Position numbers and translations under genes: made by a program
In this document: positions 1 to 64,000 of the stretch, piece by piece
How the letters are laid out: every line of letters begins with the position of its first letter
Position numbering within the stretch: position 1 is the first letter of the stretch
The notes under the pieces: generated by a model
What the model was told of the DNA's origin: nothing
What the model saw: only the letters and a program-made list of their open reading frames with translations
Databases searched by the model: none
DNA from: Roseibium sp. TrichSKD4
GTDB taxonomy: Bacteria; Pseudomonadota; Alphaproteobacteria; Rhizobiales; Stappiaceae
Reading direction: 5' to 3'
DNA length: 64,000 nucleotides
Assembly (NCBI RefSeq): GCF_000148725.1
Contig: NZ_GL476320.1
Coordinates: 933,932-997,931, forward strand

Positions 1-41
1 GGCAGAACGATAGCCCCGCCAAGGTTTAGACCCAACTTGGA

Positions 42-1607
42 TTATTGGGGCTTTTTCACGTCCTGAAGCATCAGGAAGAATGACGGTTGAAGTTTGAAGT
101 CTTCAACAGAGGCCTTGGTGACAGCGTTCTGTTTCCAGTTAGCAACAAAGACCCAAGGCGCATCTTCCTGAACGATCTCCTGCATTTCCTGATAGAGCTT
201 CGCCCGTTCGGCCTGATCTGTGACCTGGCGTGCCTTTTCAAGAAGCTCATCCACCTTCGGGTTGGAATAGTAGCCGGAGTTGAAGCCACCCTTGTCCGGG
301 AACGCTTCGGTGCGCAATGCAAGGAAGGGTAGCGTATCCGGGTCGTTTGTCATCCAGGCCATTTCGGCCATGGCTGCCTTGCCTTCCAGGCCGGGGTTCA
401 CCTTTCCAAGGAAGGTATTCCACTCATAGGTCTCGATCTTGACGTTCATGCCAACAGCCTGAAGGTCCGCCTGAATGGCTGTGCCCATGGCAATCGGGTC
501 AAGCATCCCAGAGCCGCCCTCGGTGATATAGAAGGTGAGCTCTTCACCATTGTAGCCAGCTTCTTTCAACAGCGCCCTGGCTTTTTCCGGATCATACGGG
601 TAGGGCTCAAGGCCTTCGTTGTATGCCCAGGCAAAGGCAGGCGGGGTGGGGCCAGCGGCGACATCAGCCGTGCCTTGCAGGATGTTTTCAACCAGCGCAG
701 TCTTGTCGATGGCGTAGTTGGCTGCCTGACGGGCTGCCTTGTTGTTGAACGGTGCCTCCTTGGCGTTCAGGATCAGGAACCAGACGTGCGGACCTGCTTG
801 TTCGTGAACGGCGAAGGATGCATCGGACTTGAACTGTTGTAGGCTGTCTGGCGGAACTTCAACCATGATGTCCAAACCGCCAGACAGCATTTCGGCAATC
901 CGGGTGTTGGCATCGGTGATCGGCCGGTAAATCACAGCTTCCAGATCTGGCGCACCGTCCCAGTAATCGTTGTTTTTGACGGCGACCACTTTGGCATTTG
1001 CCTCCCATTCGGCAAACTTGTAGGCACCTGTTCCGGACGGGTTCCGTCCGAATTCCTTGCCATGCTGCTTGACAGCTTCCGGTGAGACAATCAGGCCTGT
1101 TGGGTAAGCCAGATTGGACAGGAAAGGCGCGTATGGCGCGTTCAACGTAAAGGTTACAGTGTGTTCGTCGTCTGCTTTCAAGTCTTCGACTGATGAGAAG
1201 AAGAAGGAGAGTGGAAACGGGCCTGTTTCGTGATAGGGGTGCTCTTCATCCAGCATGCGCTTGAAATGGAAAACGACACTTTCGGCGTTGAACGCGGACC
1301 CATCATGGAAGGTAACACCGTCGCGCAGCTTGAAGGTGTACGTCTTACCGTCATCGGAGATGGTCCAGCTTTCAGCCAAAGCCGGCTCCACTTCCAGCGT
1401 GCCATCCTTGTAACGAACCAGCCCGTCGTAAACATTCATGAGAATGCGGAAGTCGTTGACCGCGGTAATAGCATGCGGATCTAGCGACTTTGGTTCAGCG
1501 ATCTGACCAACGATCAAAACGTTGGGCGGCGTCTGCGCTTCTACCTCCGAACCGGGTGCAAAAGCGAGAAAGGCCGAGGCGAGCGCCGCGGCAAGATATC
1601 GTTTCAT
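42..1607 (-). CDS. ABC transporter substrate-binding protein, family 5 (peptide/opine/nickel type)
   Basis: A 521-residue periplasmic binding protein of the SBP_bac_5 family (DppA/OppA type), expected to deliver a peptide, opine or similar ligand to an ABC importer. The first ~24 residues form a signal peptide (MKRYLAAALASAFLAFAPG, then a small-residue cleavage region before QTPP). The family pattern LAESWTISDDGKTYTFKLRD and the FHDG motif lie around residues 80-100. The length is normal. An AGGGGA ribosome site precedes the ATG. No permease or ATPase gene lies downstream inside the window, so the rest of the transporter would be to the left of position 1. It is divergent from an amidohydrolase gene, which hints that the ligand could be an N-acylated or N-carbamoylated amino acid or a small peptide; that is inference only. 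Confidence 0.85.
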   Translation of the reverse strand: MKRYLAAALASAFLAFAPGSEVEAQTPPNVLIVGQIAEPKSLDPHAITAVNDFRILMNVYDGLVRYKDGTLEVEPALAESWTISDDGKTYTFKLRDGVTFHDGSAFNAESVVFHFKRMLDEEHPYHETGPFPLSFFFSSVEDLKADDEHTVTFTLNAPYAPFLSNLAYPTGLIVSPEAVKQHGKEFGRNPSGTGAYKFAEWEANAKVVAVKNNDYWDGAPDLEAVIYRPITDANTRIAEMLSGGLDIMVEVPPDSLQQFKSDASFAVHEQAGPHVWFLILNAKEAPFNNKAARQAANYAIDKTALVENILQGTADVAAGPTPPAFAWAYNEGLEPYPYDPEKARALLKEAGYNGEELTFYITEGGSGMLDPIAMGTAIQADLQAVGMNVKIETYEWNTFLGKVNPGLEGKAAMAEMAWMTNDPDTLPFLALRTEAFPDKGGFNSGYYSNPKVDELLEKARQVTDQAERAKLYQEMQEIVQEDAPWVFVANWKQNAVTKASVEDFKLQPSFFLMLQDVKKPQ

Positions 1608-1749
1608 TGTGCGTTCCCCTGTTTTTGATGTCTCTAATAAATCATGATTAATTGATCTGTCGCAATAATTATTTCATATTGATGATATCGAAGGCGCGTC
1701 GCGGTCAACGATCAAGAATATAAGTAATTGAAACATTGGAGGAAACCAC
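1608..1749. promoter_or_regulatory. Divergent intergenic region between binding protein and amidohydrolase
   Basis: 142 AT-rich bases separate two genes that start in opposite directions, so promoters for both should lie here. A GGAGG ribosome site sits just before the ATG at 1750. I see no clear operator palindrome. Confidence 0.4.
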
Positions 1750-2993
1750 ATGGGCCGGTCTGAGGTGAGAATTGATCTTGAGCGTCTCAAGACACTGCTG
1801 GCCGGGGTGAATGCGTTTGGTTTCAATCCGGAAACGGGCGGTTATAACCGTTTAGGATTCTCCGATGCACACATGGCCAGTATCGATTGGTTCGAAGGTC
1901 AAATGCGTCAGGATGGTCTCATCACAAGCCGGGATGGGGCTGCCAACCTTTTTGGTCGATACGGCGATGGCAACGGGCCGTCCATCATGATCGGGTCGCA
2001 TCTTGATACGGTCATTGAAGGGGGCGCATTTGATGGCTCCCTTGGGGCCTGTGTCGCGCTGGAATGTGTTCGCACAATTAAGGATGCCGGTCTGTCACTC
2101 TCGTCACCGATCGAAGTTGTCGCAACCTCAGAAGAAGAAGGGCGTTTTGGGGGCATGCTCGGGTCGCAGACTATCAGTGGACAGGCGAGCGAGGAGTGGC
2201 TTGAGCAAGCGGCTGACGCCAATGGCATCCGCTTGATCGACGCCATGCGAGAACAGGGGCTGGATGCAGCAGAGATTATGTCGTCGTCACGTTCGCCAGA
2301 AAGCGTGAAAGCGTTTCTTGAGCTCCATATCGAGCAAGGGCCTGTGCTTGAAAAAGAACAGCTTGATATTGGGGTCGCCGATAGAGTGTCCGGGATATGC
2401 AATCTGGAATGCGTTTTGACGGGCGTTGCCAACCATTCCGGCACGACGCCGATGAATATGCGGGCAGATGCTTTTGCCGGACTTGCGGAAGTCGGTGTGT
2501 CGATCCCGCGATTGATTGCCCAATACGGGACAGAATTTAGCCGGATTACCATCGGAAAGGTGGAGCTGACCCCAAACCATACTCATACGGTGCCGGGGGG
2601 GGGGCGGATTTTACAATCATCTTGCGGGACGCCGATGAAGAGGTGATGCGGCGATTGCGTAAAGAGTTGGAGGCGATCATCAACGATATCGCCGCCAAAC
2701 ATACTCTGGGTTTCAGGGTTCAAGAGCGTAGTTGGTTGTCACCAGTTCAACTGGACGAAGCGCTGGCAGAACAGTCTTTCGCCAGTGCCAAAGCCCTTGG
2801 GTATTCGGTCAAACGCATGCCGTCCGGGGCTGGGCATGATGCCCAGACGATGCAGGCACTCTGCCCCTCAACACTTGTGTTTATTCCGAGCAGAAACGGC
2901 ATAAGTCATGCGCCCGAAGAGCACAGCGATTGGGCCGATATTGAAAAAGGTGCCAATGTCATGCTGCAGACGCTGATATCATTGGCGTCCTGA
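1750..2993 (+). pseudogene. Zn-dependent M20-type amidohydrolase (N-carbamoyl-L-amino acid hydrolase/allantoate amidohydrolase family), frameshifted
   Basis: Two overlapping reading frames together make one protein of about 414 residues. The first frame (1750-2646) holds the metal-binding IGSHLDTV, SEEEGRFGG, LHIEQGPVLE and NHSGTTPMNMRADA motifs of the hydantoinase/carbamoylase branch. The second frame (usable from about 2606 to 2993) continues with the DFTIILRDADEE segment, the SGAGHDA metal site and the SRNGISHAPEE C-terminal motif. The join falls in a run of ten G residues at 2595-2604, where one frame ends VPGGG and the expected protein reads VPGGADFTI. The family cuts C-N bonds in linear amides such as N-carbamoyl amino acids or ureido compounds. 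It is divergent from a family 5 binding protein, so a shared uptake-and-hydrolysis role is plausible. The shift could be a true mutation, slippage-based phase variation or a base-calling error. Confidence 0.8.
2595..2604. repeat. Homopolymer of ten G at the amidohydrolase frameshift
   Basis: Ten consecutive G residues sit exactly where the amidohydrolase changes frame. Runs of this length are prone to polymerase slippage and to sequencing-length errors. A second run of ten G is at 38173-38182 inside tmoV, where the frame is intact. Confidence 0.9.
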
Positions 2994-3019
2994 AATCAGT
3001 TGATGGCTGATCCCTTCGC

Positions 3020-4543
3020 TTAGGTGGTTTCAGGTGCAAATAGCGCAGCGTATTGCTCACGCAGGATGTTTTTCTGCACCTTACCCATCGTGTTGCGCGG
3101 CAGGCTGTCGACAACGATAAGCTTGCGCGGATGTTTGAAACGGGCAAGGTCTTCTGAAACAGCTGTCTGGATACTATCAAGGTCAGGTTCATGATTGGCT
3201 TGAGGCACAATCAGTCCGACGACTGTCTCACCAAAGTCAGCATGAGGGACGCCGATCACGGCACTTTCCAATACGCCGGGCTGCTCGTCGAGGATCAGTT
3301 CAATTTCCTTTGGGTAGATGTTGTATCCACCTGAAATGATCAGATCCTTGTTTCGCCCGACGATGTGGACATAACCATCCTCATCGACTTTGCCGAGGTC
3401 GCCGGTGATGAAGAACCCGTCCTGGCGTAGCTCAGCAGCCGTTTTATCCGGCATTTGCCAATAGCCCTTAAAGACATTTGGGCCACGGACCTCGATCTGC
3501 CCAACATCGCCGGCCGGGAGAGATTTGCCGCTTTCCGTGTCTGTAATTTTCAGCTCAACACCCGGCAAAGGGAAGCCGACAGTCCCGGCACGCCGTTCTC
3601 CGTCGTAGGGGTTCGAGGTGTTCATGTTGGTTTCGGTCATACCATAGCGCTCAAGAATACGGTGACAGGTTTGTTCTTCAAACCGAACATGCGTTTCAGC
3701 GAGAAGCGGAGCGCTGCCGGAGATAAACAGACGCATGTGGCTGGTCAGTTCTTTTGTGAAGCGATCATCGTCAAGCAATCGGGTATAGAAGGTCGGAACC
3801 CCCATCATGGACGTCGCCTGAGGCATGTTGGCGATCATTGCGTCAAGATCGAATTTGGGTAGGAAGATCATGGACCCGCCGGCGGCGAGCATCACATTGG
3901 TTGCGACAAACAGTCCATGCGTGTGGAAAATTGGCAGGGCGTGCAGAAGAACGTCCGCGTCCGTAAACTTCCAATAGTGAACAAGAGTAACGGCGTTCGA
4001 AAGAAGGTTCGCCTGTGTCAGCATCGCGCCTTTGGAGCGACCTGTTGTGCCGGAGGTGTAAAGAAACGCAGCAAGGTCATCGGCAGTTCGGTCGACAATG
4101 TCAAAACTTGTTGGCTCGGTTTTGGCGGCGTCCGTAAGTGAGCCGGTCCCATCCCCATTTAGCGTTGCCAGTTTGGCCCCAAGGTCTGACGCAATTGGAG
4201 TGAGCGCTGCCTCGATGCGAGCATCACAAACTACCAGCTTTGCGCCGCTGTTTTCGATAAAATACGTCAATTCATCAACGGTATAGGCTGTGTTGAGTGG
4301 GAGGAATATGACCCCGGCCTGTACGCAGGCTGCATAAAGAGCGAGCGCTTCCGCTGATTTTTCGATCTGTGCTGCAAGCCGGTCTCCGGGCACCAGTCCG
4401 AATTTACTCAGAGCATGCGCGATTTGAGCGGCCTGGCCCAGAAAATCGGCATGTGTAAGGGTGGCTCCGCTCGCCAAATGTAAAAACGGCGTGGTCTTAC
4501 CGGCATGTTTGCCGAACAGCTGATCATAGAGCGGGTTAGCCAT
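3020..4543 (-). CDS. matB: Malonyl-CoA synthetase (malonate--CoA ligase)
   Basis: An ANL-superfamily acyl-CoA ligase of 507 residues from the ATG at 4543 (MANPLYDQLF). Upstream in-frame codons exist but lie inside matA, so this start is preferred. The phosphate-binding motif YTSGTTGRSKGAM, the RYGMTETNMNTSNPYDGERR segment typical of MatB, the GDLGKVDEDGYVHIVGRNKD hinge and the catalytic lysine in PRNTMGKVQKN are all visible. The reaction is malonate + CoA + ATP to malonyl-CoA + AMP + PPi in the cytosol. Its start overlaps the matA stop by 8 bases, so the two are translationally coupled. Last gene of the dctP-Q-M-matA-matB operon. Confidence 0.93.
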   Translation of the reverse strand: MANPLYDQLFGKHAGKTTPFLHLASGATLTHADFLGQAAQIAHALSKFGLVPGDRLAAQIEKSAEALALYAACVQAGVIFLPLNTAYTVDELTYFIENSGAKLVVCDARIEAALTPIASDLGAKLATLNGDGTGSLTDAAKTEPTSFDIVDRTADDLAAFLYTSGTTGRSKGAMLTQANLLSNAVTLVHYWKFTDADVLLHALPIFHTHGLFVATNVMLAAGGSMIFLPKFDLDAMIANMPQATSMMGVPTFYTRLLDDDRFTKELTSHMRLFISGSAPLLAETHVRFEEQTCHRILERYGMTETNMNTSNPYDGERRAGTVGFPLPGVELKITDTESGKSLPAGDVGQIEVRGPNVFKGYWQMPDKTAAELRQDGFFITGDLGKVDEDGYVHIVGRNKDLIISGGYNIYPKEIELILDEQPGVLESAVIGVPHADFGETVVGLIVPQANHEPDLDSIQTAVSEDLARFKHPRKLIVVDSLPRNTMGKVQKNILREQYAALFAPETT

Positions 4544-5801
4544 CGTTCGGGCTCCTGTTGAGTAGCTTTTCTGCGGCCGCGCTGAGCGACTTGATATCCG
4601 AAGAGGCCGCAATGTCATGGGAGGTGGCGAAGCGTTCGTGGTTTTGCGAAACCTTCGCCAGATTGTAAAGGTAGTTGACCATCACACCGGCTGATTGCTG
4701 TTGACCTTTTGCAGAAAGGTCCGCGTCTGAATGAATCTGATGAACCTCTGCGCCGTTGCCAAAATGGAAGCGTGCGACCGGGTCAAGCGGCATTCCATTT
4801 TTGCGCTTAGCGGCAATCAAATAATGCGCGGCAAGTGCCTTCAGGTGTTTAGGATCTTCTGGTGTCGGGCCGAGGTCTTTGCTTTCGATCCAGTTTCGGA
4901 AGCGCGGAATAGGTGACAGGGTAACAAAGGTCTTCAGGCCAGGGAGCTCAAGCGAAAGATCTGCTGCGACCTGTTTGATCAGGGAATTTCCGAAAGAAAT
5001 GCCTGCCAGTCCCTTTTGGCAGTTTGAGATCGAATAGAACACGGCTGTGTTAGCATCTTCAGCTGCAATCGGGGCTCGGTCTTCGCTCAAGAGATCCTGT
5101 ATCGATGACGGCACACCTTTGGTGAGCGCAACTTCAACAAAAATCAGGGGTTCGTCCGGCATTGTTGGATGGAAGAAGGCAAAACAACGCCTGTCGACCG
5201 GCTGCAGGCGTCGTCTGAGGTCATCCCAGCTGTCGATGGCGTGCACGGCCTCATAAGCGATGATTTTTTCAAGAATATTGGCCGGGTTTTCCCAGTTGAT
5301 TGGCCGAAGAACGAGGAAACCCCGGTTGAACCAACTGGCAAACAGATGCCTAAAATCGACGTTAAGGGCCTGTAGCGCATCATCGTCTTTGCTGAACCGC
5401 AGAAGATCGGCTCGCATGGCGACCAGTGAGCGCGTGGCATCTGGCACCTGGTTCAGGCGACGGATCAGCTCCTGTCGTTTGGGTTCTGCTGCATTCACCA
5501 AGGCTTCATAGCTTGATTTCGTTTGTCCTTGCTCATACGTCTCCAGCGCCGCGCGTAGGGTCTCTGATGAGACGGCCATATCTTCTGCAAGATGCTGGAA
5601 GAAGGCTCGTTTTTCGTCCTCATTTGCCTTTTCATACTTGTCGAGAATGCTGCATGCGATGGTGCTGCCTGAAACTTCTCCTGCAGCGCCAAGAAGGGCA
5701 GCTGTGAGCTCTTCCATCGTTCTGTTGTCTGAGCCGCCGGGCAGGAAGGTTCCATACCGGCGGTCAAACAAAGAGGAGAGAAGATCTGCAAGTAGCGTCA
5801 T
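4536..5801 (-). CDS. matA: Malonyl-CoA decarboxylase
   Basis: Converts malonyl-CoA to acetyl-CoA and CO2. The preferred start is the ATG at 5801 (MTLLADLLSS), which gives 421 residues; it overlaps the dctM stop by four bases (ATGA). The N-terminal helical domain is followed by the GNAT-fold catalytic part with RPINWENPANILEKI, FFHPTMPDEPLIFVEVAL, FYSISNCQKGLAGISFGN and a C-terminal HFGNGAEVHQIH segment, all characteristic of the MCD family (PF05292). The neighbours (TRAP transporter and matB) fix the role as malonate catabolism, with import, activation to malonyl-CoA and decarboxylation to acetyl-CoA. Confidence 0.93.
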   Translation of the reverse strand: MTLLADLLSSLFDRRYGTFLPGGSDNRTMEELTAALLGAAGEVSGSTIACSILDKYEKANEDEKRAFFQHLAEDMAVSSETLRAALETYEQGQTKSSYEALVNAAEPKRQELIRRLNQVPDATRSLVAMRADLLRFSKDDDALQALNVDFRHLFASWFNRGFLVLRPINWENPANILEKIIAYEAVHAIDSWDDLRRRLQPVDRRCFAFFHPTMPDEPLIFVEVALTKGVPSSIQDLLSEDRAPIAAEDANTAVFYSISNCQKGLAGISFGNSLIKQVAADLSLELPGLKTFVTLSPIPRFRNWIESKDLGPTPEDPKHLKALAAHYLIAAKRKNGMPLDPVARFHFGNGAEVHQIHSDADLSAKGQQQSAGVMVNYLYNLAKVSQNHERFATSHDIAASSDIKSLSAAAEKLLNRSPNDG

Positions 5802-7114
5802 ATGGTTGCCCCCATGACAGCGTCTGGCAACCAGGTCGCAAGACCGGGAAACAGGCATAGCAGAATGATTGCCAGCACCATGCAGCCGACAAAGGGCAGG
5901 GAGCCTTTCAATATGGTCTTCAGCGGAATGTCCGGAGCAATCCCGTTAATCACATAAAGATTGAGGCCAACCGGCGGCGAAATAAGACCGATTTCCATGT
6001 TGATTGTCAGGACGACGGCGAACCAGATCGGATCAAATCCGGCAGTGGTGATGATTGGCAACAAGATTGGTGCGGCCATCAAGATCACAGCAACGGGTGG
6101 CAGAAAGAAACCCGCGATGAGCAGGAAGATGTTCACGGTTCCCATGAGAACCCAGCGGTTTACGTCCAGCGTTCCAATCCACTCGGCAATTGCCTGTGTG
6201 ATGAAGAGTGATGACAGCATGTAGGAAAAGACACCGGCTGCAGCAATGATGAAAAGGATCATCACGCTTTCCTTGGTGCTATCTCGCAGGACAACCCAAA
6301 GGTCCACCGGATTCCAAAGCTTGTAAATCACCATCGCGATGATGAGGCACATCAGCGCCCCAACTGCTGCGGTTTCTGACGGGGTCGCGATGCCGCCATA
6401 CATGGCGTAGAGGACGTCGATGATAATGGCGATGAACGGCAAGACGCGCGGCAGAATTTCAAAACGCTCTTTCCACGTGTAACTGCCTGCGCTCAGAACT
6501 GATGCCTCCCCGGAGCGCCAAGTGGAATAGAGCGACCACGCCATAAACAGCCCAACGAGAAGCAATCCCGGAATAACACCGGCAAGGAACAGCCGTCCTA
6601 TAGATGTCTCTGTGGCAATTCCATAGACGATCATGGTCACCGATGGCGGGATCAAAATGCCGAGGGTTCCACCAGCGGCAATGGAACCGGCAGCAACACC
6701 ATCTGGGTACCCGCGTTTGCGCATTTCTGGAATGCCCATTTTGCCAATCGCAGCACAGGTCGCCGGGCTGGAGCCGGACATCGCAGCAAACAAGGCGCAG
6801 GCACCCAGATTGGAAACGACCAACCCGCCGGGAACGCGCGCCAGCCAGCGTTCCAGAGCCTCATATAGGTCGGCCCCTGCACGGGTTGAGGCAATTGAAG
6901 CGCCCATGATGATGAACATCGGGATCGAGAACAGGGCAAAGTTGTCCAGTTTGCCGAAAAGGATTTCCGGCATCAGTTCCAGTGACCGCACTCCGTCAAA
7001 TGCGATCAGGAACCCTGCGGACACAATCAGTAGACCCAAGGCCACCGAGATGCCTGAGAACAGAACGAAAATCGTGGCGAATGCGACCAGCGCACTCAGA
7101 AGGAGCGGATCCAT
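5798..7114 (-). CDS. dctM: TRAP transporter large permease (DctM family), malonate
   Basis: A 438-residue, highly hydrophobic DctM-type protein with about twelve membrane segments. Family landmarks include GKLDNFALFSIPMFIIMG near the N-terminus, AAMSGSSPATCAAIGK, the ATPSETAAVGALM loop and GLISPPVGLNLYVINGI toward the C-terminus. It forms the ion-coupled channel of a tripartite TRAP importer with the small subunit and the periplasmic binding protein encoded next to it. Its start overlaps the dctQ stop by one base. The operon context with matA and matB indicates malonate as substrate, as for the mat operons of rhizobia; the sequence alone does not prove this. Confidence 0.92.
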   Translation of the reverse strand: MDPLLLSALVAFATIFVLFSGISVALGLLIVSAGFLIAFDGVRSLELMPEILFGKLDNFALFSIPMFIIMGASIASTRAGADLYEALERWLARVPGGLVVSNLGACALFAAMSGSSPATCAAIGKMGIPEMRKRGYPDGVAAGSIAAGGTLGILIPPSVTMIVYGIATETSIGRLFLAGVIPGLLLVGLFMAWSLYSTWRSGEASVLSAGSYTWKERFEILPRVLPFIAIIIDVLYAMYGGIATPSETAAVGALMCLIIAMVIYKLWNPVDLWVVLRDSTKESVMILFIIAAAGVFSYMLSSLFITQAIAEWIGTLDVNRWVLMGTVNIFLLIAGFFLPPVAVILMAAPILLPIITTAGFDPIWFAVVLTINMEIGLISPPVGLNLYVINGIAPDIPLKTILKGSLPFVGCMVLAIILLCLFPGLATWLPDAVMGATI

Positions 7115-7662
7115 TATGCGTCCTCCAGGCCAAACGGGCGGTCAACTCGGGTGATAACAGCGACAAGATCGGCAACCAGTTGCAAAAGCAGCAGTCCAAA
7201 TCCGACGGGTAATGACAAATAGGGTATCCAAAGACGCACGCCCCAAATCGTGTCTGACCTCCAGCCACGGTCCCAAGCAAACTTCCTGTACTCAAAACCA
7301 TAAAACAGCATGACGGCTACAATCAGGATTGAGACCGACAATGTCACCAGAGCAAGGAAGTATCTTGCGCGAGGGGCAAACCATAACGGGACCAAATCAA
7401 CATTCACATGGCCGCGCAGACGCTGCACATAGGGCAGGCCAACGAGTGTGGCAGCGATGACAAGATAGATTACCGCTTCCGTTTGCCAGACTGTTGACCC
7501 ATTCAGCACAAAGCGAACAAAGATCATCTGACAGGTGATTGCGACGGCTGCCACAATCATGGCTGCCGAACACCATCCGGCCAATGTCGAGATGGCTGCA
7601 ACAGTGCGCAAAAAGGGATTGTTTCCGGCGCGCGCAACGGCTGCCGAGCTATGTCCCGCCAT
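7114..7662 (-). CDS. dctQ: TRAP transporter small permease (DctQ family)
   Basis: 182 residues with four hydrophobic segments, the usual DctQ architecture. The WQTEAVIYLVIAATLVGLPY and RGHVNVDLVP motifs are typical of the small subunit. It pairs with the large permease that overlaps it by one base. A strong hairpin separates it from the upstream dctP, which would allow more binding protein than permease to be made. Confidence 0.88.
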   Translation of the reverse strand: MAGHSSAAVARAGNNPFLRTVAAISTLAGWCSAAMIVAAVAITCQMIFVRFVLNGSTVWQTEAVIYLVIAATLVGLPYVQRLRGHVNVDLVPLWFAPRARYFLALVTLSVSILIVAVMLFYGFEYRKFAWDRGWRSDTIWGVRLWIPYLSLPVGFGLLLLQLVADLVAVITRVDRPFGLEDA

Positions 7663-7698
7663 GGGATGCTCCCGAAAATGAAGTTGGTAAGCAGGAAA

Positions 7699-7721
7699 CG
7701 GGGCGAAACGTGTTCGCCCCG
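7699..7721 (-). terminator. Intercistronic hairpin between dctP and dctQ
   Basis: A perfect 9-bp stem (CGGGGCGAA / TTCGCCCCG) with a 5-base loop lies just after the dctP stop codon. There is no long U tract, so partial termination or mRNA stabilisation of the binding-protein message is more likely than full termination. Confidence 0.6.
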
Positions 7722-7730
7722 ATCAATTGG

Positions 7731-8717
7731 TTACTCGACAGACAGAGCCATATCGAGAAGTTCCTGACCGCCTGGAGTTTGCTCAACAAAGGCTTTGTAC
7801 GAGGTCTCTTTTGCCAGATCACGCCATGCGTCGAATTCTTCTTGAGACATCTGCGCAATTTCAACGCCGTTTTCTGCAAAGATATCAGCAGAGGCCGCAT
7901 CCTGCTTTTTGGCTTCTTCCAGATAAAAAGCTTCAGCCTTTGCCGCGCCAGCTTGCAGAGCTGCTTTCTGAGCGTCATTCAGTCCATCATAGGCGGATTT
8001 GTTCATCAACATTGGCTGGTACATGAACCAGAGCGCAAAGTCGCTGGCTGGCGTGTAACACTTGACCTGCTCGTAAATCCGGTAGCTGACGAAAGAGGAC
8101 GAAGAGGTGTTGGCTGCAGTTAGAACGCCGGTTTGCATGGCGTTGTAGATTTCCGAAGACGCCATGGATGCAATGGATGCACCGGCGCCTGCCAACATTT
8201 GCTCAAAGGCCTTACCGGCCGCACGTGTCTGTTGGCCCTTCACGTCTGCCGGGGATGTGATGCACTTGTCTTTGCCGACAAAACCTCCGGCCAGATATCC
8301 ATGCACGAGAACCATGACATCGTCGCCAGCCATGATTTCCTCGATTTTGCCCATGAAATCGCTCTCGTTCAGGCGGGCCGCATGGTCGTGGTTTTTCACC
8401 AGACCTGGCATCAAGGTGAGGTTGTAAGCAGGCTGTTGTCCCCCGGCATAGCTTAGAGGGAAAACGGTCATATCAAGCTGCCCACGGCTGAGCGGCTTGT
8501 ATTGCTCGCGTGGCTTGAACAGTGATTTCGATGGGAAAATCTTGATTTCGAGATCGACGTTTGCAGCAGCAACTTCATTGGCAACAATCTCGGCCACCTT
8601 GTGGCGGACATCACTGGTGGACCATTGGTGCGACAGGCGCAGCTCGGTTGCGTTGGCGGCAAAAACTGTGCCGAGCAGCGCAACGGCTGCGACAGCAGAT
8701 TTCAGTTTCATGATCAT
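7731..8717 (-). CDS. dctP: TRAP transporter substrate-binding protein (DctP family), malonate
   Basis: A 328-residue periplasmic receptor with an N-terminal signal peptide (MKLKSAVAAVALLGTVFAANA) and the DctP/TeaA-like fold. The sequence includes LSHQWSTSDVRHKVAEI near the start and a binding-helix region around NAMQTGVLTAANTSSSSF. The ATG at 8717 has a GGAGG ribosome site six bases upstream; a second in-frame ATG two codons later is possible. First gene of the malonate operon, and it starts just downstream of a TTGTATACAA palindrome shared with the divergent matR. Confidence 0.9.
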   Translation of the reverse strand: MIMKLKSAVAAVALLGTVFAANATELRLSHQWSTSDVRHKVAEIVANEVAAANVDLEIKIFPSKSLFKPREQYKPLSRGQLDMTVFPLSYAGGQQPAYNLTLMPGLVKNHDHAARLNESDFMGKIEEIMAGDDVMVLVHGYLAGGFVGKDKCITSPADVKGQQTRAAGKAFEQMLAGAGASIASMASSEIYNAMQTGVLTAANTSSSSFVSYRIYEQVKCYTPASDFALWFMYQPMLMNKSAYDGLNDAQKAALQAGAAKAEAFYLEEAKKQDAASADIFAENGVEIAQMSQEEFDAWRDLAKETSYKAFVEQTPGGQELLDMALSVE

Positions 8718-8796
8718 GTTGTTCCTCCCAAGAGCTTGAGATGTGGGGCAAGCTCGACCGGTATCCTTGCACCGAATGTATGCTTCGTCATTTTTT

Positions 8797-8806
8797 TTGT
8801 ATACAA
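8797..8806. promoter_or_regulatory. Palindromic GntR-type operator TTGTATACAA
   Basis: A perfect 10-bp palindrome in the gap between divergent dctP and matR. The sequence closely matches the ATTGTATACAAT operator I recall for the malonate repressor MdcY of Acinetobacter. Its position lets one bound repressor control both transcripts. Confidence 0.7.
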
Positions 8807-8847
8807 TATGTAATTTGTTGCGTGCATTGTTTGTGTGTGGTTATCTC

Positions 8848-9510
8848 ATGCTCATGGACCGAAAACGTGCTGACCTTATTGCTGATGAACTCGAAGCGCT
8901 TATCTTGGAAGGGATCTTCAAGGACGGCATTCGTTTGGATGAAGTTCAGTTGGCTGAGCGATTTAATGTATCTCGCACCCCGATCCGCGAAGCATTGCAG
9001 CAGCTTTCTCTGTCGGGCCTTGTAGAGCAGATCCCGAGACGCGGTGTTTTTGTTCGACAACCGGGGCCGGTTGAACTTCTTGAAATGTTTGAAGTCATGG
9101 CCGAACTTGAAGCCGTTTGTGCTCGCTTGGCAGCCAGTCGTATTTCAGATGCCGCATTGGCTGATTTGCACGAGGCCAATGCACGATGTGACGATGCGGT
9201 CACTGCACAAGATGCTGACGGCTACTATCTGGAAAATGAACGCTTCCACGCGATTTTGTATCGGCAGTCAGGCAATGGCTTTTTGGAACAGGAATGCTTG
9301 CGTCTTTATCGACGCCTTCAACCATTTCGGCGGATGCAATTGCGGGCGCGGGGGAGACTGGCGCAATCCATGGCAGAGCATAAAGCGATTGTCACAGCCT
9401 TGGAGCAAGGCAATGGTGACGCCGCAGCAATAGCGATCCGCGGTCACGTTGCTGTTCAGGGCGAAAAGTTCCACCACCTCATTGCCTCGCTCAAACCAGC
9501 AGCTGAATAA
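8848..9510 (+). CDS. matR: GntR-family (FadR/FCD) malonate operon repressor
   Basis: The ATG at 8848 (or 8854) begins a 220-residue protein; in-frame codons further upstream encode a cysteine- and leucine-rich stretch that does not look like this family. An N-terminal winged helix (QLAERFNVSRTPIREALQQLSLSGL) is followed by an FCD ligand domain with the conserved acidic and histidine positions (ENERFHAILY, HKAIVTAL, HV). It is divergent from the dctPQM-matAB operon, which it probably represses until malonate or malonyl-CoA binds. Confidence 0.88.
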   Translation: MLMDRKRADLIADELEALILEGIFKDGIRLDEVQLAERFNVSRTPIREALQQLSLSGLVEQIPRRGVFVRQPGPVELLEMFEVMAELEAVCARLAASRISDAALADLHEANARCDDAVTAQDADGYYLENERFHAILYRQSGNGFLEQECLRLYRRLQPFRRMQLRARGRLAQSMAEHKAIVTALEQGNGDAAAIAIRGHVAVQGEKFHHLIASLKPAAE

Positions 9511-9563
9511 GTTATTGAAAGTGTTCGAATGCCGACAGGTTTTTTGGCTGCTCGTGCAACGAT

Positions 9564-10493
9564 TCAACTGCCAGGGCCATGCAGGAATAAATCCGCCTTT
9601 TCTCGAATGCAGTTTAGGATCGTGACGGCAGCGCCCGAGGGCGTGAGGTCTTGTCTATGCAGTACATACCATTGCCGGATTATCGGCAAATGTTCTGCTT
9701 GAATGACTGCAAGGCGTCCCGTTTTCAGTTCTTCGATGACAGTGTGATAAGAAATCAATGCAATTCCGAGACCTGCGATCACAGCCTGTTTGATTGTCTC
9801 GTTTGAATTCATTTCCGTATAGGTGAAGGGGGTTCCTTCACCCATTTGATCAAGAAATCGCATTGTGAGGATCCGTGTGCCGGAGCCTGTTTCGCGCATG
9901 AGAAAATGCTCGCGGACAATATCTGCAGGTGAGACATTCGGTTCTGACAGGAGTTCATGATCTGGTGGGGCGATCAGCACGTGCGGATGGTCGCCCATCG
10001 GATAGGCCGTGACGAGTGGACGCCTGGGTGGACGTCCCATGATTGCAAGATCTATTCGGCCTGTTTCCAACGCCGCGATAATGGCGTCCCGATTGCCGAC
10101 TTCCAGAACAACTTCAATATCCGGATAGAGCGACTTCAGTTTGGCGACGATGGCGGGTGCAAAATATTTGCCCGTTGAAACAACGCCCAACACGATGGTT
10201 CCCGATAGGCCGCGTTTGAGAGCGTCAATTTGGTGGATGGATTTAGCCAGGGCCGAATAAGCAGTCTCATAGCCCGACAAAAGCGTCTGGCCTTCGGGGG
10301 TCAGTTCAAAAAGTCCGTTCTTGCTGCGCTCCAGAAGGGCGCACCCCAGGCAATCTTCTAGTGTTCTTATTTGGTTGTGAACGGCTGGTGAGGTCAATCC
10401 AAGGTGTTCGGCGGCAGAGCTGATCGTGCCTGATTCATGTATTGATTTCAGAGCCTTGAGTTGTTTCAACGTTATTGCATCAAGTTGTCGCAT
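9564..10493 (-). CDS. cbbR: LysR-type regulator of the Calvin-cycle operon
   Basis: 309 residues with an N-terminal helix-turn-helix (ITLKQLKALKSIHESGTISSAAEHLGLTSPAVHNQIRTLE) and a periplasmic-binding-like effector domain. It is divergent from cbbF and next to the complete cbb operon, the standard cbbR arrangement. CbbR proteins activate cbb genes in response to metabolites such as RuBP, PEP or NADPH. No strong ribosome site is seen before the ATG. Convergent with matR. Confidence 0.93.
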   Translation of the reverse strand: MRQLDAITLKQLKALKSIHESGTISSAAEHLGLTSPAVHNQIRTLEDCLGCALLERSKNGLFELTPEGQTLLSGYETAYSALAKSIHQIDALKRGLSGTIVLGVVSTGKYFAPAIVAKLKSLYPDIEVVLEVGNRDAIIAALETGRIDLAIMGRPPRRPLVTAYPMGDHPHVLIAPPDHELLSEPNVSPADIVREHFLMRETGSGTRILTMRFLDQMGEGTPFTYTEMNSNETIKQAVIAGLGIALISYHTVIEELKTGRLAVIQAEHLPIIRQWYVLHRQDLTPSGAAVTILNCIREKADLFLHGPGS

Positions 10494-10588
10494 TAGAATT
10501 TTTTGAAGTTTGATTTCAGATTATTAAATTTTCTTAACGTTAGTTTTCAGGATGATCAAGGCCACTACATTGAGGACGGGAGGCCTTG
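10494..10588. promoter_or_regulatory. cbbR-cbbF divergent control region
   Basis: A 95-base AT-rich gap. It contains TTAA at 10524-10527 and 10534-10537 and several T-N11-A patterns, as expected for LysR-type CbbR sites. A GGGAGG ribosome site at 10578-10583 favours the GTG at 10589 as the cbbF start over the TTG at 10586. Confidence 0.5.
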
Positions 10589-11596
10589 GTGACCATCAAA
10601 TCCGCCATATTGCCGCTTCACGGGGTGCCTGAACCCCTGAATGAGATATTGACTGCGCTCTGCGTTGTGGGGCGCGATCTGTCCAGAACCATTGCTCAAG
10701 GGGTACTGGCCGCGGAACTTGGAGCGACCATAGGCGGCACGGCGCATGGCGATGATCAAAAGGCGCTGGATGTCATGGCCGATGAAGCCTTCGCCGAAGC
10801 GCTTATGGGTGTGGACGTTCGCTGGTACGCATCTGAAGAACGTGAGGACGTGATTGAGCTGGATTCAAAAGGCGAATACGCGCTGGCAATTGATCCGCTG
10901 GATGGTTCCTCAAATATTGATGTGAACGTGTCCATCGGCACCATCTTTTCCATCTTCAAGGCCGAGCCGGAAGGCGAAGCTTCCTTCTTGCGGCCTGCCG
11001 GAGAGCAGGTGGCAGCTGGCTACCTGATTTACGGCCCTCAGACGGCCTTGATGCTGACATATGGCGAGGGCGTCCGTCACTACATTTTGGACCCGGTTTC
11101 TCGGACATTCAAACTCGTGGATGCGAATGTGCGCATTCCCGAAAAGTCGAGTGAATTTGCCATCAATGCCTCCAACTATCGGCATTGGTCGAAGCCGATC
11201 CGTGCCTATATCGACGACTGCATCGCAGGGGCTGAAGGACCGCGTGAGAAGAACTTCAACATGCGCTGGGTTGCGTCGCTTGTCGCGGAAACCCATCGGA
11301 TTATGAGCCGGGGCGGTTTGTTCCTTTATCCCGGTGATGACCGCGACGGTTACAAGCAGGGCCGACTTCGCATGATCTACGAATGTGCGCCGATCGCCTT
11401 TTTAATTGAGCAGGCTGGCGGCAAGGCCACAACGGCGGTGGAACCCATTTTGAGCCAAACGGCCGGGACGCTTCATGCACGCACGCCCTTCGTCTTCGGA
11501 TCTTCGGAAAAGGTAGAGCGTGTGGCTGCCTATCACGATCTGCCGGAAAAGGAAGTTTCGGCACTGTTTGGAAACCGCGGCCTGTTCCGCGCCTGA
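10589..11596 (+). CDS. cbbF: Class I fructose-1,6-bisphosphatase
   Basis: About 335 residues. The FBPase I metal sites are clear: EER after [24 protein letters not shown], and the C-terminal [21 protein letters not shown]. It hydrolyses fructose-1,6-bisphosphate, and in many bacteria sedoheptulose-1,7-bisphosphate, in the regeneration phase of the Calvin cycle. First gene of the cbb operon, with a GTG start set by the GGGAGG site. All genes to 25544 follow on the same strand with short gaps or overlaps. Confidence 0.93.
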
Positions 11597-11657
11597 TCAC
11601 AACACGTAAATCACGATCAATGACCGGCTGAGCATTTCGCCGGATCGGGGAGACTTC

Positions 11658-12530
11658 ATGTCCAGAAAGCACCCAATCATATCGGTTACAGGGTCATCCG
11701 GTGCGGGCACAACAACCGTCAAGACCACCTTCGACCAGATCTTTCGCCGCGAGAGCGTGAAGGCCGTCTCTATCGAAGGCGATGCTTTTCACCGCTTTGA
11801 TCGGGCGGAGATGAAAGCCGAATTGGAGCGGCGCAAGGCTTCTGGCGACGATACGTTCAGCCATTTCTCCTATGAAGCGAATATTCTGAGCAAGCTGGAA
11901 GAAGTGTTTCGCACCTATGGCCAGACAGGGACCGGTGAAACCCGCCATTACGTCCATGACGATCTTGAGGCGGAGAAGTGGGGTGTTGAACCGGGCAAAT
12001 TTACCGACTGGAAGTCGTTTGAGGACGGGTCGGAGCTGCTCTTCTACGAAGGCCTTCACGGGGCCGTGGTCAATGACGAGGTCAATCTCGCGGAGCATGC
12101 TGACCTCAAGATTGGCGTTGTTCCGGTCATCAATCTGGAATGGATCCAGAAAATTCATCGTGACAAGGCGAGCCGGGGTTATTCCACCGAAGCGGTGACC
12201 GACACCATCCTGCGCCGGATGCACGCCTATGTGCATTGCATCTGCCCGCAGTTCATCCAGACGGATGTCAACTTCCAGCGTGTGCCGGTTGTCGATACGT
12301 CTGATCCCTTTGTGGCCCGCTGGATACCGACGGCAGACGAGAGCCTCGTGGTGATCCGGTTCCGCAATCCGCGCGGCATCGATTTCCCCTATCTGACGTC
12401 CATGATCCACGGCAGCTGGATGAGCCGGGCCAATTCCATCGTCATTCCCGGCGGCAAACTCGATCTCGCCATGCAGCTCATTTTCACCCCGATGGTGGAC
12501 CGCCTTGTCCACGAATCCAAACGTGCGTGA
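11658..12530 (+). CDS. cbbP: Phosphoribulokinase
   Basis: 290 residues of the proteobacterial PRK type. The P-loop [11 protein letters not shown] is at about residues 11-21, followed by [10 protein letters not shown] and the YEGLHGAV region near the active site. It phosphorylates ribulose-5-phosphate to RuBP, the RuBisCO substrate. A GGGGAGA ribosome site lies before the ATG. This enzyme plus RuBisCO makes the operon diagnostic for a working Calvin cycle. Confidence 0.96.
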
Positions 12531-12540
12531 GGGAGCGGTC

Positions 12541-14550
12541 ATGACCCTTCATCCTGCTGTTCAAACCACTGAAGACCTGATGGCCAACGCGATCCGGGCG
12601 CTCGCCATGGATGCTATCCAGAAGGCCAATTCCGGACATCCCGGCGCGCCGATGGGGCTCGCGGATGTGGCGACCGTGTTGTTCAATCGCTTCATCGAGA
12701 TCGATCCGTCAGAACCCGATTGGCCGGACAGGGACCGCTTTGTCCTATCAGCCGGTCATGCCTCCATGCTCGTTTACGCCATTAATCACTTGCTCGGGTT
12801 TGACGACATGGACATAGAGCAATTGAAGTCCTTCCGCCAACTGGGTGCGCGTACAGCCGGGCATCCGGAATATGGTCATGCCAAGGGCATTGAAACGACG
12901 ACGGGGCCGCTGGGGCAGGGGATTTCAACCGCCGTCGGTATGGCGCTGGCAGAGCGCATGCACAATGCCCGCTTTGGCGATGATCTGGTCGATCACTTTA
13001 CCTATGTGCTGGCCGGAGACGGGTGCCTGATGGAAGGCATCTCGCACGAAGCCAACGATATGGCTGGGCATTTGGGGCTTGGCCGTCTGATCGTCTTTTG
13101 GGATGACAACTCCATCACGATTGACGGCAAGACCGATCTGTCCACCTCCATGGATCAAAAGGCCCGCTTTGCAGCGGCCGGTTGGCACGTTGTTGCGGTT
13201 GATGGTCACAACAAGCAGGAGATTGCCGCTGCTATCGAGGTCGCGCGGGCGGATGGTCGTCCGTCGCTGATCGCCTGCAAGACGATCATCGGGTTCGGTG
13301 CTCCAAACAAGCAGGGAAAGGCTGCGACACATGGCTCGCCACTGGGAGCAGACGAAATTGCTGCGACCCGCGCCCAGCTGAACTGGACGCATGAGGCTTT
13401 CCATGTACCAAATGAAGTTTATGAAGCATGGAGAGCAGTGGCGCGACGAGGTGCTGTTGCCCGCAGTGCCTGGTTCAAGCGGTGGGAAGGTGCATCGGCA
13501 CGCGAAGTCTTTTCCAGGTCGCTGACCAAGCCGGATTCGAAGGCTATCTCCGAAGCGTTTCAAACTTACAAGAGCGCCCAGATTGCCGCTGCGCCCAAGA
13601 TCGCGACTCGCAAGGCGTCGGAAATGGCGCTTGAAGTTCTAAATGGCGTCATCAGCAATCTTGCTGGCGGATCGGCTGACCTCACGGGTTCCAACAATAC
13701 CCGAACCAAGGAAATGACCGCAGTCAGCCGCGGCTGTTTCGGCGGCAATTACATTCACTATGGCGTCCGTGAACACGGCATGGCTGCAGCCATGAACGGG
13801 ATCGCGCTCCATGGCGGGTTCATTCCCTATGGCGGGACATTCCTGGTCTTTGCCGATTATGCACGTGGGGCCATGCGCCTTTCAGCGCTGATGGGGGTGC
13901 CGGTCACCTATGTGATGACCCATGACTCTATCGGTCTAGGAGAAGATGGGCCCACCCACCAGCCGGTCGAAACACTGGCCAGTTTGAGGGCAATGCCGAA
14001 CCTCACCGTGCTCCGCCCGGCGGATGTGATCGAGACGGCAGAAGCCTGGGAAATTGCCGTCACCTCCCGAAACACGCCAACGGTGTTGTGCCTGTCCCGA
14101 CAAGGGTTGCCGACGCTCCGCAGGGATGGGGCGGCTGGCAACCCGACAGCCAAGGGCGCTTACCTCCTGAAGGAAGTCGGCGGCACACGGGATCTCACCC
14201 TTATTGCAACAGGCTCGGAAGTTGAGATTGCCATGTCCGCTGCCGAAAAACTGGAGGCGGACGGCCTGAAGGTTGCCGTAGTTTCTGCGCCATCCTTCGA
14301 GCTTTTTGCCGTGCAGCCAGAAACTTATCGGGAGGCCGTTCTGGGCCTTGCTCCGCGGATCGGAGTGGAAGCGGCCGTTCGGCAAGGTTGGGATCTGTTT
14401 CTGCGCCCGGATGATGCATTCATCGGCATGAACAGCTTTGGGGCCTCGGGCCCGGCGGCAGATCTCTACGGCCATTTCGGCATCACCAAGGAAGCGGTCA
14501 TTGCAGCCGCGCGAGACCTCGTATCCGGAGACAAGAAGAATGACAATTAA
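12541..14550 (+). CDS. cbbT: Transketolase
   Basis: 669 residues from the ATG at 12541, which follows a GAGGGAG site next to the cbbP stop; earlier in-frame codons overlap cbbP. The thiamine diphosphate motif GDGCLMEG...[19 protein letters not shown], the [14 protein letters not shown] substrate region and the pyrimidine-domain segments [14 protein letters not shown] and [18 protein letters not shown] are present. It transfers two-carbon units in the regeneration phase. Its last codons overlap the next gene by 11 bases. Confidence 0.95.
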
Positions 14551-15541
14551 GGTTGGGATCAACGGCTTTGGTCGGATCGGACGCAATGTCCTCAGAGCCA
14601 TCGCGGAATCCGGACGCACAGACATTCAGGTCGTTGCCATCAACGATCTGGGGCCGGTTGAAACCAACGCGCATCTTTTGCGCTATGACAGTGTTCATGG
14701 CCGATTTCTGGGCACCGTTTCGGTCGAGGGAAACACCGTTGATATCGGTACCGGACCGATCCGTGTGACCTCTGAGCGTGATCCCAAGGATCTGCTGTGG
14801 GACGATGTCGATATCGCGATGGAATGCACCGGCATTTTCACTGCGCGGGACAAGGCCGCTCTTCATCTGGAAAACGGGTCCAAGCGTGTGCTGGTCTCCG
14901 CGCCCGCCACCGGGGCAGACAAGACAATCGTGTTTGGTGTCAATCACGACGCTCTGGCCAGCGATGATCTCGTTGTCTCCAATGCGTCGTGCACGACCAA
15001 CTGCCTGTCGCCGGTCGCGAAGTCGCTGAATGATGCAATCGGCATCAATCGCGGGTTCATGACCACGATCCATTCCTACACCGGCGACCAGCCGACGCTC
15101 GATACGATGCACAAGGATCTGTACCGGGCACGGGCCGCGGCGCAATCCATGATCCCGACATCCACGGGGGCGGCCAAAGCGGTCGGGCTGGTGCTGCCGG
15201 AGTTGAACGGCAAGCTGGACGGCGTTGCGATCCGGGTACCGACACCGAATGTATCGGTTGTCGATCTGGTGTTTGAAGCCTCGCAGACGACAAGCGTCGA
15301 AGAGGTGAATGCGGCGATCCGCGCTGCTGCGGATGGCCCGATGAAAGGCATCCTCGGCTACACCGACGCCTCAAATGTCAGCATCGATTTCAACCACGAC
15401 CCTCATTCCTCGATCTTCCACATGGACCAGACCAAAGTCATGGATGGTTCGATGGTGCGTATCCTGAGCTGGTACGACAATGAGTGGGGGTTCTCCAACC
15501 GCATGGCCGACACGGCTGTTGCCATGGGGAGGCTGCTATGA
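14540..15541 (+). CDS. cbbG: Glyceraldehyde-3-phosphate dehydrogenase
   Basis: 333 residues from the ATG at 14540. The Rossmann motif [15 protein letters not shown] is at the N-terminus, the catalytic cysteine lies in [12 protein letters not shown], and the phosphate site is STGAAKAVG. In the operon it works in the reductive direction on 1,3-bisphosphoglycerate. Overlaps cbbT by 11 bases at its start and cbbK by four at its stop, so the three are translationally coupled. Confidence 0.95.
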
Positions 15542-16752
15542 CCCTTGGAACCTTGCGCAGCATTGACAGTGCGGATGTGAGGGGCAAGACCGTCCTGATC
15601 CGGGCGGACCTGAATGTTCCCATGCAGGATGGCGCAATCACCGACGCAACGCGCATCTCCCATTTCGCACCAACGGTTTCCGGTCTGGTGAACAGAGGTG
15701 CGGCAGTCGTCATCGCCACCCATCTCGGGCGTCCCAAAGGTGAGCCGAATCCGTGCCTCTCTACCCGGCCAATTGCACAGGCGCTGGAAGAAGCCCTCGG
15801 GCGTCCGGTGGTCTTCGCGAAAGATTGTGTCGGCGAGCCTGCGGAAAGCGCGACGGCTGACTTGCAGCCGGGGCGCGTAGTCGTGCTTGAGAACCTCAGG
15901 TTCCATGCGGGTGAGATGGAAAACAGCCGCAACTTTGCAATGCGTCTGTCGGTCAATGGCGACATCTATGTCAATGATGCGTTCTCCTGTGCCCATCGGG
16001 CGCATGCATCGACCCATGCCATTACGGATCTGATGCCGAGTTATGCGGGGCCCTCGCTTCTGGCTGAAGTCGCTGCGCTGGAAGCAGCGCTTGTGTCGCC
16101 TGAAAGACCAGTTGTTGCGGTTGTTGGCGGCGCCAAGGTGTCGACGAAAATTGCGGTCCTGAAAAACCTGATGAACAAGCTGGATGCGGTCATCATCGGC
16201 GGCGGCATGGCAAATACGTTCCTCTATGCCAACGGCGTCCCGATGGGCAAATCCCTGCACGAGGCGGATCAGGTTGAGACCGTTCGAGAGATCGAGCAGT
16301 TGGCGGAAAAAGCCGGGTGCATGATCTGTCTGCCCACCGACGTTGTCGTGTCTCGCGAGTTCACGGCCAACGCACAGAACCGGACCGTGCCAGTCGACGG
16401 ATGCCCGGTGGATGCAATGATTTTGGACGCCGGTCCTGAAAGCACGCGGCGGTTTCAGGAGCTGATCACCAGCGCAAAGACAGTGCTCTGGAACGGGCCT
16501 CTCGGGGCTTTCGAGATCCAGCCCTTTGACCGGGCAACGGTCAATCTTGCCCGCATCGCGGCACAGCGCACCGCGGAAGGCGCGTTGGTCAGCATCGCCG
16601 GGGGCGGTGACACCGTGGCGGCGCTGAATGCCGCCGGAGTGTCCAACGACTTCACTTATGTCTCCACCGCCGGTGGAGCCTTTCTGGAATGGCTGGAAGG
16701 CAAGACCCTTCCGGGAATCGCGGCGCTCATGTCCGCTAACGAAGCTGCCTGA
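15538..16752 (+). CDS. cbbK: Phosphoglycerate kinase
   Basis: 404 residues. The signature [11 protein letters not shown] is near the N-terminus, the substrate loops include THLGRPKG and [11 protein letters not shown], and the nucleotide region reads [10 protein letters not shown] followed by [13 protein letters not shown]. It makes 1,3-bisphosphoglycerate in the reductive phase. The ATG overlaps the upstream TGA (ATGA). A longer antisense frame covers this gene but has no family features. Confidence 0.95.
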
Positions 16753-16768
16753 CAAGGGGAGGACAGAC

Positions 16769-17848
16769 ATGGCGCTTATCACGCTTCGCCAGTTACTGGA
16801 CCACGCTGCAGAACATGATTACGGCGTTCCGGCCTTTAACATCAACAACATGGAGCAGGGGCTCGCCATCGTGAAGGCGGCGGCGGCAACGGATTCTCCT
16901 GTGATCCTGCAGGCCAGTCGTGGCGCGCGTTCCTACGCGGGCGATATAATGCTGCGCAACATGGTTCAGGCTCTGGCTGAGATGAATCCGGACATTCCGA
17001 TTGTCCTGCATCAGGACCACGGAAACAACGAGGCGACGTGCCTCTCGGCAATCCGCTACGGCTTCACTTCGGTCATGATGGATGGCTCGCTGGAAGCCGA
17101 TATGAAGACCCCGGCAAGCTACGACTACAATGTCGATATAACCAACAAGGTCAGTCTGGCTGCGCATGCGGTCGGGGCCTCGGTTGAAGGTGAACTCGGT
17201 GTTCTGGGGTCGCTGGAAACCGGCGAGGCGGGCGAGGAGGATGGCTCTGGCGCTGAAGGCAAACTGAGCCATGATCAGCTCCTAACTGATCCGGATCAGG
17301 CTGTCGACTTTGTTCTGGCAACCAAGTGCGATGCTCTGGCCATTGCCTGCGGCACCAGCCACGGCGCCTACAAGTTCAGCCGCAAGCCGGACGGGGAAAT
17401 CCTCTCCATGTCCACCATCTCCGCGATCCACGAAAAACTGCCGGATACACATCTTGTGATGCACGGTTCCAGCTCGGTTCCGCAGGAGCTGCAGGATCTG
17501 ATCAACGCCCATGGCGGCGACATGCCCCAGACTTACGGCGTTCCGGTGGAAGAGATCGAGCGTGGCATCAAGATGGGTGTGCGCAAGGTCAATATCGACA
17601 CCGATTGCCGGATGGCCATGACCGGTCAGTTCCGCAAGGTGGCCCAGGAAAAACGGGCCGAGTTTGATCCGCGCAAGTTCCTCATCCCGGCAATGGCCGA
17701 ACTGGAAGTGCTCTGTAAGGACCGGTTCGAACGCTTTGGCACGGCAGGCAACGCCTCGAAGATCAAACCGATTTCCCTCGACGATATGGCCAGGCGCTAC
17801 GCAAGCGGCGCGCTGGACCCAAAAACAGCTGCCGCCCGCGCCGCATGA
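16769..17848 (+). CDS. cbbA: Class II fructose-1,6-bisphosphate aldolase
   Basis: 359 residues from the ATG at 16769 ([10 protein letters not shown]), 16 bases after cbbK. Zinc and substrate motifs [42 protein letters not shown] and [13 protein letters not shown] are visible. This is the cbbA type, which condenses DHAP with G3P or with erythrose-4-phosphate in the regeneration phase. Confidence 0.95.
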
Positions 17849-17900
17849 CGGGCAACGACACCTTCAACGGATTTAACCGCATCAAACGGGAACCATGATC

Positions 17901-19334
17901 ATGAACGCTCAAAATCCACCGGGAAAATACTCAGCTGGTGTCAAGGAATACCGCGAGACCTATTGGGAGCCGAACTACACGCCTAAGGAAAGCGACATTC
18001 TCGCCTGTTTCAAGATCACGCCGCAGGCGGGTGTACCGCGCGAAGAAGCCGCCGCCGCTGTTGCCGCTGAAAGCTCTACCGGCACATGGACAACGGTCTG
18101 GACCGATCTTCTGACAGATCTGGAATACTACAAGGGCCGCGCCTACGCGATTGAGGACGTTCCGGGCGACGATGAAAGCTACTACGCCTTCATCGCGTAC
18201 CCGATGGGTCTTTTCGAAGAAGGCTCTGTCGTCAACGTGTTCACATCGCTGGTCGGTAACGTATTCGGCTTCAAGGCCGTGCGCGCCCTGCGTCTCGAAG
18301 ACGTGCGCTTTCCGCTCTGGTTCGTTGCGACGTGTGACGGCCCGCCCCATGGCATTCAGGTCGAGCGCGACAAACTCGACAAATATGGCCGTCCGTTCCT
18401 CGGCTGCACCATCAAGCCGAAACTCGGCCTGTCGGCCAAGAACTATGGCCGGGCTGTCTATGAAGCCCTGCGGGGTGGTCTCGACTTCACCAAGGATGAC
18501 GAGAACGTCAACTCCCAGCCCTTCATGCGCTGGAGAGATCGTTTCGAGTTCTGTCAGGAATCGATTGAAAAGGCCGAGAAGGAAACTGGCGAGCGCAAGG
18601 GCCACTATCTGAACGTGACCGCGCCGAACATCGAAGAGATGTACAAGCGGGCGGAATTTGCCAAGGAGCTCGGTACGCCGATCATCATGTCGGACTACCT
18701 GACCCTTGGTTGGGCCGCACAGGCCAGTCTGTCGCGTTGGTGCCGGGACAACGGGATGCTGCTCCACGTTCACCGCGCGATGCATGGTGTGATCGACCGT
18801 CACCCGAAACACGGCATCAACTTCCGCGTTCTGGCCAAGATGCTGCGCCTTCTTGGCGGTGATCACCTGCATTCCGGCACTGTAGTCGGCAAGCTGGAAG
18901 GCGACCGCGCGGCAACACTGGGCTGGATCGACCTGATGCGTGAAAAGGTGGTCAAGGAAGATCGCTCACGCGGCATCTTCTTCGATCAGGACTGGGGTCA
19001 GATGCCGGGGGTTATGCCTGTGGCATCGGGCGGTATCCATGTCTGGCACATGCCTGCGCTCGTCAACATCTTCGGCGACGATGCCTGCCTGCAGTTCGGC
19101 GGCGGCACGCTAGGTCACCCCTGGGGCAACGCGGCAGGCGCGGCAGCTAACCGCGTAGCTGTCGAGGCCTGCGTGAAGGCGCGTAACGAGGGGCGCGAGC
19201 TGGAAAAGGAAGGCAAGGACATCCTGACCAAGGCCGCCCAGTACAGCCCGGAACTGAAGATCGCCATGGAGACATGGAAAGAGATCAAGTTCGAGTTCGA
19301 CACCGTCGACAAACTGGATGTGGCGCACCGCTAA
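17901..19334 (+). CDS. cbbL: RuBisCO large subunit, form IA (green type)
   Basis: The ATG at 17901 (MNAQNPPG) is preferred over 17895 because the GGGA ribosome site is better spaced; this gives 477 residues. Active-site elements are intact: KPKLGLS, the carbamylated lysine K198 in [17 protein letters not shown], and loop-6 K331 in GKLEGDRA. The N-terminal [14 protein letters not shown], the [16 protein letters not shown] segment and the C-terminal EFDTVDKLD are form IA features, unlike red-type form IC. That agrees with the cbbQO activase genes downstream and the absence of cbbX. It carboxylates RuBP, or oxygenates it to phosphoglycolate. Confidence 0.97.
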
Positions 19335-19380
19335 GCAGGTGCCTTCCTTCCCGAGACCTCTTATTCAAGGATGAAAAACG

Positions 19381-19740
19381 ATGAGTGACGTACAAGACTA
19401 CAGCTCCCGGCTTTCCGACCCGAACAGCCGCAAGATGGGAACGTTCTCCTATCTGCCGCAACTGACCGATGACGAATTGCGGAGCCAGGTGGAGTACATC
19501 GTAGCCAAGGGCTGGAACCCGGCCATTGAGCACACCGAGCCGGAAAACGCGACCTCAAACTATTGGTACATGTGGAAGCTGCCGATGTTTGGGGAAACGG
19601 ATGTCGATGCCGTTTTCCAGGAAGTCGAGCTTTGCAAGACCGCCAACCCGAACAACCACGTGCGGCTGATCGGTTACGACAATTTCAAGCAGTCCCAGGG
19701 CACGGCCATGGTCGTGCACCGCGCCGAAATCAGCGCGTGA
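19381..19740 (+). CDS. cbbS: RuBisCO small subunit, form IA
   Basis: 119 residues with the small-subunit core [28 protein letters not shown] and [14 protein letters not shown]. It is short, as in form IA, without the C-terminal extension common in red-type subunits. Follows cbbL after 46 bases with an AAGGATG-like site, and is followed by a strong hairpin that should set cbbLS mRNA abundance. Confidence 0.96.
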
Positions 19741-19746
19741 ATCTGA

Positions 19747-19778
19747 CGGCAGGCATGGCTCCCCGCGCATGCCTGCCG
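19747..19778 (+). terminator. Strong hairpin between cbbS and cbbQ
   Basis: A perfect 11-bp stem (CGGCAGGCATG / CATGCCTGCCG) with a 10-base loop begins seven bases after the cbbS stop. A few T residues follow (CCCTTTT). It probably acts as a partial terminator or RNA processing/stability element, keeping cbbLS mRNA high relative to cbbQO. Confidence 0.65.
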
Positions 19779-19819
19779 CCGGATCCCTTTTGAGTTTTGG
19801 AATAAAGGACAGGCGAGCC

Positions 19820-20662
19820 ATGAGCGAAATCGATCCCAACCAGTTTCGCATCGAAACAGAGCCTTACTACCGGCCCGTCGGAAACGAGATCGAACAGTTT
19901 GCGGCTGCCTATGACGTGCGCATGCCGGTAATGATGAAAGGCCCAACGGGATGCGGCAAGTCGCGTTTTGTCGAATACATGGCCTACAAGCTGGGCAAGC
20001 CGCTGATCACCGTTGCCTGTAACGAGGACATGACCGCCTCGGATCTGATTGGACGCTTCCTGCTCGATATCAACGGCACCAAATGGCAGGACGGCCCGTT
20101 GACGATCGCCGCGAGGATCGGCGCGATCTGCTATCTCGACGAGGTGGTGGAAGCCCGCCAGGACACGACCGTTGTCATCCATCCGTTGACCGATCATCGC
20201 CGCCAGTTGCCGCTTGAAAAGAAAGGCGAATTGGTCAACGCGCATCCCGACTTTCAGGTCGTGATCTCCTACAATCCCGGCTACCAGTCGATGATGAAGG
20301 ACCTGAAGCAGTCCACGAAGCAGCGCTTCGGGGCGATGACCTTCGATTTTCCGACAGCAGATATCGAGGGCGAGATTGTCGCGCACGAGGCGGGCGTTGA
20401 CCGCAAGGTGGCGGAGCGTCTGGTTCAGGTGGCACAGCGCTCTCGTAACCTGAAGGGCCATGGGCTGGACGAGGGCATGTCGACGCGCCTACTGGTCTAT
20501 GCGGGACAGTTGATCGCTCAGAAAATTCCGCCGCACGCTGCCTGTCAGATGGCGCTTGTGGAACCGCTGACCGATGACCCTGATATGCGGGACACGCTGC
20601 AGGCCGCGGTCAGCACCTTCTTTCCGGAAATCACTGATAGCAGCAAAGACCGCGCTGCATGA
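19820..20662 (+). CDS. cbbQ: RuBisCO activase AAA+ subunit
   Basis: 280 residues of the MoxR-branch AAA+ family (CbbQ/NorQ/GpvN). The Walker A is GPTGCGKSR at about residues 41-49, Walker B is AICYLDEVVEAR, and the sensor region is QVVISYNPGY. It hydrolyses ATP as a ring and, with CbbO, removes inhibitory sugar phosphates from form IA or form II RuBisCO. The ATG at 19820 is preferred over an earlier in-frame ATG at 19769 that overlaps the hairpin. Its stop overlaps the cbbO ATG. Confidence 0.94.
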   Translation: MSEIDPNQFRIETEPYYRPVGNEIEQFAAAYDVRMPVMMKGPTGCGKSRFVEYMAYKLGKPLITVACNEDMTASDLIGRFLLDINGTKWQDGPLTIAARIGAICYLDEVVEARQDTTVVIHPLTDHRRQLPLEKKGELVNAHPDFQVVISYNPGYQSMMKDLKQSTKQRFGAMTFDFPTADIEGEIVAHEAGVDRKVAERLVQVAQRSRNLKGHGLDEGMSTRLLVYAGQLIAQKIPPHAACQMALVEPLTDDPDMRDTLQAAVSTFFPEITDSSKDRAA

Positions 20663-22989
20663 GTGTTAATCTCGAGCAATATCGCGACGAGTTGATTGAG
20701 GCCGCTCCCGAACTGGCCGAGATGCTCGATGGGCTGTTTCACGAAGCCGCACGCATGATGTCGCCTGCGGGCCTGAAAGACTATTTGGATGGCGCACGGG
20801 CAATGATCTCGTTGCGCAAGGGGCCAAACCTGCTGGTCTCTTACCTCGATGAAATGCCGCAAGTCGTGCGCGAGTGCGGCGAAGACATCATCCGTGATGT
20901 GGTTGGCGCGACGCTCAAGCTGTCCTCCATGGTTTCGGGCGAAATCCTGACGCTGATGATTTCCACGCTGCCGGGCGCGGCCAACCGCTTCGGGGATGCG
21001 GACTTGCTGCGCGGCTATTTGCAGCTACTGCACCGCCTCGCTGCGCGCGCACCCCGTGGCTTGCGTCCCATGCTGGGCGTTCTGGAAGAACTGCTCTCAA
21101 AACTCACCTTGTCGGGCCTGCGCCGCTGGGTGGATTTCGGCTCGGACGCCTATCGGCGCGATTTGCCCAAACAGGCAGATTATTTCGGTCTCGTCAGCGA
21201 GGATTCGCGTGCGGTTTTGAAGCAGGAGCGGCGTGGAACCCTGTTCATTGAATCCCAGCGGCGGTTGAACTTCTATCTGCGTGCCTTCTGGGGACGAGAC
21301 TTCTTTCTTAGGCCAAGCGCAGCTGATCACGAAGGGTTTCGCCCGTTCATCGAAGGCGGGGCCATGCACTTGCCCGATGCGGTTGATGACATGGAGGGTG
21401 TGAGCGGGCTCGATCTTTACCGCGCCATGAGTGCGCATATGGCCGCCCACATCACCAGCTCTGACAAAGGCCTCAGTCAGCTGGCGCTTAATCCGGGGCA
21501 GATATTCTTTGTCGGTCTCATTGATGATGCGCGGGTTGAATTTAGTGCAATTCGTCAATTCCCCGGTCTCCGATCTCTGTTTCGCTCGCTGATGCCGGTG
21601 TCGCCAAAGGGCTATTACGAGCACGAAACCATGTATTTGGTGGAGGCCACGGCCCGCGCGCTGTTGGAACCTGGTGTCTCAACCGGGGATCGTGCAATCG
21701 ACGCCTTGGTCGAGCAGTTTCATCTCAATGTCGGAACCAATGAGCGCGAGACCATGTTCTCCTGGGGGCTGGGTGTTGAGCTCTATTCCATTCTGGCGGA
21801 TCGCCGCGCCGTGCCGAGCCTTCGCATTTTGGAGCAGCTGAACATACCGTACCGCGATGACAATCGCTTCCTTTGGTCGCTGGATGATTTCGACTGGTCG
21901 AACAGCTCCGCCTATCAGCCGGATTTTCAGGCGCAGCTTCGTCGGAATGTCGGCTTGATGGAGTTCGTCAATGAAGTGGAGGTCGAGACGGCTGGCGACG
22001 ATGCGCAGGAAGTCTGGGTGCTTTCCAGCGAGTTGTTCCCATATGAAGATGAGGGCGTTTCCTATAACGACATGGAAGGCAAGGAGCCTGTCTCCGATCC
22101 GTTCTACTATGGCGAGTGGGACTACAAAGTTCAACTGACTCGCCCGAGCTGGTCCACCGTGTATGAGCGCCGTCAGGGGCGGGGCGATCCCGATACAATC
22201 GACGAGGTTTTGACCGCCCATAAAGGCGTGAGCCACCGCATCAGGCAAATTGTTGACCGGCTGCGTCCGCAAGGTATCTCGCGTCAGAGACGGCTGGAAG
22301 ATGGCGACGAGCTGGATATCAATGCGGCTGTGGATGCTGTCGTCATGAGTCGGATCGGCATGCAGCCGGACCCGCGGATCACCATGCGCAATGTGTTGAA
22401 CAAGCGCGATCTTTCGGTGCTGATCCTGCTGGACCTGTCTGAATCCACCAATGAACTGGTGCGTGGCAGCGATCGAACCGTGCTGGATCTTACCCGAGAT
22501 GCCTGCGCACTGCTCGCAAACGCAATCAACGGCATCGGCGATCCTTACGCGATCCACGGGTTTGCTTCTGATGGTCGACACGATGTCCAGTATTACCGGT
22601 TCAAGGATTTTGAGCAGCGGTTCGACCCGGATGTCAAAAGCCGTCTGGCCGGGATGAGTGGAGGATTGTCGACCCGCATGGGCGCGGCGATGCGTCATGC
22701 GGCGCATCATTTGGGTCAGCGCGGCGAGCGGCACAAGCTCTTGCTGATCGTCACGGACGGGGAACCGGCGGATATCGATGAGCGGGACCCGCAATATCTG
22801 CGCATGGATGCCAAACAGGCAGCAGTGGAGCTGCAGCAGAAAGGCGTCACCAGCTACTGCCTGACGCTGGACCCGGAAGCAGACCGCTATGTGGAGCGTA
22901 TCTTCAGGGCCAGCAACTACACCATCGTCAACCAGGTTGAGCGGCTGCCGGAAAAGCTTCCGGTGCTCTTTGCCAATTTGACCAAATAA
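20659..22989 (+). CDS. cbbO: RuBisCO activase adaptor with VWA domain
   Basis: 776 residues, the usual CbbO size. The C-terminal von Willebrand A domain shows an intact MIDAS: DLSES around residue 595, then GLSTRMG and VTDGEPADI. The N-terminal two thirds is helical and binds RuBisCO and CbbQ in characterised systems. The ATG overlaps the cbbQ stop by four bases, so the two activase subunits are coupled. Confidence 0.94.
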   Translation: MSVNLEQYRDELIEAAPELAEMLDGLFHEAARMMSPAGLKDYLDGARAMISLRKGPNLLVSYLDEMPQVVRECGEDIIRDVVGATLKLSSMVSGEILTLMISTLPGAANRFGDADLLRGYLQLLHRLAARAPRGLRPMLGVLEELLSKLTLSGLRRWVDFGSDAYRRDLPKQADYFGLVSEDSRAVLKQERRGTLFIESQRRLNFYLRAFWGRDFFLRPSAADHEGFRPFIEGGAMHLPDAVDDMEGVSGLDLYRAMSAHMAAHITSSDKGLSQLALNPGQIFFVGLIDDARVEFSAIRQFPGLRSLFRSLMPVSPKGYYEHETMYLVEATARALLEPGVSTGDRAIDALVEQFHLNVGTNERETMFSWGLGVELYSILADRRAVPSLRILEQLNIPYRDDNRFLWSLDDFDWSNSSAYQPDFQAQLRRNVGLMEFVNEVEVETAGDDAQEVWVLSSELFPYEDEGVSYNDMEGKEPVSDPFYYGEWDYKVQLTRPSWSTVYERRQGRGDPDTIDEVLTAHKGVSHRIRQIVDRLRPQGISRQRRLEDGDELDINAAVDAVVMSRIGMQPDPRITMRNVLNKRDLSVLILLDLSESTNELVRGSDRTVLDLTRDACALLANAINGIGDPYAIHGFASDGRHDVQYYRFKDFEQRFDPDVKSRLAGMSGGLSTRMGAAMRHAAHHLGQRGERHKLLLIVTDGEPADIDERDPQYLRMDAKQAAVELQQKGVTSYCLTLDPEADRYVERIFRASNYTIVNQVERLPEKLPVLFANLTK

Positions 22990-23016
22990 TCCAACTCACG
23001 GGGGAGAACCCAGCAG

Positions 23017-23718
23017 ATGACCTTCGACCGTTCCCTGAAAATTGCCCCGTCCATCCTGTCAGCCGATTTCGCCAATTTCGGCAAGGAGATCGAGGCAATT
23101 GAAGCTGAGGGCTGTGACTGGGTTCATGTGGATGTGATGGACGGGCATTTTGTACCGAACCTCACCTTTGGACCGCCGCTCTGCAAGGCGATCCGCAAGC
23201 ACATTAAAACGGTGATGGATGTGCATTTGATGATTGCGCCGGTCGATCCCTATATTGAGGCATTTGCGGAGGCTGGAGCAGATATCATCACGGCTCATCT
23301 GGAAGCTGGGCCCCACACACACCGCACCCTGCAGGCGATCCGGGCGACGGGCAAGAAGGCGGGGCTGGCGCTTAATCCGGGAACGCCGGTGGAGGCCGCT
23401 GCGCCGCTATTGGATCTGTGCGACCTTGCCTGCATCATGACGGTCAATCCGGGCTTTGGCGGGCAGAAGTTCATTCACACGCAGGTCGAACAGGTCCGCA
23501 AGCTGCGCGCCATGATTGGCGACCGACCGATCCATATCGAAATTGATGGCGGGGTCGATCCCGTGACAGCTCCCTTGGTGGCAGAGGCTGGGGCGGATGT
23601 GCTTGTGGCCGGATCTGCTGTCTTCAAGGGCGGCAGCGTGGATCAACCGGACGTATATGGCGCCAACATTGCGGCCATTCGGTCTGCGGTCGCCGAAACC
23701 AGCCCGCGTGCAGCATGA
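23017..23718 (+). CDS. cbbE: Ribulose-phosphate 3-epimerase
   Basis: 233 residues with a TIM-barrel fold. IAPSILSADFANFGKEI, HVDVMDGHFVPNLTFGP (metal and catalytic residues), VHLMI, MTVNPGFGGQKFI and EIDGGVDP are all in place. It interconverts xylulose-5- and ribulose-5-phosphate, feeding cbbP. A GGGGGAGAA ribosome site precedes the ATG. Its stop overlaps the next gene by four bases. Confidence 0.94.
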   Translation: MTFDRSLKIAPSILSADFANFGKEIEAIEAEGCDWVHVDVMDGHFVPNLTFGPPLCKAIRKHIKTVMDVHLMIAPVDPYIEAFAEAGADIITAHLEAGPHTHRTLQAIRATGKKAGLALNPGTPVEAAAPLLDLCDLACIMTVNPGFGGQKFIHTQVEQVRKLRAMIGDRPIHIEIDGGVDPVTAPLVAEAGADVLVAGSAVFKGGSVDQPDVYGANIAAIRSAVAETSPRAA

Positions 23719-24866
23719 CAAAAATGGAGAGGGAAATGGTACTTCCAACTCGGCTTTTGATGGGCCCAGGCCCCTCCAATGTATCCAGTGCAGTTCTGGC
23801 TGCAACGGCGCAACCAACCATTGGGCATCTTGATCCTGCGTTTCAAGCCATGATGGAGGAGGTGAAGGATCTGCTGCGGTTTGCTTTCCAAACCGAAAAT
23901 GCGATGACGTTCCCCATCTCGGCACCAGCTTCACTGGCCATGGAAGTGGCGCTGGTGAATCTGCTTGAGCCTGGCGACACAGCGATCATTGCGCAAAATG
24001 GCGTCTTCGGCGGTCGAATGGCTGATATCGCGGCTCGGGCCGGTGCGAATGTGGTGCTTTTGACGTTTGACTGGGGAACGCCCGTCGCACCTGATGTTGT
24101 GGCAGGGGCGATCAAGGCGAATCCCAAGGCCAAGCTTTTGGGCTTTGTTCATGCAGAAACGTCCACCGGAGTGTGTTCGGATGCAAAGGCGCTGTGTGCT
24201 TTGGCACGGGGGGCGGGACTTTTGACGGTTGTCGACACCGTAACAGGACTTGGGGGCACTCCTGTGGAGGTTGATGCCTGGGGCGCGGATGTTGTCTATT
24301 CCGGCACCCAGAAATGTCTGTCGGTCCCGCCGGGCCTGGCTCCAATCACCTTTTCTGATCGGGCCATTGGCTGCATTGAGGGGCGCACGACCAAGGTGCA
24401 GTCCTGGTTCGGCGATCTCAATCTGGTGCTTGGTTATTGGTCGGGTGAGGGCGGTGGGCGTTCCTATCACCATACTGCGCCGGTCAATGCGATCTATGGT
24501 CTGCTCAAGGGACTTCAGGATTTGAAAGCTGAAGGGCTGGAAGCGCGTTGGCAGCGCCACCGCGATGCGCACCAGCGTTTGGCCGAGGGGTTACGTCGTC
24601 TCGATTTGCAGTTTTTGGTGGAAGAAGATGCGCGCCTGCCGCAGCTCAATACTGTTCGGGTTCCCACTGGCGTTGACGAGGCAGCCGTTCGCTCTTGCTT
24701 GTTGAACGAGTACGATATCGAAATTGGAGCAGGTCTCGGCGCTCTGGCAGGCAAGGTCTGGCGGATCGGCCTGATGGGGGAAACTGCGCGACCGGAAAAT
24801 GTCGATCGTTTGTTGAATGCCCTTGGCGAAGTGTTGCCCGATCTGCGACAAGCAGCTGTCGCCTAA
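23715..24866 (+). CDS. Class V aminotransferase (alanine/serine--glyoxylate aminotransferase)
   Basis: 383 residues of the PLP-dependent AGT/SGAT family. LLMGPGPSNVS starts the mature fold; VVDTVTGLGGTPVEVDAWGADVVYSGTQKCLSVPPGLAP contains the PLP aspartate and the Schiff-base lysine (in SGTQKCL). The ATG overlaps the cbbE stop, and phosphoglycolate phosphatase follows 15 bases after. That placement suggests it transaminates glyoxylate, the product of RuBisCO oxygenation, to glycine. Whether the donor is alanine or serine cannot be read from the sequence. It is clearly different from sgaA at 46451. Confidence 0.85.
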   Translation: MTKMEREMVLPTRLLMGPGPSNVSSAVLAATAQPTIGHLDPAFQAMMEEVKDLLRFAFQTENAMTFPISAPASLAMEVALVNLLEPGDTAIIAQNGVFGGRMADIAARAGANVVLLTFDWGTPVAPDVVAGAIKANPKAKLLGFVHAETSTGVCSDAKALCALARGAGLLTVVDTVTGLGGTPVEVDAWGADVVYSGTQKCLSVPPGLAPITFSDRAIGCIEGRTTKVQSWFGDLNLVLGYWSGEGGGRSYHHTAPVNAIYGLLKGLQDLKAEGLEARWQRHRDAHQRLAEGLRRLDLQFLVEEDARLPQLNTVRVPTGVDEAAVRSCLLNEYDIEIGAGLGALAGKVWRIGLMGETARPENVDRLLNALGEVLPDLRQAAVA

Positions 24867-24881
24867 CCACGGAAAGCCCGA

Positions 24882-25544
24882 ATGACCCCGATTCTGATTT
24901 TTGACCTCGATGGAACCTTGATCGACAGCGCGCTGGATATTCATGCCGCGAGCGCCCGGTTGCTGCAAAGGGAAGGGCTTGACCCCTTGTCGCTGGAGGT
25001 CATTCGCTCGTTTGTCGGAAATGGCGTTCCCACCTTGATAGATCGGATCATCGCGGCAACCGACCTGCCAGCTGATGGCCGCACGCGCTATGTCGAGAGT
25101 TTTCTGGAAGACTATGAAATGCACGCGACGGATCTCACGGTGCCTTATTCCGGTGTCGTGGAGGTTTTGGACGCGTATTTGGCAAGTGGCTACAAGATGG
25201 GGGTCTGCACAAACAAGCCCTATGCGCCAACGGTGAAGATCCTCAAGGATCTGGATCTGGAGCGTTTCTTTTCAGGGGTGGTCGGCGGTGACAGCTATCC
25301 TGAGCGCAAACCGGACCCGACCGGCCTTCTCGCGCTCGGCGCAGAACTGGGCGCGGGTCCCGTTCTTTTTATTGGCGACAGCGAAGTTGACGCAGAAACT
25401 GCAGACCGGGCCAAGCTGCCATTCCTCCTCTTCACCGAAGGCTACCGGAAAACGCCGGTGGAAGACTTGATTGTTCGTGAAAGTTTTTCCGACTTCTCAA
25501 AGCTGCCAACCCTCATTGAGGAGCTTCTTGCAGAAACCGCGTGA
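24882..25544 (+). CDS. cbbZ: Phosphoglycolate phosphatase
   Basis: 220 residues of the HAD superfamily: motif I DLDGTLIDSALDIHAA, motif II CTNKP, motif III lysine in RKPDPTG, motif IV FIGDSEVDAETA. It removes phosphate from 2-phosphoglycolate, the toxic product of RuBisCO oxygenation. Last gene of the cbb operon, directly after the aminotransferase, so salvage enzymes are co-expressed with the fixation enzyme. No classic terminator is seen after it. Confidence 0.92.
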   Translation: MTPILIFDLDGTLIDSALDIHAASARLLQREGLDPLSLEVIRSFVGNGVPTLIDRIIAATDLPADGRTRYVESFLEDYEMHATDLTVPYSGVVEVLDAYLASGYKMGVCTNKPYAPTVKILKDLDLERFFSGVVGGDSYPERKPDPTGLLALGAELGAGPVLFIGDSEVDAETADRAKLPFLLFTEGYRKTPVEDLIVRESFSDFSKLPTLIEELLAETA

Positions 25545-25924
25545 CGCAAACTTTGTAGAGAATTGAAAACGCAGTTGAGAAAGTGAGACGGTAAGTCTGG
25601 CTGGGGAACCTGGAATCTCAGCCAATTGAAGCAAGCTATTGATATCGCATTGTGCTCAACCTCTCCGGATGCCCGGTGAGGCCCATATCTGTGCCGCGGT
25701 TTTGGAGCCCAGTCAATGATGAATCTTCTCTGCTAAAATCATCATTCAAAACTTAGTGCCGCAACAGCAAGGCGGAGGATAAAGTCACTTGCCTTCGAAG
25801 AATTGAGGCACCTAGTAGGATGCCCTTAGGTTACTTCAAACATGAATGGTTGAGTTGCGTGGTTCGAAACTGTGATTAACCCCAGTTGATTGGTCCAATG
25901 TAAAGTTATTGAATGCCCGGCTAC
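25545..25924. other. Intergenic stretch after the cbb operon
   Basis: About 380 bases with no convincing gene, RNA gene or terminator. The right part probably contains the end of the decayed insertion sequence described next. Confidence 0.5.
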
Positions 25925-26648
25925 TGATCCATCAGGATGATAGGTTCAAGAGCTGGAGGACGGTCGTTCAGTGCACCGCGAGGACGTTTTTTGTTTTCAG
26001 CTTTCGACAATGACTTAAGTCTCCTGCAGGCATGTGAAGACCACTCCGTTCAGCAGTCCATCGCGCAAACGAGCATTGAAGCTTTTGAAATATCTAATTT
26101 TCCATAGGGATCGGTTCGATGTGGGCGGTATTAGCGCCATCCACTTTCGAACAGCATGTGCAGCGCGTTCAGGGCTGTTGTCAGAGCGAATGTCGGCAGG
26201 CACGTTGCGGCAGAGGATCAATTACCTTGGTCGGGGTCAGCCTTCGCGCCGCTCGGATCACAAGATACATTTCGGCTATGCTCGTTCAGGATATTTGCGC
26301 TTCTGAACGCCTTCCCGTCATCCGTCCGGTGATGCACAAAAAATGTCATGCGACCAGACCTAGTTGCGGTATTCGGGCCTCAAACGAATGCACGATCTAT
26401 CATTCAGCATGGGCGGTTCCTCGTCGTTTTTTTGGATTTTGTCAACTCAGCGCGTCGGCAATGGTGCTCGACACCCTCGTTGTTCCCTTTGTCTCCTTGC
26501 GCCTCGTTGCAAAGCTGCAACCCGACGAAAAACACATCAGCCATCCTAGCGGGCCAGTTCGATCTTTTTTAGACCAAGCTCTTTTGTCGGCACGGCCCTT
26601 TGGCAAGCGATGTTGAGTGGATCGATACTGGCTATGACCTCCCCACAA
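25925..26648 (-). pseudogene. Decayed IS3-family transposase OrfB
   Basis: Reading the minus strand across several frames reconstructs an IS3-family OrfB. The pieces are QYRSTQHRLPKGRADK near 26600, RRAELTKSKK near 26450, NDRSCIRLRPEYRN followed by a TAG and VWSHD near 26370, HRTDDGKAFRSANILNEHSR near 26310, VPADIRSDNSPERAAHAVRKWMA near 26180, SFNARLRDGLLNG near 26070, and KRPRGALNDRPPALEPI near 25950. The IRSDN (for IRSDNGPEF) and SFNARLRDELLNGE segments are hallmark catalytic-core motifs. At least two frameshifts and one stop make it inactive. It separates the Calvin operon from the fhs-folD operon. It differs from the IS3-family elements at 31-56 kb, and the subgroup may be IS407-like. Confidence 0.75.
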
Positions 26649-27280
26649 AGAACGTCAGCCTACTGCAACTGAGAGAGACACCATTCCGGATTTGGGCGCT
26701 TGATTTCTATCAGTAGTCCTACGTTTTCCTGATTTTGGGTGCAAACCAATTTAATGGGGATTTGCGTGCAATGATGTTCCCGATTTTCTGGTTTGTAAAT
26801 CTCAGATGGAACTCGAGGTTTTGCCCTTTGACATCACGTGTATTTCCAAAAAATGTTGATTAGTCGCCTTCGCATTATTTCCCGACAATGCACCGGCACA
26901 ACTGCTTAGAAATAAGTTGACTGATAGGAAAAAAATATAATTAATAGGAAATACTGTTGCTGTTGTTATTTAGGGAGGATAACAATGACCCATGCTCGGA
27001 TTAAATCCAAACGATCAAGCCGGAACAGTAAATATCCGATTGTTCATCATTTTCTCAGCGGGATTTTGCGGAGACTGTGATGCAGATTTCATTGCCGCCG
27101 CAAATCGTGGTTAAGGCAGCACAATTTGTCACAAAAGCGATCTCTGTCTTTCGCGGTTTGCGTCGATTGTTAGCGGCCTTTTGGCTGACTTTTAGTTTGC
27201 TTCTAAATGCTCTGCAGTCCGCTTGATAACAAAACCGAATACTGCAGCCAATTAGGCCCTCATCCAACAGGAAAGAGTTC
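26649..27280. promoter_or_regulatory. Upstream region of the fhs-folD operon
   Basis: About 630 bases without a supported gene; it should carry the fhs promoter. An AT-rich segment at 26920-26960 contains two TAGGAAA direct repeats. Its core at 26920-26938 matches a site upstream of mgsA in 18 of 19 positions. Confidence 0.45.
26920..26938 (+). promoter_or_regulatory. 19-base motif shared with the mgsA upstream region
   Basis: The sequence actgataggaaaaaaatat differs at one position from actgataggaataaaatat at 62586-62604, upstream of mgsA. Both lie upstream of methylated-amine/C1 genes. Function unknown; possibly a common regulator site. Confidence 0.35.
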
Positions 27281-28957
27281 ATGGGACATAAATCGGACAT
27301 TCAAATCGCTCGAGAAGCCAATAAAAAGACAATTCAGGAAATTGGCGGGAAACTTGGTATCGGGTCAGCAGATTTGTTGCCCTATGGTCATGACAAGGCG
27401 AAAGTCAGTCAATCCTTTATAAACTCGGTTCAGGACCGGAAAGATGGCAAGTTGGTTCTGGTAACAGCGATCAATCCGACCCCGGCTGGTGAAGGCAAGA
27501 CCACCACAACGGTTGGTCTGGGTGATGGGCTCAACCGTATCGGCAAAAAAGCGATGGTCTGTATCCGTGAAGCGTCTCTTGGGCCGAACTTCGGCATGAA
27601 GGGTGGAGCAGCAGGAGGAGGATATTCTCAGGTTGTTCCGATGGAGGAAATGAACCTCCATTTCACCGGAGATTTTCATGCCATCACATCTGCTCATTCG
27701 CTGTTGTCGGCAATGATCGACAATCATATCTATTGGGGCAATGGCGAGGAAATCGACATTCGTCGGATCCAGTGGCGACGTGTCGTTGACATGAATGACC
27801 GTGCCTTGCGCCAGATTACCTGCTCATTGGGTGGGGTCGCCAACGGATTTCCGCGGGAAGGTGGTTTTGACATCACCGTTGCCTCAGAGGTGATGGCAAT
27901 CCTCTGTCTGGCTAAAAACCTTGGTGATCTGGAAAAGCGGCTGGGCGATATGATCGTAGCGTATCGTCGTGACCGCTCACCTGTCTACTGCCGCGATATC
28001 AAGGCAGAAGGGGCTATGACAGTCCTCTTGAAAGACGCCATGCAGCCCAATCTGGTGCAGACCCTTGAAAACAATCCGGCGTTTGTTCACGGGGGGCCAT
28101 TTGCCAACATTGCACATGGTTGTAACTCGGTTATTGCAACGACCACGGCACTAAAACTTGCTGACTATGTTGTGACGGAAGCAGGCTTCGGTGCTGATCT
28201 GGGCGCTGAAAAGTTTATGAATATCAAATGCCGGAAGGCGGGGTTGGCACCGTCTGTTGTTGTGTGCGTTGCCACGGTCCGGGCCATGAAAATGAACGGC
28301 GGCGTGGCCAAGGCTGATCTTGGCAGCGAGAATGTTGATGCGGTCAAGGCCGGGTGTCCGAACCTTGGACGTCACATTGAAAACATCAAGTCCTTCGGCG
28401 TTCCTGTTGTGGTGGCGATCAATCACTTCGTTACCGATACGGACGCAGAAGTTCAGGCGATCAAGGACTATGTGGCAAGCCATGGCGCGGAAGCTGTGTT
28501 GAGCCGTCACTGGGAGCTCGGCTCGGAAGGTTCTGCTGATCTGGCTACCCGGGTTGCCGAAATTGCGGAAGCCGATCAGGCCAATTTCTCGCCCATCTAT
28601 CAAGATGAGATGCCACTTTTTGAAAAGATCGAAACGATCGCAAAGCGGATCTATCGCGCTGATGAAGTTCTTGCGGACAAGAAAATCCGCGACCAGTTGC
28701 GCCTTTGGGAAGAGCAGGGTTACGGGAACCTTCCGGTATGCATGGCAAAGACCCAATACAGCTTCACAACGGATCCGCAAGTTCGCGGAGCGCCAACAGG
28801 ACATTCTGTGCCGGTTCGTGAGGTGCTTCTGTCCGCAGGGGCTGGCTTCATCGTCGTCGTGTGCGGGGAGATCATGACCATGCCGGGTCTTCCCAGAGTG
28901 CCTTCTGCAGAGAACATTCGTCTCAATGAAAACGGTCAGATCGAAGGACTGTTTTAG
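27281..28957 (+). CDS. fhs: Formate--tetrahydrofolate ligase
   Basis: 558 residues, the full FTHFS length. The ATP-binding [14 protein letters not shown] loop, [30 protein letters not shown] and the C-terminal [15 protein letters not shown] are visible. It makes 10-formyl-THF from formate and ATP. With folD directly downstream it can run toward methylene-THF for the serine cycle, or in reverse to oxidise C1 units to formate. A GGAAAG ribosome site precedes the ATG. Confidence 0.96.
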
Positions 28958-28966
28958 AGGCAAGAA

Positions 28967-28987
28967 TGGGCGGGGATAACCCGCCCA
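28967..28987 (+). terminator. Intercistronic hairpin between fhs and folD
   Basis: A perfect 8-bp stem (TGGGCGGG / CCCGCCCA) with a 5-base loop nine bases after the fhs stop. There is no U tract, so partial termination or transcript processing is likely. Confidence 0.55.
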
Positions 28988-29042
28988 GAGCGCATTTGGC
29001 ATTGAGAGTTCAAAAATCGGGAAACACAAGCTGGGAGCGACC

Positions 29043-29942
29043 ATGGGCGCGAATATCATTGATGGTAAGGCTTTTGCCACTAATGTAAGGAGACAGATCG
29101 CGAACCAAGTTCAGCGCCTGTGCGATGACCATGGCATCACACCCGGCCTGGCGGTCATTCTTGTCGGCGAGGACCCCGCGAGCGAGGTATATGTTGCTGC
29201 CAAGCACAAGCAGACCGTTGAAGTTGGTATGGCGAGCTTCGAGCACAAATTGCCTGCGGATACCTCTCAGGAAGATTTATTTGCGCTGATAGATCAACTC
29301 AATTCAGATCCCGCCGTTCATGGTATTTTGTGTCAGTTTCCAGTGCCTGATCACCTTAGTGAACGTAACGTCGTAGCACGGATAGATCCCGCCAAGGATG
29401 TGGATGGTCTGAGCGTTGTGAATGCCGGTCTTCTTGCCAGCGGGGAAACCGGCCTCGTATCTTGCACTCCTCTCGGCTGTTTGATGTTGTTGCGCGACCA
29501 AATTGGAAACATGTCGGGAAAAGAAGCTGTTGTAATTGGGCGCTCGAACCTCTTTGGAAAGCCCATGGCGCAGTTGTTGTTGCAGGAGGACTGTACGGTA
29601 ACAATCGCACATTCGCGGACAGCAGATTTGTCGGCGGTAGCGCGCCGGGCGGATATTCTCGTGGCTGCCGTTGGGCGCGCGGAAATGGTGAAAGGCAATT
29701 GGATCAAGCCCGGAGCAACGGTGATCGACGTTGGCATCACGCGCATCCCGCACCCCGAGAAACCGGGCAAGTCCAGGCTTCTGGGTGATGTCGCCTATCA
29801 TGAAGCACTTGATGTGGCGGCTGCTGTCACCCCGGTACCGGGTGGGGTTGGGCCCATGACCATCGCCTGCTTGCTGGCCAATACGCTTACCGCTTGTCAG
29901 CGAGCGAACGGGTTGGAAGAGATCAAGGATCTTACGGCATGA
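29043..29942 (+). CDS. folD: Bifunctional methylene-THF dehydrogenase/methenyl-THF cyclohydrolase
   Basis: 299 residues of standard FolD. The folate and catalytic motif [10 protein letters not shown] has Y50 and catalytic K54. [14 protein letters not shown] carries the second conserved aspartate, [12 protein letters not shown] is the nucleotide-binding region and [11 protein letters not shown] the C-terminal signature. It interconverts 10-formyl-, methenyl- and methylene-THF next to fhs. A GGGAG ribosome site precedes the ATG. Its stop overlaps the start of a second FolD-like gene. Confidence 0.95.
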
Positions 29943-30826
29943 ATGCGCCGTTGGAGGACCCTCGCTTGCTAAGGGGGAAACCCGTTAAAGATCGTATCCT
30001 GGGCGAAGTCGCCGATTATGTGAGATCAGTGCCCCATATCGGAAAGCTTGTGTCGGTTTCAATTGGGGACGTTCCAGAGGTCGCCATATACATTCGAAAT
30101 CAGGCGCGCGCTGCTGAAGCTGTTGGTTTGCCATTTGATCAGCAATTCTGGGATGGCGAGACAGCGCAGGAAGAATGTAAACTTCGCATTCAAGAAATGA
30201 ATGATGATCCGGATGTCCTCGGAGTTATTCTTCAGCGGCCGGTTCCAAGTCATATTAATGTCCGGTCGTTGCAATCTGCTATTCATCCTTTGAAGGACAT
30301 TGAAGGGATGAGTCCGGCGTCTATTGGCAACATCGTCTATAATGATGTTGCCATGGCCCCGTGTACAGCGGCATCGGCTGTCGAATTGATACGTGAAACC
30401 GGTCTTAATATGGAAGGTCTCGAGGTCGTCATGGTTGGCCATTCGGAGATTGTAGGTAAGCCTGCTGCCATGATGTTGATGGCAGAGGGTGCAACTGTCA
30501 CTGTCTGTCACCATATGACGCGGTCCGTAGCCATGCATTCTCGCCGCGCCGATGTGGTCGTTGTGGCTGTTGGAAAAGCCCATCTGATTGGTGCCGACAT
30601 GATCAAGCCTGGAGCCGCTGTCATTGATATCGGCATAAACCAGGTCCGCCATGAGGATGGAACCGTTGGTATTGTTGGAGATGTTGACACGGAGGCTATT
30701 AAGGAAATTGCGGGTTGGGTTAGCCCTGTTCCCGGAGGTGTTGGACCGGTAACAGTCGCAATTTTGATGCGCAATGCAATCAAGGCCCATCAAAGACAGC
30801 AGGAGGCTGGCTGGTTGAATATCTGA
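29939..30826 (+). CDS. Divergent FolD paralogue lacking the catalytic lysine
   Basis: 295 residues from the ATG at 29939, which overlaps the folD stop (ATGA). The two-domain FolD fold is clear: [25 protein letters not shown] and [11 protein letters not shown] are conserved. However the segment matching YVxxK reads Y51-I-R-N-Q55, so the catalytic lysine is glutamine, and the DVDG motif has become DIEG. In the human enzyme, K56Q is reported to lose cyclohydrolase but keep dehydrogenase activity. A dehydrogenase-only enzyme, or one acting on another folate, is therefore plausible. The gene is coupled to normal folD rather than replacing it. Confidence 0.82.
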
Positions 30827-30896
30827 AAATCCGCCCAGGGCAGCCGGTAGAAGATGACAGGCAAACAGACGCCGTTTGCGATAGCTAAAAAACAGG

Positions 30897-31304
30897 ATGG
30901 AAAGGATGTGTACTGCTCTGGCATCTATAGGTGGTGAAGAGTTTTTGCGACAACTGGTTGAAACCTTTTATGATCGGATTGAAACCGACCCCAAGGCATA
31001 TCGGTTGCGTAGATTGCATTTTCGCGGCCACGGCTTAGAGCATACGCGCCAGGCACAGTTCGAATTCATGAGCGGGTTTTTAGGTGGCCGCGCTTACTAC
31101 AGAGAGCGGTTCGGACATATGAACTTGCGCGAGATCCACGCGCATTTGCCGATCCGCGATGAGGATTCCGAAATCTGGCTCGCCACATTCGATGCTGCAC
31201 TAGAGGACTGCAATCTAAACGACGAAATCGTCGATAAATTCCGCGCAACTCTCAGGCGCGCAGCGCACATGTTGATTAACGACGTGCCAGATTGGCGCGA
31301 GTGA
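30897..31304 (+). CDS. Truncated haemoglobin, probably group II
   Basis: 135 residues (or 132 from the ATG at 30906). FLRQLVETFYDRIETDP opens the 2-on-2 globin fold, GFLGGRAYYRERFGHMNLREIHAHLPI contains the probable proximal (F8) histidine in AHLPI, and WLATFDAALED forms the G helix with the conserved tryptophan. Group II globins bind O2 or NO and serve in redox or NO chemistry. It follows the two folD genes after 70 bases and may share their transcript. A role in the C1 pathway is unproven. Confidence 0.75.
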   Translation: MERMCTALASIGGEEFLRQLVETFYDRIETDPKAYRLRRLHFRGHGLEHTRQAQFEFMSGFLGGRAYYRERFGHMNLREIHAHLPIRDEDSEIWLATFDAALEDCNLNDEIVDKFRATLRRAAHMLINDVPDWRE

Positions 31305-31453
31305 GGTCTTGTATTCTGTTCCCGTGCGTAAGAATTTGCAATAATAGCCATTAAATAGAATCCGCATTTGTTCCCCGTCAGCCACCATGAGACATATGGC
31401 GAAATTGCTTAAGGAGGATTTCTGGCACATCGTAGCCCGTCAAGGGAGCGAAG

Positions 31454-31797
31454 GTGAGACCGAAATCTGGGCCGGAAGGATCGGTCGAAAAACATGTGAA
31501 AGACATTCGCCGGAAGACCCGGCGCAAATTCTCGGCCGAGGAGAAGATCCGCATTGTGCTGGAAGGCTTGCGTGGGGAGTATTCGATCGCCGAGCTGTAT
31601 CGGCGTGAGGGGATCGCGCAGGGGCTCTACTACACCTGGTCGAAGGAGTTCCTGGAGGCCGGTAAGAAGCGACTGTCGGGTGACACCGAGCGCCAGGCGA
31701 CATCCGGCGAGGTGACGGCTTGAAGCGTGAAATGCGCGACCTGAAAGAAGTCGTGGCCGATCTAACGCTGGAAAACCGTATTCTCAAAAAAGCGTGA
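31454..31797 (+). pseudogene. IS3-family OrfA, frameshifted
   Basis: The N-terminal helix-turn-helix (RRKTRRKFSAEEKIRIVLEGLRGEYSIAELYRREGI) resembles that of the intact OrfA copies. After GEV the reading frame hits a stop at 31721-31723. Adding one base near 31717 restores GLKREMRDLKEVVADLTLENRILKKA, the leucine-zipper part, ending at 31797. Confidence 0.8.
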
Positions 31798-32444
31798 TCG
31801 GGCATGGGGAGGATATCGAATGAGATACCCCGCATCCGAAAAGCTCGAAATCATCCGCCTGGTCGAGACCTCGCATCAGCTGGTGAAGAAGACACTGGAA
31901 CAGATCGGCGTTTCCCGGCCGACCTTCTATCGCTGGTATGACCTTTACCGCCGCTTTGGCGAGGCCGCGCTGGCAAACCGGCGTGGCGGCTCGGGCCGCG
32001 CCTGGAACCGCATCCCGAATGCCGTGCGCGTGCAGGTGCTCGAAATGGCGCTCGACGAGCCTGAACTGTCTCCCAGAGAACTGGCGATCAAGTTCACTGA
32101 CGAGCGCCGTTACTTCGTCTCGGCAGCCAGTGTTTACAGGCTACTGAAGGCCTGCGACCTCCTCACCAGTCCGGCCTTCATTGTGATGAAAGCCGCCGAT
32201 GAGTTCCGGGAGAAAACCACGGCACCCAACCAGCTCTGGCAGACCGATTTTACGTATCTGAAGGTGATCGGCTGGGGATGGTTCTATCTGTCCACCGTGC
32301 TGGACGACTTCTCCCGATACATCATCGCCTGGAAACTGTGTTCCGGCATGGCAGCGAGCGATGTTCAGGACGCACTCGATCTGGCGCTGGAGGCCGCCGG
32401 GCTCGATGAAGTCAACGTCGTCCATCGCCCGAGACTTCTCTCAG

Positions 32445-34100
32445 CGGATATTTCCCAAGTAACTGTGTGTTGCGACGAGGTTGACCGTTTTCACGGACGT
32501 TTGCAACTCTGACGGCAGCGTTGTCGGGGCGATTATCGATTTTGACGGTTACGTAAGCGCGGTTTTTGAGCTTTTCGTGGACTTTATCCCGTTTGGGCTG
32601 CGACAAGACACAGCTGTGGAGCCGCATTTGTGTTGGTTTCGTTGTTTGGAGCGTCATGCAGGCCTCGGCGGGGGCTTGAGGGCGCGGATTGCGGCGAGGA
32701 TTCGTCCGAAGACGTAGCCTGATACAGCCACCTCTGCCAGTTGGAACGTGATTTTGCGCGCATGGCGTACGACCTTTGCCCCGATTTTGATGAGGCGGCT
32801 CTGGATACTTGTCAGCGACCAGTCGGCGACCTCTTCCGGGAGGTCTAGCCCTTGCAGGAAGACACCAAGGTTATACGCCAATGCGTGAAGCTGAAGCCGG
32901 ACCTCATTGTCACAGAACCGCTTGCAGGACAGGCGGGTCCAAGTGATGGCGTTCTTGCCTTCTTTGATGTGCTGTTCGGCTGTGCCGCGCTGATTGTAGA
33001 AGCGGATGATCCATTCCGGCTCCATCGGCAAGTTGGTGACGACAAAACCCACGCGAGGGAATAGATCACCGGGATACCATTCGATCTTGGCAACCACCTG
33101 ACGGGGCTTGCTCCATGAAGCAGCCTGATACTCAAAAACCTCATAGAAGCGCTTGATCTTTGTCTTTGAGGGACGTCCCACGGGGCGGGTCAGCTGATGG
33201 CTGATCTTCTCTTCCAGCACAGCGTTCTTTTTGAGGCGGATGGCGTAGCGGTACCCTTCAGCCTCTAAAGTCTCGTAAAGTTCCGGAATGGCAAAGGCGG
33301 CATCAGCGCGAAAGAAGCGCATGATGTCGCGCTCTGCATAGCGCGCAATGACGGGTATCAGAAGAGCCTTCCAGTCATCCGCGCTGTGGACGCTGCCATT
33401 GCGCAGGGCACAGCGTTCCAAGTGGCCAAACTGATTGAAGATGAACAATGGGTGATAGCAGTTGCAGCCGAAATGCCCGTTCCATGCGGTTCCCTCCTGA
33501 GCGCCATGGGTGGGGCTGACAGAGCTATCCATGTCCAAGGTGATGTAGTTCAGTCCTTGGCGACCATGCACCGCATCAATCCATTGACCGGGCATATCGG
33601 CCAAGGCTTCCCTGTTGGCGGCAGTCGCGAGCACCTCAGTCTCAAAGCGGCCCATCTGGGAGGAGGATGCCGCCTGAGTGTCAACGGCACGGCCCCCGAT
33701 AATCTGGCGCATTACCGGGTCACGCGACAGACGCACGGCATCATTCACATCTTCATAGCCCGCAAGGCGACCAAATATCGATTGGCGCAGCAGGCCCATC
33801 AAGGTGTGAACGCCATTCTTACCTTTGCGGGTATCCCGAAGGAACCGAACCGCTTTGCCGAAAAGGCCAAGGGCGTCATCAAGCTCCCGGTAAAGCAGAA
33901 GACCGCCATCAGAACTGATCTTTGAACCGTGGAATTCCAACCGCACCCGAGGGTCAAAATCCAGCCGAAAATCGCTCTCAGAACCCGCACCCGTTGGGTG
34001 TGCCATTTTTCAGCCCTCCGTCATCAAGTAACACGCTGTAATATAAAGAGAAAAATAGGATAGAAGAAGCTAAATCAGCTGACTACTTGGGAAATCCGGG
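32445..34100 (-). mobile_element. IS1380-family insertion sequence, copy 1
   Basis: A 1656-bp element flanked by a 5-bp target repeat CTCAG (32440-32444 and 34101-34105). Its ends carry the inverted repeat TTTCCCAAGTA near the tips (CGGATA... left, CCCGGA... on the complement of the right end). It encodes one transposase on the minus strand. A second copy of the same length at 56372-58027 encodes the same protein and lies in the same orientation, implying recent transposition. Confidence 0.93.
32654..34006 (-). CDS. IS1380-family transposase
   Basis: 450 residues of the DDE transposase type (IS1380/DUF4277-like). It opens with DFDPRVRLEFHGSKISSDGGLLLYRELDDALGL; the catalytic core includes TLDMDSSVSPTHG, FFRADAAFAIPELYETLE, and the glutamate in RFYNQRGTAEQHIKEGKNA. 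The frame is full length and uninterrupted, so the element may be active. Confidence 0.93.
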   Translation of the reverse strand: MAHPTGAGSESDFRLDFDPRVRLEFHGSKISSDGGLLLYRELDDALGLFGKAVRFLRDTRKGKNGVHTLMGLLRQSIFGRLAGYEDVNDAVRLSRDPVMRQIIGGRAVDTQAASSSQMGRFETEVLATAANREALADMPGQWIDAVHGRQGLNYITLDMDSSVSPTHGAQEGTAWNGHFGCNCYHPLFIFNQFGHLERCALRNGSVHSADDWKALLIPVIARYAERDIMRFFRADAAFAIPELYETLEAEGYRYAIRLKKNAVLEEKISHQLTRPVGRPSKTKIKRFYEVFEYQAASWSKPRQVVAKIEWYPGDLFPRVGFVVTNLPMEPEWIIRFYNQRGTAEQHIKEGKNAITWTRLSCKRFCDNEVRLQLHALAYNLGVFLQGLDLPEEVADWSLTSIQSRLIKIGAKVVRHARKITFQLAEVAVSGYVFGRILAAIRALKPPPRPA

Positions 34101-34532
34101 CTCAGACAACGGGCCGTCTTGCATCTCTGGCGATCTGGCAGAATATCTTGCCAGAAAGGGCATGACGCACACGCGCGGCGCGCCCTATCATCCGCAGACC
34201 CAGGGCAAGATAGAACGCTGGCATCAAACCCTGAAGAACCGGATCCTCTTGGAAAACTACTTTCTGCCAGGTGACCAGGAAGCTCAGATCGACGCCTTTA
34301 TCGGGTACTACAACCATCGGCGCTATCACGAGAGCCTGAACAATCTCACCCCGGCCAACGTCTATACCGGGCGTGGCCAGACCATCCTCCTCGAACGGGA
34401 AAAGATCAAACGAAGGACAATGAAACAACGACGCTTGCAACACGAAAACTCCGCTGCTTAAATGAAACCCAGATGCGCCAGACCCTCCTTAAGTCAGGAA
34501 GCCATCGGTCTCAAAATACCTGACGACGGACA

Positions 34533-35495
34533 TTAAAAAATAATGGCGCTCCTGTATTTTCGTCGTTGTTCGCTCTCGGTCATCAGCCAATTTTCAACTA
34601 TATCTCGTTCAGGAAACGGCTTACTCGCTTTTCGTTTCAGTAGATAGTAACCGGATTGAGTACGAACATTCGTGTTGCCAAGAGGGCAAATAAGTTGTCT
34701 TGTCTCTAAATGGCGATCTATCAAATGCTGCCAACCGAGTGCCAAACCTAACCCATTGGCAGCGGCTTCGATTGAAAGCGGGTATGTATTAAAACTGATA
34801 CTTTTTTCTGGCTGAGTGTTCGAAATACCATTGTATCGTAGCCAATTACTCCAATTCATCCATTCTGGATGAGTGCTAGCAACTTCAATTAAGTTAAGTG
34901 AAGCTAGTTTATTGATATCTGCCGCTTGAGGATTTTTGCTCAAAAAATCCGGTGTGCAGACGGGAAATACTGTTTCACCAAATAATTTTCTGCAATCAAA
35001 ATTCGGCCAGTTGCCATCCCCACGTAAAATTATGAGGTCCATGCCTTCGGATAGACATTCTTCGTCATCATCGGAAGATACTAACCCAATCTTTATGCGG
35101 TTATTCACTTGTCTAAAATTATTAAGTCGTGGTGTTAGCCAAAGAGACGCTACAGAATTGGTTGCTGCGATACTGACCAGGTTTTTTGGTTGATCAATGA
35201 ACATCTCGGTTGATGCTATTCTAAGAATATCCAACGACTGCTGAACAGAAACGAGAAAATTTTCACCTTGTGTTGTTAGTTTGACTGAACTGTTACCTCT
35301 GATAAAAAGCGCCACATCGTAATGTTGTTCAAGTAAACGTACTTTTCGGCTAATAGCAGTTTCGCTGATGTTCAAAACCCTTGATGCCGCAGCAAAACTT
35401 CCTGCTTTAGCGGATGCTTCAAATGCTAAAATATAATCTAGAGGTGGTAGGAGTTTTCTCTTTAACGACCTCTGCGGCATTTTATCCCAAGTCAT
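34533..35495 (-). CDS. LysR-family regulator divergent from the TMAO transporter
   Basis: 320 residues (or 315 from an internal ATG) of the GcvA-like LysR branch. The helix-turn-helix is LDYILAFEASAKAGSFAAASRVLNISETAISRKVRLLEQHY and an effector-binding domain follows. The gene is markedly AT-rich compared with the Calvin and serine-cycle genes, which suggests a different origin. It is divergent from tmoX across a 219-base gap with direct repeats, so it probably controls TMAO uptake and demethylation. The stop codon directly abuts the end of IS3-family element A. Confidence 0.85.
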   Translation of the reverse strand: MTWDKMPQRSLKRKLLPPLDYILAFEASAKAGSFAAASRVLNISETAISRKVRLLEQHYDVALFIRGNSSVKLTTQGENFLVSVQQSLDILRIASTEMFIDQPKNLVSIAATNSVASLWLTPRLNNFRQVNNRIKIGLVSSDDDEECLSEGMDLIILRGDGNWPNFDCRKLFGETVFPVCTPDFLSKNPQAADINKLASLNLIEVASTHPEWMNWSNWLRYNGISNTQPEKSISFNTYPLSIEAAANGLGLALGWQHLIDRHLETRQLICPLGNTNVRTQSGYYLLKRKASKPFPERDIVENWLMTESEQRRKYRSAIIF

Positions 35496-35553
35496 CAGTT
35501 GTGCTGTCAGTAGTTCAATTCATTCGATCTGAATTTGATTTCATCATTTAACT

Positions 35554-35591
35554 TTGAAAGAAATCAACTGAAATCGTTGAAAGATAATCAA
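35554..35591. repeat. Direct repeats upstream of tmoX
   Basis: TTGAAAGAAATCAA (35554-35567) and TTGAAAGATAATCAA (35577-35591) are spaced by about two helical turns in the LysR-tmoX gap. They are candidates for the regulator binding site. Confidence 0.5.
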
Positions 35592-35684
35592 AACACATAG
35601 TAAGGCGATTGGCACTAATTAATTTAGGCAGCCCAATAATAATTGTTCCCCAAAAGAGTGTTGTTATTTGGCAAAGTGATTTAA

Positions 35685-36665
<981 letters not shown>

Positions 36666-36749
36666 TCGCTCGGTCCGTTTGCGCTAGAACAGAACGGCCT
36701 TGCCGAACTCAGTGAAGCTGGGCCATTTCATCAAAAAGTTAAGGTAATT

Positions 36750-37778
36750 ATGCGCGCATCCACACCTGTAATCTCCGCCAGAAATGTCTGGAAGCTATTT
36801 GGTCCCTCTCCTGAGAGATATTTAAAATCTTTGTCTGCCATCCGCAGTTTCGACGAGATCCGAGCGGATGGCTACATCGCTGGGGTCAAGGACGTCTCCA
36901 TTAGGGTCGATCGGGGTGAAATGCTGGTCATCATGGGGCTTTCGGGTTCAGGCAAGTCGACGCTAGTGCGTTGTTTCTCGCGTCTACACAGCATAACTGG
37001 CGGTACGATTGAGGTTGACGGTCAGGACATTATGAAACTGAGCGAGCGCGACCTGATTGAATTACGGCGAAATAAAATGGGTATGGTGTTCCAGTCATTT
37101 GGTTTGCTGCCACATCGGACGGTTCTGGAAAACGTAGCCTTCCCGCTCGAAATGCGTGGGCAGGATTGTCCCGAACGACGTGAACGTGCACTGGAAGTAA
37201 TCAAGCTTGTTGGTCTGGATGGTCGAGAGGACTATTTTCCGCGCGAACTCAGCGGCGGTCAGCAGCAACGTGTCGGCATTGCCCGGTCTTTGGCGATTGA
37301 GCCGGACATATGGTTTCTGGACGAGCCATTCTCAGCTCTTGACCCGTTGATCCGCCGTGAAATGCAGGATGAATTCCTGCGGCTGCAAGAGATGCTGGGC
37401 AAGACTATTGTCTTTATCACGCACGATTTTGACGAAGCCTTGCGTCTGGCAGACCGGATCGTGATCATGCGCGATGGCTCGGTGGAACAATGTGATTCGC
37501 CGGACCAGATTGTTATGAAGCCCGCCACGGAATACGTGGCGAAATTCACCGAAGACATCGACAAAGCCCGTGTGGTGCACGCGAATGTACTGACAAAACC
37601 GGTCAACGGCCATGTATTGGAAGGCGCTCCGATCAATGGCGGTTCAACCATCCACGAACTGGCGCGGGTTCTGGTCAACGACAATCGCATCCTGCTGCCT
37701 GTCGCGAATGACAAAGGAGTTGTCACCGGTGTTCTGGAACGCAATGCCGCGTTGAATGTTCTGCTCGGAGCGGAATGA
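36750..37778 (+). CDS. tmoW: TMAO ABC transporter ATP-binding protein
   Basis: 342 residues of the ProV/OpuAA type. Walker A is GLSGSGKST, the Q-loop region is MVFQSFGLLPHRTVLENV, the signature LSGGQQQRVGIARS and Walker B IWFLDEPFSALD. The C-terminal ~70 residues (ILLPVANDKGVVTGVLERNAAL) look like a CBS-type segment, as in osmoprotectant transporters. Its stop overlaps the permease start by four bases. Confidence 0.88.
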   Translation: MRASTPVISARNVWKLFGPSPERYLKSLSAIRSFDEIRADGYIAGVKDVSIRVDRGEMLVIMGLSGSGKSTLVRCFSRLHSITGGTIEVDGQDIMKLSERDLIELRRNKMGMVFQSFGLLPHRTVLENVAFPLEMRGQDCPERRERALEVIKLVGLDGREDYFPRELSGGQQQRVGIARSLAIEPDIWFLDEPFSALDPLIRREMQDEFLRLQEMLGKTIVFITHDFDEALRLADRIVIMRDGSVEQCDSPDQIVMKPATEYVAKFTEDIDKARVVHANVLTKPVNGHVLEGAPINGGSTIHELARVLVNDNRILLPVANDKGVVTGVLERNAALNVLLGAE

Positions 37779-39760
37779 TGGCGGCGTTGTCCACTGAGCT
37801 GCAGGAAATCACAGACAAACTGTGGGGACGCTCTCGCCTGCTTATTGCACTGTTGATCATGGCATTTGCGCTAATCCTTGCTAAGGCAATTGGTGTTTTG
37901 CCTGAATGGCTTAATCGGATCCCAGAGGCTGCAATCCCACCAACGGCACAGGTTTTGGACGCTATTTTTAACTTCATTCAAAACGAACTTGGCATAATTT
38001 ACGTCACCCGTTTTATTGCAGAAGGCCCGCTTGAGTTCTTGTTGGACACATCAGGAAACCTCTTAGAGGGCAAGCGTCGCTGGCCCTATCTTGGGCCAAT
38101 CCCATGGTCGGCAATCGCTGTAGTTGCAGTCGTTGTCGGCTATGCTTTAGGCGGCTGGAGGCTGGCCGCTTTGGGGGGGGGGACCTTCATCTGGACTGCA
38201 GTGATCGGACAGTGGAAGATGGCCATGCAGACGATGTCCGTGATTGTGGTTTCGGCGCCGTTGGCCTTTCTTATGGGATTGACCCTTGGTGTCGCAGCGT
38301 GGAAATACCGCTGGTTTGAACGGATGATGAAACCTATCTTGTCTGTTCTGCAAACACTGCCTTTTTTTACGTATCTTTTACCCGCGGTGATCTTCTTCAA
38401 AGTAGGGCCGACAGCCGGGGCCGTCGCGACGATTACCTTTGCGATCCCGCCGATGATCCTGATGACCACTCTAGGTCTGAAGAAAGTTAGCCCTGAAGTT
38501 ATCGAAGCAGGCCATATGTCCGGATGCACGCGCTGGCAGATGCTGAGTCATGTTTATGTTCCCGCTGCGCGAACCGAGATTCTGGTTGGTGTCAACCAGG
38601 TGATTATGTTGTGCTTGGCTATGGTGGTGCTGACCGCCTTCATCGGCATGCCCGGCCTTGGCGCCAAACTGTTGGCAATGATGGGCAGTTTCAAACTAGG
38701 GCGTTCTTTTGAAATTGGTGTAACGATAGTTCTTCTAGCGGTTATGCTTGATCGGATGTCAAAGGCTTGGGTCGTCAAACAACCCGTTCACTTCGAACGT
38801 GGTACGCCGTGGTGGAAAAGGCACCAGGTTTCGCTCATCGCACTGGTTCTTTTTATTGGGTTCACTCTGTTGTCACAGGTCTTCCCGATTCTCGCTGAGG
38901 TTGGTCGCAAGCAGCATCTGAGCCAGGGCAAAGAAATCGATGTGGTGATCAAGTCGTTTCTGGCCATCGATGCTATTAAAGGGACAACCGAGTGGTTACG
39001 TTGGTTTCTGAACGTCAAAGTTCTGATCCCATTTCGCAACACGCTGCTTGCCATTCCGACACCCGCTTTTATCCTGCTGGTGGTTTCATTTTCCTATTGG
39101 GTCGGTGGTCGAAGGCCCGGCATCTATGCCGCGGTCTTCTTTACGGTCGTAGCTTTCTCGGGCTGGTGGGACCGCTCTGTCATCACGCTATACACGGTGA
39201 TTTCGGCGGTTGCGTTGGCGGCAATTATCGGTATCCCCCTAGGAGTTGTTGCAGCCCGATCCTCCCGCTGGTCCAAGAGCATCCTGCTGGCCTGCGACAC
39301 CGCGCAGACCTTCCCAAGTTTCATCTACCTGATCCCTGCGATCATGTTGTTCGGGGTCAATGATGTGGCTGTTGTGTTCTCAATTCTGATCTTCGCCGCT
39401 GTGCCGCTGATCCGATACACTATCATTGGCCTCAGCAGTGTGCCGCCGGAAATGACCGAAGCGGCAGACATGTCCGGCTCGACCCGTCGGCAAAAGCTAA
39501 TGTCGGTGCAGTTCCCTCTAGCGTTACCTACTATGGCGGTAGGGTTTAACCAAGCAATTATGTTCTCGTTCTTTATGGTGATCATCGCAGCGTTCATAGG
39601 TACTCAGGACTTGGGACAGGAATTGCAGCGGACACTGGCAGGTACCGAGTTGGGCAAGAACTTTGTACTTGGCCTGAACGTGTCGCTAATGGCACTGACC
39701 TTTGACATGGCCATCAGCAGCTGGGCGGAGCAGCGTAAAAAGCGATTGGGGCTAGACTGA
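37775..39760 (+). CDS. tmoV: TMAO ABC transporter permease, tandem-domain
   Basis: 661 residues containing two BPD_transp permease units in one chain. The first unit has LPFFTYLLPAVIFFKVGPTAG and the EAA-type loop EVIEAGHMSGCTRWQ; the second has FPSFIYLIPAIMLFGVNDVAV and EMTEAADMSGSTRRQ. A fused permease means one polypeptide can supply both channel halves. It carries a run of ten G at 38173-38182 in frame (LGGGT), a slippage-prone site. Overlaps tmoW by four bases. Confidence 0.88.
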   Translation: MMAALSTELQEITDKLWGRSRLLIALLIMAFALILAKAIGVLPEWLNRIPEAAIPPTAQVLDAIFNFIQNELGIIYVTRFIAEGPLEFLLDTSGNLLEGKRRWPYLGPIPWSAIAVVAVVVGYALGGWRLAALGGGTFIWTAVIGQWKMAMQTMSVIVVSAPLAFLMGLTLGVAAWKYRWFERMMKPILSVLQTLPFFTYLLPAVIFFKVGPTAGAVATITFAIPPMILMTTLGLKKVSPEVIEAGHMSGCTRWQMLSHVYVPAARTEILVGVNQVIMLCLAMVVLTAFIGMPGLGAKLLAMMGSFKLGRSFEIGVTIVLLAVMLDRMSKAWVVKQPVHFERGTPWWKRHQVSLIALVLFIGFTLLSQVFPILAEVGRKQHLSQGKEIDVVIKSFLAIDAIKGTTEWLRWFLNVKVLIPFRNTLLAIPTPAFILLVVSFSYWVGGRRPGIYAAVFFTVVAFSGWWDRSVITLYTVISAVALAAIIGIPLGVVAARSSRWSKSILLACDTAQTFPSFIYLIPAIMLFGVNDVAVVFSILIFAAVPLIRYTIIGLSSVPPEMTEAADMSGSTRRQKLMSVQFPLALPTMAVGFNQAIMFSFFMVIIAAFIGTQDLGQELQRTLAGTELGKNFVLGLNVSLMALTFDMAISSWAEQRKKRLGLD

Positions 39761-39761
39761 G

Positions 39762-40099
39762 ATGATACAGCTTTACAACAGACGCATTGTTACCCGTTTC
39801 GTCAATACAGGATTTATCCGGATGCAGATGGGCAGCCTGTCATGCGGGCAGGTTTGGTGGAAGAATTTCAGCTTTGATGAGAAAATCGGACAGGGTAACT
39901 ATCTGATGAAGAAGGCGCCGGGCACAAGCTCGAACCCCAACATCCATCACGTTCCAGAAGAGTTATTTGTCTTCGAAGGCGTCCTGACCGATCACGATGG
40001 GTTTTCCTATCGCATTAGAGAATTCGTCAACCTTTTTGCTCTGGATTCAGCCATTTCTCGCACACTGAGGCTGGCTGTCTTTTAGTGGTCACACACTGA
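39762..40099 (+). pseudogene. Cupin-domain protein between tmoV and tdm, frameshifted
   Basis: The first frame (39762-40085) gives a small cupin: GQVWWKNFSFDEKIGQGNYLMKKAPGTSSNPN, then HVPEELFVFEGVLTDHDGFSYR and FVNL. After that it drifts to a non-cupin tail. The minus-one frame restores PFCSGFSHFSHTEAGCLLVVTH and a TGA at 40097-40099, which fits the last cupin strands. The shift therefore lies near the AACCTTTTTG run at about 40030-40040. It starts two bases after the tmoV stop and belongs to the TMAO operon. The loss may be real or a sequencing slip. Confidence 0.72.
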
Positions 40100-40131
40100 G
40101 GTGCGACAGAATCCAATCAGGAATGTATATC

Positions 40132-42501
40132 ATGAATGTGAAGCCGGTTATCGAAGTTCCATTCGAACGCAGCGGGGTTCTGGCCCCCGGCCTTCCTATC
40201 CTACCGCATGGAACAGAGCGCTACCCGGTTCCCGGAATGGGTTCCCGTGCTGTTCCGGTGTCGAAAGGCGATACCATTACGCTGTTGGACCGCGATGGCA
40301 TGCAACCGGCCGAAATGGTCTTTTTTGCTTCTGACCGGAGTTCCGACGCAGCCATGCTGGGTGCGCAGGGACATGGGCGGCCTGAAGGGTTGATTGCAAC
40401 ATTGGCAAATGGCTCCGCTTCGGGAAAAAAGGTACTGCGAGCTCTGGAGGTTGCGGGTTTTGACATCGGAAAAGGCGACGCAATCTGCGCATTTACCGAT
40501 GGGTCCCGCCCCGGCGACTTGGTGCATTTTGTGGCGGAAAACGACGGCCTTTTGATCGTCGCCGCACCCGGCAAGGCGATGCGCCCCCAGGACAACAATC
40601 CGCCCACGGATATCATCCTGTATATCCAGCGCTCTGCACCCGGATTGGAAAAGCCCGATGTAGGCCCGCCCGATCCGTTGGCTGATCCCATGAAGGACAT
40701 CAACATTCAGCCCGGCGATGCCAAGTCCTATGAGGTCAAGGCAGGCGAATACATTCAGATCATGGATATCCGTGGACGCGAGTGTTCTGATTTTCAGGCC
40801 TTCAGCCGCCGTGCACTGGATCAGGGGATCGAGCGCGAGATCGACCCGACAACAACCCGCAGTCTGATGGGCAGCTTGTATCCTCAACCGGGCCTACTCT
40901 CGAAATACTGGTCGGTCGATCAAGAGCCTTTGGTCGAAATCGTACAGGATACCTGCGGTCGGCATGACACGTTCGGCCTTGCGTGTACCGCGCGGTATTA
41001 CGAAGACCTTGGCTATCCAGGTCACGTGAATTGTTCGGACAATATCAACAAGGATCTGGATCAGTATGGCATCAAGCCCCGCGGAGGCTGGGCTGCGATC
41101 AATTTCTTTTTCAATACAATGCTGGACGACTTCAACGCGATTCGAATGGACGATCCGTGGTCAAGACCGGGTGATTTCGTCCTGCTGCGTGCTCTGACTG
41201 ATTTGGTTTGCGTAAGTACTGGTTGTCCCTGCGACATCGACCCAGCGAATGGCTGGAACCCAACGGATATTCAGGTACGAACCTACAATGCAGCCGAAGA
41301 TTTTAAGCGATCCTACGGCTACAGAAAATCTACGGAGGCGGATGTGGAAGAAACTAAAAAAACCGCATTTCACGACTGCTTTGCACGGCACACCCGTGAT
41401 TTCATAGAATACAACGGCTATTGGCTGCCTAACACGATGACCAATTACGGCGCCATTGCTGAATACTGGGCCTGTCGGGACAAGGTCGCAGTCATGGACC
41501 TGAGTCCCCTGAGGAAATACGAGGTTGTCGGACCAGACGCAGAAGAGTTGATGCAACTTTGTGTGACTCGCAACATGAAAAAGCTGAGCGTTGGTCAGGT
41601 CGTCTATACGGCCATGTGTTATGAGCACGGCGGTATGATCGACGATGGCACCGTCTATCGTTTGGGTGAAACGAACTTCCGCTGGATTGGCGGGAATGAT
41701 ACCAGCGGATTGTGGCTGCAGGAACAGGCACTCAAACGCAATATGAATGTTTGGGTGCGCAATTCGACGGACCAGTTGCACAACATCGCGGTACAGGGAC
41801 GGAACAGCCGCGAAATTCTTTCTAAGATCTTCTGGACGCCGCCTCAACAACCGACGATCGAAGAACTACCATGGTTCCGGCTTACCGTCGCACGTGTGGG
41901 CGATGTGCAGGGGAAGTCAGTGGTAATTTCACGGACCGGTTATTCCGGTGAACTTGGATACGAAATCTTCTGCCACCCCAATGATGCCGTCGAAGTCTTT
42001 GATCACGTCTGGGAAGTCGGTCAGGAATATGGCGTCGCACCGCTCGGGCTTGCGGCACTCGACATGTTGCGTATCGAAGGTGGATTGATCTTTGCTGGGT
42101 CGGAATTCGACGATCAAACGGACCCGTTTGAAGCGGGCATCGGTTTTACTGTGCCACTAAAGTCAAAGCCCGACGATTTCATCGGGCGGGCAGCAATCGA
42201 AGAACGCAAAACACACCCGCACCGTAAACTGGTTGGTTTTGAGATTGAAGGGGGCACTGTTCCTTTACCCGGGGACTGCGTTCGGGTTGGAAAAGCGCAA
42301 GTTGGAGAGATTACCAGCGCAATAAAATCGCCCATGCTTGGTAAGGTTATCGCACTAGGCCGTGTGTCACCTGTTCATGCGGCACTCGATACGATTATCG
42401 AAGTAGGGCAGTTAGATGGGCAACAGAAACGGCTAAAAGCCAAAATAGTTCATTACCCCCACTTCGATGCATCCAAATCAAGGGTCAAAGGAAAATATTA
42501 A
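40132..42501 (+). CDS. tdm: TMAO demethylase (DUF1989 + GcvT-like folate domain)
   Basis: 789 residues from the ATG at 40132, preferred over 40123 because an AGGA site lies nine bases upstream. The N-terminal half is DUF1989-like; the C-terminal half (from about residue 420) is an aminomethyltransferase/GcvT-type folate domain (HTRDFIEYNGYWLPN, RTGYSGELGYEIF, LGLAALDMLRIEGG). This fusion is the hallmark of Tdm, which splits TMAO to dimethylamine and formaldehyde, with folate able to trap the C1 unit. C301, C365 and C367 (VNCSDN, GCPCD) have the same spacing as the zinc cysteines I recall for Methylocella Tdm (279, 343, 345). Linked with tmoXWV. Confidence 0.86.
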   Translation: MNVKPVIEVPFERSGVLAPGLPILPHGTERYPVPGMGSRAVPVSKGDTITLLDRDGMQPAEMVFFASDRSSDAAMLGAQGHGRPEGLIATLANGSASGKKVLRALEVAGFDIGKGDAICAFTDGSRPGDLVHFVAENDGLLIVAAPGKAMRPQDNNPPTDIILYIQRSAPGLEKPDVGPPDPLADPMKDINIQPGDAKSYEVKAGEYIQIMDIRGRECSDFQAFSRRALDQGIEREIDPTTTRSLMGSLYPQPGLLSKYWSVDQEPLVEIVQDTCGRHDTFGLACTARYYEDLGYPGHVNCSDNINKDLDQYGIKPRGGWAAINFFFNTMLDDFNAIRMDDPWSRPGDFVLLRALTDLVCVSTGCPCDIDPANGWNPTDIQVRTYNAAEDFKRSYGYRKSTEADVEETKKTAFHDCFARHTRDFIEYNGYWLPNTMTNYGAIAEYWACRDKVAVMDLSPLRKYEVVGPDAEELMQLCVTRNMKKLSVGQVVYTAMCYEHGGMIDDGTVYRLGETNFRWIGGNDTSGLWLQEQALKRNMNVWVRNSTDQLHNIAVQGRNSREILSKIFWTPPQQPTIEELPWFRLTVARVGDVQGKSVVISRTGYSGELGYEIFCHPNDAVEVFDHVWEVGQEYGVAPLGLAALDMLRIEGGLIFAGSEFDDQTDPFEAGIGFTVPLKSKPDDFIGRAAIEERKTHPHRKLVGFEIEGGTVPLPGDCVRVGKAQVGEITSAIKSPMLGKVIALGRVSPVHAALDTIIEVGQLDGQQKRLKAKIVHYPHFDASKSRVKGKY

Positions 42502-42632
42502 TTTGGCATAGATGATCAAACATACAACATCTTCCTAATCGGGTGCTCCAGGTTTATTTGTCCATCGTCAGGGATTTTTGGGCAGATATGAGTTTTGTTT
42601 AAGGGAGTATCTGGCTCATCTGTTTGTCGATA

Positions 42633-43613
42633 TTAGGCGGCCTGTTTGCGGTGTTGCAAGCGGCGTTGTTCGATGGTGCTTTGTTTGATCCTTTCTCGTT
42701 TGCGCAGGATTTGTTCGCCGCGCCCGAAGTAGACGTCAGCGGGTGTGAGGTTCTTCAAGCTCTCGTGATATCGGTGATGATTGTAGTGGCTGATGAACTT
42801 GCTTATTTGGGCTTTGAGGTCACCGGGCAGGAAGTAGTTCTCCAGAAGGATCCGGTTTTTCAAGGTCTGATGCCATCTTTCGATCTTGCCCTGCGTTTGG
42901 GGGTGGTATGGGGCTCCACGCACATGGTCCATGCCTTTGTCGTCGAGCCAGTCGGCCAGCTCACCGGCGAAGTAACTTGACCCATTGTCCGACAACAGTC
43001 TTGGCCGGTGGCGGACACTGGCCTGATTACAGCCTGAAGCCTGTAAGGCCAGTTCCAACGTATCCGTGACATCACTGGCCAACATCGTCGTACACAGCTT
43101 CCACGCGATGACATAGCGGCTGTAATCATCAAGGATTGTTGACAGGTAAAACCAACCCCAGCCAATAACCTTCAGATAGGTGAAGTCTGTCTGCCACAGC
43201 TCATTGGGCGCTGTGGTCTTGTTCTTGAACTCGTCAGCTGCCTTGACCACGATAAAGGCCGGATTGGTGATGAGGTCATGGGCTTTCAGCAACCGGTAAA
43301 CACTGGCCTCAGACACGAAGTACTGCTTTGTGTCCGTAAACTGGACAGCCAGCTCCCGAGGTGAGAGTTCCGGTTCTTCCAGGGCCAGATCAATGACCTG
43401 TTGGCGGATATCATCGGGGATCCGGTTCCAGACCCGTGCAGGCATGGGGGCCGTGTCCTGCAAGGCATCTATGCCACCGGTTTGATATTTGTCATACCAG
43501 ACGTAGAAGGTTGACCTTGGAATACCCAGCCGATCCAGCGTCTGTCTGACTGGAAGATGGGACTGCTCCACCAGTCGAATGATTTCAAGTTTCTCGGAGG
43601 CGGGATATCTCAT
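42633..43613 (-). CDS. IS3-family transposase OrfB, element B
   Basis: 326 residues with the integrase-type DDE core: WQTDFTYLKVIGWGWFYLS, LDDYSRYVIAW, RPRLLSDNGSSYFAG and RGAPYHPQTQGKIERWHQ. Its start overlaps the orfA stop. The A7G run at 43641-43648 (minus strand AAAAAAAG) would allow minus-one frameshifting to make the OrfAB fusion transposase. Confidence 0.93.
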   Translation of the reverse strand: MRYPASEKLEIIRLVEQSHLPVRQTLDRLGIPRSTFYVWYDKYQTGGIDALQDTAPMPARVWNRIPDDIRQQVIDLALEEPELSPRELAVQFTDTKQYFVSEASVYRLLKAHDLITNPAFIVVKAADEFKNKTTAPNELWQTDFTYLKVIGWGWFYLSTILDDYSRYVIAWKLCTTMLASDVTDTLELALQASGCNQASVRHRPRLLSDNGSSYFAGELADWLDDKGMDHVRGAPYHPQTQGKIERWHQTLKNRILLENYFLPGDLKAQISKFISHYNHHRYHESLKNLTPADVYFGRGEQILRKRERIKQSTIEQRRLQHRKQAA

Positions 43614-44005
43614 TCGTCGTCGACCCCATCCCCGATCATGCTTTTTTTGAGAAGGCGAAGTTCCAGAGCCTGTTCTGCAACCACTTCCTTCAAGTCCCTC
43701 GTCTCTTTGCGAAGAGACTTTACTTCATCAGAACTGGCTTCACGAGCTGCGTCCCCAGCAAGCCGTTTCTTGCCCGCTTCCATGAAGTCCTTGGACCAGG
43801 AATAATACTGGCTCTGGGCGATACCTTCCTGGCGGCAAAGTTCTGCAATGCTGTCTTCGCCTCGAAGACCAGAAACCACTATGCGGATCTTCTCTTCAGC
43901 GGAAAACCGACGGCGGGTCTGGCGTTTGATGTCTTTTACGATCCGATCCGCATCGTCGGTCACTCGGTCCTTCTTTCGTCTCATCATTTGCTCCTGAGTT
44001 AGCAA
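43610..44005 (-). CDS. IS3-family OrfA, element B
   Basis: 131 residues: helix-turn-helix (KRQTRRRFSAEEKIRIVVSGLRGEDSIAELCRQEGI) and a C-terminal leucine zipper (LRKETRDLKEVVAEQALELRLLKKS). It provides the DNA-binding half of the transposase. Confidence 0.92.
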   Translation of the reverse strand: MLTQEQMMRRKKDRVTDDADRIVKDIKRQTRRRFSAEEKIRIVVSGLRGEDSIAELCRQEGIAQSQYYSWSKDFMEAGKKRLAGDAAREASSDEVKSLRKETRDLKEVVAEQALELRLLKKSMIGDGVDDE

Positions 44006-44062
44006 TGATGAGCCAAAATCACTCCCTTACGAAATCAAACCAATTTGTCCATTAAGCGCTGA

Positions 44063-44269
44063 CGGAGGACAGATCATCGCAACACGCCCGTATTTCGAGA
44101 TGGGTTCGATATCGATGCTATACGCTTGAAAACACTTGTGTCGGAGACCGGTAAAGGTGTCGATCCGACCAGAGAACACGAAATCGGGACAATTCTCTCG
44201 TACAGTCGTGAGCAGGTCGAAGCCTTTATTCAACACTCTTCCCGATCAGATGAGAATTTAGGCTCGTAA
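44063..44269 (+). pseudogene. C-terminal remnant of an unidentified protein at the IS edge
   Basis: An open frame without a start codon begins inside the IS end and runs 66 codons beyond it. It reads DGFDIDAIRLKTLVSETGKGVDP, then EHEIGTILSYSREQVEAF, to a TAA at 44267-44269. The composition looks like real coding sequence, but I do not recognise the family. It is probably the tail of a gene cut by insertion or recombination at element B. Confidence 0.45.
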
Positions 44270-44532
44270 GCTCTTAAGGTGTGATTTCGCCCCCAGCCGG
44301 AACCGACCCCTGTAAGCGCATCATGCCTTTGGCCTGTTGGAATGTGCCGAAGCGCTTCTTCCATCATGGCGCAAGCGGCCTTGCCGAAGGCAATCAGGAA
44401 AAGCGTGCCCTCCGGCGCGCGAGTGAGTGGTCGCTTGATCAGCGCATTGCGCACAGCAATCGTAGGATCTGCAGCCCGGACCCCTGTCAAAAAGAGGTCA
44501 TGGGCTTGTTTTTGTAGCGAAGCCAAGCTCAT
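44230..44532 (-). pseudogene. Truncated glycerate 2-kinase (N-terminal fragment)
   Basis: Only about 100 codons of a protein that is normally over 400 residues. The start MSLASLQKQAHDLFLTGVRAADP and the LFLIAFGKAACAMMEEAL segment match the N-terminus of the GckA/MOFRL glycerate kinase family. After about residue 73 the frame leaves the family and runs into the remnant on the other strand. Its ATG overlaps the mcl stop by four bases, so it was once the second gene of an mcl-gck operon. Glycerate kinase is an essential serine-cycle step, so a functional copy must exist elsewhere if the cycle works. Confidence 0.75.
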
Positions 44533-45506
44533 CCTGCCGAGATCTGCCTGGCCTTCTCAACCAGAACCTCTGCCTGCCGGATGGAGGCGTAGTCGATCAG
44601 ACGTCCATCGAGGGAAACAGCCCCTTTGCCGGCGGCTTCTGCCTCAGCCATGGCGGCAAGAATACGATTTGCCTTGGTCACTTCTTCCTCGGAAGGGCTC
44701 ATCACCTCATTGGCCAGCGCAATCTGGCTGGGATGAATAGCCCATTTGCCTTCACAGCCCAGAACAGCAGCGCGATAAGCGGCCGCCTTGTAGCCATCTG
44801 GGTCCGAGAAATCTCCGAACGGTCCGTCGATAGGACGCAACCCATTGGCACGCGCGGCAACCACCATATTGGTCAGTGCAGAGTGCCACATGTCACCCCA
44901 ATGTATCCGGCGTGTGCCATCTTCGAGCGCATCGGTCAGCACAGAATAATGAGCGTTCACACCACCGATGACGGTCGTGCGCGCGCGCATGCTGGCGGCG
45001 TAGTCGGCAACGCCGAAATGCAAGCTTTCATTGCGTTCCGATGCGTCGGCGATTTCATTGACGTTCTGCATTCCCAGAGCGGTTTCAATGATGTGCTCAA
45101 ATCCGATCCGCTTGGAGTAGCCTTTTGCATCTTCAATCTGGGTCACCATCATATCAACGGCATAGACATCGGCGGCGGTGCCGACCTTGGGGATCATGAT
45201 CAGATCAAGCCGCTCCCCGGCCTGCTCGACCACGTCAACCACATCACGATACATGTAATGCGTGTCCAGCCCGTTGATTCGAACTGACATGGATTTGGTG
45301 CCCCAGTCGATGTCGTTCAGGGCTTTGATGATGTTCTTGCGCGCTTGCAGTTTCTCATCCGGCGCAACTGCATCTTCGAGATCGAGAAAAATAACATCAG
45401 CGTCGGATTCAGCAGCTTTTTCAAACATTTGTGGCTGGCTGCCGGGAACAGCAAGCTCACTGCGATTCAGTCGGGCTGGGGCTTGTTCGATGGGGTGAAA
45501 ACTCAT
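44529..45506 (-). CDS. mcl: L-malyl-CoA lyase (HpcH/HpaI-CitE family)
   Basis: 325 residues of the CitE-like TIM-barrel family. RSELAVPGSQPQMFEKAAESDADVIFLDLEDAV carries the CoA/phosphate and metal-site region, and MIPKVGTAADVYAV and EHIIETALGMQN carry further substrate-site residues. FGVADYAASMRART is typical of Mcl1/MclA proteins. It cleaves malyl-CoA to glyoxylate and acetyl-CoA, the last serine-cycle step, using the product of MtkAB encoded nearby. Transcribed away from the sgaA operon, with the regulator gene upstream on the same strand. Confidence 0.9.
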   Translation of the reverse strand: MSFHPIEQAPARLNRSELAVPGSQPQMFEKAAESDADVIFLDLEDAVAPDEKLQARKNIIKALNDIDWGTKSMSVRINGLDTHYMYRDVVDVVEQAGERLDLIMIPKVGTAADVYAVDMMVTQIEDAKGYSKRIGFEHIIETALGMQNVNEIADASERNESLHFGVADYAASMRARTTVIGGVNAHYSVLTDALEDGTRRIHWGDMWHSALTNMVVAARANGLRPIDGPFGDFSDPDGYKAAAYRAAVLGCEGKWAIHPSQIALANEVMSPSEEEVTKANRILAAMAEAEAAGKGAVSLDGRLIDYASIRQAEVLVEKARQISAG

Positions 45507-45606
45507 GGCTGGGCATCCTTGTGCTTGTTTAAGAGGGATGCGGCCTACGCTGAGAGGAAAACTTTATTCTTGTCAAGAAATATTGTCGCTGATGCCATCG
45601 TTTGAA

Positions 45607-46257
45607 TTATTCGCTGCTATACGAGGTCTGACCCATCTGTGCTGAAAAGTAGAAAGCCACCGCCTGGGTTCGGCTGGTCACGGAAAGCTTCTCGTACAGA
45701 TTTGAAAGATGGAATTTCACCGTATTTGCCGAAATGCCAAATTCGCTCGCCAATTGCCGGTTGCTGAGCCCTTTGGACAGCGCTTCAAGCAATGCTTTTT
45801 CGCGCTTGGTCAAAAGATGGATCGGGTCGGAGTGCAGTTCCCGCACATCGAGAAAGGGAAAGACCATCTGGCCCGCAGCAACAGCAGCGCACGTCTCAAG
45901 CAAGCCTTCCACCGGCCCGTTGCGCGGCGAAAAACCGGCAGCACCGGCGGCGAGGGCCTTGCGCGGCAGATCGCCGGTTTCGTGGCCATAAACCAGAATG
46001 CGCGGCGCGCCTGATTGCTCTCGAAGCACTTCGATCAGTTTCTGCCCGCCGAGCGCAGGCAAAGTCCAGTCAATGATCCCCACCTGAACCGAGACGCGCA
46101 TGACTGCACCAAGAAAGTCTTCTGCAGTGGAAACCGTGGCAACGACAGAGAAACGCGGATCACAATCAAAAATCTCGGACATTGCTGAAAGAACCAGCAT
46201 GTTGCTGTCAGCCAAAGTGACGGAAATCGGCGTGCCGTTTGCGTTAAGCTGCTGCAA
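45607..46257 (-). CDS. LuxR/NarL-type response regulator, serine-cycle cluster
   Basis: 216 residues. A receiver-like domain (VTLADSNMLVLSAMSEIFD; potential phosphoacceptor in GIIDWTLPALGGQ) is followed by a LuxR helix-turn-helix (LTKREKALLEALSKGLSNRQLASEFGISANTVKFHLSNLYEKL). The acidic pocket near the N-terminus is reduced to one aspartate, so phosphorylation is uncertain. Divergent from sgaA and upstream of mcl, it probably controls both serine-cycle transcripts. No sensor kinase is nearby. Methylobacterium uses the LysR protein QscR for this job, so a LuxR type would be a different solution. Confidence 0.85.
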   Translation of the reverse strand: MQQLNANGTPISVTLADSNMLVLSAMSEIFDCDPRFSVVATVSTAEDFLGAVMRVSVQVGIIDWTLPALGGQKLIEVLREQSGAPRILVYGHETGDLPRKALAAGAAGFSPRNGPVEGLLETCAAVAAGQMVFPFLDVRELHSDPIHLLTKREKALLEALSKGLSNRQLASEFGISANTVKFHLSNLYEKLSVTSRTQAVAFYFSAQMGQTSYSSE

Positions 46258-46332
46258 TTCATACCCTTTCTCACCAAAACCTGCCCATCTTTGCAGGGTT
46301 CATTTAGCAATATAACGGCATATCAACTCATA

Positions 46333-46350
46333 TGGGTAGCACAATACCCA
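46333..46350. promoter_or_regulatory. Inverted repeat TGGGTA-N6-TACCCA between the LuxR gene and sgaA
   Basis: A perfect 6+6 palindrome in the 193-base divergent gap. The half-site extends to TACCCAT on one side, which resembles NarL-type heptamers. It is a candidate operator for the adjacent LuxR/NarL-type regulator. Confidence 0.5.
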
Positions 46351-46450
46351 CCCAAATAGATACCAAAAAGCAGGAGTAACTTACGTTGCTCCAAAATTCA
46401 ATCGGAGCTTTCCTTGAGGTGATGATTTTTTCCTAGCAGGGAGCGTCCCT

Positions 46451-47695
46451 ATGTCTGTCACAACACCATACGCCAAATTGAACATACCGAACACGCTGGC
46501 CGCAGGGCCCGGTCCGGGCAATACAGACGCACGCGTTCTAAGCGCTTATGCTGGCGCGGGCATTGCAGATCACATGCACCCAGATGTGCTGCGCGGCATG
46601 ATCGAGTGCAAGCTGATGCTGCGCCAGCTCATGGGAACCGGCAACGTTCATACGTTCGGCGTGGCAGGCACGGGCTGGAGTGGGTTGGATTGCATGATGT
46701 CGGCGGTCATGCCCGGTGACACGGTCGTTGCTTTTGCCAATGGTACTTTCTCGGGTATTGATGCGCTAACTCTGCGTATGAAAGCCGCAACTCGCGACGA
46801 ATTGGCCGAAGACAGTCTGAACCCGAAAGCCGCCAGCGTGACGGTGATCGAAGTGCCACATGGGAAATCCGTGACCGGCGAGATTGTCGAGGCAGCGCTG
46901 GCAGAGCACAAACCCAAATGGGCGTTCATGGCGCATTGGGAGACTGGTTCTGGCCGGATCAATGACATTCAGGGCTTTTCAGATGCATGTGTAAGGCATG
47001 ACGTGATGGGCCTCGTCGATGCCGTCTCCTCCCTCGGTGTTGAGGATTTTTCCATCGACGACTATCTCGGCGTGGCCGGTTGGGCGTCGTGTCCGCAAAA
47101 GGGCTTGCTGTGCCTTCCGTTGACCTATGCGCCGGTGAGCTTCACTGACCGTTACATAGACACGTTGCGTGCAAATGGCGCCTATACCTACGCAAATCAT
47201 CCGATCATGGAAGCGCGTCACTGGGGCATTGTCGAGGGCAGAGATGTCGAAAACGGCACCTATCACCGCACCCATTCGGCTTATGCAGTGAGTGCCTTCC
47301 ACGAAGCGCTTCGGATCAATCTGGCCGAAGGCCTGTCAAACCGCGCAGAGCAATACGCCATTCACGAAAGCACCCTGCGCGCCGCGGTCGAGGCAATGGG
47401 GTGCGAGGTGACCTCCAACATGACCAGCCTTGTTGTTCTGAACCTGCCGCCCGATTTCGCAGGTCGAGAGATGGAGTTGGTGCAAATGTGCCGTGCGCAG
47501 GGCTTTGGTATCTGGCCCACCTTGTCCGCCCCAGTGCAGGTGCGCATTGGCATTCTCAATCTACTAAGCTTGGCAAACATCACCGAAATCGTGACCCGTT
47601 TCGCCGATGCTTTGGAGGCTCTGGGGGCAAAGCTGGATCGCAGCGCAATTCTTTCGTTGCTTGAGACACATTACCAAACCCGCATTGCCGCATAG
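46451..47695 (+). CDS. sgaA: Serine--glyoxylate aminotransferase
   Basis: 414 residues of PLP fold type I, class V. AAGPGPGNTDARVL, GLVDAVSSLGVEDFSIDDYLG and the Schiff-base lysine in WASCPQKGLLCLP are seen. It converts serine and glyoxylate to hydroxypyruvate and glycine, the step that regenerates the C1 acceptor in the serine cycle. First gene of a tight operon sgaA-mtkA-mtkB-hprA-ppc-glyA. A GGGAG site precedes the ATG. Distinct from the aminotransferase in the cbb operon (different N-terminal motif and length). Confidence 0.93.
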   Translation: MSVTTPYAKLNIPNTLAAGPGPGNTDARVLSAYAGAGIADHMHPDVLRGMIECKLMLRQLMGTGNVHTFGVAGTGWSGLDCMMSAVMPGDTVVAFANGTFSGIDALTLRMKAATRDELAEDSLNPKAASVTVIEVPHGKSVTGEIVEAALAEHKPKWAFMAHWETGSGRINDIQGFSDACVRHDVMGLVDAVSSLGVEDFSIDDYLGVAGWASCPQKGLLCLPLTYAPVSFTDRYIDTLRANGAYTYANHPIMEARHWGIVEGRDVENGTYHRTHSAYAVSAFHEALRINLAEGLSNRAEQYAIHESTLRAAVEAMGCEVTSNMTSLVVLNLPPDFAGREMELVQMCRAQGFGIWPTLSAPVQVRIGILNLLSLANITEIVTRFADALEALGAKLDRSAILSLLETHYQTRIAA

Positions 47696-47704
47696 GAGGC
47701 GAAA

Positions 47705-48901
47705 ATGGATATTCATGAATACCAGGCCAAGGAAGTGCTCAGCAACTTCGGCGTCGAAATCCCCGCCGGTGCATTGGCCTACAGCCCCGAGCAGGCAGCC
47801 TATCGCGCTCGTGAAATGGGCGGCGAGAAATGGATCGTAAAAGCGCAGATCCACGCAGGCGGGCGCGGCAAAGCTGGCGGTGTCAAGCTCTGCGCCGATG
47901 ATCAGGAGATCCAGGCCGCTTGCGAAGCCATGTTCGGCAGAAAGCTGGTAACGCATCAGACCGGCCCGGAAGGCAAGGGCATCTACCGTGTTTATGTGGA
48001 AGCAGCAGTGCCGATTGACCGCGAGATTTATCTTGGCTTTGTTCTTGATCGCACATCGCAGCGGATCATGATCGTGGCCTCCGCCGAAGGCGGTATGGAG
48101 ATTGAAGATATCTCGGCCGAGAAGCCTGACAGCATTGTGCGCTCGACTGTTGAGCCTGCGGTGGGCCTCCGCGATTTTCAGGCCCGTGAAATTGCCTTCA
48201 AGCTGGGGATCGAGCCGGGCCTGACCCAGTCAATGGTGCGCACCTTGCAGGGGTGCTATCGGGCATTTCGTGATCTCGACGCTACAATGGTCGAGATCAA
48301 TCCGCTGGTGATCACCGGGGATAACCGGGTTCTGGCGCTCGATGCCAAGATGACCTTTGATGGCAATGCACTTTTCCGGCATCCGCAGATCAGCGAGTTA
48401 CGCGACAAAAGCCAGGAAGACCCGCGTGAATCCCGGGCGGCTGATCGTGGTCTGTCTTATGTGGGTCTCGACGGAAATATCGGCTGTATTGTCAACGGGG
48501 CCGGGCTTGCCATGGCAACGATGGACACGATCAAGCTGGCTGGCGGTGAGCCTGCGAACTTTCTTGATATCGGCGGGGGTGCCACGCCCGAGCGCGTGGC
48601 CAAAGCCTTTCGCTTGGTGATGTCGGACAAGAATGTGCAGGCGGTTCTAGTCAATATCTTTGCTGGTATCAATCGGTGTGACTGGGTCGCCGAAGGTGTG
48701 GTTCAAGCGCTGAAGGAAGTTCAGGTGGACGTGCCGGTCATCGTGCGCCTTGCAGGCACAAATGTAGAGGAAGGGCAGAAGATTCTGGCCAAGAGCGGCC
48801 TGCCGATCATTCGCGCCACGACCCTCATGGAAGCGGCAGAGCGGTCGGTTTCTGCCTGGAAAAGTGACAATTCTCTCAACCTGAAGGTGATCTCCTCATG
48901 A
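47705..48901 (+). CDS. mtkA: Malate--CoA ligase, beta subunit
   Basis: 398 residues of the SucC-like ATP-grasp family. [40 protein letters not shown] and [15 protein letters not shown] are visible. In serine-cycle bacteria this paralogue of succinyl-CoA synthetase makes malyl-CoA from malate, CoA and ATP. The linkage to mcl, sgaA, hprA and ppc supports malate rather than succinate. An AGGAGG ribosome site is present, and its stop overlaps mtkB. Confidence 0.92.
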
Positions 48902-49776
48902 GCATTTATCTGAATCGGGACACCCGTGTTATCGTGCAAGGCATCACCGGGCGTATGGCGCAGTTTCACACCAAGGATATGCTGGCCTATGGCACGAATG
49001 TGGTCGGCGGTGTCGTGCCGGGAAAAGGCGGCGAGACGGTGCATGGCGTGCCGGTCTTTGACACGGTCAAGGAAGCGGTCGAGGCGACGCAGGCCGATGC
49101 AAGCCTTGTCTTCGTGCCGCCGCCCTTTGCCGCAGACAGCATTATGGAAGCTGCGGATGCGGGCATTCGCTACTGTGTCTGCATCACCGATGGCATTCCT
49201 GCGCAAGACATGATCCAGGTGAAGCGCTACATGATGCGCTATCCCAAAGAGTGCCGCATGGTGCTGACCGGGCCCAATTGTGCGGGCACGATTTCGCCTG
49301 GCAAGGCGATGCTGGGGATCATGCCTGGCCATATCTTCCTGCCCGGTCATGTGGGTATCGTCGGGAGGTCAGGAACGCTGGGCTACGAAGCGGCAGCACA
49401 ACTTAAGGAACGTGGCATTGGCGTCTCGACAAGCGTTGGCATTGGCGGAGACCCGATCAATGGTTCGTCCTTTCGGGATATTCTTGAACAGTTCGAAAAT
49501 GACGACGACACCCATGTGATCGCCATGATCGGCGAGATTGGCGGCCCGCAGGAAGCTGAGGCCGCAGCCTATATTCAGGATCATGTGAGCAAGCCCGTTG
49601 TGGCATATGTCGCCGGGCTCACTGCTCCCAAGGGCCGCACCATGGGGCACGCGGGGGCAATCATTTCCGCCTTTGGTGAAAGCGCCTCGGAAAAGGTTGA
49701 AATCCTGTCTGGTGCAGGTGTGACCGTGGCCGAAAACCCTGCGGTTATTGGCGAAACAATCGCAAGCGTCATGTAA
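48898..49776 (+). CDS. mtkB: Malate--CoA ligase, alpha subunit
   Basis: 292 residues of the SucD-like family. [35 protein letters not shown] forms the CoA-binding start, [11 protein letters not shown] lies mid-protein and the active-site histidine is in RTMGHAGAI. Forms a complex with MtkA, whose gene overlaps by four bases. Confidence 0.92.
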
Positions 49777-49787
49777 AGGAGGCCACG

Positions 49788-50759
49788 ATGACAAAACCCA
49801 AAGTCCTCGTAACCCGTCGTTGGCCCAAAGCCGTGGAAGTGCAGCTTTCCGAGAAATTCGATACGGTGCTGTCAAACAACGACAAACCCTTGCGTCCTTG
49901 CGAATTTCGTCAGGCTTTCAAGGAATTCGACGCTGTGCTCCCCACGGTGACCGACAAAATTGGCTCTGATGCGATGGAGCTTTCGCGCCCGCGCACCAGG
50001 CTTCTTGCCAATTACGGTGTGGGCTACACTCATATCGACATCACAAGCGCCAGTTCGCACGGCATGGTCGTGACCAATACGCCCGATGTACTCTCTGAAT
50101 GCACCGCTGACCTTGCGATGACGCTGATGCTGATGGCCGCACGCCGCGCGGGCGAGGGGGAGCGGGAAATTCGCGAGGGCCATTGGTCTGGTTGGCGTCC
50201 CACGCATTTGGTCGGTACAAAAGTGTCGGGCAAAACGTTGGGCATCGTCGGCTTCGGGCGCATCGGTCAGGAAATGGCGCGCCGCGCGCATCATGGATTT
50301 GGCATGGACATTGTCGTGCACAACCGCAGCCGCGTCGCGTCGGAGATCCTTGCACGCTACAACGCCGTGCAGGCTGATGATCTGGACGATCTTCTGCCGC
50401 GCTGTGATTTTGTCTCGCTGCATTGTCCGGGCGGGGCTGAAAACCGGCATCTCATCAACTCGCGGCGGCTCGATCTGATGCGTCCCAACGCCTTTCTAAT
50501 CAATACGGCGCGGGGCGAAGTGATCAACGAACACGACCTCGTGCAGGCCTTGGCCTTTGAGACAATCGGCGGTGCTGCTTTGGATGTATTTGATGGCGAG
50601 CCACAAATTGCCCGCAACCTGCTCTACAGCGACCGCCTTGTCATGCTGCCGCATCTGGGTAGTGCCACAGCCGAAACGCGCGAAGCAATGGGCTTCCGGG
50701 TGCTCAGCAATCTCGATGCTTTCTTTGAAGGCAATACACCGCCAGATCGTGTAAACTGA
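49788..50759 (+). CDS. hprA: Hydroxypyruvate reductase (D-glycerate dehydrogenase)
   Basis: 323 residues of the D-2-hydroxyacid dehydrogenase family. The NAD(P)-binding motif is GKTLGIVGFGRIGQEMARRA, the catalytic arginine lies in NTARGEV, the glutamate in DVFDGEP and the histidine in LPHLGSATAETR. Reduces hydroxypyruvate to D-glycerate in the serine cycle. An AAAGGAGG ribosome site is followed by the ATG, and the stop shares a base with the ppc start. Confidence 0.92.
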   Translation: MTKPKVLVTRRWPKAVEVQLSEKFDTVLSNNDKPLRPCEFRQAFKEFDAVLPTVTDKIGSDAMELSRPRTRLLANYGVGYTHIDITSASSHGMVVTNTPDVLSECTADLAMTLMLMAARRAGEGEREIREGHWSGWRPTHLVGTKVSGKTLGIVGFGRIGQEMARRAHHGFGMDIVVHNRSRVASEILARYNAVQADDLDDLLPRCDFVSLHCPGGAENRHLINSRRLDLMRPNAFLINTARGEVINEHDLVQALAFETIGGAALDVFDGEPQIARNLLYSDRLVMLPHLGSATAETREAMGFRVLSNLDAFFEGNTPPDRVN

Positions 50760-53395
50760 TGACCGAGACCTGCCTGGACAAGCCACCTGAAACGGCACAG
50801 GACCATGTTTCGGACTTGAAGTCATTGCTTTGGGATCAGCTTTTGCAAACGGTGCAAAAGCGCGCACCGGCCATCGTTGACCTGTTAACCGACCCGAGCA
50901 GTGAGCCGCTTGTGCCTGCCCAGATCGCCAATTTCCTTCAGGCGGTAAATATCTGGTTTCACCTAGACAGCATCGCGGAGGAAAACGCGGCTATGCGCGA
51001 GCGCAGGGAAACCGAAAAACGCCATGGTGCGCACCGGGTTTCAGGCAGCTTTGCCGAAGCGATGGACAAAATCGCAATGCAAGCACCGGAGCGGCTCGAG
51101 TCTTCGCTTGAGTCGCTTTCGGTTGGACCCACACTGACGGCGCATCCGACCGAGGCCAAGCGTGTCACGATTCTTGAAATCCATCGGCGTATCTACCGCC
51201 ATTTGGTTACGCTGGAAACTCACCGATGGACCCCGCGCGAGCGGCATTCCAGGATTGAAGAGTTGCGCGCCGAGATTGATCTGCTGTGGCTCTCTGGTGA
51301 ATTGCGGCTTGAACGCCCAAGTCTGGAGGATGAAATAGACTGGGGTTTACAGTTTTTTCGCGACAGCCTGTTTGATGCGACGCCGCAATTGTTTGAAAGC
51401 TACCTTGCGGCGTGTGAAAAAGCGGGGGTCGGACAGGCGCAAGCGGTACAGCCGTGTCTGGGCTTTCATTCCTGGATTGGTGGGGACCGCGATGGCAACC
51501 CCAATGTCACGCTTGCGGCAACCCGTTCTGCTTTGGCGCAGGGGCGTAAGACAGCGATTGAACGCTACCTGTCCGATCTCTACACCGCCGCACGCCGGCT
51601 CAGCATTAGCCGCGATATTGCCAGCCTGCCGGATAGTCACGATGCCTTGTTGAACACGATTGTCGGCGCAGCAGAGCGCAGTGCCAGGATCATCAGGCGC
51701 AATCCCGGTGAAATATTCCGGCAGGCTGCAAGTGCTATTGCCGAACGTCTTCATGGACGCCCAGCCTATCGACATGTGGATGAGCTGATCTTTGATCTGC
51801 ACGTTCTGGAAGATAGTTTGAACGCGATTGACGCACAAACACTAGCGCAAAAATACATCCGTCCACTGCGTTGGCGGGTCGAAGTTTTCGGCCTGCGAAG
51901 CGCCGCTTTGGACATCCGCCAGAACTCCACCGTGACGACGCAAGTATTACGAGAGATTTGGGGCAGCAACGAGACCTATGGAACGCCGCAATGGTCGCAA
52001 CGATTGCGTGCCGAGCTCTCTGACGCAGACTTGCAGCGTCCCGACTTCGCCGCCCTCAGCTTTCAAGCACAGGAATTGCTTGGTCTGCTGTCGTTGATGC
52101 TGACCACGCTCGGCGGAGATGATCCAAAAGCAATTGGCGCCTTCATCCTGTCAATGACCCAGTCTTGCGATGATCTGCTTTGCGTCTACCTGCTTGCACG
52201 CTACGCGGGGGCTGACGCTGAGGTCCTTGATCTACCCGTCGTGCCACTTTTTGAAACCATTGGTGATTTGCGCGCTGCGCCTTCTATCCTGATGGAACTG
52301 ATCGAGGTGCCGACTGTACGCCGAAGTCTCAAGCGGCAGGGAAAGCGTGTCGAGATCATGCTTGGCTATTCGGACAGCAACAAGGATGGCGGTTTCCTCT
52401 GCTCGACCTGGGAACTGGTTCAGGCCCAACGCAAGATTACTCAGGCACTGGCGAGCCGCGGTTTTGTACCCGCATTTTTTCACGGTCGGGGCGGCTCGGT
52501 CAGCCGCGGTGGTGCGCCAACCGGCCGCGCCATAGCAGCCCAGCCAAAGGGCACGATCAACGGCGTGATGCGCACGACCGAACAAGGTGAGGTTGTGTCA
52601 GCCAAATTTGCTAATCGCGGCACCGCCCACAGGGAAATGGAGCAGCTGGTCTCATCGGTGTTGCTTCACTCGGCTCTCGCCAGTCACCGCACGCAACCTG
52701 AACCGGAATTCGAAGATGCGTTGCAGGCGCTATCCGGCATGTCGCAGGCCGCTTATTGCAACCTTCTCAGCCATGACGGGTTTGTGCGCTACTTTCAGGA
52801 AACAAGTCCCGTCGAAGAACTTGCCATGCTCAAAATCGGATCAAGGCCGGCGAAACGCTTCGGAGCCGGCAGCCTTGATGATCTGCGCGCCATTCCATGG
52901 GTCTTCGCCTGGAGCCAGAACCATCACTTGCTGAGCGGATGGTACGGATTCGGCACGGCATACCGTGATTTTGTGAAGGTTCGTGGCGAGACGGGCAAGG
53001 CCTTGCTCAGAACGATGCGTAGCGAAAACCGAGTTTTCCAACTCATCGTGGATGAGGTCGAAAAGACGCTTTTTCAGGCGGATATGAAAATCGCATCTGA
53101 TTACGCGGCGCTTTCCACCGATCTTGTAAATGGCCCTGCCATTTTCGATCTAATTCGCCGGGAATACGACCGGTCCCGGAGCGCAATTCTTGAAATCACC
53201 GGCCAAACGAAACTGGCGACACGCTTTGTGCGTCTGACCGGCAGAGTGGAAAGCAAACGGGCCCAATTGGCGCTGATCCACAAGCTCCAGATTGCCGAGC
53301 TTCAAAAGCATCGCAGTAACCAGGCTGAAACAGAGAGCACGGCACTGCTTCAATCCATGAATTGCATCTCTTCCGGCCTTGGTTGGACCGGGTAA
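50759..53395 (+). CDS. ppc: Phosphoenolpyruvate carboxylase
   Basis: 878 residues. The catalytic histidine is in LTAHPTEAKR, the PEP-binding LGYSDSNKDGGF and FHGRGGSVSRGGAP are intact, and the C-terminal region ends in the usual NCISSGL(GWTG) form instead of the strict NTG terminus. It fixes bicarbonate onto PEP to make oxaloacetate, the second CO2-fixing step in the window and the serine-cycle carboxylation. Moderately shorter and divergent relative to E. coli Ppc, as in serine-cycle enzymes. Overlaps hprA by one base. Confidence 0.94.
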   Translation: MTETCLDKPPETAQDHVSDLKSLLWDQLLQTVQKRAPAIVDLLTDPSSEPLVPAQIANFLQAVNIWFHLDSIAEENAAMRERRETEKRHGAHRVSGSFAEAMDKIAMQAPERLESSLESLSVGPTLTAHPTEAKRVTILEIHRRIYRHLVTLETHRWTPRERHSRIEELRAEIDLLWLSGELRLERPSLEDEIDWGLQFFRDSLFDATPQLFESYLAACEKAGVGQAQAVQPCLGFHSWIGGDRDGNPNVTLAATRSALAQGRKTAIERYLSDLYTAARRLSISRDIASLPDSHDALLNTIVGAAERSARIIRRNPGEIFRQAASAIAERLHGRPAYRHVDELIFDLHVLEDSLNAIDAQTLAQKYIRPLRWRVEVFGLRSAALDIRQNSTVTTQVLREIWGSNETYGTPQWSQRLRAELSDADLQRPDFAALSFQAQELLGLLSLMLTTLGGDDPKAIGAFILSMTQSCDDLLCVYLLARYAGADAEVLDLPVVPLFETIGDLRAAPSILMELIEVPTVRRSLKRQGKRVEIMLGYSDSNKDGGFLCSTWELVQAQRKITQALASRGFVPAFFHGRGGSVSRGGAPTGRAIAAQPKGTINGVMRTTEQGEVVSAKFANRGTAHREMEQLVSSVLLHSALASHRTQPEPEFEDALQALSGMSQAAYCNLLSHDGFVRYFQETSPVEELAMLKIGSRPAKRFGAGSLDDLRAIPWVFAWSQNHHLLSGWYGFGTAYRDFVKVRGETGKALLRTMRSENRVFQLIVDEVEKTLFQADMKIASDYAALSTDLVNGPAIFDLIRREYDRSRSAILEITGQTKLATRFVRLTGRVESKRAQLALIHKLQIAELQKHRSNQAETESTALLQSMNCISSGLGWTG

Positions 53396-53410
53396 GATTA
53401 GGAAATCGAC

Positions 53411-54706
53411 ATGAATGTCCTCCATAAACAGAACGCCTTCTTCACCCAATCGCTCGCCGAGCGTGACCCGGAGCTCTTCGGCTCCATCACCGGTGAGCTG
53501 GGCCGCCAGCGTGACGAGATCGAGCTGATCGCCTCGGAAAACATCGTCTCCCGCGCCGTGATGGAAGCGCAGGGCAGCGTGATGACCAATAAATACGCCG
53601 AAGGTTACCCCGGTCGCCGCTATTACGGGGGCTGTGACTGGGTCGATGTGGCGGAAAACCTGGCCATCGCGCGCGCCAAAGAGCTGTTCAACTGCGACTT
53701 TGCCAACGTCCAGCCAAACTCCGGCTCGCAGGCCAACCAGGGCGTGTTCCAGGCGCTGATCCAGCCGGGCGACACGATCCTGGGTATGTCGCTGGACGCA
53801 GGCGGTCACCTGACCCATGGTGCGCGGCCCAACCAGTCCGGCAAATGGTTCAACGCGGTGCAATACGGTGTGCGCCAACAGGACAATATGCTGGATTACG
53901 ACCAGGTCGAAGCGCTGGCCAAAGAACACCCGCCGAAACTCATCATCGCCGGTGGTTCGGCCATCCCGCGCCAGATCGACTTCAAGCGCATGCGCGAGAT
54001 TGCCGATATGGTCGGCGCCTACCTGCATGTGGATATGGCGCATTTTGCCGGTCTGGCGGCGGCGGGTGAACATCCTTCGCCCTTCCCGCACGCCCATGTG
54101 GCCACCACCACGACCCATAAAACTCTGCGCGGCCCGCGCGGCGGCATGATCCTCACCAATGACGAGGCGATTGCGAAAAAGGTCAATTCCGCCATCTTCC
54201 CCGGCATTCAGGGCGGTCCGCTCATGCATGTGGTCGCTGCCAAGGCCGTGGCCTTTGGCGAGGCGCTGCGCCCGGAATTCAAGACCTACCAGAAGCAAGT
54301 GATCAAAAACGCCCAGGCGCTCAGCGATCAGTTGATCAAGGGCGGGCTGGACACCGTAACCCATGGCACCGACACCCATGTGGTGCTGGTGGATCTGCGC
54401 CCCAAAGGGGTCAAGGGCAACGCGACGGAAAAGGCGCTCGGACGCGCGCATATTACCTGCAACAAGAACGGCGTGCCCTTTGATCCGGAAAAGCCCACCA
54501 TCACCTCCGGCATCCGCCTGGGCTCGCCTGCTGGCACCACCCGTGGCTTTAGCGAGGCCGAGTTCCGCCAGATCGCCGACTGGATCATCGAGGTTGTGGA
54601 CGGTCTGGCCGCCAATGGCGAAGACGGCAATGCAGAGGTCGAGGCCAAGGTGAAGGCCGAGGTTGAGGCCCTTTGCGCCGGCTTCCCGATTTATCCGGAT
54701 CTTTGA
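53411..54706 (+). CDS. glyA: Serine hydroxymethyltransferase
   Basis: 431 residues. [38 protein letters not shown] and the PLP lysine in [16 protein letters not shown] are intact. Combines glycine with methylene-THF to form serine, the C1 entry of the serine cycle. Last gene of the operon. Its base composition looks richer in G+C, with strongly C/G-ending codons, than ppc just upstream, so it may have a separate history. A hairpin follows the stop. Confidence 0.95.
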
Positions 54707-54733
54707 GAGCGCCCACTTCGCGAAACCACCTGA

Positions 54734-54755
54734 GGGGGCGTGAGTTCACGCTCCC
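54734..54755 (+). terminator. Hairpin after glyA
   Basis: A 10-bp stem with one G-T pair (GGGGGCGTGA / TCACGCTCCC) and a very short loop follows the last serine-cycle gene by 28 bases. It has no U tract, but position and strength suggest the operon end. Confidence 0.55.
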
Positions 54756-54855
54756 TGTATTGTCGCGGGTTCAGATCGCTATGTCCATCGTCAGGGATTT
54801 TTGGGCAGATATGAGTTTTGTTTAAGGGAGTATCTGGCTCATCTGTTTGTCGATA

Positions 54856-55836
54856 TTAGGCGGCCTGTTTGCGGTGTTGCAAGCGGCGTTGTTCGATGGT
54901 GCTTTGTTTGATCCTTTCTCGTTTGCGCAGGATTTGTTCGCCGCGCCCGAAGTAGACGTCAGCGGGTGTGAGGTTCTTCAAGCTCTCGTGATATCGGTGA
55001 TGATTGTAGTGGCTGATGAACTTGCTTATTTGGGCTTTGAGGTCACCGGGCAGGAAGTAGTTCTCCAGAAGGATCCGGTTTTTCAAGGTCTGATGCCATC
55101 TTTCGATCTTGCCCTGCGTTTGGGGGTGGTATGGGGCTCCACGCACATGGTCCATGCCTTTGTCGTCGAGCCAGTCGGCCAGCTCACCGGCGAAGTAACT
55201 TGACCCATTGTCCGACAACAGTCTTGGCCGGTGGCGGACACTGGCCTGATTACAGCCTGAAGCCTGTAAGGCCAGTTCCAACGTATCCGTGACATCACTG
55301 GCCAACATCGTCGTACACAGCTTCCACGCGATGACATAGCGGCTGTAATCATCAAGGATTGTTGACAGGTAAAACCAACCCCAGCCAATAACCTTCAGAT
55401 AGGTGAAGTCTGTCTGCCACAGCTCATTGGGCGCTGTGGTCTTGTTCTTGAACTCGTCAGCTGCCTTGACCACGATAAAGGCCGGATTGGTGATGAGGTC
55501 ATGGGCTTTCAGCAACCGGTAAACACTGGCCTCAGACACGAAGTACTGCTTTGTGTCCGTAAACTGGACAGCCAGCTCCCGAGGTGAGAGTTCCGGTTCT
55601 TCCAGGGCCAGATCAATGACCTGTTGGCGGATATCATCGGGGATCCGGTTCCAGACCCGTGCAGGCATGGGGGCCGTGTCCTGCAAGGCATCTATGCCAC
55701 CGGTTTGATATTTGTCATACCAGACGTAGAAGGTTGACCTTGGAATACCCAGCCGATCCAGCGTCTGTCTGACTGGAAGATGGGACTGCTCCACCAGTCG
55801 AATGATTTCAAGTTTCTCGGAGGCGGGATATCTCAT
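54856..55836 (-). CDS. IS3-family transposase OrfB, element C
   Basis: 326 residues, the same protein as the OrfB at 42633-43613, with an intact DDE core (WQTDFTYLK, SDNGSSYFAG, GKIERWHQ). The frameshift run is at 55864-55871. Confidence 0.93.
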   Translation of the reverse strand: MRYPASEKLEIIRLVEQSHLPVRQTLDRLGIPRSTFYVWYDKYQTGGIDALQDTAPMPARVWNRIPDDIRQQVIDLALEEPELSPRELAVQFTDTKQYFVSEASVYRLLKAHDLITNPAFIVVKAADEFKNKTTAPNELWQTDFTYLKVIGWGWFYLSTILDDYSRYVIAWKLCTTMLASDVTDTLELALQASGCNQASVRHRPRLLSDNGSSYFAGELADWLDDKGMDHVRGAPYHPQTQGKIERWHQTLKNRILLENYFLPGDLKAQISKFISHYNHHRYHESLKNLTPADVYFGRGEQILRKRERIKQSTIEQRRLQHRKQAA

Positions 55837-56228
55837 TCGTCGTCGACCCCATCCCCGATCATGCTTTTTTTGAGAAGGCGAAGTTCCAGAGCCTGTTCTG
55901 CAACCACTTCCTTCAAGTCCCTCGTCTCTTTGCGAAGAGACTTTACTTCATCAGAACTGGCTTCACGAGCTGCGTCCCCAGCAAGCCGTTTCTTGCCCGC
56001 TTCCATGAAGTCCTTGGACCAGGAATAATACTGGCTCTGGGCGATACCTTCCTGGCGGCAAAGTTCTGCAATGCTGTCTTCGCCTCGAAGACCAGAAACC
56101 ACTATGCGGATCTTCTCTTCAGCGGAAAACCGACGGCGGGTCTGGCGTTTGATGTCTTTTACGATCCAATCCGCATCGTCGGTCACTCGATCCTTCTTTC
56201 GTCTCATCATTTGCTCCTGAGTTAGCAA
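55833..56228 (-). CDS. IS3-family OrfA, element C
   Basis: 131 residues, the same as OrfA of element B except for one visible substitution (DADWIVKD here, DADRIVKD in B). Helix-turn-helix plus leucine zipper. Confidence 0.92.
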   Translation of the reverse strand: MLTQEQMMRRKKDRVTDDADWIVKDIKRQTRRRFSAEEKIRIVVSGLRGEDSIAELCRQEGIAQSQYYSWSKDFMEAGKKRLAGDAAREASSDEVKSLRKETRDLKEVVAEQALELRLLKKSMIGDGVDDE

Positions 56229-56371
56229 TGATGAGCCAAAATCACTCCCTTACGAAATCAAACCAATTTGTCCATTAAGCGCTGACGGAGGACAATGACC
56301 AAAAATCAGAAATACTTAATAAGTGAATATTACGGGATAAAGTAATTTCTGTTCATAGTAGCCTTTTTAAA

Positions 56372-58027
56372 CGGATATTTCCCAAGTAACTGTGTGTTGC
56401 GACGAGGTTGACCGTTTTCACGGACGTTTGCAACTCTGACGGCAGCGTTGTCGGGGCGATTATCGATTTTGACGGTTACGTAAGCGCGGTTTTTGAGCTT
56501 TTCGTGGACTTTATCCCGTTTGGGCTGCGACAAGACACAGCTGTGGAGCCGCATTTGTGTTGGTTTCGTTGTTTGGAGCGTCATGCAGGCCTCGGCGGGG
56601 GCTTGAGGGCGCGGATTGCGGCGAGGATTCGTCCGAAGACGTAGCCTGATACAGCCACCTCTGCCAGTTGGAACGTGATTTTGCGCGCATGGCGTACGAC
56701 CTTTGCCCCGATTTTGATGAGGCGGCTCTGGATACTTGTCAGCGACCAGTCGGCGACCTCTTCCGGGAGGTCTAGCCCTTGCAGGAAGACACCAAGGTTA
56801 TACGCCAATGCGTGAAGCTGAAGCCGGACCTCATTGTCACAGAACCGCTTGCAGGACAGGCGGGTCCAAGTGATGGCGTTCTTGCCTTCTTTGATGTGCT
56901 GTTCGGCTGTGCCGCGCTGATTGTAGAAGCGGATGATCCATTCCGGCTCCATCGGCAAGTTGGTGACGACAAAACCCACGCGAGGGAATAGATCACCGGG
57001 ATACCATTCGATCTTGGCAACCACCTGACGGGGCTTGCTCCATGAAGCAGCCTGATACTCAAAAACCTCATAGAAGCGCTTGATCTTTGTCTTTGAGGGA
57101 CGTCCCACGGGGCGGGTCAGCTGATGGCTGATCTTCTCTTCCAGCACAGCGTTCTTTTTGAGGCGGATGGCGTAGCGGTACCCTTCAGCCTCTAAAGTCT
57201 CGTAAAGTTCCGGAATGGCAAAGGCGGCATCAGCGCGAAAGAAGCGCATGATGTCGCGCTCTGCATAGCGCGCAATGACGGGTATCAGAAGAGCCTTCCA
57301 GTCATCCGCGCTGTGGACGCTGCCATTGCGCAGGGCACAGCGTTCCAAGTGGCCAAACTGATTGAAGATGAACAATGGGTGATAGCAGTTGCAGCCGAAA
57401 TGCCCGTTCCATGCGGTTCCCTCCTGAGCGCCATGGGTGGGGCTGACAGAGCTATCCATGTCCAAGGTGATGTAGTTCAGTCCTTGGCGACCATGCACCG
57501 CATCAATCCATTGACCGGGCATATCGGCCAAGGCTTCCCTGTTGGCGGCAGTCGCGAGCACCTCAGTCTCAAAGCGGCCCATCTGGGAGGAGGATGCCGC
57601 CTGAGTGTCAACGGCACGGCCCCCGATAATCTGGCGCATTACCGGGTCACGCGACAGACGCACGGCATCATTCACATCTTCATAGCCCGCAAGGCGACCA
57701 AATATCGATTGGCGCAGCAGGCCCATCAAGGTGTGAACGCCATTCTTACCTTTGCGGGTATCCCGAAGGAACCGAACCGCTTTGCCGAAAAGGCCAAGGG
57801 CGTCATCAAGCTCCCGGTAAAGCAGAAGACCGCCATCAGAACTGATCTTTGAACCGTGGAATTCCAACCGCACCCGAGGGTCAAAATCCAGCCGAAAATC
57901 GCTCTCAGAACCCGCACCCGTTGGGTGTGCCATTTTTCAGCCCTCCGTCATCAAGTAACACGCTGTAATATAAAGAGAAAAATAGGATAGAAGAAGCTAA
58001 ATCAGCTGACTACTTGGGAAATCCGGG
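56372..58027 (-). mobile_element. IS1380-family insertion sequence, copy 2
   Basis: 1656 bp flanked by the 5-bp target repeat TTAAA (56367-56371 and 58028-58032). The ends and encoded protein match copy 1 at 32445-34100, and orientation is the same. The copies are direct repeats 23,927 bp apart. The insertion lies 77 bases from element C and just beyond the gmaS terminator. Confidence 0.94.
56581..57933 (-). CDS. IS1380-family transposase, copy 2
   Basis: 450 residues, the same as the copy 1 protein over its whole length, with an intact frame. Confidence 0.93.
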   Translation of the reverse strand: MAHPTGAGSESDFRLDFDPRVRLEFHGSKISSDGGLLLYRELDDALGLFGKAVRFLRDTRKGKNGVHTLMGLLRQSIFGRLAGYEDVNDAVRLSRDPVMRQIIGGRAVDTQAASSSQMGRFETEVLATAANREALADMPGQWIDAVHGRQGLNYITLDMDSSVSPTHGAQEGTAWNGHFGCNCYHPLFIFNQFGHLERCALRNGSVHSADDWKALLIPVIARYAERDIMRFFRADAAFAIPELYETLEAEGYRYAIRLKKNAVLEEKISHQLTRPVGRPSKTKIKRFYEVFEYQAASWSKPRQVVAKIEWYPGDLFPRVGFVVTNLPMEPEWIIRFYNQRGTAEQHIKEGKNAITWTRLSCKRFCDNEVRLQLHALAYNLGVFLQGLDLPEEVADWSLTSIQSRLIKIGAKVVRHARKITFQLAEVAVSGYVFGRILAAIRALKPPPRPA

Positions 58028-58082
58028 TTAAAATATGTAAATTAATAAGAATATTTATAAGTATATAATTGCAATTATTTCT

Positions 58083-58114
58083 GCGAGTAAATCCAGAAGC
58101 CTGGGTTTACTCGC
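58083..58114 (-). terminator. Hairpin after gmaS
   Basis: Stem GCGAGTAAA / TTTACTCGC extended inward by CCAG / CTGG across one mismatch, with a 4-base loop, located 24 bases after the gmaS stop. Probable transcription end, though the U tract is weak. Confidence 0.6.
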
Positions 58115-58137
58115 TAATAAAATTCTGGAAGATTCGA

Positions 58138-59466
58138 TCAGATGTCGATGGTGTTTTCTTTTTCCCATCGGCTGAAATGTGTGACGAAGGAATCCCATTC
58201 CTGCATCTTCATTTTCACGTAGGAATTGGAGAACTCCAATCCCATAGTTTCTTTCAGAACCTTGTCCTTGTCGTATTCGCGAACCGCATCGAGCATATTG
58301 AGTGGCAGTTTAGGAGCACCACGAACCTTGTGCCCTTCTGCATACATATCAATGTCGTAGCGTTTGCCAGGGTCAGCTTGTGACCGAATGCCTGAAAGGC
58401 CGGCTGCAATGATAACAGCCTGCAGGAGATAGGGATTTGCCGCTCCATCCGGCAAACGTAATTCAAAGCGTCCAGGTCCTGGAACTCGAACCATGTGTGT
58501 ACGATTGTTACCAGTCCAGGTCACGGTATTGGGTGCCCAGGTTGCGCCTGACATGGTTCTCGGAGCATTGATGCGTTTGTAGCTGTTCACCGTTGGGTTG
58601 GTAATGGCAGCAAGTGCACTTGCATGTTTCATGATCCCGCCAAGGAAGTGCTTTCCACGCTCCGACAAACCGACTTCGCCTGTCTGTCCGTCGCCTTCGC
58701 CCGCAAACACATTGGTCGTTGCCGCACTACCGGGCGCATCCCAGACAGAAATGTGGGCATGGCAGCCATTTCCAGTCAGGCCTTCGATTGGTTTAGGCAT
58801 AAAGGTTGCTCTGAAGCCGTGTTTTTCAGCCACCGACTTGGTCATGAACTTGAAGAACGAATGTTTGTCAGCTGTTATTAGGGCATCATCGAACTCCCAG
58901 TTCATCTCAAATTGACCATTCGCATCTTCGTGGTCGTTTTGGTAAGGCCCCCATCCAAGCTGCAGCATGTAATCGCAGATTTCACACACTACTGCAGAAC
59001 GTCGCATTACGGCTTGCTGGTCATAACATGGCTTGGCAGCCGTATCGAAGGGGTCACTGATTTGATCACCTTCCGGAGTGAGCAAGAAAAACTCTGCCTC
59101 TACGCCGGTTTTGACGTGCAAACCCTCATCTGCAGCATCGTCGATCAATCGACGTAAGACATTGCGAGGAGCTTGGGCGACGTCTGCGCCTTCCATCACG
59201 CAGTTTCCGGCCACCCAGGCCACTTCGCGCTTCCAGGGCAATTGGATCACGGAACTCGGATCTGGAACCGACAGCATGTCAGGGTGAGCAGGTGTCATGT
59301 CGAGCCATGTCGCAAAACCGGCAAACCCTGCGCCTTCTTCCTGTATGTCTGCGATTGCCTGAGCAGGTACCAACTTGGCCCGTTGACCACCAAACAGGTC
59401 GGTGAAGGAAATCATGAAGTACTTTACGCCGTTGTCCTCGGCGAATTTTGCCAGATCTATGCTCAT
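58138..59466 (-). CDS. gmaS: Gamma-glutamylmethylamide synthetase (glutamine synthetase-like)
   Basis: 442 residues of the glutamine synthetase superfamily, type III-like GlnT branch. GVEAEFFLLTPEG, NDHEDANGQFEMNW, NGCHAHISVWD and the catalytic region RIN...NRTHMVRVP...RFELRLPDGAANPYL are intact. Gene order with mgsCBA and an ammonium transporter marks it as GmaS, which condenses methylamine with glutamate using ATP. A true glutamine synthetase or GlnT role is less likely in this context. It sits 79 bases after mgsC, across a terminator. Confidence 0.87.
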   Translation of the reverse strand: MSIDLAKFAEDNGVKYFMISFTDLFGGQRAKLVPAQAIADIQEEGAGFAGFATWLDMTPAHPDMLSVPDPSSVIQLPWKREVAWVAGNCVMEGADVAQAPRNVLRRLIDDAADEGLHVKTGVEAEFFLLTPEGDQISDPFDTAAKPCYDQQAVMRRSAVVCEICDYMLQLGWGPYQNDHEDANGQFEMNWEFDDALITADKHSFFKFMTKSVAEKHGFRATFMPKPIEGLTGNGCHAHISVWDAPGSAATTNVFAGEGDGQTGEVGLSERGKHFLGGIMKHASALAAITNPTVNSYKRINAPRTMSGATWAPNTVTWTGNNRTHMVRVPGPGRFELRLPDGAANPYLLQAVIIAAGLSGIRSQADPGKRYDIDMYAEGHKVRGAPKLPLNMLDAVREYDKDKVLKETMGLEFSNSYVKMKMQEWDSFVTHFSRWEKENTIDI

Positions 59467-59503
59467 TCTGGAGGTCCCTGTCGTCTTGTATTCTTGTTTA
59501 TAG

Positions 59504-59535
59504 AAAAAAGGCGCGAAGACTGATGCCCGCGCCTT
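59504..59535 (-). terminator. Intrinsic terminator after mgsC
   Basis: On the minus strand a perfect 8-bp stem (AAGGCGCG / CGCGCCTT) with a 12-base loop runs into a run of T residues. It lies 10 bases after the mgsC stop and 37 bases before the gmaS start, so gmaS needs read-through or a very compact promoter of its own. Confidence 0.8.
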
Positions 59536-59545
59536 ATTCGCCTGA

Positions 59546-60916
59546 CTAAAAACCTGTTCCGGATTTGCCGGGCCACCAGTCTGTTCCGGCGAGCGGCACC
59601 CTGGCCATCGCTGCTGCTTCCATCGTCAAAGCACAGAGATCTTCTGGCTCCAGATTGTGCAGGTGGTTATGGCCGCAGGCGCGCGCGATTGTCTGAGCTT
59701 CAAGCGTCATGACATTGAGATAGTTTCTCAAACGTTGCCCTGCTTCTATCGGGTTAAGGCGTGCCTGCAGTACCGGGTCTTGAGTCGTAATCCCGGCAGG
59801 GTCCTGGCCTTCATGCCAATCATCGTACGCCCCGGTAGTTGTACCGAGCTTCTGGTATTCTTCTTCCCACTTCGGATCATTGTCGCCTAATGCAATTAGA
59901 GCCGCAGTTCCTATTGCCACTGCGTCAGCCCCAAGCGCCATGGCCTTGGCAACGTCGGCACCGGTGCGAATGCCGCCTGAGACTACCAGTTGAACCTCCC
60001 GGTGAACACCGAGGTCCTGAAGAGCTTGTACGGCGGGCCGAATGCAGGCGAGGGTCGGCAACCCGACATGTTCAATGAACACGTCCTGCGTTGCGGCGGT
60101 TCCACCTTGCATGCCGTCGAGAACGACAACATCAGCTCCAGCCTTCACCGCGAGGGCGGTATCATAATAGGGGCGGGTGCCTCCGACCTTTACATAGATC
60201 GGCTTTTCCCAAGCCATAATTTCACGCAATTCCAGGATCTTGATCTCGAGATCATCTGGGCCTGTCCAATCCGGATGCCGGCATGCGGACCGCTGGTCAA
60301 TTCCGGTTGGCAAGTTTCGCATCTCTGCCACACGGTCTGATATCTTCTGGCCCAACAACATTCCGCCGCCACCTGGTTTCGCGCCCTGACCAACCACTAT
60401 CTCGATTGCGTCTGCTTTGCGCAGGTCGTCCGGGTTCATGCCGTATCTAGATGGCAAATATTGATAAACGAGCTTTTCGGAGTGACCACGCTCTTCTGGA
60501 GTCATGCCGCCGTCACCTGTTGTTGTTGACGTTCCAGCAGCAGACGCTCCGCGTCCAAGTGCTTCTTTCGCCGGCCCTGAAAGCGCGCCAAAGGACATTC
60601 CGGCGATAGTTATCGGGATGTCCAAAACTATCGGTTTTTTCGCATAACGCGTTCCAAGTGTTACGTTGGTGTCGCAACGTTCACGGTACCCCTCAAGTGG
60701 ATAGCGAGAAACGGATGCACCCAGAAACAACAGGTCATCAAACTGTGGAACTCTGCGTTTCGCTCCTCCTCCACGAATGTCGTACAGTCCTGTTGCTGCT
60801 GCGCGGCGAATTTCGGCATTTATCGAATTGGAAAAAGTCGCTGACTGGATTGGAGCCGTCTTTGGGGGACCGTTTTCGTTTCTTGTTTTCACGCCTGTGT
60901 TTCCCTCAGTACGCAT
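59546..60916 (-). CDS. mgsC: N-methylglutamate synthase, subunit C (glutamate synthase-like FMN domain)
   Basis: 456 residues from the ATG at 60916, which overlaps the mgsB stop; earlier in-frame codons run into mgsB. It matches the glutamate synthase central/FMN barrel: IPITIAGMSFGALSGPAKEALGRGAS, STTTGDGGMTPEER, VGQGAKPGGGGML, KVGGTRPYYDTALAVKAGADVVVLDGMQGGTAAT and GGIRTGADVAKAMALGADAV. With MgsA and MgsB it forms N-methylglutamate, using ammonia-channel chemistry related to GOGAT. GlxD is an older name for the same family in rhizobia. Confidence 0.88.
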   Translation of the reverse strand: MRTEGNTGVKTRNENGPPKTAPIQSATFSNSINAEIRRAAATGLYDIRGGGAKRRVPQFDDLLFLGASVSRYPLEGYRERCDTNVTLGTRYAKKPIVLDIPITIAGMSFGALSGPAKEALGRGASAAGTSTTTGDGGMTPEERGHSEKLVYQYLPSRYGMNPDDLRKADAIEIVVGQGAKPGGGGMLLGQKISDRVAEMRNLPTGIDQRSACRHPDWTGPDDLEIKILELREIMAWEKPIYVKVGGTRPYYDTALAVKAGADVVVLDGMQGGTAATQDVFIEHVGLPTLACIRPAVQALQDLGVHREVQLVVSGGIRTGADVAKAMALGADAVAIGTAALIALGDNDPKWEEEYQKLGTTTGAYDDWHEGQDPAGITTQDPVLQARLNPIEAGQRLRNYLNVMTLEAQTIARACGHNHLHNLEPEDLCALTMEAAAMARVPLAGTDWWPGKSGTGF

Positions 60917-61583
60917 TGTCGACTTTGAAATTGTATAGTTGTCTTGCAGAGCCGTAGCGTTTGAACTCTTCTGGTTTTGCGTCGCACCCACCTCTCTCCA
61001 GCAGGTCTCTCAAAAGCTCGATGTGCTCATCACGCATTTCCTTTTCAACGCAGTCAGCACCGAGCGACTTGACCGAGCCCTTCACAAAAAGCCGTGCTTC
61101 GTAAATAGAGTCACCAAAGGCATCCCCTGCATCCCCACACACGACCAGGTTGCCGGATTGCGCCATAAATGCAGACATGTGCCCGACATTGCCGTGCACG
61201 ATAATATCGATGCCTTTGATCGAAATTCCGCAGCGAGATGAAGCGTTTCCTTTGATAACCAATGTGCCGCCATGTCCGGTTGCACCTGCGTACTGACTCG
61301 CATCGCCTTCGATGGTTACAATGCCTGACATCATATTTTCAGCAACGCCGGGGCCTGCGGACCCATGCACGTTTACCGTGGCCAGCTTGTTCATTCCGGC
61401 GCAGTAATACCCCGTTGAACCCTTCACGTTCACTTCGATGGGAGCGTCCAGTCCAACGGCGATGGCGTGGCTGCCTTTTGGGTTTACAATCTCCCAGCTC
61501 GTTTGATTGGTGTCGCCGGTTTGTGACTGTAAAGCAGCATTTAGGCCTCTCAGGCCATCTGCCTCAAGGTCGTAGGTCTGCAT
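60906..61583 (-). CDS. mgsB: N-methylglutamate synthase, subunit B (GXGXG domain)
   Basis: 225 residues with the repeating beta-helix pattern of the glutamate synthase C-terminal domain (NVHGSAGPGVAENM, GATGHGGTLVIKGNASSRCG, MAQSGNLVVCGDAGDAFGDSIYEARLFVKG). In GOGAT this domain is structural; in the three-gene NMG synthase it is a separate subunit. Its ATG overlaps the mgsA stop by one base. Confidence 0.88.
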   Translation of the reverse strand: MQTYDLEADGLRGLNAALQSQTGDTNQTSWEIVNPKGSHAIAVGLDAPIEVNVKGSTGYYCAGMNKLATVNVHGSAGPGVAENMMSGIVTIEGDASQYAGATGHGGTLVIKGNASSRCGISIKGIDIIVHGNVGHMSAFMAQSGNLVVCGDAGDAFGDSIYEARLFVKGSVKSLGADCVEKEMRDEHIELLRDLLERGGCDAKPEEFKRYGSARQLYNFKVDNAY

Positions 61584-62512
61584 CAGGCTGCCTTCATGTT
61601 TGGAGTGGATGTCTCAGTATGGCTCCAGAAATATACCGTTGCTGGCTCCGGCTCCCACACACGTGCTTCTTCGATCCCGGGCAAGTTGACCAGCGCACGA
61701 TATTCTGAGCCAAATGCCACGTACTGGTCTGTTTCTGCCATCACGGCTGGTTTGCAGGCGATCGGATCGCGCACGACACCAAAGCCGTCTTTAGTGCCAA
61801 CAACAAAGTTGAAAAAGCCGTCTAGATCGTTGAGAGAGTTCTCCATTGCCTCGCCTAACGTGGCACCATTTTGCATTTTCCAGGTCAGATATGCAGCTGC
61901 GACTTCGCTGTCATTCTGTGTCTCGATGTGAATTCCCTCACGCTGCAATTTTCGGCGCAGAGAATTGTGATTGGACAGCGAGCCATTATGTACAAGGCAT
62001 TGATCGGAACCGGTATTGAAGGGGTGAGCACCGAGTGTTGTAACAGCAGATTCCGTCGCCATGCGTGTGTGGCCGATACCATGCGTGCCAGTCATGGATG
62101 GAATTGCGAAACTGGCGGCGACCTCCTTTGGCAGACCAACTTCCTTGTAGATTTCCAAAGTATCGCCAAACGACATGGTGCGAACTGTAGGCGCGATGGT
62201 ACGCAGAAGTTCGCGGGCCGACTGAGCAGAGCCCGTCTGAACTGTGAGGACTGCGTGGGTGTCTCGGCGCTCGAGCGAGACAGAAGAGCCGAGCGCGTCT
62301 TGCAGTTTGTCGGCGAGATTCGGAAAGTCCTGGTCGGGAGTATCCGACTGAACTGTCAGTTTTGAGTGCGAATGGTCTTCGGCGCTGTAGATTGCAATTC
62401 CAGCGCTATCGGGCCCTCGGTCGGTCATTGTGATCAGCATATTGGTCAACAAAGTGCCCAACTGGGGTTCGAGCGTTTTGTCTTTTAAGAAAAGGCCGAC
62501 AATTCCGCACAT
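61583..62512 (-). CDS. mgsA: N-methylglutamate synthase, subunit A (class II glutaminase-like domain)
   Basis: 309 residues starting MCGIVGLF, so the catalytic Cys2 of a class II amidotransferase follows the initiator Met. GIGHTRMATES and the HNGSLSNHNSLRRKL oxyanion/glutamine-site motifs are intact. The domain should release methylamine from gamma-glutamylmethylamide for use by MgsC. The 137-base upstream gap holds a palindrome and a hairpin, so it may start its own transcript. Confidence 0.88.
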   Translation of the reverse strand: MCGIVGLFLKDKTLEPQLGTLLTNMLITMTDRGPDSAGIAIYSAEDHSHSKLTVQSDTPDQDFPNLADKLQDALGSSVSLERRDTHAVLTVQTGSAQSARELLRTIAPTVRTMSFGDTLEIYKEVGLPKEVAASFAIPSMTGTHGIGHTRMATESAVTTLGAHPFNTGSDQCLVHNGSLSNHNSLRRKLQREGIHIETQNDSEVAAAYLTWKMQNGATLGEAMENSLNDLDGFFNFVVGTKDGFGVVRDPIACKPAVMAETDQYVAFGSEYRALVNLPGIEEARVWEPEPATVYFWSHTETSTPNMKAA

Positions 62513-62591
62513 TCTGATGCTCCGTGCTATTGAGGTCTGTTTTGTTTCGTTTCCTGCACGTTAGCAGTGAAGAGAAAAAACATCAACTGAT

Positions 62592-62608
62592 AGGAATAAA
62601 ATATTCCT
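62592..62608. promoter_or_regulatory. Palindrome upstream of mgsA
   Basis: AGGAATA-AAA-TATTCCT is a 7+7 inverted repeat in the mgsA upstream gap, overlapping the 19-base motif shared with the fhs upstream region. It is a candidate operator for methylamine-dependent control. Confidence 0.45.
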
Positions 62609-62615
62609 GTAAGTG

Positions 62616-62639
62616 AGGGTGGGCATAATCACCCACCCT
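62616..62639 (-). terminator. Hairpin after the small membrane protein gene
   Basis: An 8-bp stem (AGGGTGGG / CCCACCCT) with an 8-base loop, 11 bases beyond the stop of the 72-residue gene. It probably weakens read-through from the ammonium transporter operon into mgsABC. Confidence 0.55.
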
Positions 62640-62649
62640 TGTTTCGTGG

Positions 62650-62868
62650 TCAGTATCTCTCGACACTTTCTTGGACGCGTTTGTGATCCAGCGCTCGTTT
62701 TTTGGCTTGTTCCAAGTGTTTGCCTTCTTCGACAAATTGAATGCGGTGCCAAGCTAGCCAGAAAATGACTCCAGCAATCACCATGGGCATTTCGAGGCCC
62801 TGGAATGGGTACATTGCACCCACATTGGCCAGATCGACGGCCCAATTTTCATAACCAATCGTAGACAT
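62650..62868 (-). CDS. Small membrane protein of unknown function next to amt
   Basis: 72 residues with one hydrophobic helix (MPMVIAGVIFWLAWHRI, about residues 28-44) and a charged C-terminal tail (EEGKHLEQAKKRALDHKRVQESVERY). It starts 12 bases after the ammonium transporter stop with an AGGAGG-like site, so it should be co-translated with it. I do not recognise a named family. The tight coupling suggests a membrane partner of the transporter, which would be inference. Confidence 0.7.
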   Translation of the reverse strand: MSTIGYENWAVDLANVGAMYPFQGLEMPMVIAGVIFWLAWHRIQFVEEGKHLEQAKKRALDHKRVQESVERY

Positions 62869-62880
62869 GTCGGTTCCTCC

Positions 62881-64000
62881 TTATTCTGCGGGTGGAGCTT
62901 TGGTAGCCAGATACTCTTTGTCTGCTTCGATGATTGCGCTCTTCGCATCCTCGTATGCTTGGTGTTCTGCGTAATCGAGCCCTTCCAGTTCGACTTCTTC
63001 GGGAATGCGCAGTACACCCGCACCAGCTTGTAATTTGGCAACCACATATGCAGGCAGGAAGCCAAGGCCAAAGAACATGATTAGTGCGCCCAGAAACTGG
63101 CCAATCGGGTTAATGGTTGCGTAGCCCTCATACGGAGATGAAGGAGCGCCCCAGAGCACAAATCCGCAGATGATTAGCCCAACAAATCCGGCGTATCCAT
63201 GAACAGCGACGGCCCCTACGGCATCATCGAGCTTGAAGCGGCGTTCCACCCAATAATGTAGCTTGTAGACAATCACGACGCCGATTGCGGCTACGAGCAT
63301 GGCCTGTACCGGATGGTACAAATCATTGCCTGCCGATGCTGTAATCACACCTGCCAGACCGCCGGAGAACGTCCAGAAAGCGTCGCCCTTGGACACGACA
63401 TAGGCTGCCATCAAACCACCGGAAAGGGACATCAGGAAGTTGAAGGTGATGGCTGAAAGCGTTGTTGGGCCGAGGTAGATGTTTGTCGCAGTCCAGGTTG
63501 TCCCTGTGATTTGACCATCAATGGCTTCCGGCGAGATGATCGGAACGTTGCATGCTGCATAAAAGCCCCAGAAGCCGGTGTAGATCAGGAAAATACCAAT
63601 CGTCAGCATCCATGGATTATGGGGTGGGATATCGCGCGGTGTGCCGTCCGCGGCAAACTTTCCAATGCGTGGACCCAGGACCATGATTACGCCAAGGGCA
63701 TAGCCTCCCGCGATGGCATGAATCACACCGGACGCATAGGCGTCGTGGTAGCCGAGGAACTGAACCATCCAACCGCCATAATGCCAGCCCCAAGCCGCAT
63801 CAATGATCCACCAAACCGATCCGATTAGGACTGCATGAACCCAAAGTGCAGATGACCGAATGCGTTCAATCACTGAGCCAGAGACGATCGATGCAGCTGT
63901 CCATGAGAAGAGAAGGAATGCCGCCCAAAAGACGCCTGTAATGCGATCCGAAGCGTTTGTGCCCATGGTCTCGGCCCAGGGCAAGTTGGCCGCACCGGCT
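62881..64000 (-). CDS. amt: Ammonium/methylammonium transporter (Amt family), 5' end beyond the window
   Basis: An open frame reaches the right window edge, so the N-terminus is missing; about 373 codons are visible. The Amt channel pattern is seen with many membrane helices, including GVFWAAFLLFSWTAASIVSGSVIERI, ASGVIHAIAGGYALGVIMVLGPRIG and the second-half AVHGYAGFVGLIICG, with channel-type histidines in both halves. A cytosolic tail of about 40 residues follows. Placement next to mgsABC and gmaS suggests methylammonium uptake as well as ammonium. Confidence 0.88.
   Translation of the reverse strand, partial: AGAANLPWAETMGTNASDRITGVFWAAFLLFSWTAASIVSGSVIERIRSSALWVHAVLIGSVWWIIDAAWGWHYGGWMVQFLGYHDAYASGVIHAIAGGYALGVIMVLGPRIGKFAADGTPRDIPPHNPWMLTIGIFLIYTGFWGFYAACNVPIISPEAIDGQITGTTWTATNIYLGPTTLSAITFNFLMSLSGGLMAAYVVSKGDAFWTFSGGLAGVITASAGNDLYHPVQAMLVAAIGVVIVYKLHYWVERRFKLDDAVGAVAVHGYAGFVGLIICGFVLWGAPSSPYEGYATINPIGQFLGALIMFFGLGFLPAYVVAKLQAGAGVLRIPEEVELEGLDYAEHQAYEDAKSAIIEADKEYLATKAPPAE

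Follow-up and report, generated by a model that had tools for sequence, protein, structure and literature searches.

Positions 27 to 64 kb of the window, the 64,000-nucleotide stretch of Roseibium sp. TrichSKD4 DNA that was analyzed, probably represent a methylotrophy island of the Roseobacter type. On its left side the island adjoins a form IA Calvin operon of the Rhodobacteraceae type that is regulated separately, and a decayed IS3 element lies where the two meet; the organism is potentially a facultatively autotrophic methylotroph. The Calvin, folate, TMAO, serine-cycle, and methylamine modules that a sequence-only reading had listed were all recovered in profile scans (NCBIfam for 50 ORFs and Pfam for 10 ORFs), from which the gene calls below are taken. 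With both cycles at a single locus, competition, alternation, or cooperation between the two routes could be examined directly, and such a bacterium would demonstrate that marine roseobacter methylotrophy islands can acquire a CO2-fixing module. In the accessible part of one source, aerobic anoxygenic phototrophs are described as having neither RuBisCO nor PRK (PMC6052148), which gives the RuBisCO operon of this roseobacter-like genome an ecological interest of its own.

Structure and Relatives of the Calvin Operon

The form IA Calvin operon spans 9.6–25.5 kb of the window, and the profile scans show full-length reading frames throughout its genes.

9564..10493, minus strand: cbbR, for a LysR-type regulator, oriented divergently to the operon (NF045990, 442 bits, slightly below the cut-off of 450)
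10586..17848, plus strand: fbp, prk, tkt, gap, pgk, and fba (profile matches)
17895..19334, plus strand: cbbL, form IA RuBisCO large subunit (profile match and tree)
19381..19740, plus strand: cbbS, RuBisCO small subunit (PF00101)
19769..22989, plus strand: cbbQ and cbbO, for a form IA-type RuBisCO activase (AAA and VWA matches)
23017..25544, plus strand: rpe, an alanine:glyoxylate-type aminotransferase, and phosphoglycolate phosphatase, pgp (profile matches)

The operon had been described as complete; its form and core genes agree with that description, but tpi and rpi, which are usual members, are absent, and the locus starts with cbbR at 9564. The pgp match (175.8 bits) is slightly below its cut-off of 180, and the top PDB match of the aminotransferase is 1vjo (347 bits). 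The solved structures nearest to CbbL are RuBisCO large chains, for example 7smk and 1svd. CbbL is 78.8–83.3% identical to RuBisCO on Cereibacter, Nitrobacter, and Thiodictyon plasmids and 56–59% identical to a second form I group in the family; we take the labels IA and IC to apply to the two groups. In a tree calculated without the 11 rows of the 56–59% group (L103–L113), CbbL falls in the form IA clade as sister to CbbL of genome G336 (support 100/99). The operon, with cbbQ and cbbO, is of the non-carboxysomal type, and no carboxysome shell protein was found among the scanned proteins of the window. A weak match relates cbbS to the RuBisCO-small-like part of CcmM.

The form IA operons of Rhodobacteraceae (G336, G347, and Cereibacter pORIO1) have a common cbbL-cbbS-cbbQ-cbbO block, with CbbL 83–97% identical to that of the window; the same order is found in L118/L119 and, by annotation, in L156. 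In G336 this block is preceded by cbbR, fbp, prk, tkt, gap, and fba in the order of the window, whereas in G347 the sugar-phosphate genes are separate from cbbL and in pORIO1 the RuBisCO locus consists of a regulator and cbbLSQO only. No match to the glyoxylate aminotransferase was found in loci L116–L132. The Calvin operon appears to have been gained by transfer. Against this, its genes other than CbbL are only 45–89% identical to their G336 counterparts, and the pgk of the window has no match there in a locus comparison listing matches above 42% identity. Third-position GC content is 0.58–0.74 in the Calvin genes (0.51 in cbbR) and 0.43–0.61 in the folate, TMAO, and methylamine genes, but it is also raised, at 0.60–0.78, in the serine genes. 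The Calvin stretches of G336 have 62–63% GC; this genome contains no Tdm match, and its MtkA match is only 52%.

The Calvin/Folate Junction

25872..26632, no strand assigned: decayed IS3-family remnant (64–71% DNA identity to plasmid stretches)
27281..28957, plus strand: fhs, formate-tetrahydrofolate ligase (929 bits)
29043..29942, plus strand: folD (497 bits)
29942..30826, plus strand: folD2, divergent FolD paralogue in which the catalytic Lys is replaced by Gln (sequence)
30897..31304, plus strand: bacterial-like (truncated) hemoglobin (PF01152)

The junction remnant resembles stretches on plasmids from Phaeobacter, Roseibium, and others. Two of these stretches are annotated as IS3 transposase, and the longest ORF of the remnant has no transposase match in the profile scan. 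Because this element is decayed, the linkage between the Calvin and folate genes is not brand new. The inversion of fhs-folD relative to Ruegeria (L002 and L155) was rejected as a recent event and is a variation of layout, because p-SCP4 of Ponticoccus alexandrii, compared below, shares the orientation of the window.

TMAO, Serine-cycle, and Methylamine Genes

34533..35495, minus strand: LysR-type regulator beside the tmo genes (profile match)
35715..42501, plus strand: tmoX, tmoW, tmoV, a cupin gene, and tdm, for TMAO uptake and demethylation (profile matches)
44314..44532, minus strand: remnant of gck that retains the first 71 residues out of 415 (55% identical to full-length gck of G208)
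44529..45506, minus strand: mcl, malyl-CoA lyase (profile match)
45607..46257, minus strand: NarL/LuxR-type response regulator (profile match)
46325..46362, no strand assigned: degenerate palindromes of the NarL type, in the gap separating the regulator gene from sga (sequence)
46451..54706, plus strand: sga, mtkA, mtkB, hpr, ppc, and glyA (profile matches, collinear in p-SCP4)
58138..64000, minus strand: gmas, mgsC, mgsB, mgsA, and amt, the last cut by the window end (profile matches)

The tmoXWV genes are of the ABC transporter type, and Tdm scores 1178 bits against a cut-off of 1100. Homologues in Ruegeria are 84–93% identical for tmoXWV and tdm and 58–66% for the cupin, and a 6.5-kb stretch of a plasmid of Ruegeria conchae matches the tmo-tdm cassette with 79.6% DNA identity. 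The Tdm loci considered are the best 80 of at least 585 matches, and genes were compared across 39 of the 80 (L001–L036, L067, L072, and L079), with matches above 45% identity listed.

Most of the serine cycle, as had been proposed, is present in the form of mcl, sga, mtkA, mtkB, hpr, ppc, and glyA, all with full-length frames; gck, the exception, is reduced to the 71-residue remnant, which sits at the usual place beside mcl. Among the matches listed, mcl is 85–91% identical in roseobacter relatives, and it is 62% identical in G441. A full-length gck lies beside mcl in G208, G283, L011, and p-SCP4, but the gene is often unlinked in this group. Two of the 19 genomes searched, G159 and G043, have serine genes and no gck match, and in G065, which has both Calvin and serine genes, the match is weak and partial. 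G208 carries a second gck copy. In P. aminophilus, gck is on another replicon and the serine cycle is apparently still relied on, according to the accessible part of the source (PMC4543880). The island in the window thus does not include a full serine-cycle set with gck; because P. aminophilus and several relatives have the gene elsewhere, such a set is not a strict criterion for an island of this kind.

The N-methylglutamate genes that had been reported are represented by gmas, mgsA, mgsB, mgsC, and amt. The scanned ORFs of the window, which ends at 64 kb, include no N-methylglutamate dehydrogenase, dimethylamine monooxygenase, or Tmm, and genes for these may lie beyond it; in p-SCP4, dmm follows amt directly, at a site whose equivalent is past the window end.

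Co-occurrence of Calvin and Serine-cycle Genes

Form I RuBisCO was found in 50 of 394 family genomes and MtkA in 94, both counts being taken to refer to one 394-genome set, since the MtkA search showed no genome beyond those of the form I search. The two occur together in a single genome as against 11.9 expected (Fisher p = 1.1e-5), and MtkA of the window type (at least 81% identity; 42 of 394) occurs with form I in none as against 5.3 expected (p = 0.005), in tests that treat genomes as independent, ignoring shared ancestry. For form IA alone, one co-occurrence with MtkA as against 4.3 expected is not significant (p = 0.086). About half of the 94 MtkA matches have 63–73% identity, and these may not all signify a serine cycle, because G441 has mcl-mtkA-mtkB without the rest, no hpr, ppc, or glyA being found in the 36 kb examined around them. 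Form I RuBisCO is absent from all 46 genomes searched among those with Tdm loci (48 of the 80 loci submitted), where the sole match is 28% identical, and is present in 2 of 54 genomes of the Ruegeria atlantica genus set. Conversely, none of 19 form IA carriers has Tdm, and two have MtkA (at least 66% identity).

In G065 the Calvin and serine-side genes are on separate contigs, and some 96 kb or more lie between them. In G441 the Calvin and C1 genes are also on different contigs, and no C1 genes were found in the last 18.7 kb of the Calvin contig; linkage there is possible, both sets being near contig ends (~26 and 4 kb). At least five plasmid records have both MtkA and CbbL; among the 40 (of 85) and 60 (of 112) matches listed, the closest pair is ~210 kb apart. 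No second case of linkage between Calvin genes and the island was thus found in the genomes and plasmid matches searched. Independent placement of the modules in relatives, which had been named as an argument against an integrated island, holds for Calvin versus the rest (G065) but not for the TMAO, serine, and methylamine modules, which are clustered.

Proposed Function and Alternative Interpretations

By the families of the proteins, TMAO would enter through TmoXWV and be cleaved by Tdm to dimethylamine and formaldehyde, and methylamine would be processed by GmaS and the Mgs synthase. Methylene-tetrahydrofolate could then pass to GlyA and the serine cycle for assimilation or, alternatively, through FolD, FolD2, and Fhs to formate and CO2. 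The CO2 so formed could be refixed by the Calvin operon, whose Pgp and glyoxylate aminotransferase would salvage phosphoglycolate. The two routes would not operate as a single pathway, each serving instead under conditions of its own.

It is unlikely that the four modules (Calvin, serine, TMAO, and methylamine) were co-selected and are co-induced for parallel assimilation of CO2 and C1 units. The physical linkage across 54 kb, the full-length Calvin frames, and the age implied by the decayed junction element fit such an arrangement, and phosphoglycolate salvage by the Calvin operon would, by the families concerned, give glycine, the acceptor for GlyA. However, three modules have their own local regulators (cbbR, lysR, and luxR), and a search of the window for the palindrome of the serine promoter, which is a weak test, did not locate it upstream of the Calvin, folate, or TMAO genes. 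The separate regulators, the palindrome search, and the broken gck give no support to the earlier suggestion that the modules were built to work together. The searched genomes also offer no second case of the linkage, although G441 may be one.

Equally improbable is a replacement in progress, in which arrival of the Calvin operon was followed by decay of the serine cycle, beginning with gck, and a methylotroph that had used the serine cycle would become autotrophic. The truncation of a gene that is full length beside mcl in four relatives, the under-representation of the combined cycles in the family, and the poor gck match of G065 are as expected from such a process, but the intact frames of the other serine genes are not, and the variable location and copy number of gck in this group and in P. 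aminophilus weaken the significance of its loss here. A somewhat more doubtful variant is a switch of carbon assimilation, in which formate dehydrogenase at the island edge gave way to a Calvin operon that brought along a glyoxylate-to-glycine salvage, and loss of gck then left the serine enzymes as a photorespiratory and C1 salvage branch for RuBisCO. A Roseobacter-type island with a separately regulated Calvin operon at its edge remains our preferred interpretation.

IS Elements and Contiguity

The window contains six IS elements or remnants, including that at the junction; the sequence-only reading had mentioned none of them.

31440..34490, plus strand: IS3-family element with approximate outer ends, split by IS1380 copy 1
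32445–34100: IS1380 copy 1, repeats CTCAG
42559..44071, minus strand: IS3-family copy 1, target-site repeat absent
54782..56294, minus strand: IS3-family copy 2
56372..58027, minus strand: IS1380 copy 2, repeats TTAAA

The two IS1380 copies are 100% identical, and IS3-family copies 1 and 2 are 99.9% identical. A mosaic stitched together by IS elements, which stand at every border to the right of the Calvin operon, was rejected: p-SCP4 shows the gene order right of 27 kb in their absence, and therefore they mostly decorate the island. Joining by IS elements is still a candidate only at the Calvin/folate border and for the tmo cassette. A composite transposon was also rejected, since each IS1380 has its own repeats, the IS3 copies have none, and the order matches that of a relative without listed IS elements. 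Misjoining of the modules during assembly is very improbable because, although two near-identical repeat pairs sit at module borders and the IS3 copies lack target repeats, no repeat of the window lies at the Calvin/folate junction, each IS1380 has its own target repeats, copy 1 cleanly splits one IS3 element, and the order right of 27 kb agrees with p-SCP4. In a search of 72,556 plasmid records none covered 80% of either query, and Rfam and tRNA scans of the window were empty. A promoter and terminator scan of 9.4–27.4 kb gave results at the level of chance.

Comparison with Known Methylotrophy Islands

Coexistence of the two cycles is not new, because 3 of 17 Paracoccus strains (N5, J39, and J55) and Aminobacter lissarensis DSM 1086 are reported to have both (PMC4543880, PMC8235418); in the accessible parts of these sources, linkage of the cycles in these facultatively autotrophic methylotrophs is unmentioned. 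The same parts describe a methylotrophy island in Paracoccus sp. N5 and the Roseobacter clade (PMC4543880) and one of the same kind, a 40-kb block, on pAMV1 of P. aminovorans (PMC8235418), such islands being located on chromosomes, plasmids, or chromids. Like the window, they combine TMAO/methylamine oxidation, folate C1, and serine genes in one block, whereas these descriptions, in the parts accessible, place no Calvin genes inside (PMC4543880, PMC8235418). The literature searched, mainly freely available papers, yielded no account that places a Calvin operon within an island of this kind, and the island stretches examined in G283 (L151/L152) and the Ruegeria conchae plasmid have no Calvin genes. 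The window also differs in its broken gck and its IS elements or remnants.

In Ponticoccus alexandrii p-SCP4 (at 374–407 kb) the order is fdh-fhs-folD-folD2-tdm-gck-mcl-luxR-sga-mtkAB-hpr-ppc-glyA-gmas-mgsCBA-amt, which is collinear with the window from fhs to amt except for the tmo cassette, globin, and IS elements, with proteins 50–90% identical. Neither the tmo cassette nor the globin lies between folD2 and tdm, and tdm itself differs (55% identity to that of the window). Its gck is full length where that of the window is a remnant, and no IS element is listed within the block in a PLSDB gene table that is incomplete. On the left, p-SCP4 has formate dehydrogenase where the window has the Calvin operon, and the 49 kb examined contain no match to the Calvin genes of the window. 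The compact C1 island that the sequence-only reading had seen as built is real but mostly of the type already described in the Roseobacter clade and Paracoccus, as far as the accessible part of the source extends (PMC4543880). The window clusters its serine-cycle genes with TMAO and methylamine genes as that island does; right of 27 kb it is the known Roseobacter/Paracoccus methylotrophy island, and only the attachment of the Calvin operon is unusual.

Gene Content of the Window

The best-supported reading of the window is a Roseobacter methylotrophy island with an attached Calvin operon, the joint function and co-regulation of the two being putative. The gene identities proposed by the sequence-only reading were borne out by the reading-frame list and by profile scans (NCBIfam on 50 ORFs, Pfam on 10 ORFs). 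Tdm was named directly by an equivalog model match above the cut-off, and the names tmoX, mcl, sga, gmas and mgs follow family matches and pathway roles that we take to apply here.

Features of the window
Left end, first in gene order: oligopeptide-type binding protein
1750-2646, +: amidohydrolase, allantoate/hydantoinase type, probably truncated, covering only positions 3-281 of 413 of the best model
3020-9510: malonate module (matB, mcd, dctMQP, gntR), adjoining the Calvin regulator cbbR
Calvin unit: cbbR, then fbp, prk, tkt, gap, pgk, fba, cbbL, cbbS, cbbQ, cbbO, rpe, aminotransferase, pgp
23715-24866, +: the alanine:glyoxylate-type aminotransferase, in the Calvin operon 5' of pgp
25872-26632: decayed IS3 remnant between the Calvin and folate genes
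Right of the Calvin operon: folate block (fhs, folD, folD2), then globin
29942-30826, +: folD2, second FolD paralogue, 34% to the adjacent folD
About 31.4-34.5 kb: further IS3-family element, interrupted by the first IS1380 copy
32445-34100 and 56372-58027: two IS1380 copies, mutually 100% identical
Right of globin: TMAO block (lysR-tmoXWV-cupin-tdm)
42559-44071 and 54782-56294: two IS3-family copies, mutually 99.9% identical
44526-44314: gck remnant, reduced to the initial 71 of 415 residues, 55% to full-length gck in comparison genome G208
Serine-cycle block: mcl and luxR (NarL/LuxR-type response regulator) opposing sga-mtkA-mtkB-hpr-ppc-glyA
46258-46450: luxR-sga intergenic region with NarL-type palindromes, TACCCA-NN-TGGGTA
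Methylamine block: gmas, mgsC, mgsB, mgsA and amt, with amt running past the window end

The malonate module encodes malonyl-CoA synthase, malonyl-CoA decarboxylase, a TRAP transporter and a GntR regulator; the decarboxylase has matches in 24 of the 54 genomes of the Ruegeria atlantica genus set, at only 55-63% identity. A reading-frame tail (44072-44275, +) flanked by the gck remnant and an IS3 copy had no match among the comparison loci.

In folD2, Gln replaces the catalytic Lys of YxxxK and Glu replaces the second Asp of KDxDG, and identical changes occur in the orthologues of Ponticoccus (78%) and Paracoccus aminovorans (74%). Because the K54N variant of Escherichia coli FolD has undetectable cyclohydrolase and about 19% dehydrogenase activity (as given in an excerpt of PMC5688156), folD2 may, by analogy, represent a dehydrogenase-only FolD subfamily that is annotated as bifunctional.

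Contiguity of the Locus

An assembly chimera is unlikely because no repeat of the window is present at the Calvin/folate junction, the IS1380 copies have proper 5-base target repeats, distinct for each copy (CTCAG at 32445-34100 and TTAAA at 56372-58027), and the remainder matches p-SCP4, a plasmid of Ponticoccus alexandrii. The point left against a clean assembly is that neither of the paired IS3-family copies has a target-site repeat. The IS3 remnant has 64-71% matches to plasmid stretches of Phaeobacter, Roseibium and others, two of which are annotated as IS3 transposase.

Rarity and Origin of the Calvin Operon

Form I RuBisCO was found in none of the 46 genomes searched, drawn from 48 of the 80 Tdm loci, the sole match being 28%. 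In the Ruegeria atlantica genus set it was found in two of 54 genomes (78 and 87% identity), and a third had matches of 28-30% only. Among 394 family genomes, 50 had form I RuBisCO (E 1e-100 or better; 17 at 77-97%, one partial at 92% and the remainder at 56-59%) and 94 had MtkA (E 1e-150 or better). With shared ancestry uncorrected throughout, the two occurred together in one genome, G441, versus 11.9 expected (Fisher p 1.1e-5); the 18 form IA genomes alone included one with MtkA versus 4.3 expected (p 0.086), and the 42 genomes with MtkA at ≥81% identity included none with form I versus 5.3 expected (p 0.005). G441 is itself a doubtful serine-cycle carrier because its mcl, mtkA and mtkB are at 62-70% identity and the 36 kb examined contain no hpr, ppc or glyA.

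The sequence-only reading had set independent placement of the modules in relatives against its own proposal. Such placement was found for Calvin versus the rest in G065, another comparison genome, where the Calvin and serine-cycle sets are on different contigs, separated by some 96 kb or more. G441 does not decide the matter: its two sets are also on separate contigs, but each is near a contig end (about 26 and 4 kb), so they could still be linked, and no island gene was found in the 18.7 kb of the Calvin contig reaching its end. Five plasmid records among the matches listed carry both MtkA and CbbL, the closest pair being about 210 kb apart, versus 28 kb between mtkA and cbbL in the window. 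No second case of Calvin operon-island linkage was found in the genomes, loci and plasmids searched.

CbbL groups with its G336 homologue as a sister (97% identity, support 100/99) in a tree of 25 rows that omits 11 from the 56-59% group. Genome G336 lacks any Tdm match, and its MtkA matches reach 52% at most. The remaining Calvin genes, at only 45-89% identity to their G336 counterparts, show that the operon does not stem from a recent exchange with that genome. GC3 is 0.58-0.74 for the Calvin genes (cbbR 0.51), 0.43-0.61 for the folate, TMAO and methylamine genes and 0.60-0.78 for the serine genes. Acquisition of the Calvin operon by transfer is plausible, not proved.

Regulation and Metabolic Integration

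The Calvin, TMAO and serine modules each have their own regulator. The palindrome pattern TACCCA/TGGGTA was chosen by eye from an alignment of 17 luxR-sga intergenic sequences (the window and 16 loci); at up to two mismatches it occurs in the window and 11 of the 16 loci and is missing in L011, L019, L020, L140 and L149. It is likely to be an operator of the serine-cycle genes. The whole window has three matches at up to two mismatches versus 0.83 expected, the one near sga being at 46325, and 14 at up to three mismatches versus 11.75 expected. None lies in the gaps upstream of cbbR/fbp, fhs, tmoX or mgsA (the upstream region of amt is beyond the window), which counts weakly against common control of the modules by the luxR-type regulator.

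Matches to the gck family were found in 17 of 19 genomes searched, several of them weak and some away from serine genes, with none in G159 and G043. Since relatives vary in this way, loss of the linked gck copy is not proof of a broken serine cycle. The closest solved relative of the aminotransferase at 23715-24866 is alanine:glyoxylate aminotransferase 1vjo (347 bits), and no match above about 31% was found among the comparison loci. With pgp, it would convert phosphoglycolate-derived glyoxylate to glycine, the acceptor of GlyA, and the pair is a possible metabolic bridge. The proposal that the modules function together gains a possible glycine bridge, and it has against it the separate regulators, the gck remnant and, weakly, the absence of the palindrome from the upstream gaps named above.

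The gene content suggests that C1 units from TMAO and methylamine would enter as methylene-tetrahydrofolate, of which part would pass to serine via GlyA and the other part would be oxidized via FolD/Fhs to formate and CO2; the CO2 could then be fixed by RuBisCO.

Comparison with Known Methylotrophy Islands

Of the proposed C1 island, the compact clustering of TMAO, serine and methylamine genes holds, but that part is an already known kind, the Roseobacter/Paracoccus methylotrophy island. Serine-cycle genes lie in the same stretch as tdm in at least five of 39 Tdm loci listed of the 80 (L006, L011, L019, L020 and L030), a lower bound set by short flanks. G283 (L151/L152) has the single run amt-mgsABC-gmas-fhs-folD-tdm-globin-gck-mcl-luxR-sga-mtkAB-hpr-ppc-glyA, and a Ruegeria conchae plasmid has amt-mgsABC-gmas-globin-folD-fhs-lysR-tmoXWV-cupin-tdm, with ~32 kb from tdm to mtkA. 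Islands of this kind are described in Paracoccus sp. N5 and numerous Roseobacter strains, and the serine and Calvin cycles occur together in three of 17 Paracoccus strains (both from excerpts of PMC4543880). On the p-SCP4 plasmid the island genes (fhs, folD, folD2, a tdm, gck, mcl, luxR, sga, mtkAB, hpr, ppc, glyA, gmas, mgsCBA, amt) are ordered and oriented as in the window, its island proteins being 50-90% identical to those of the window; at the attachment edge, it carries formate dehydrogenase, whereas the window carries the Calvin operon.
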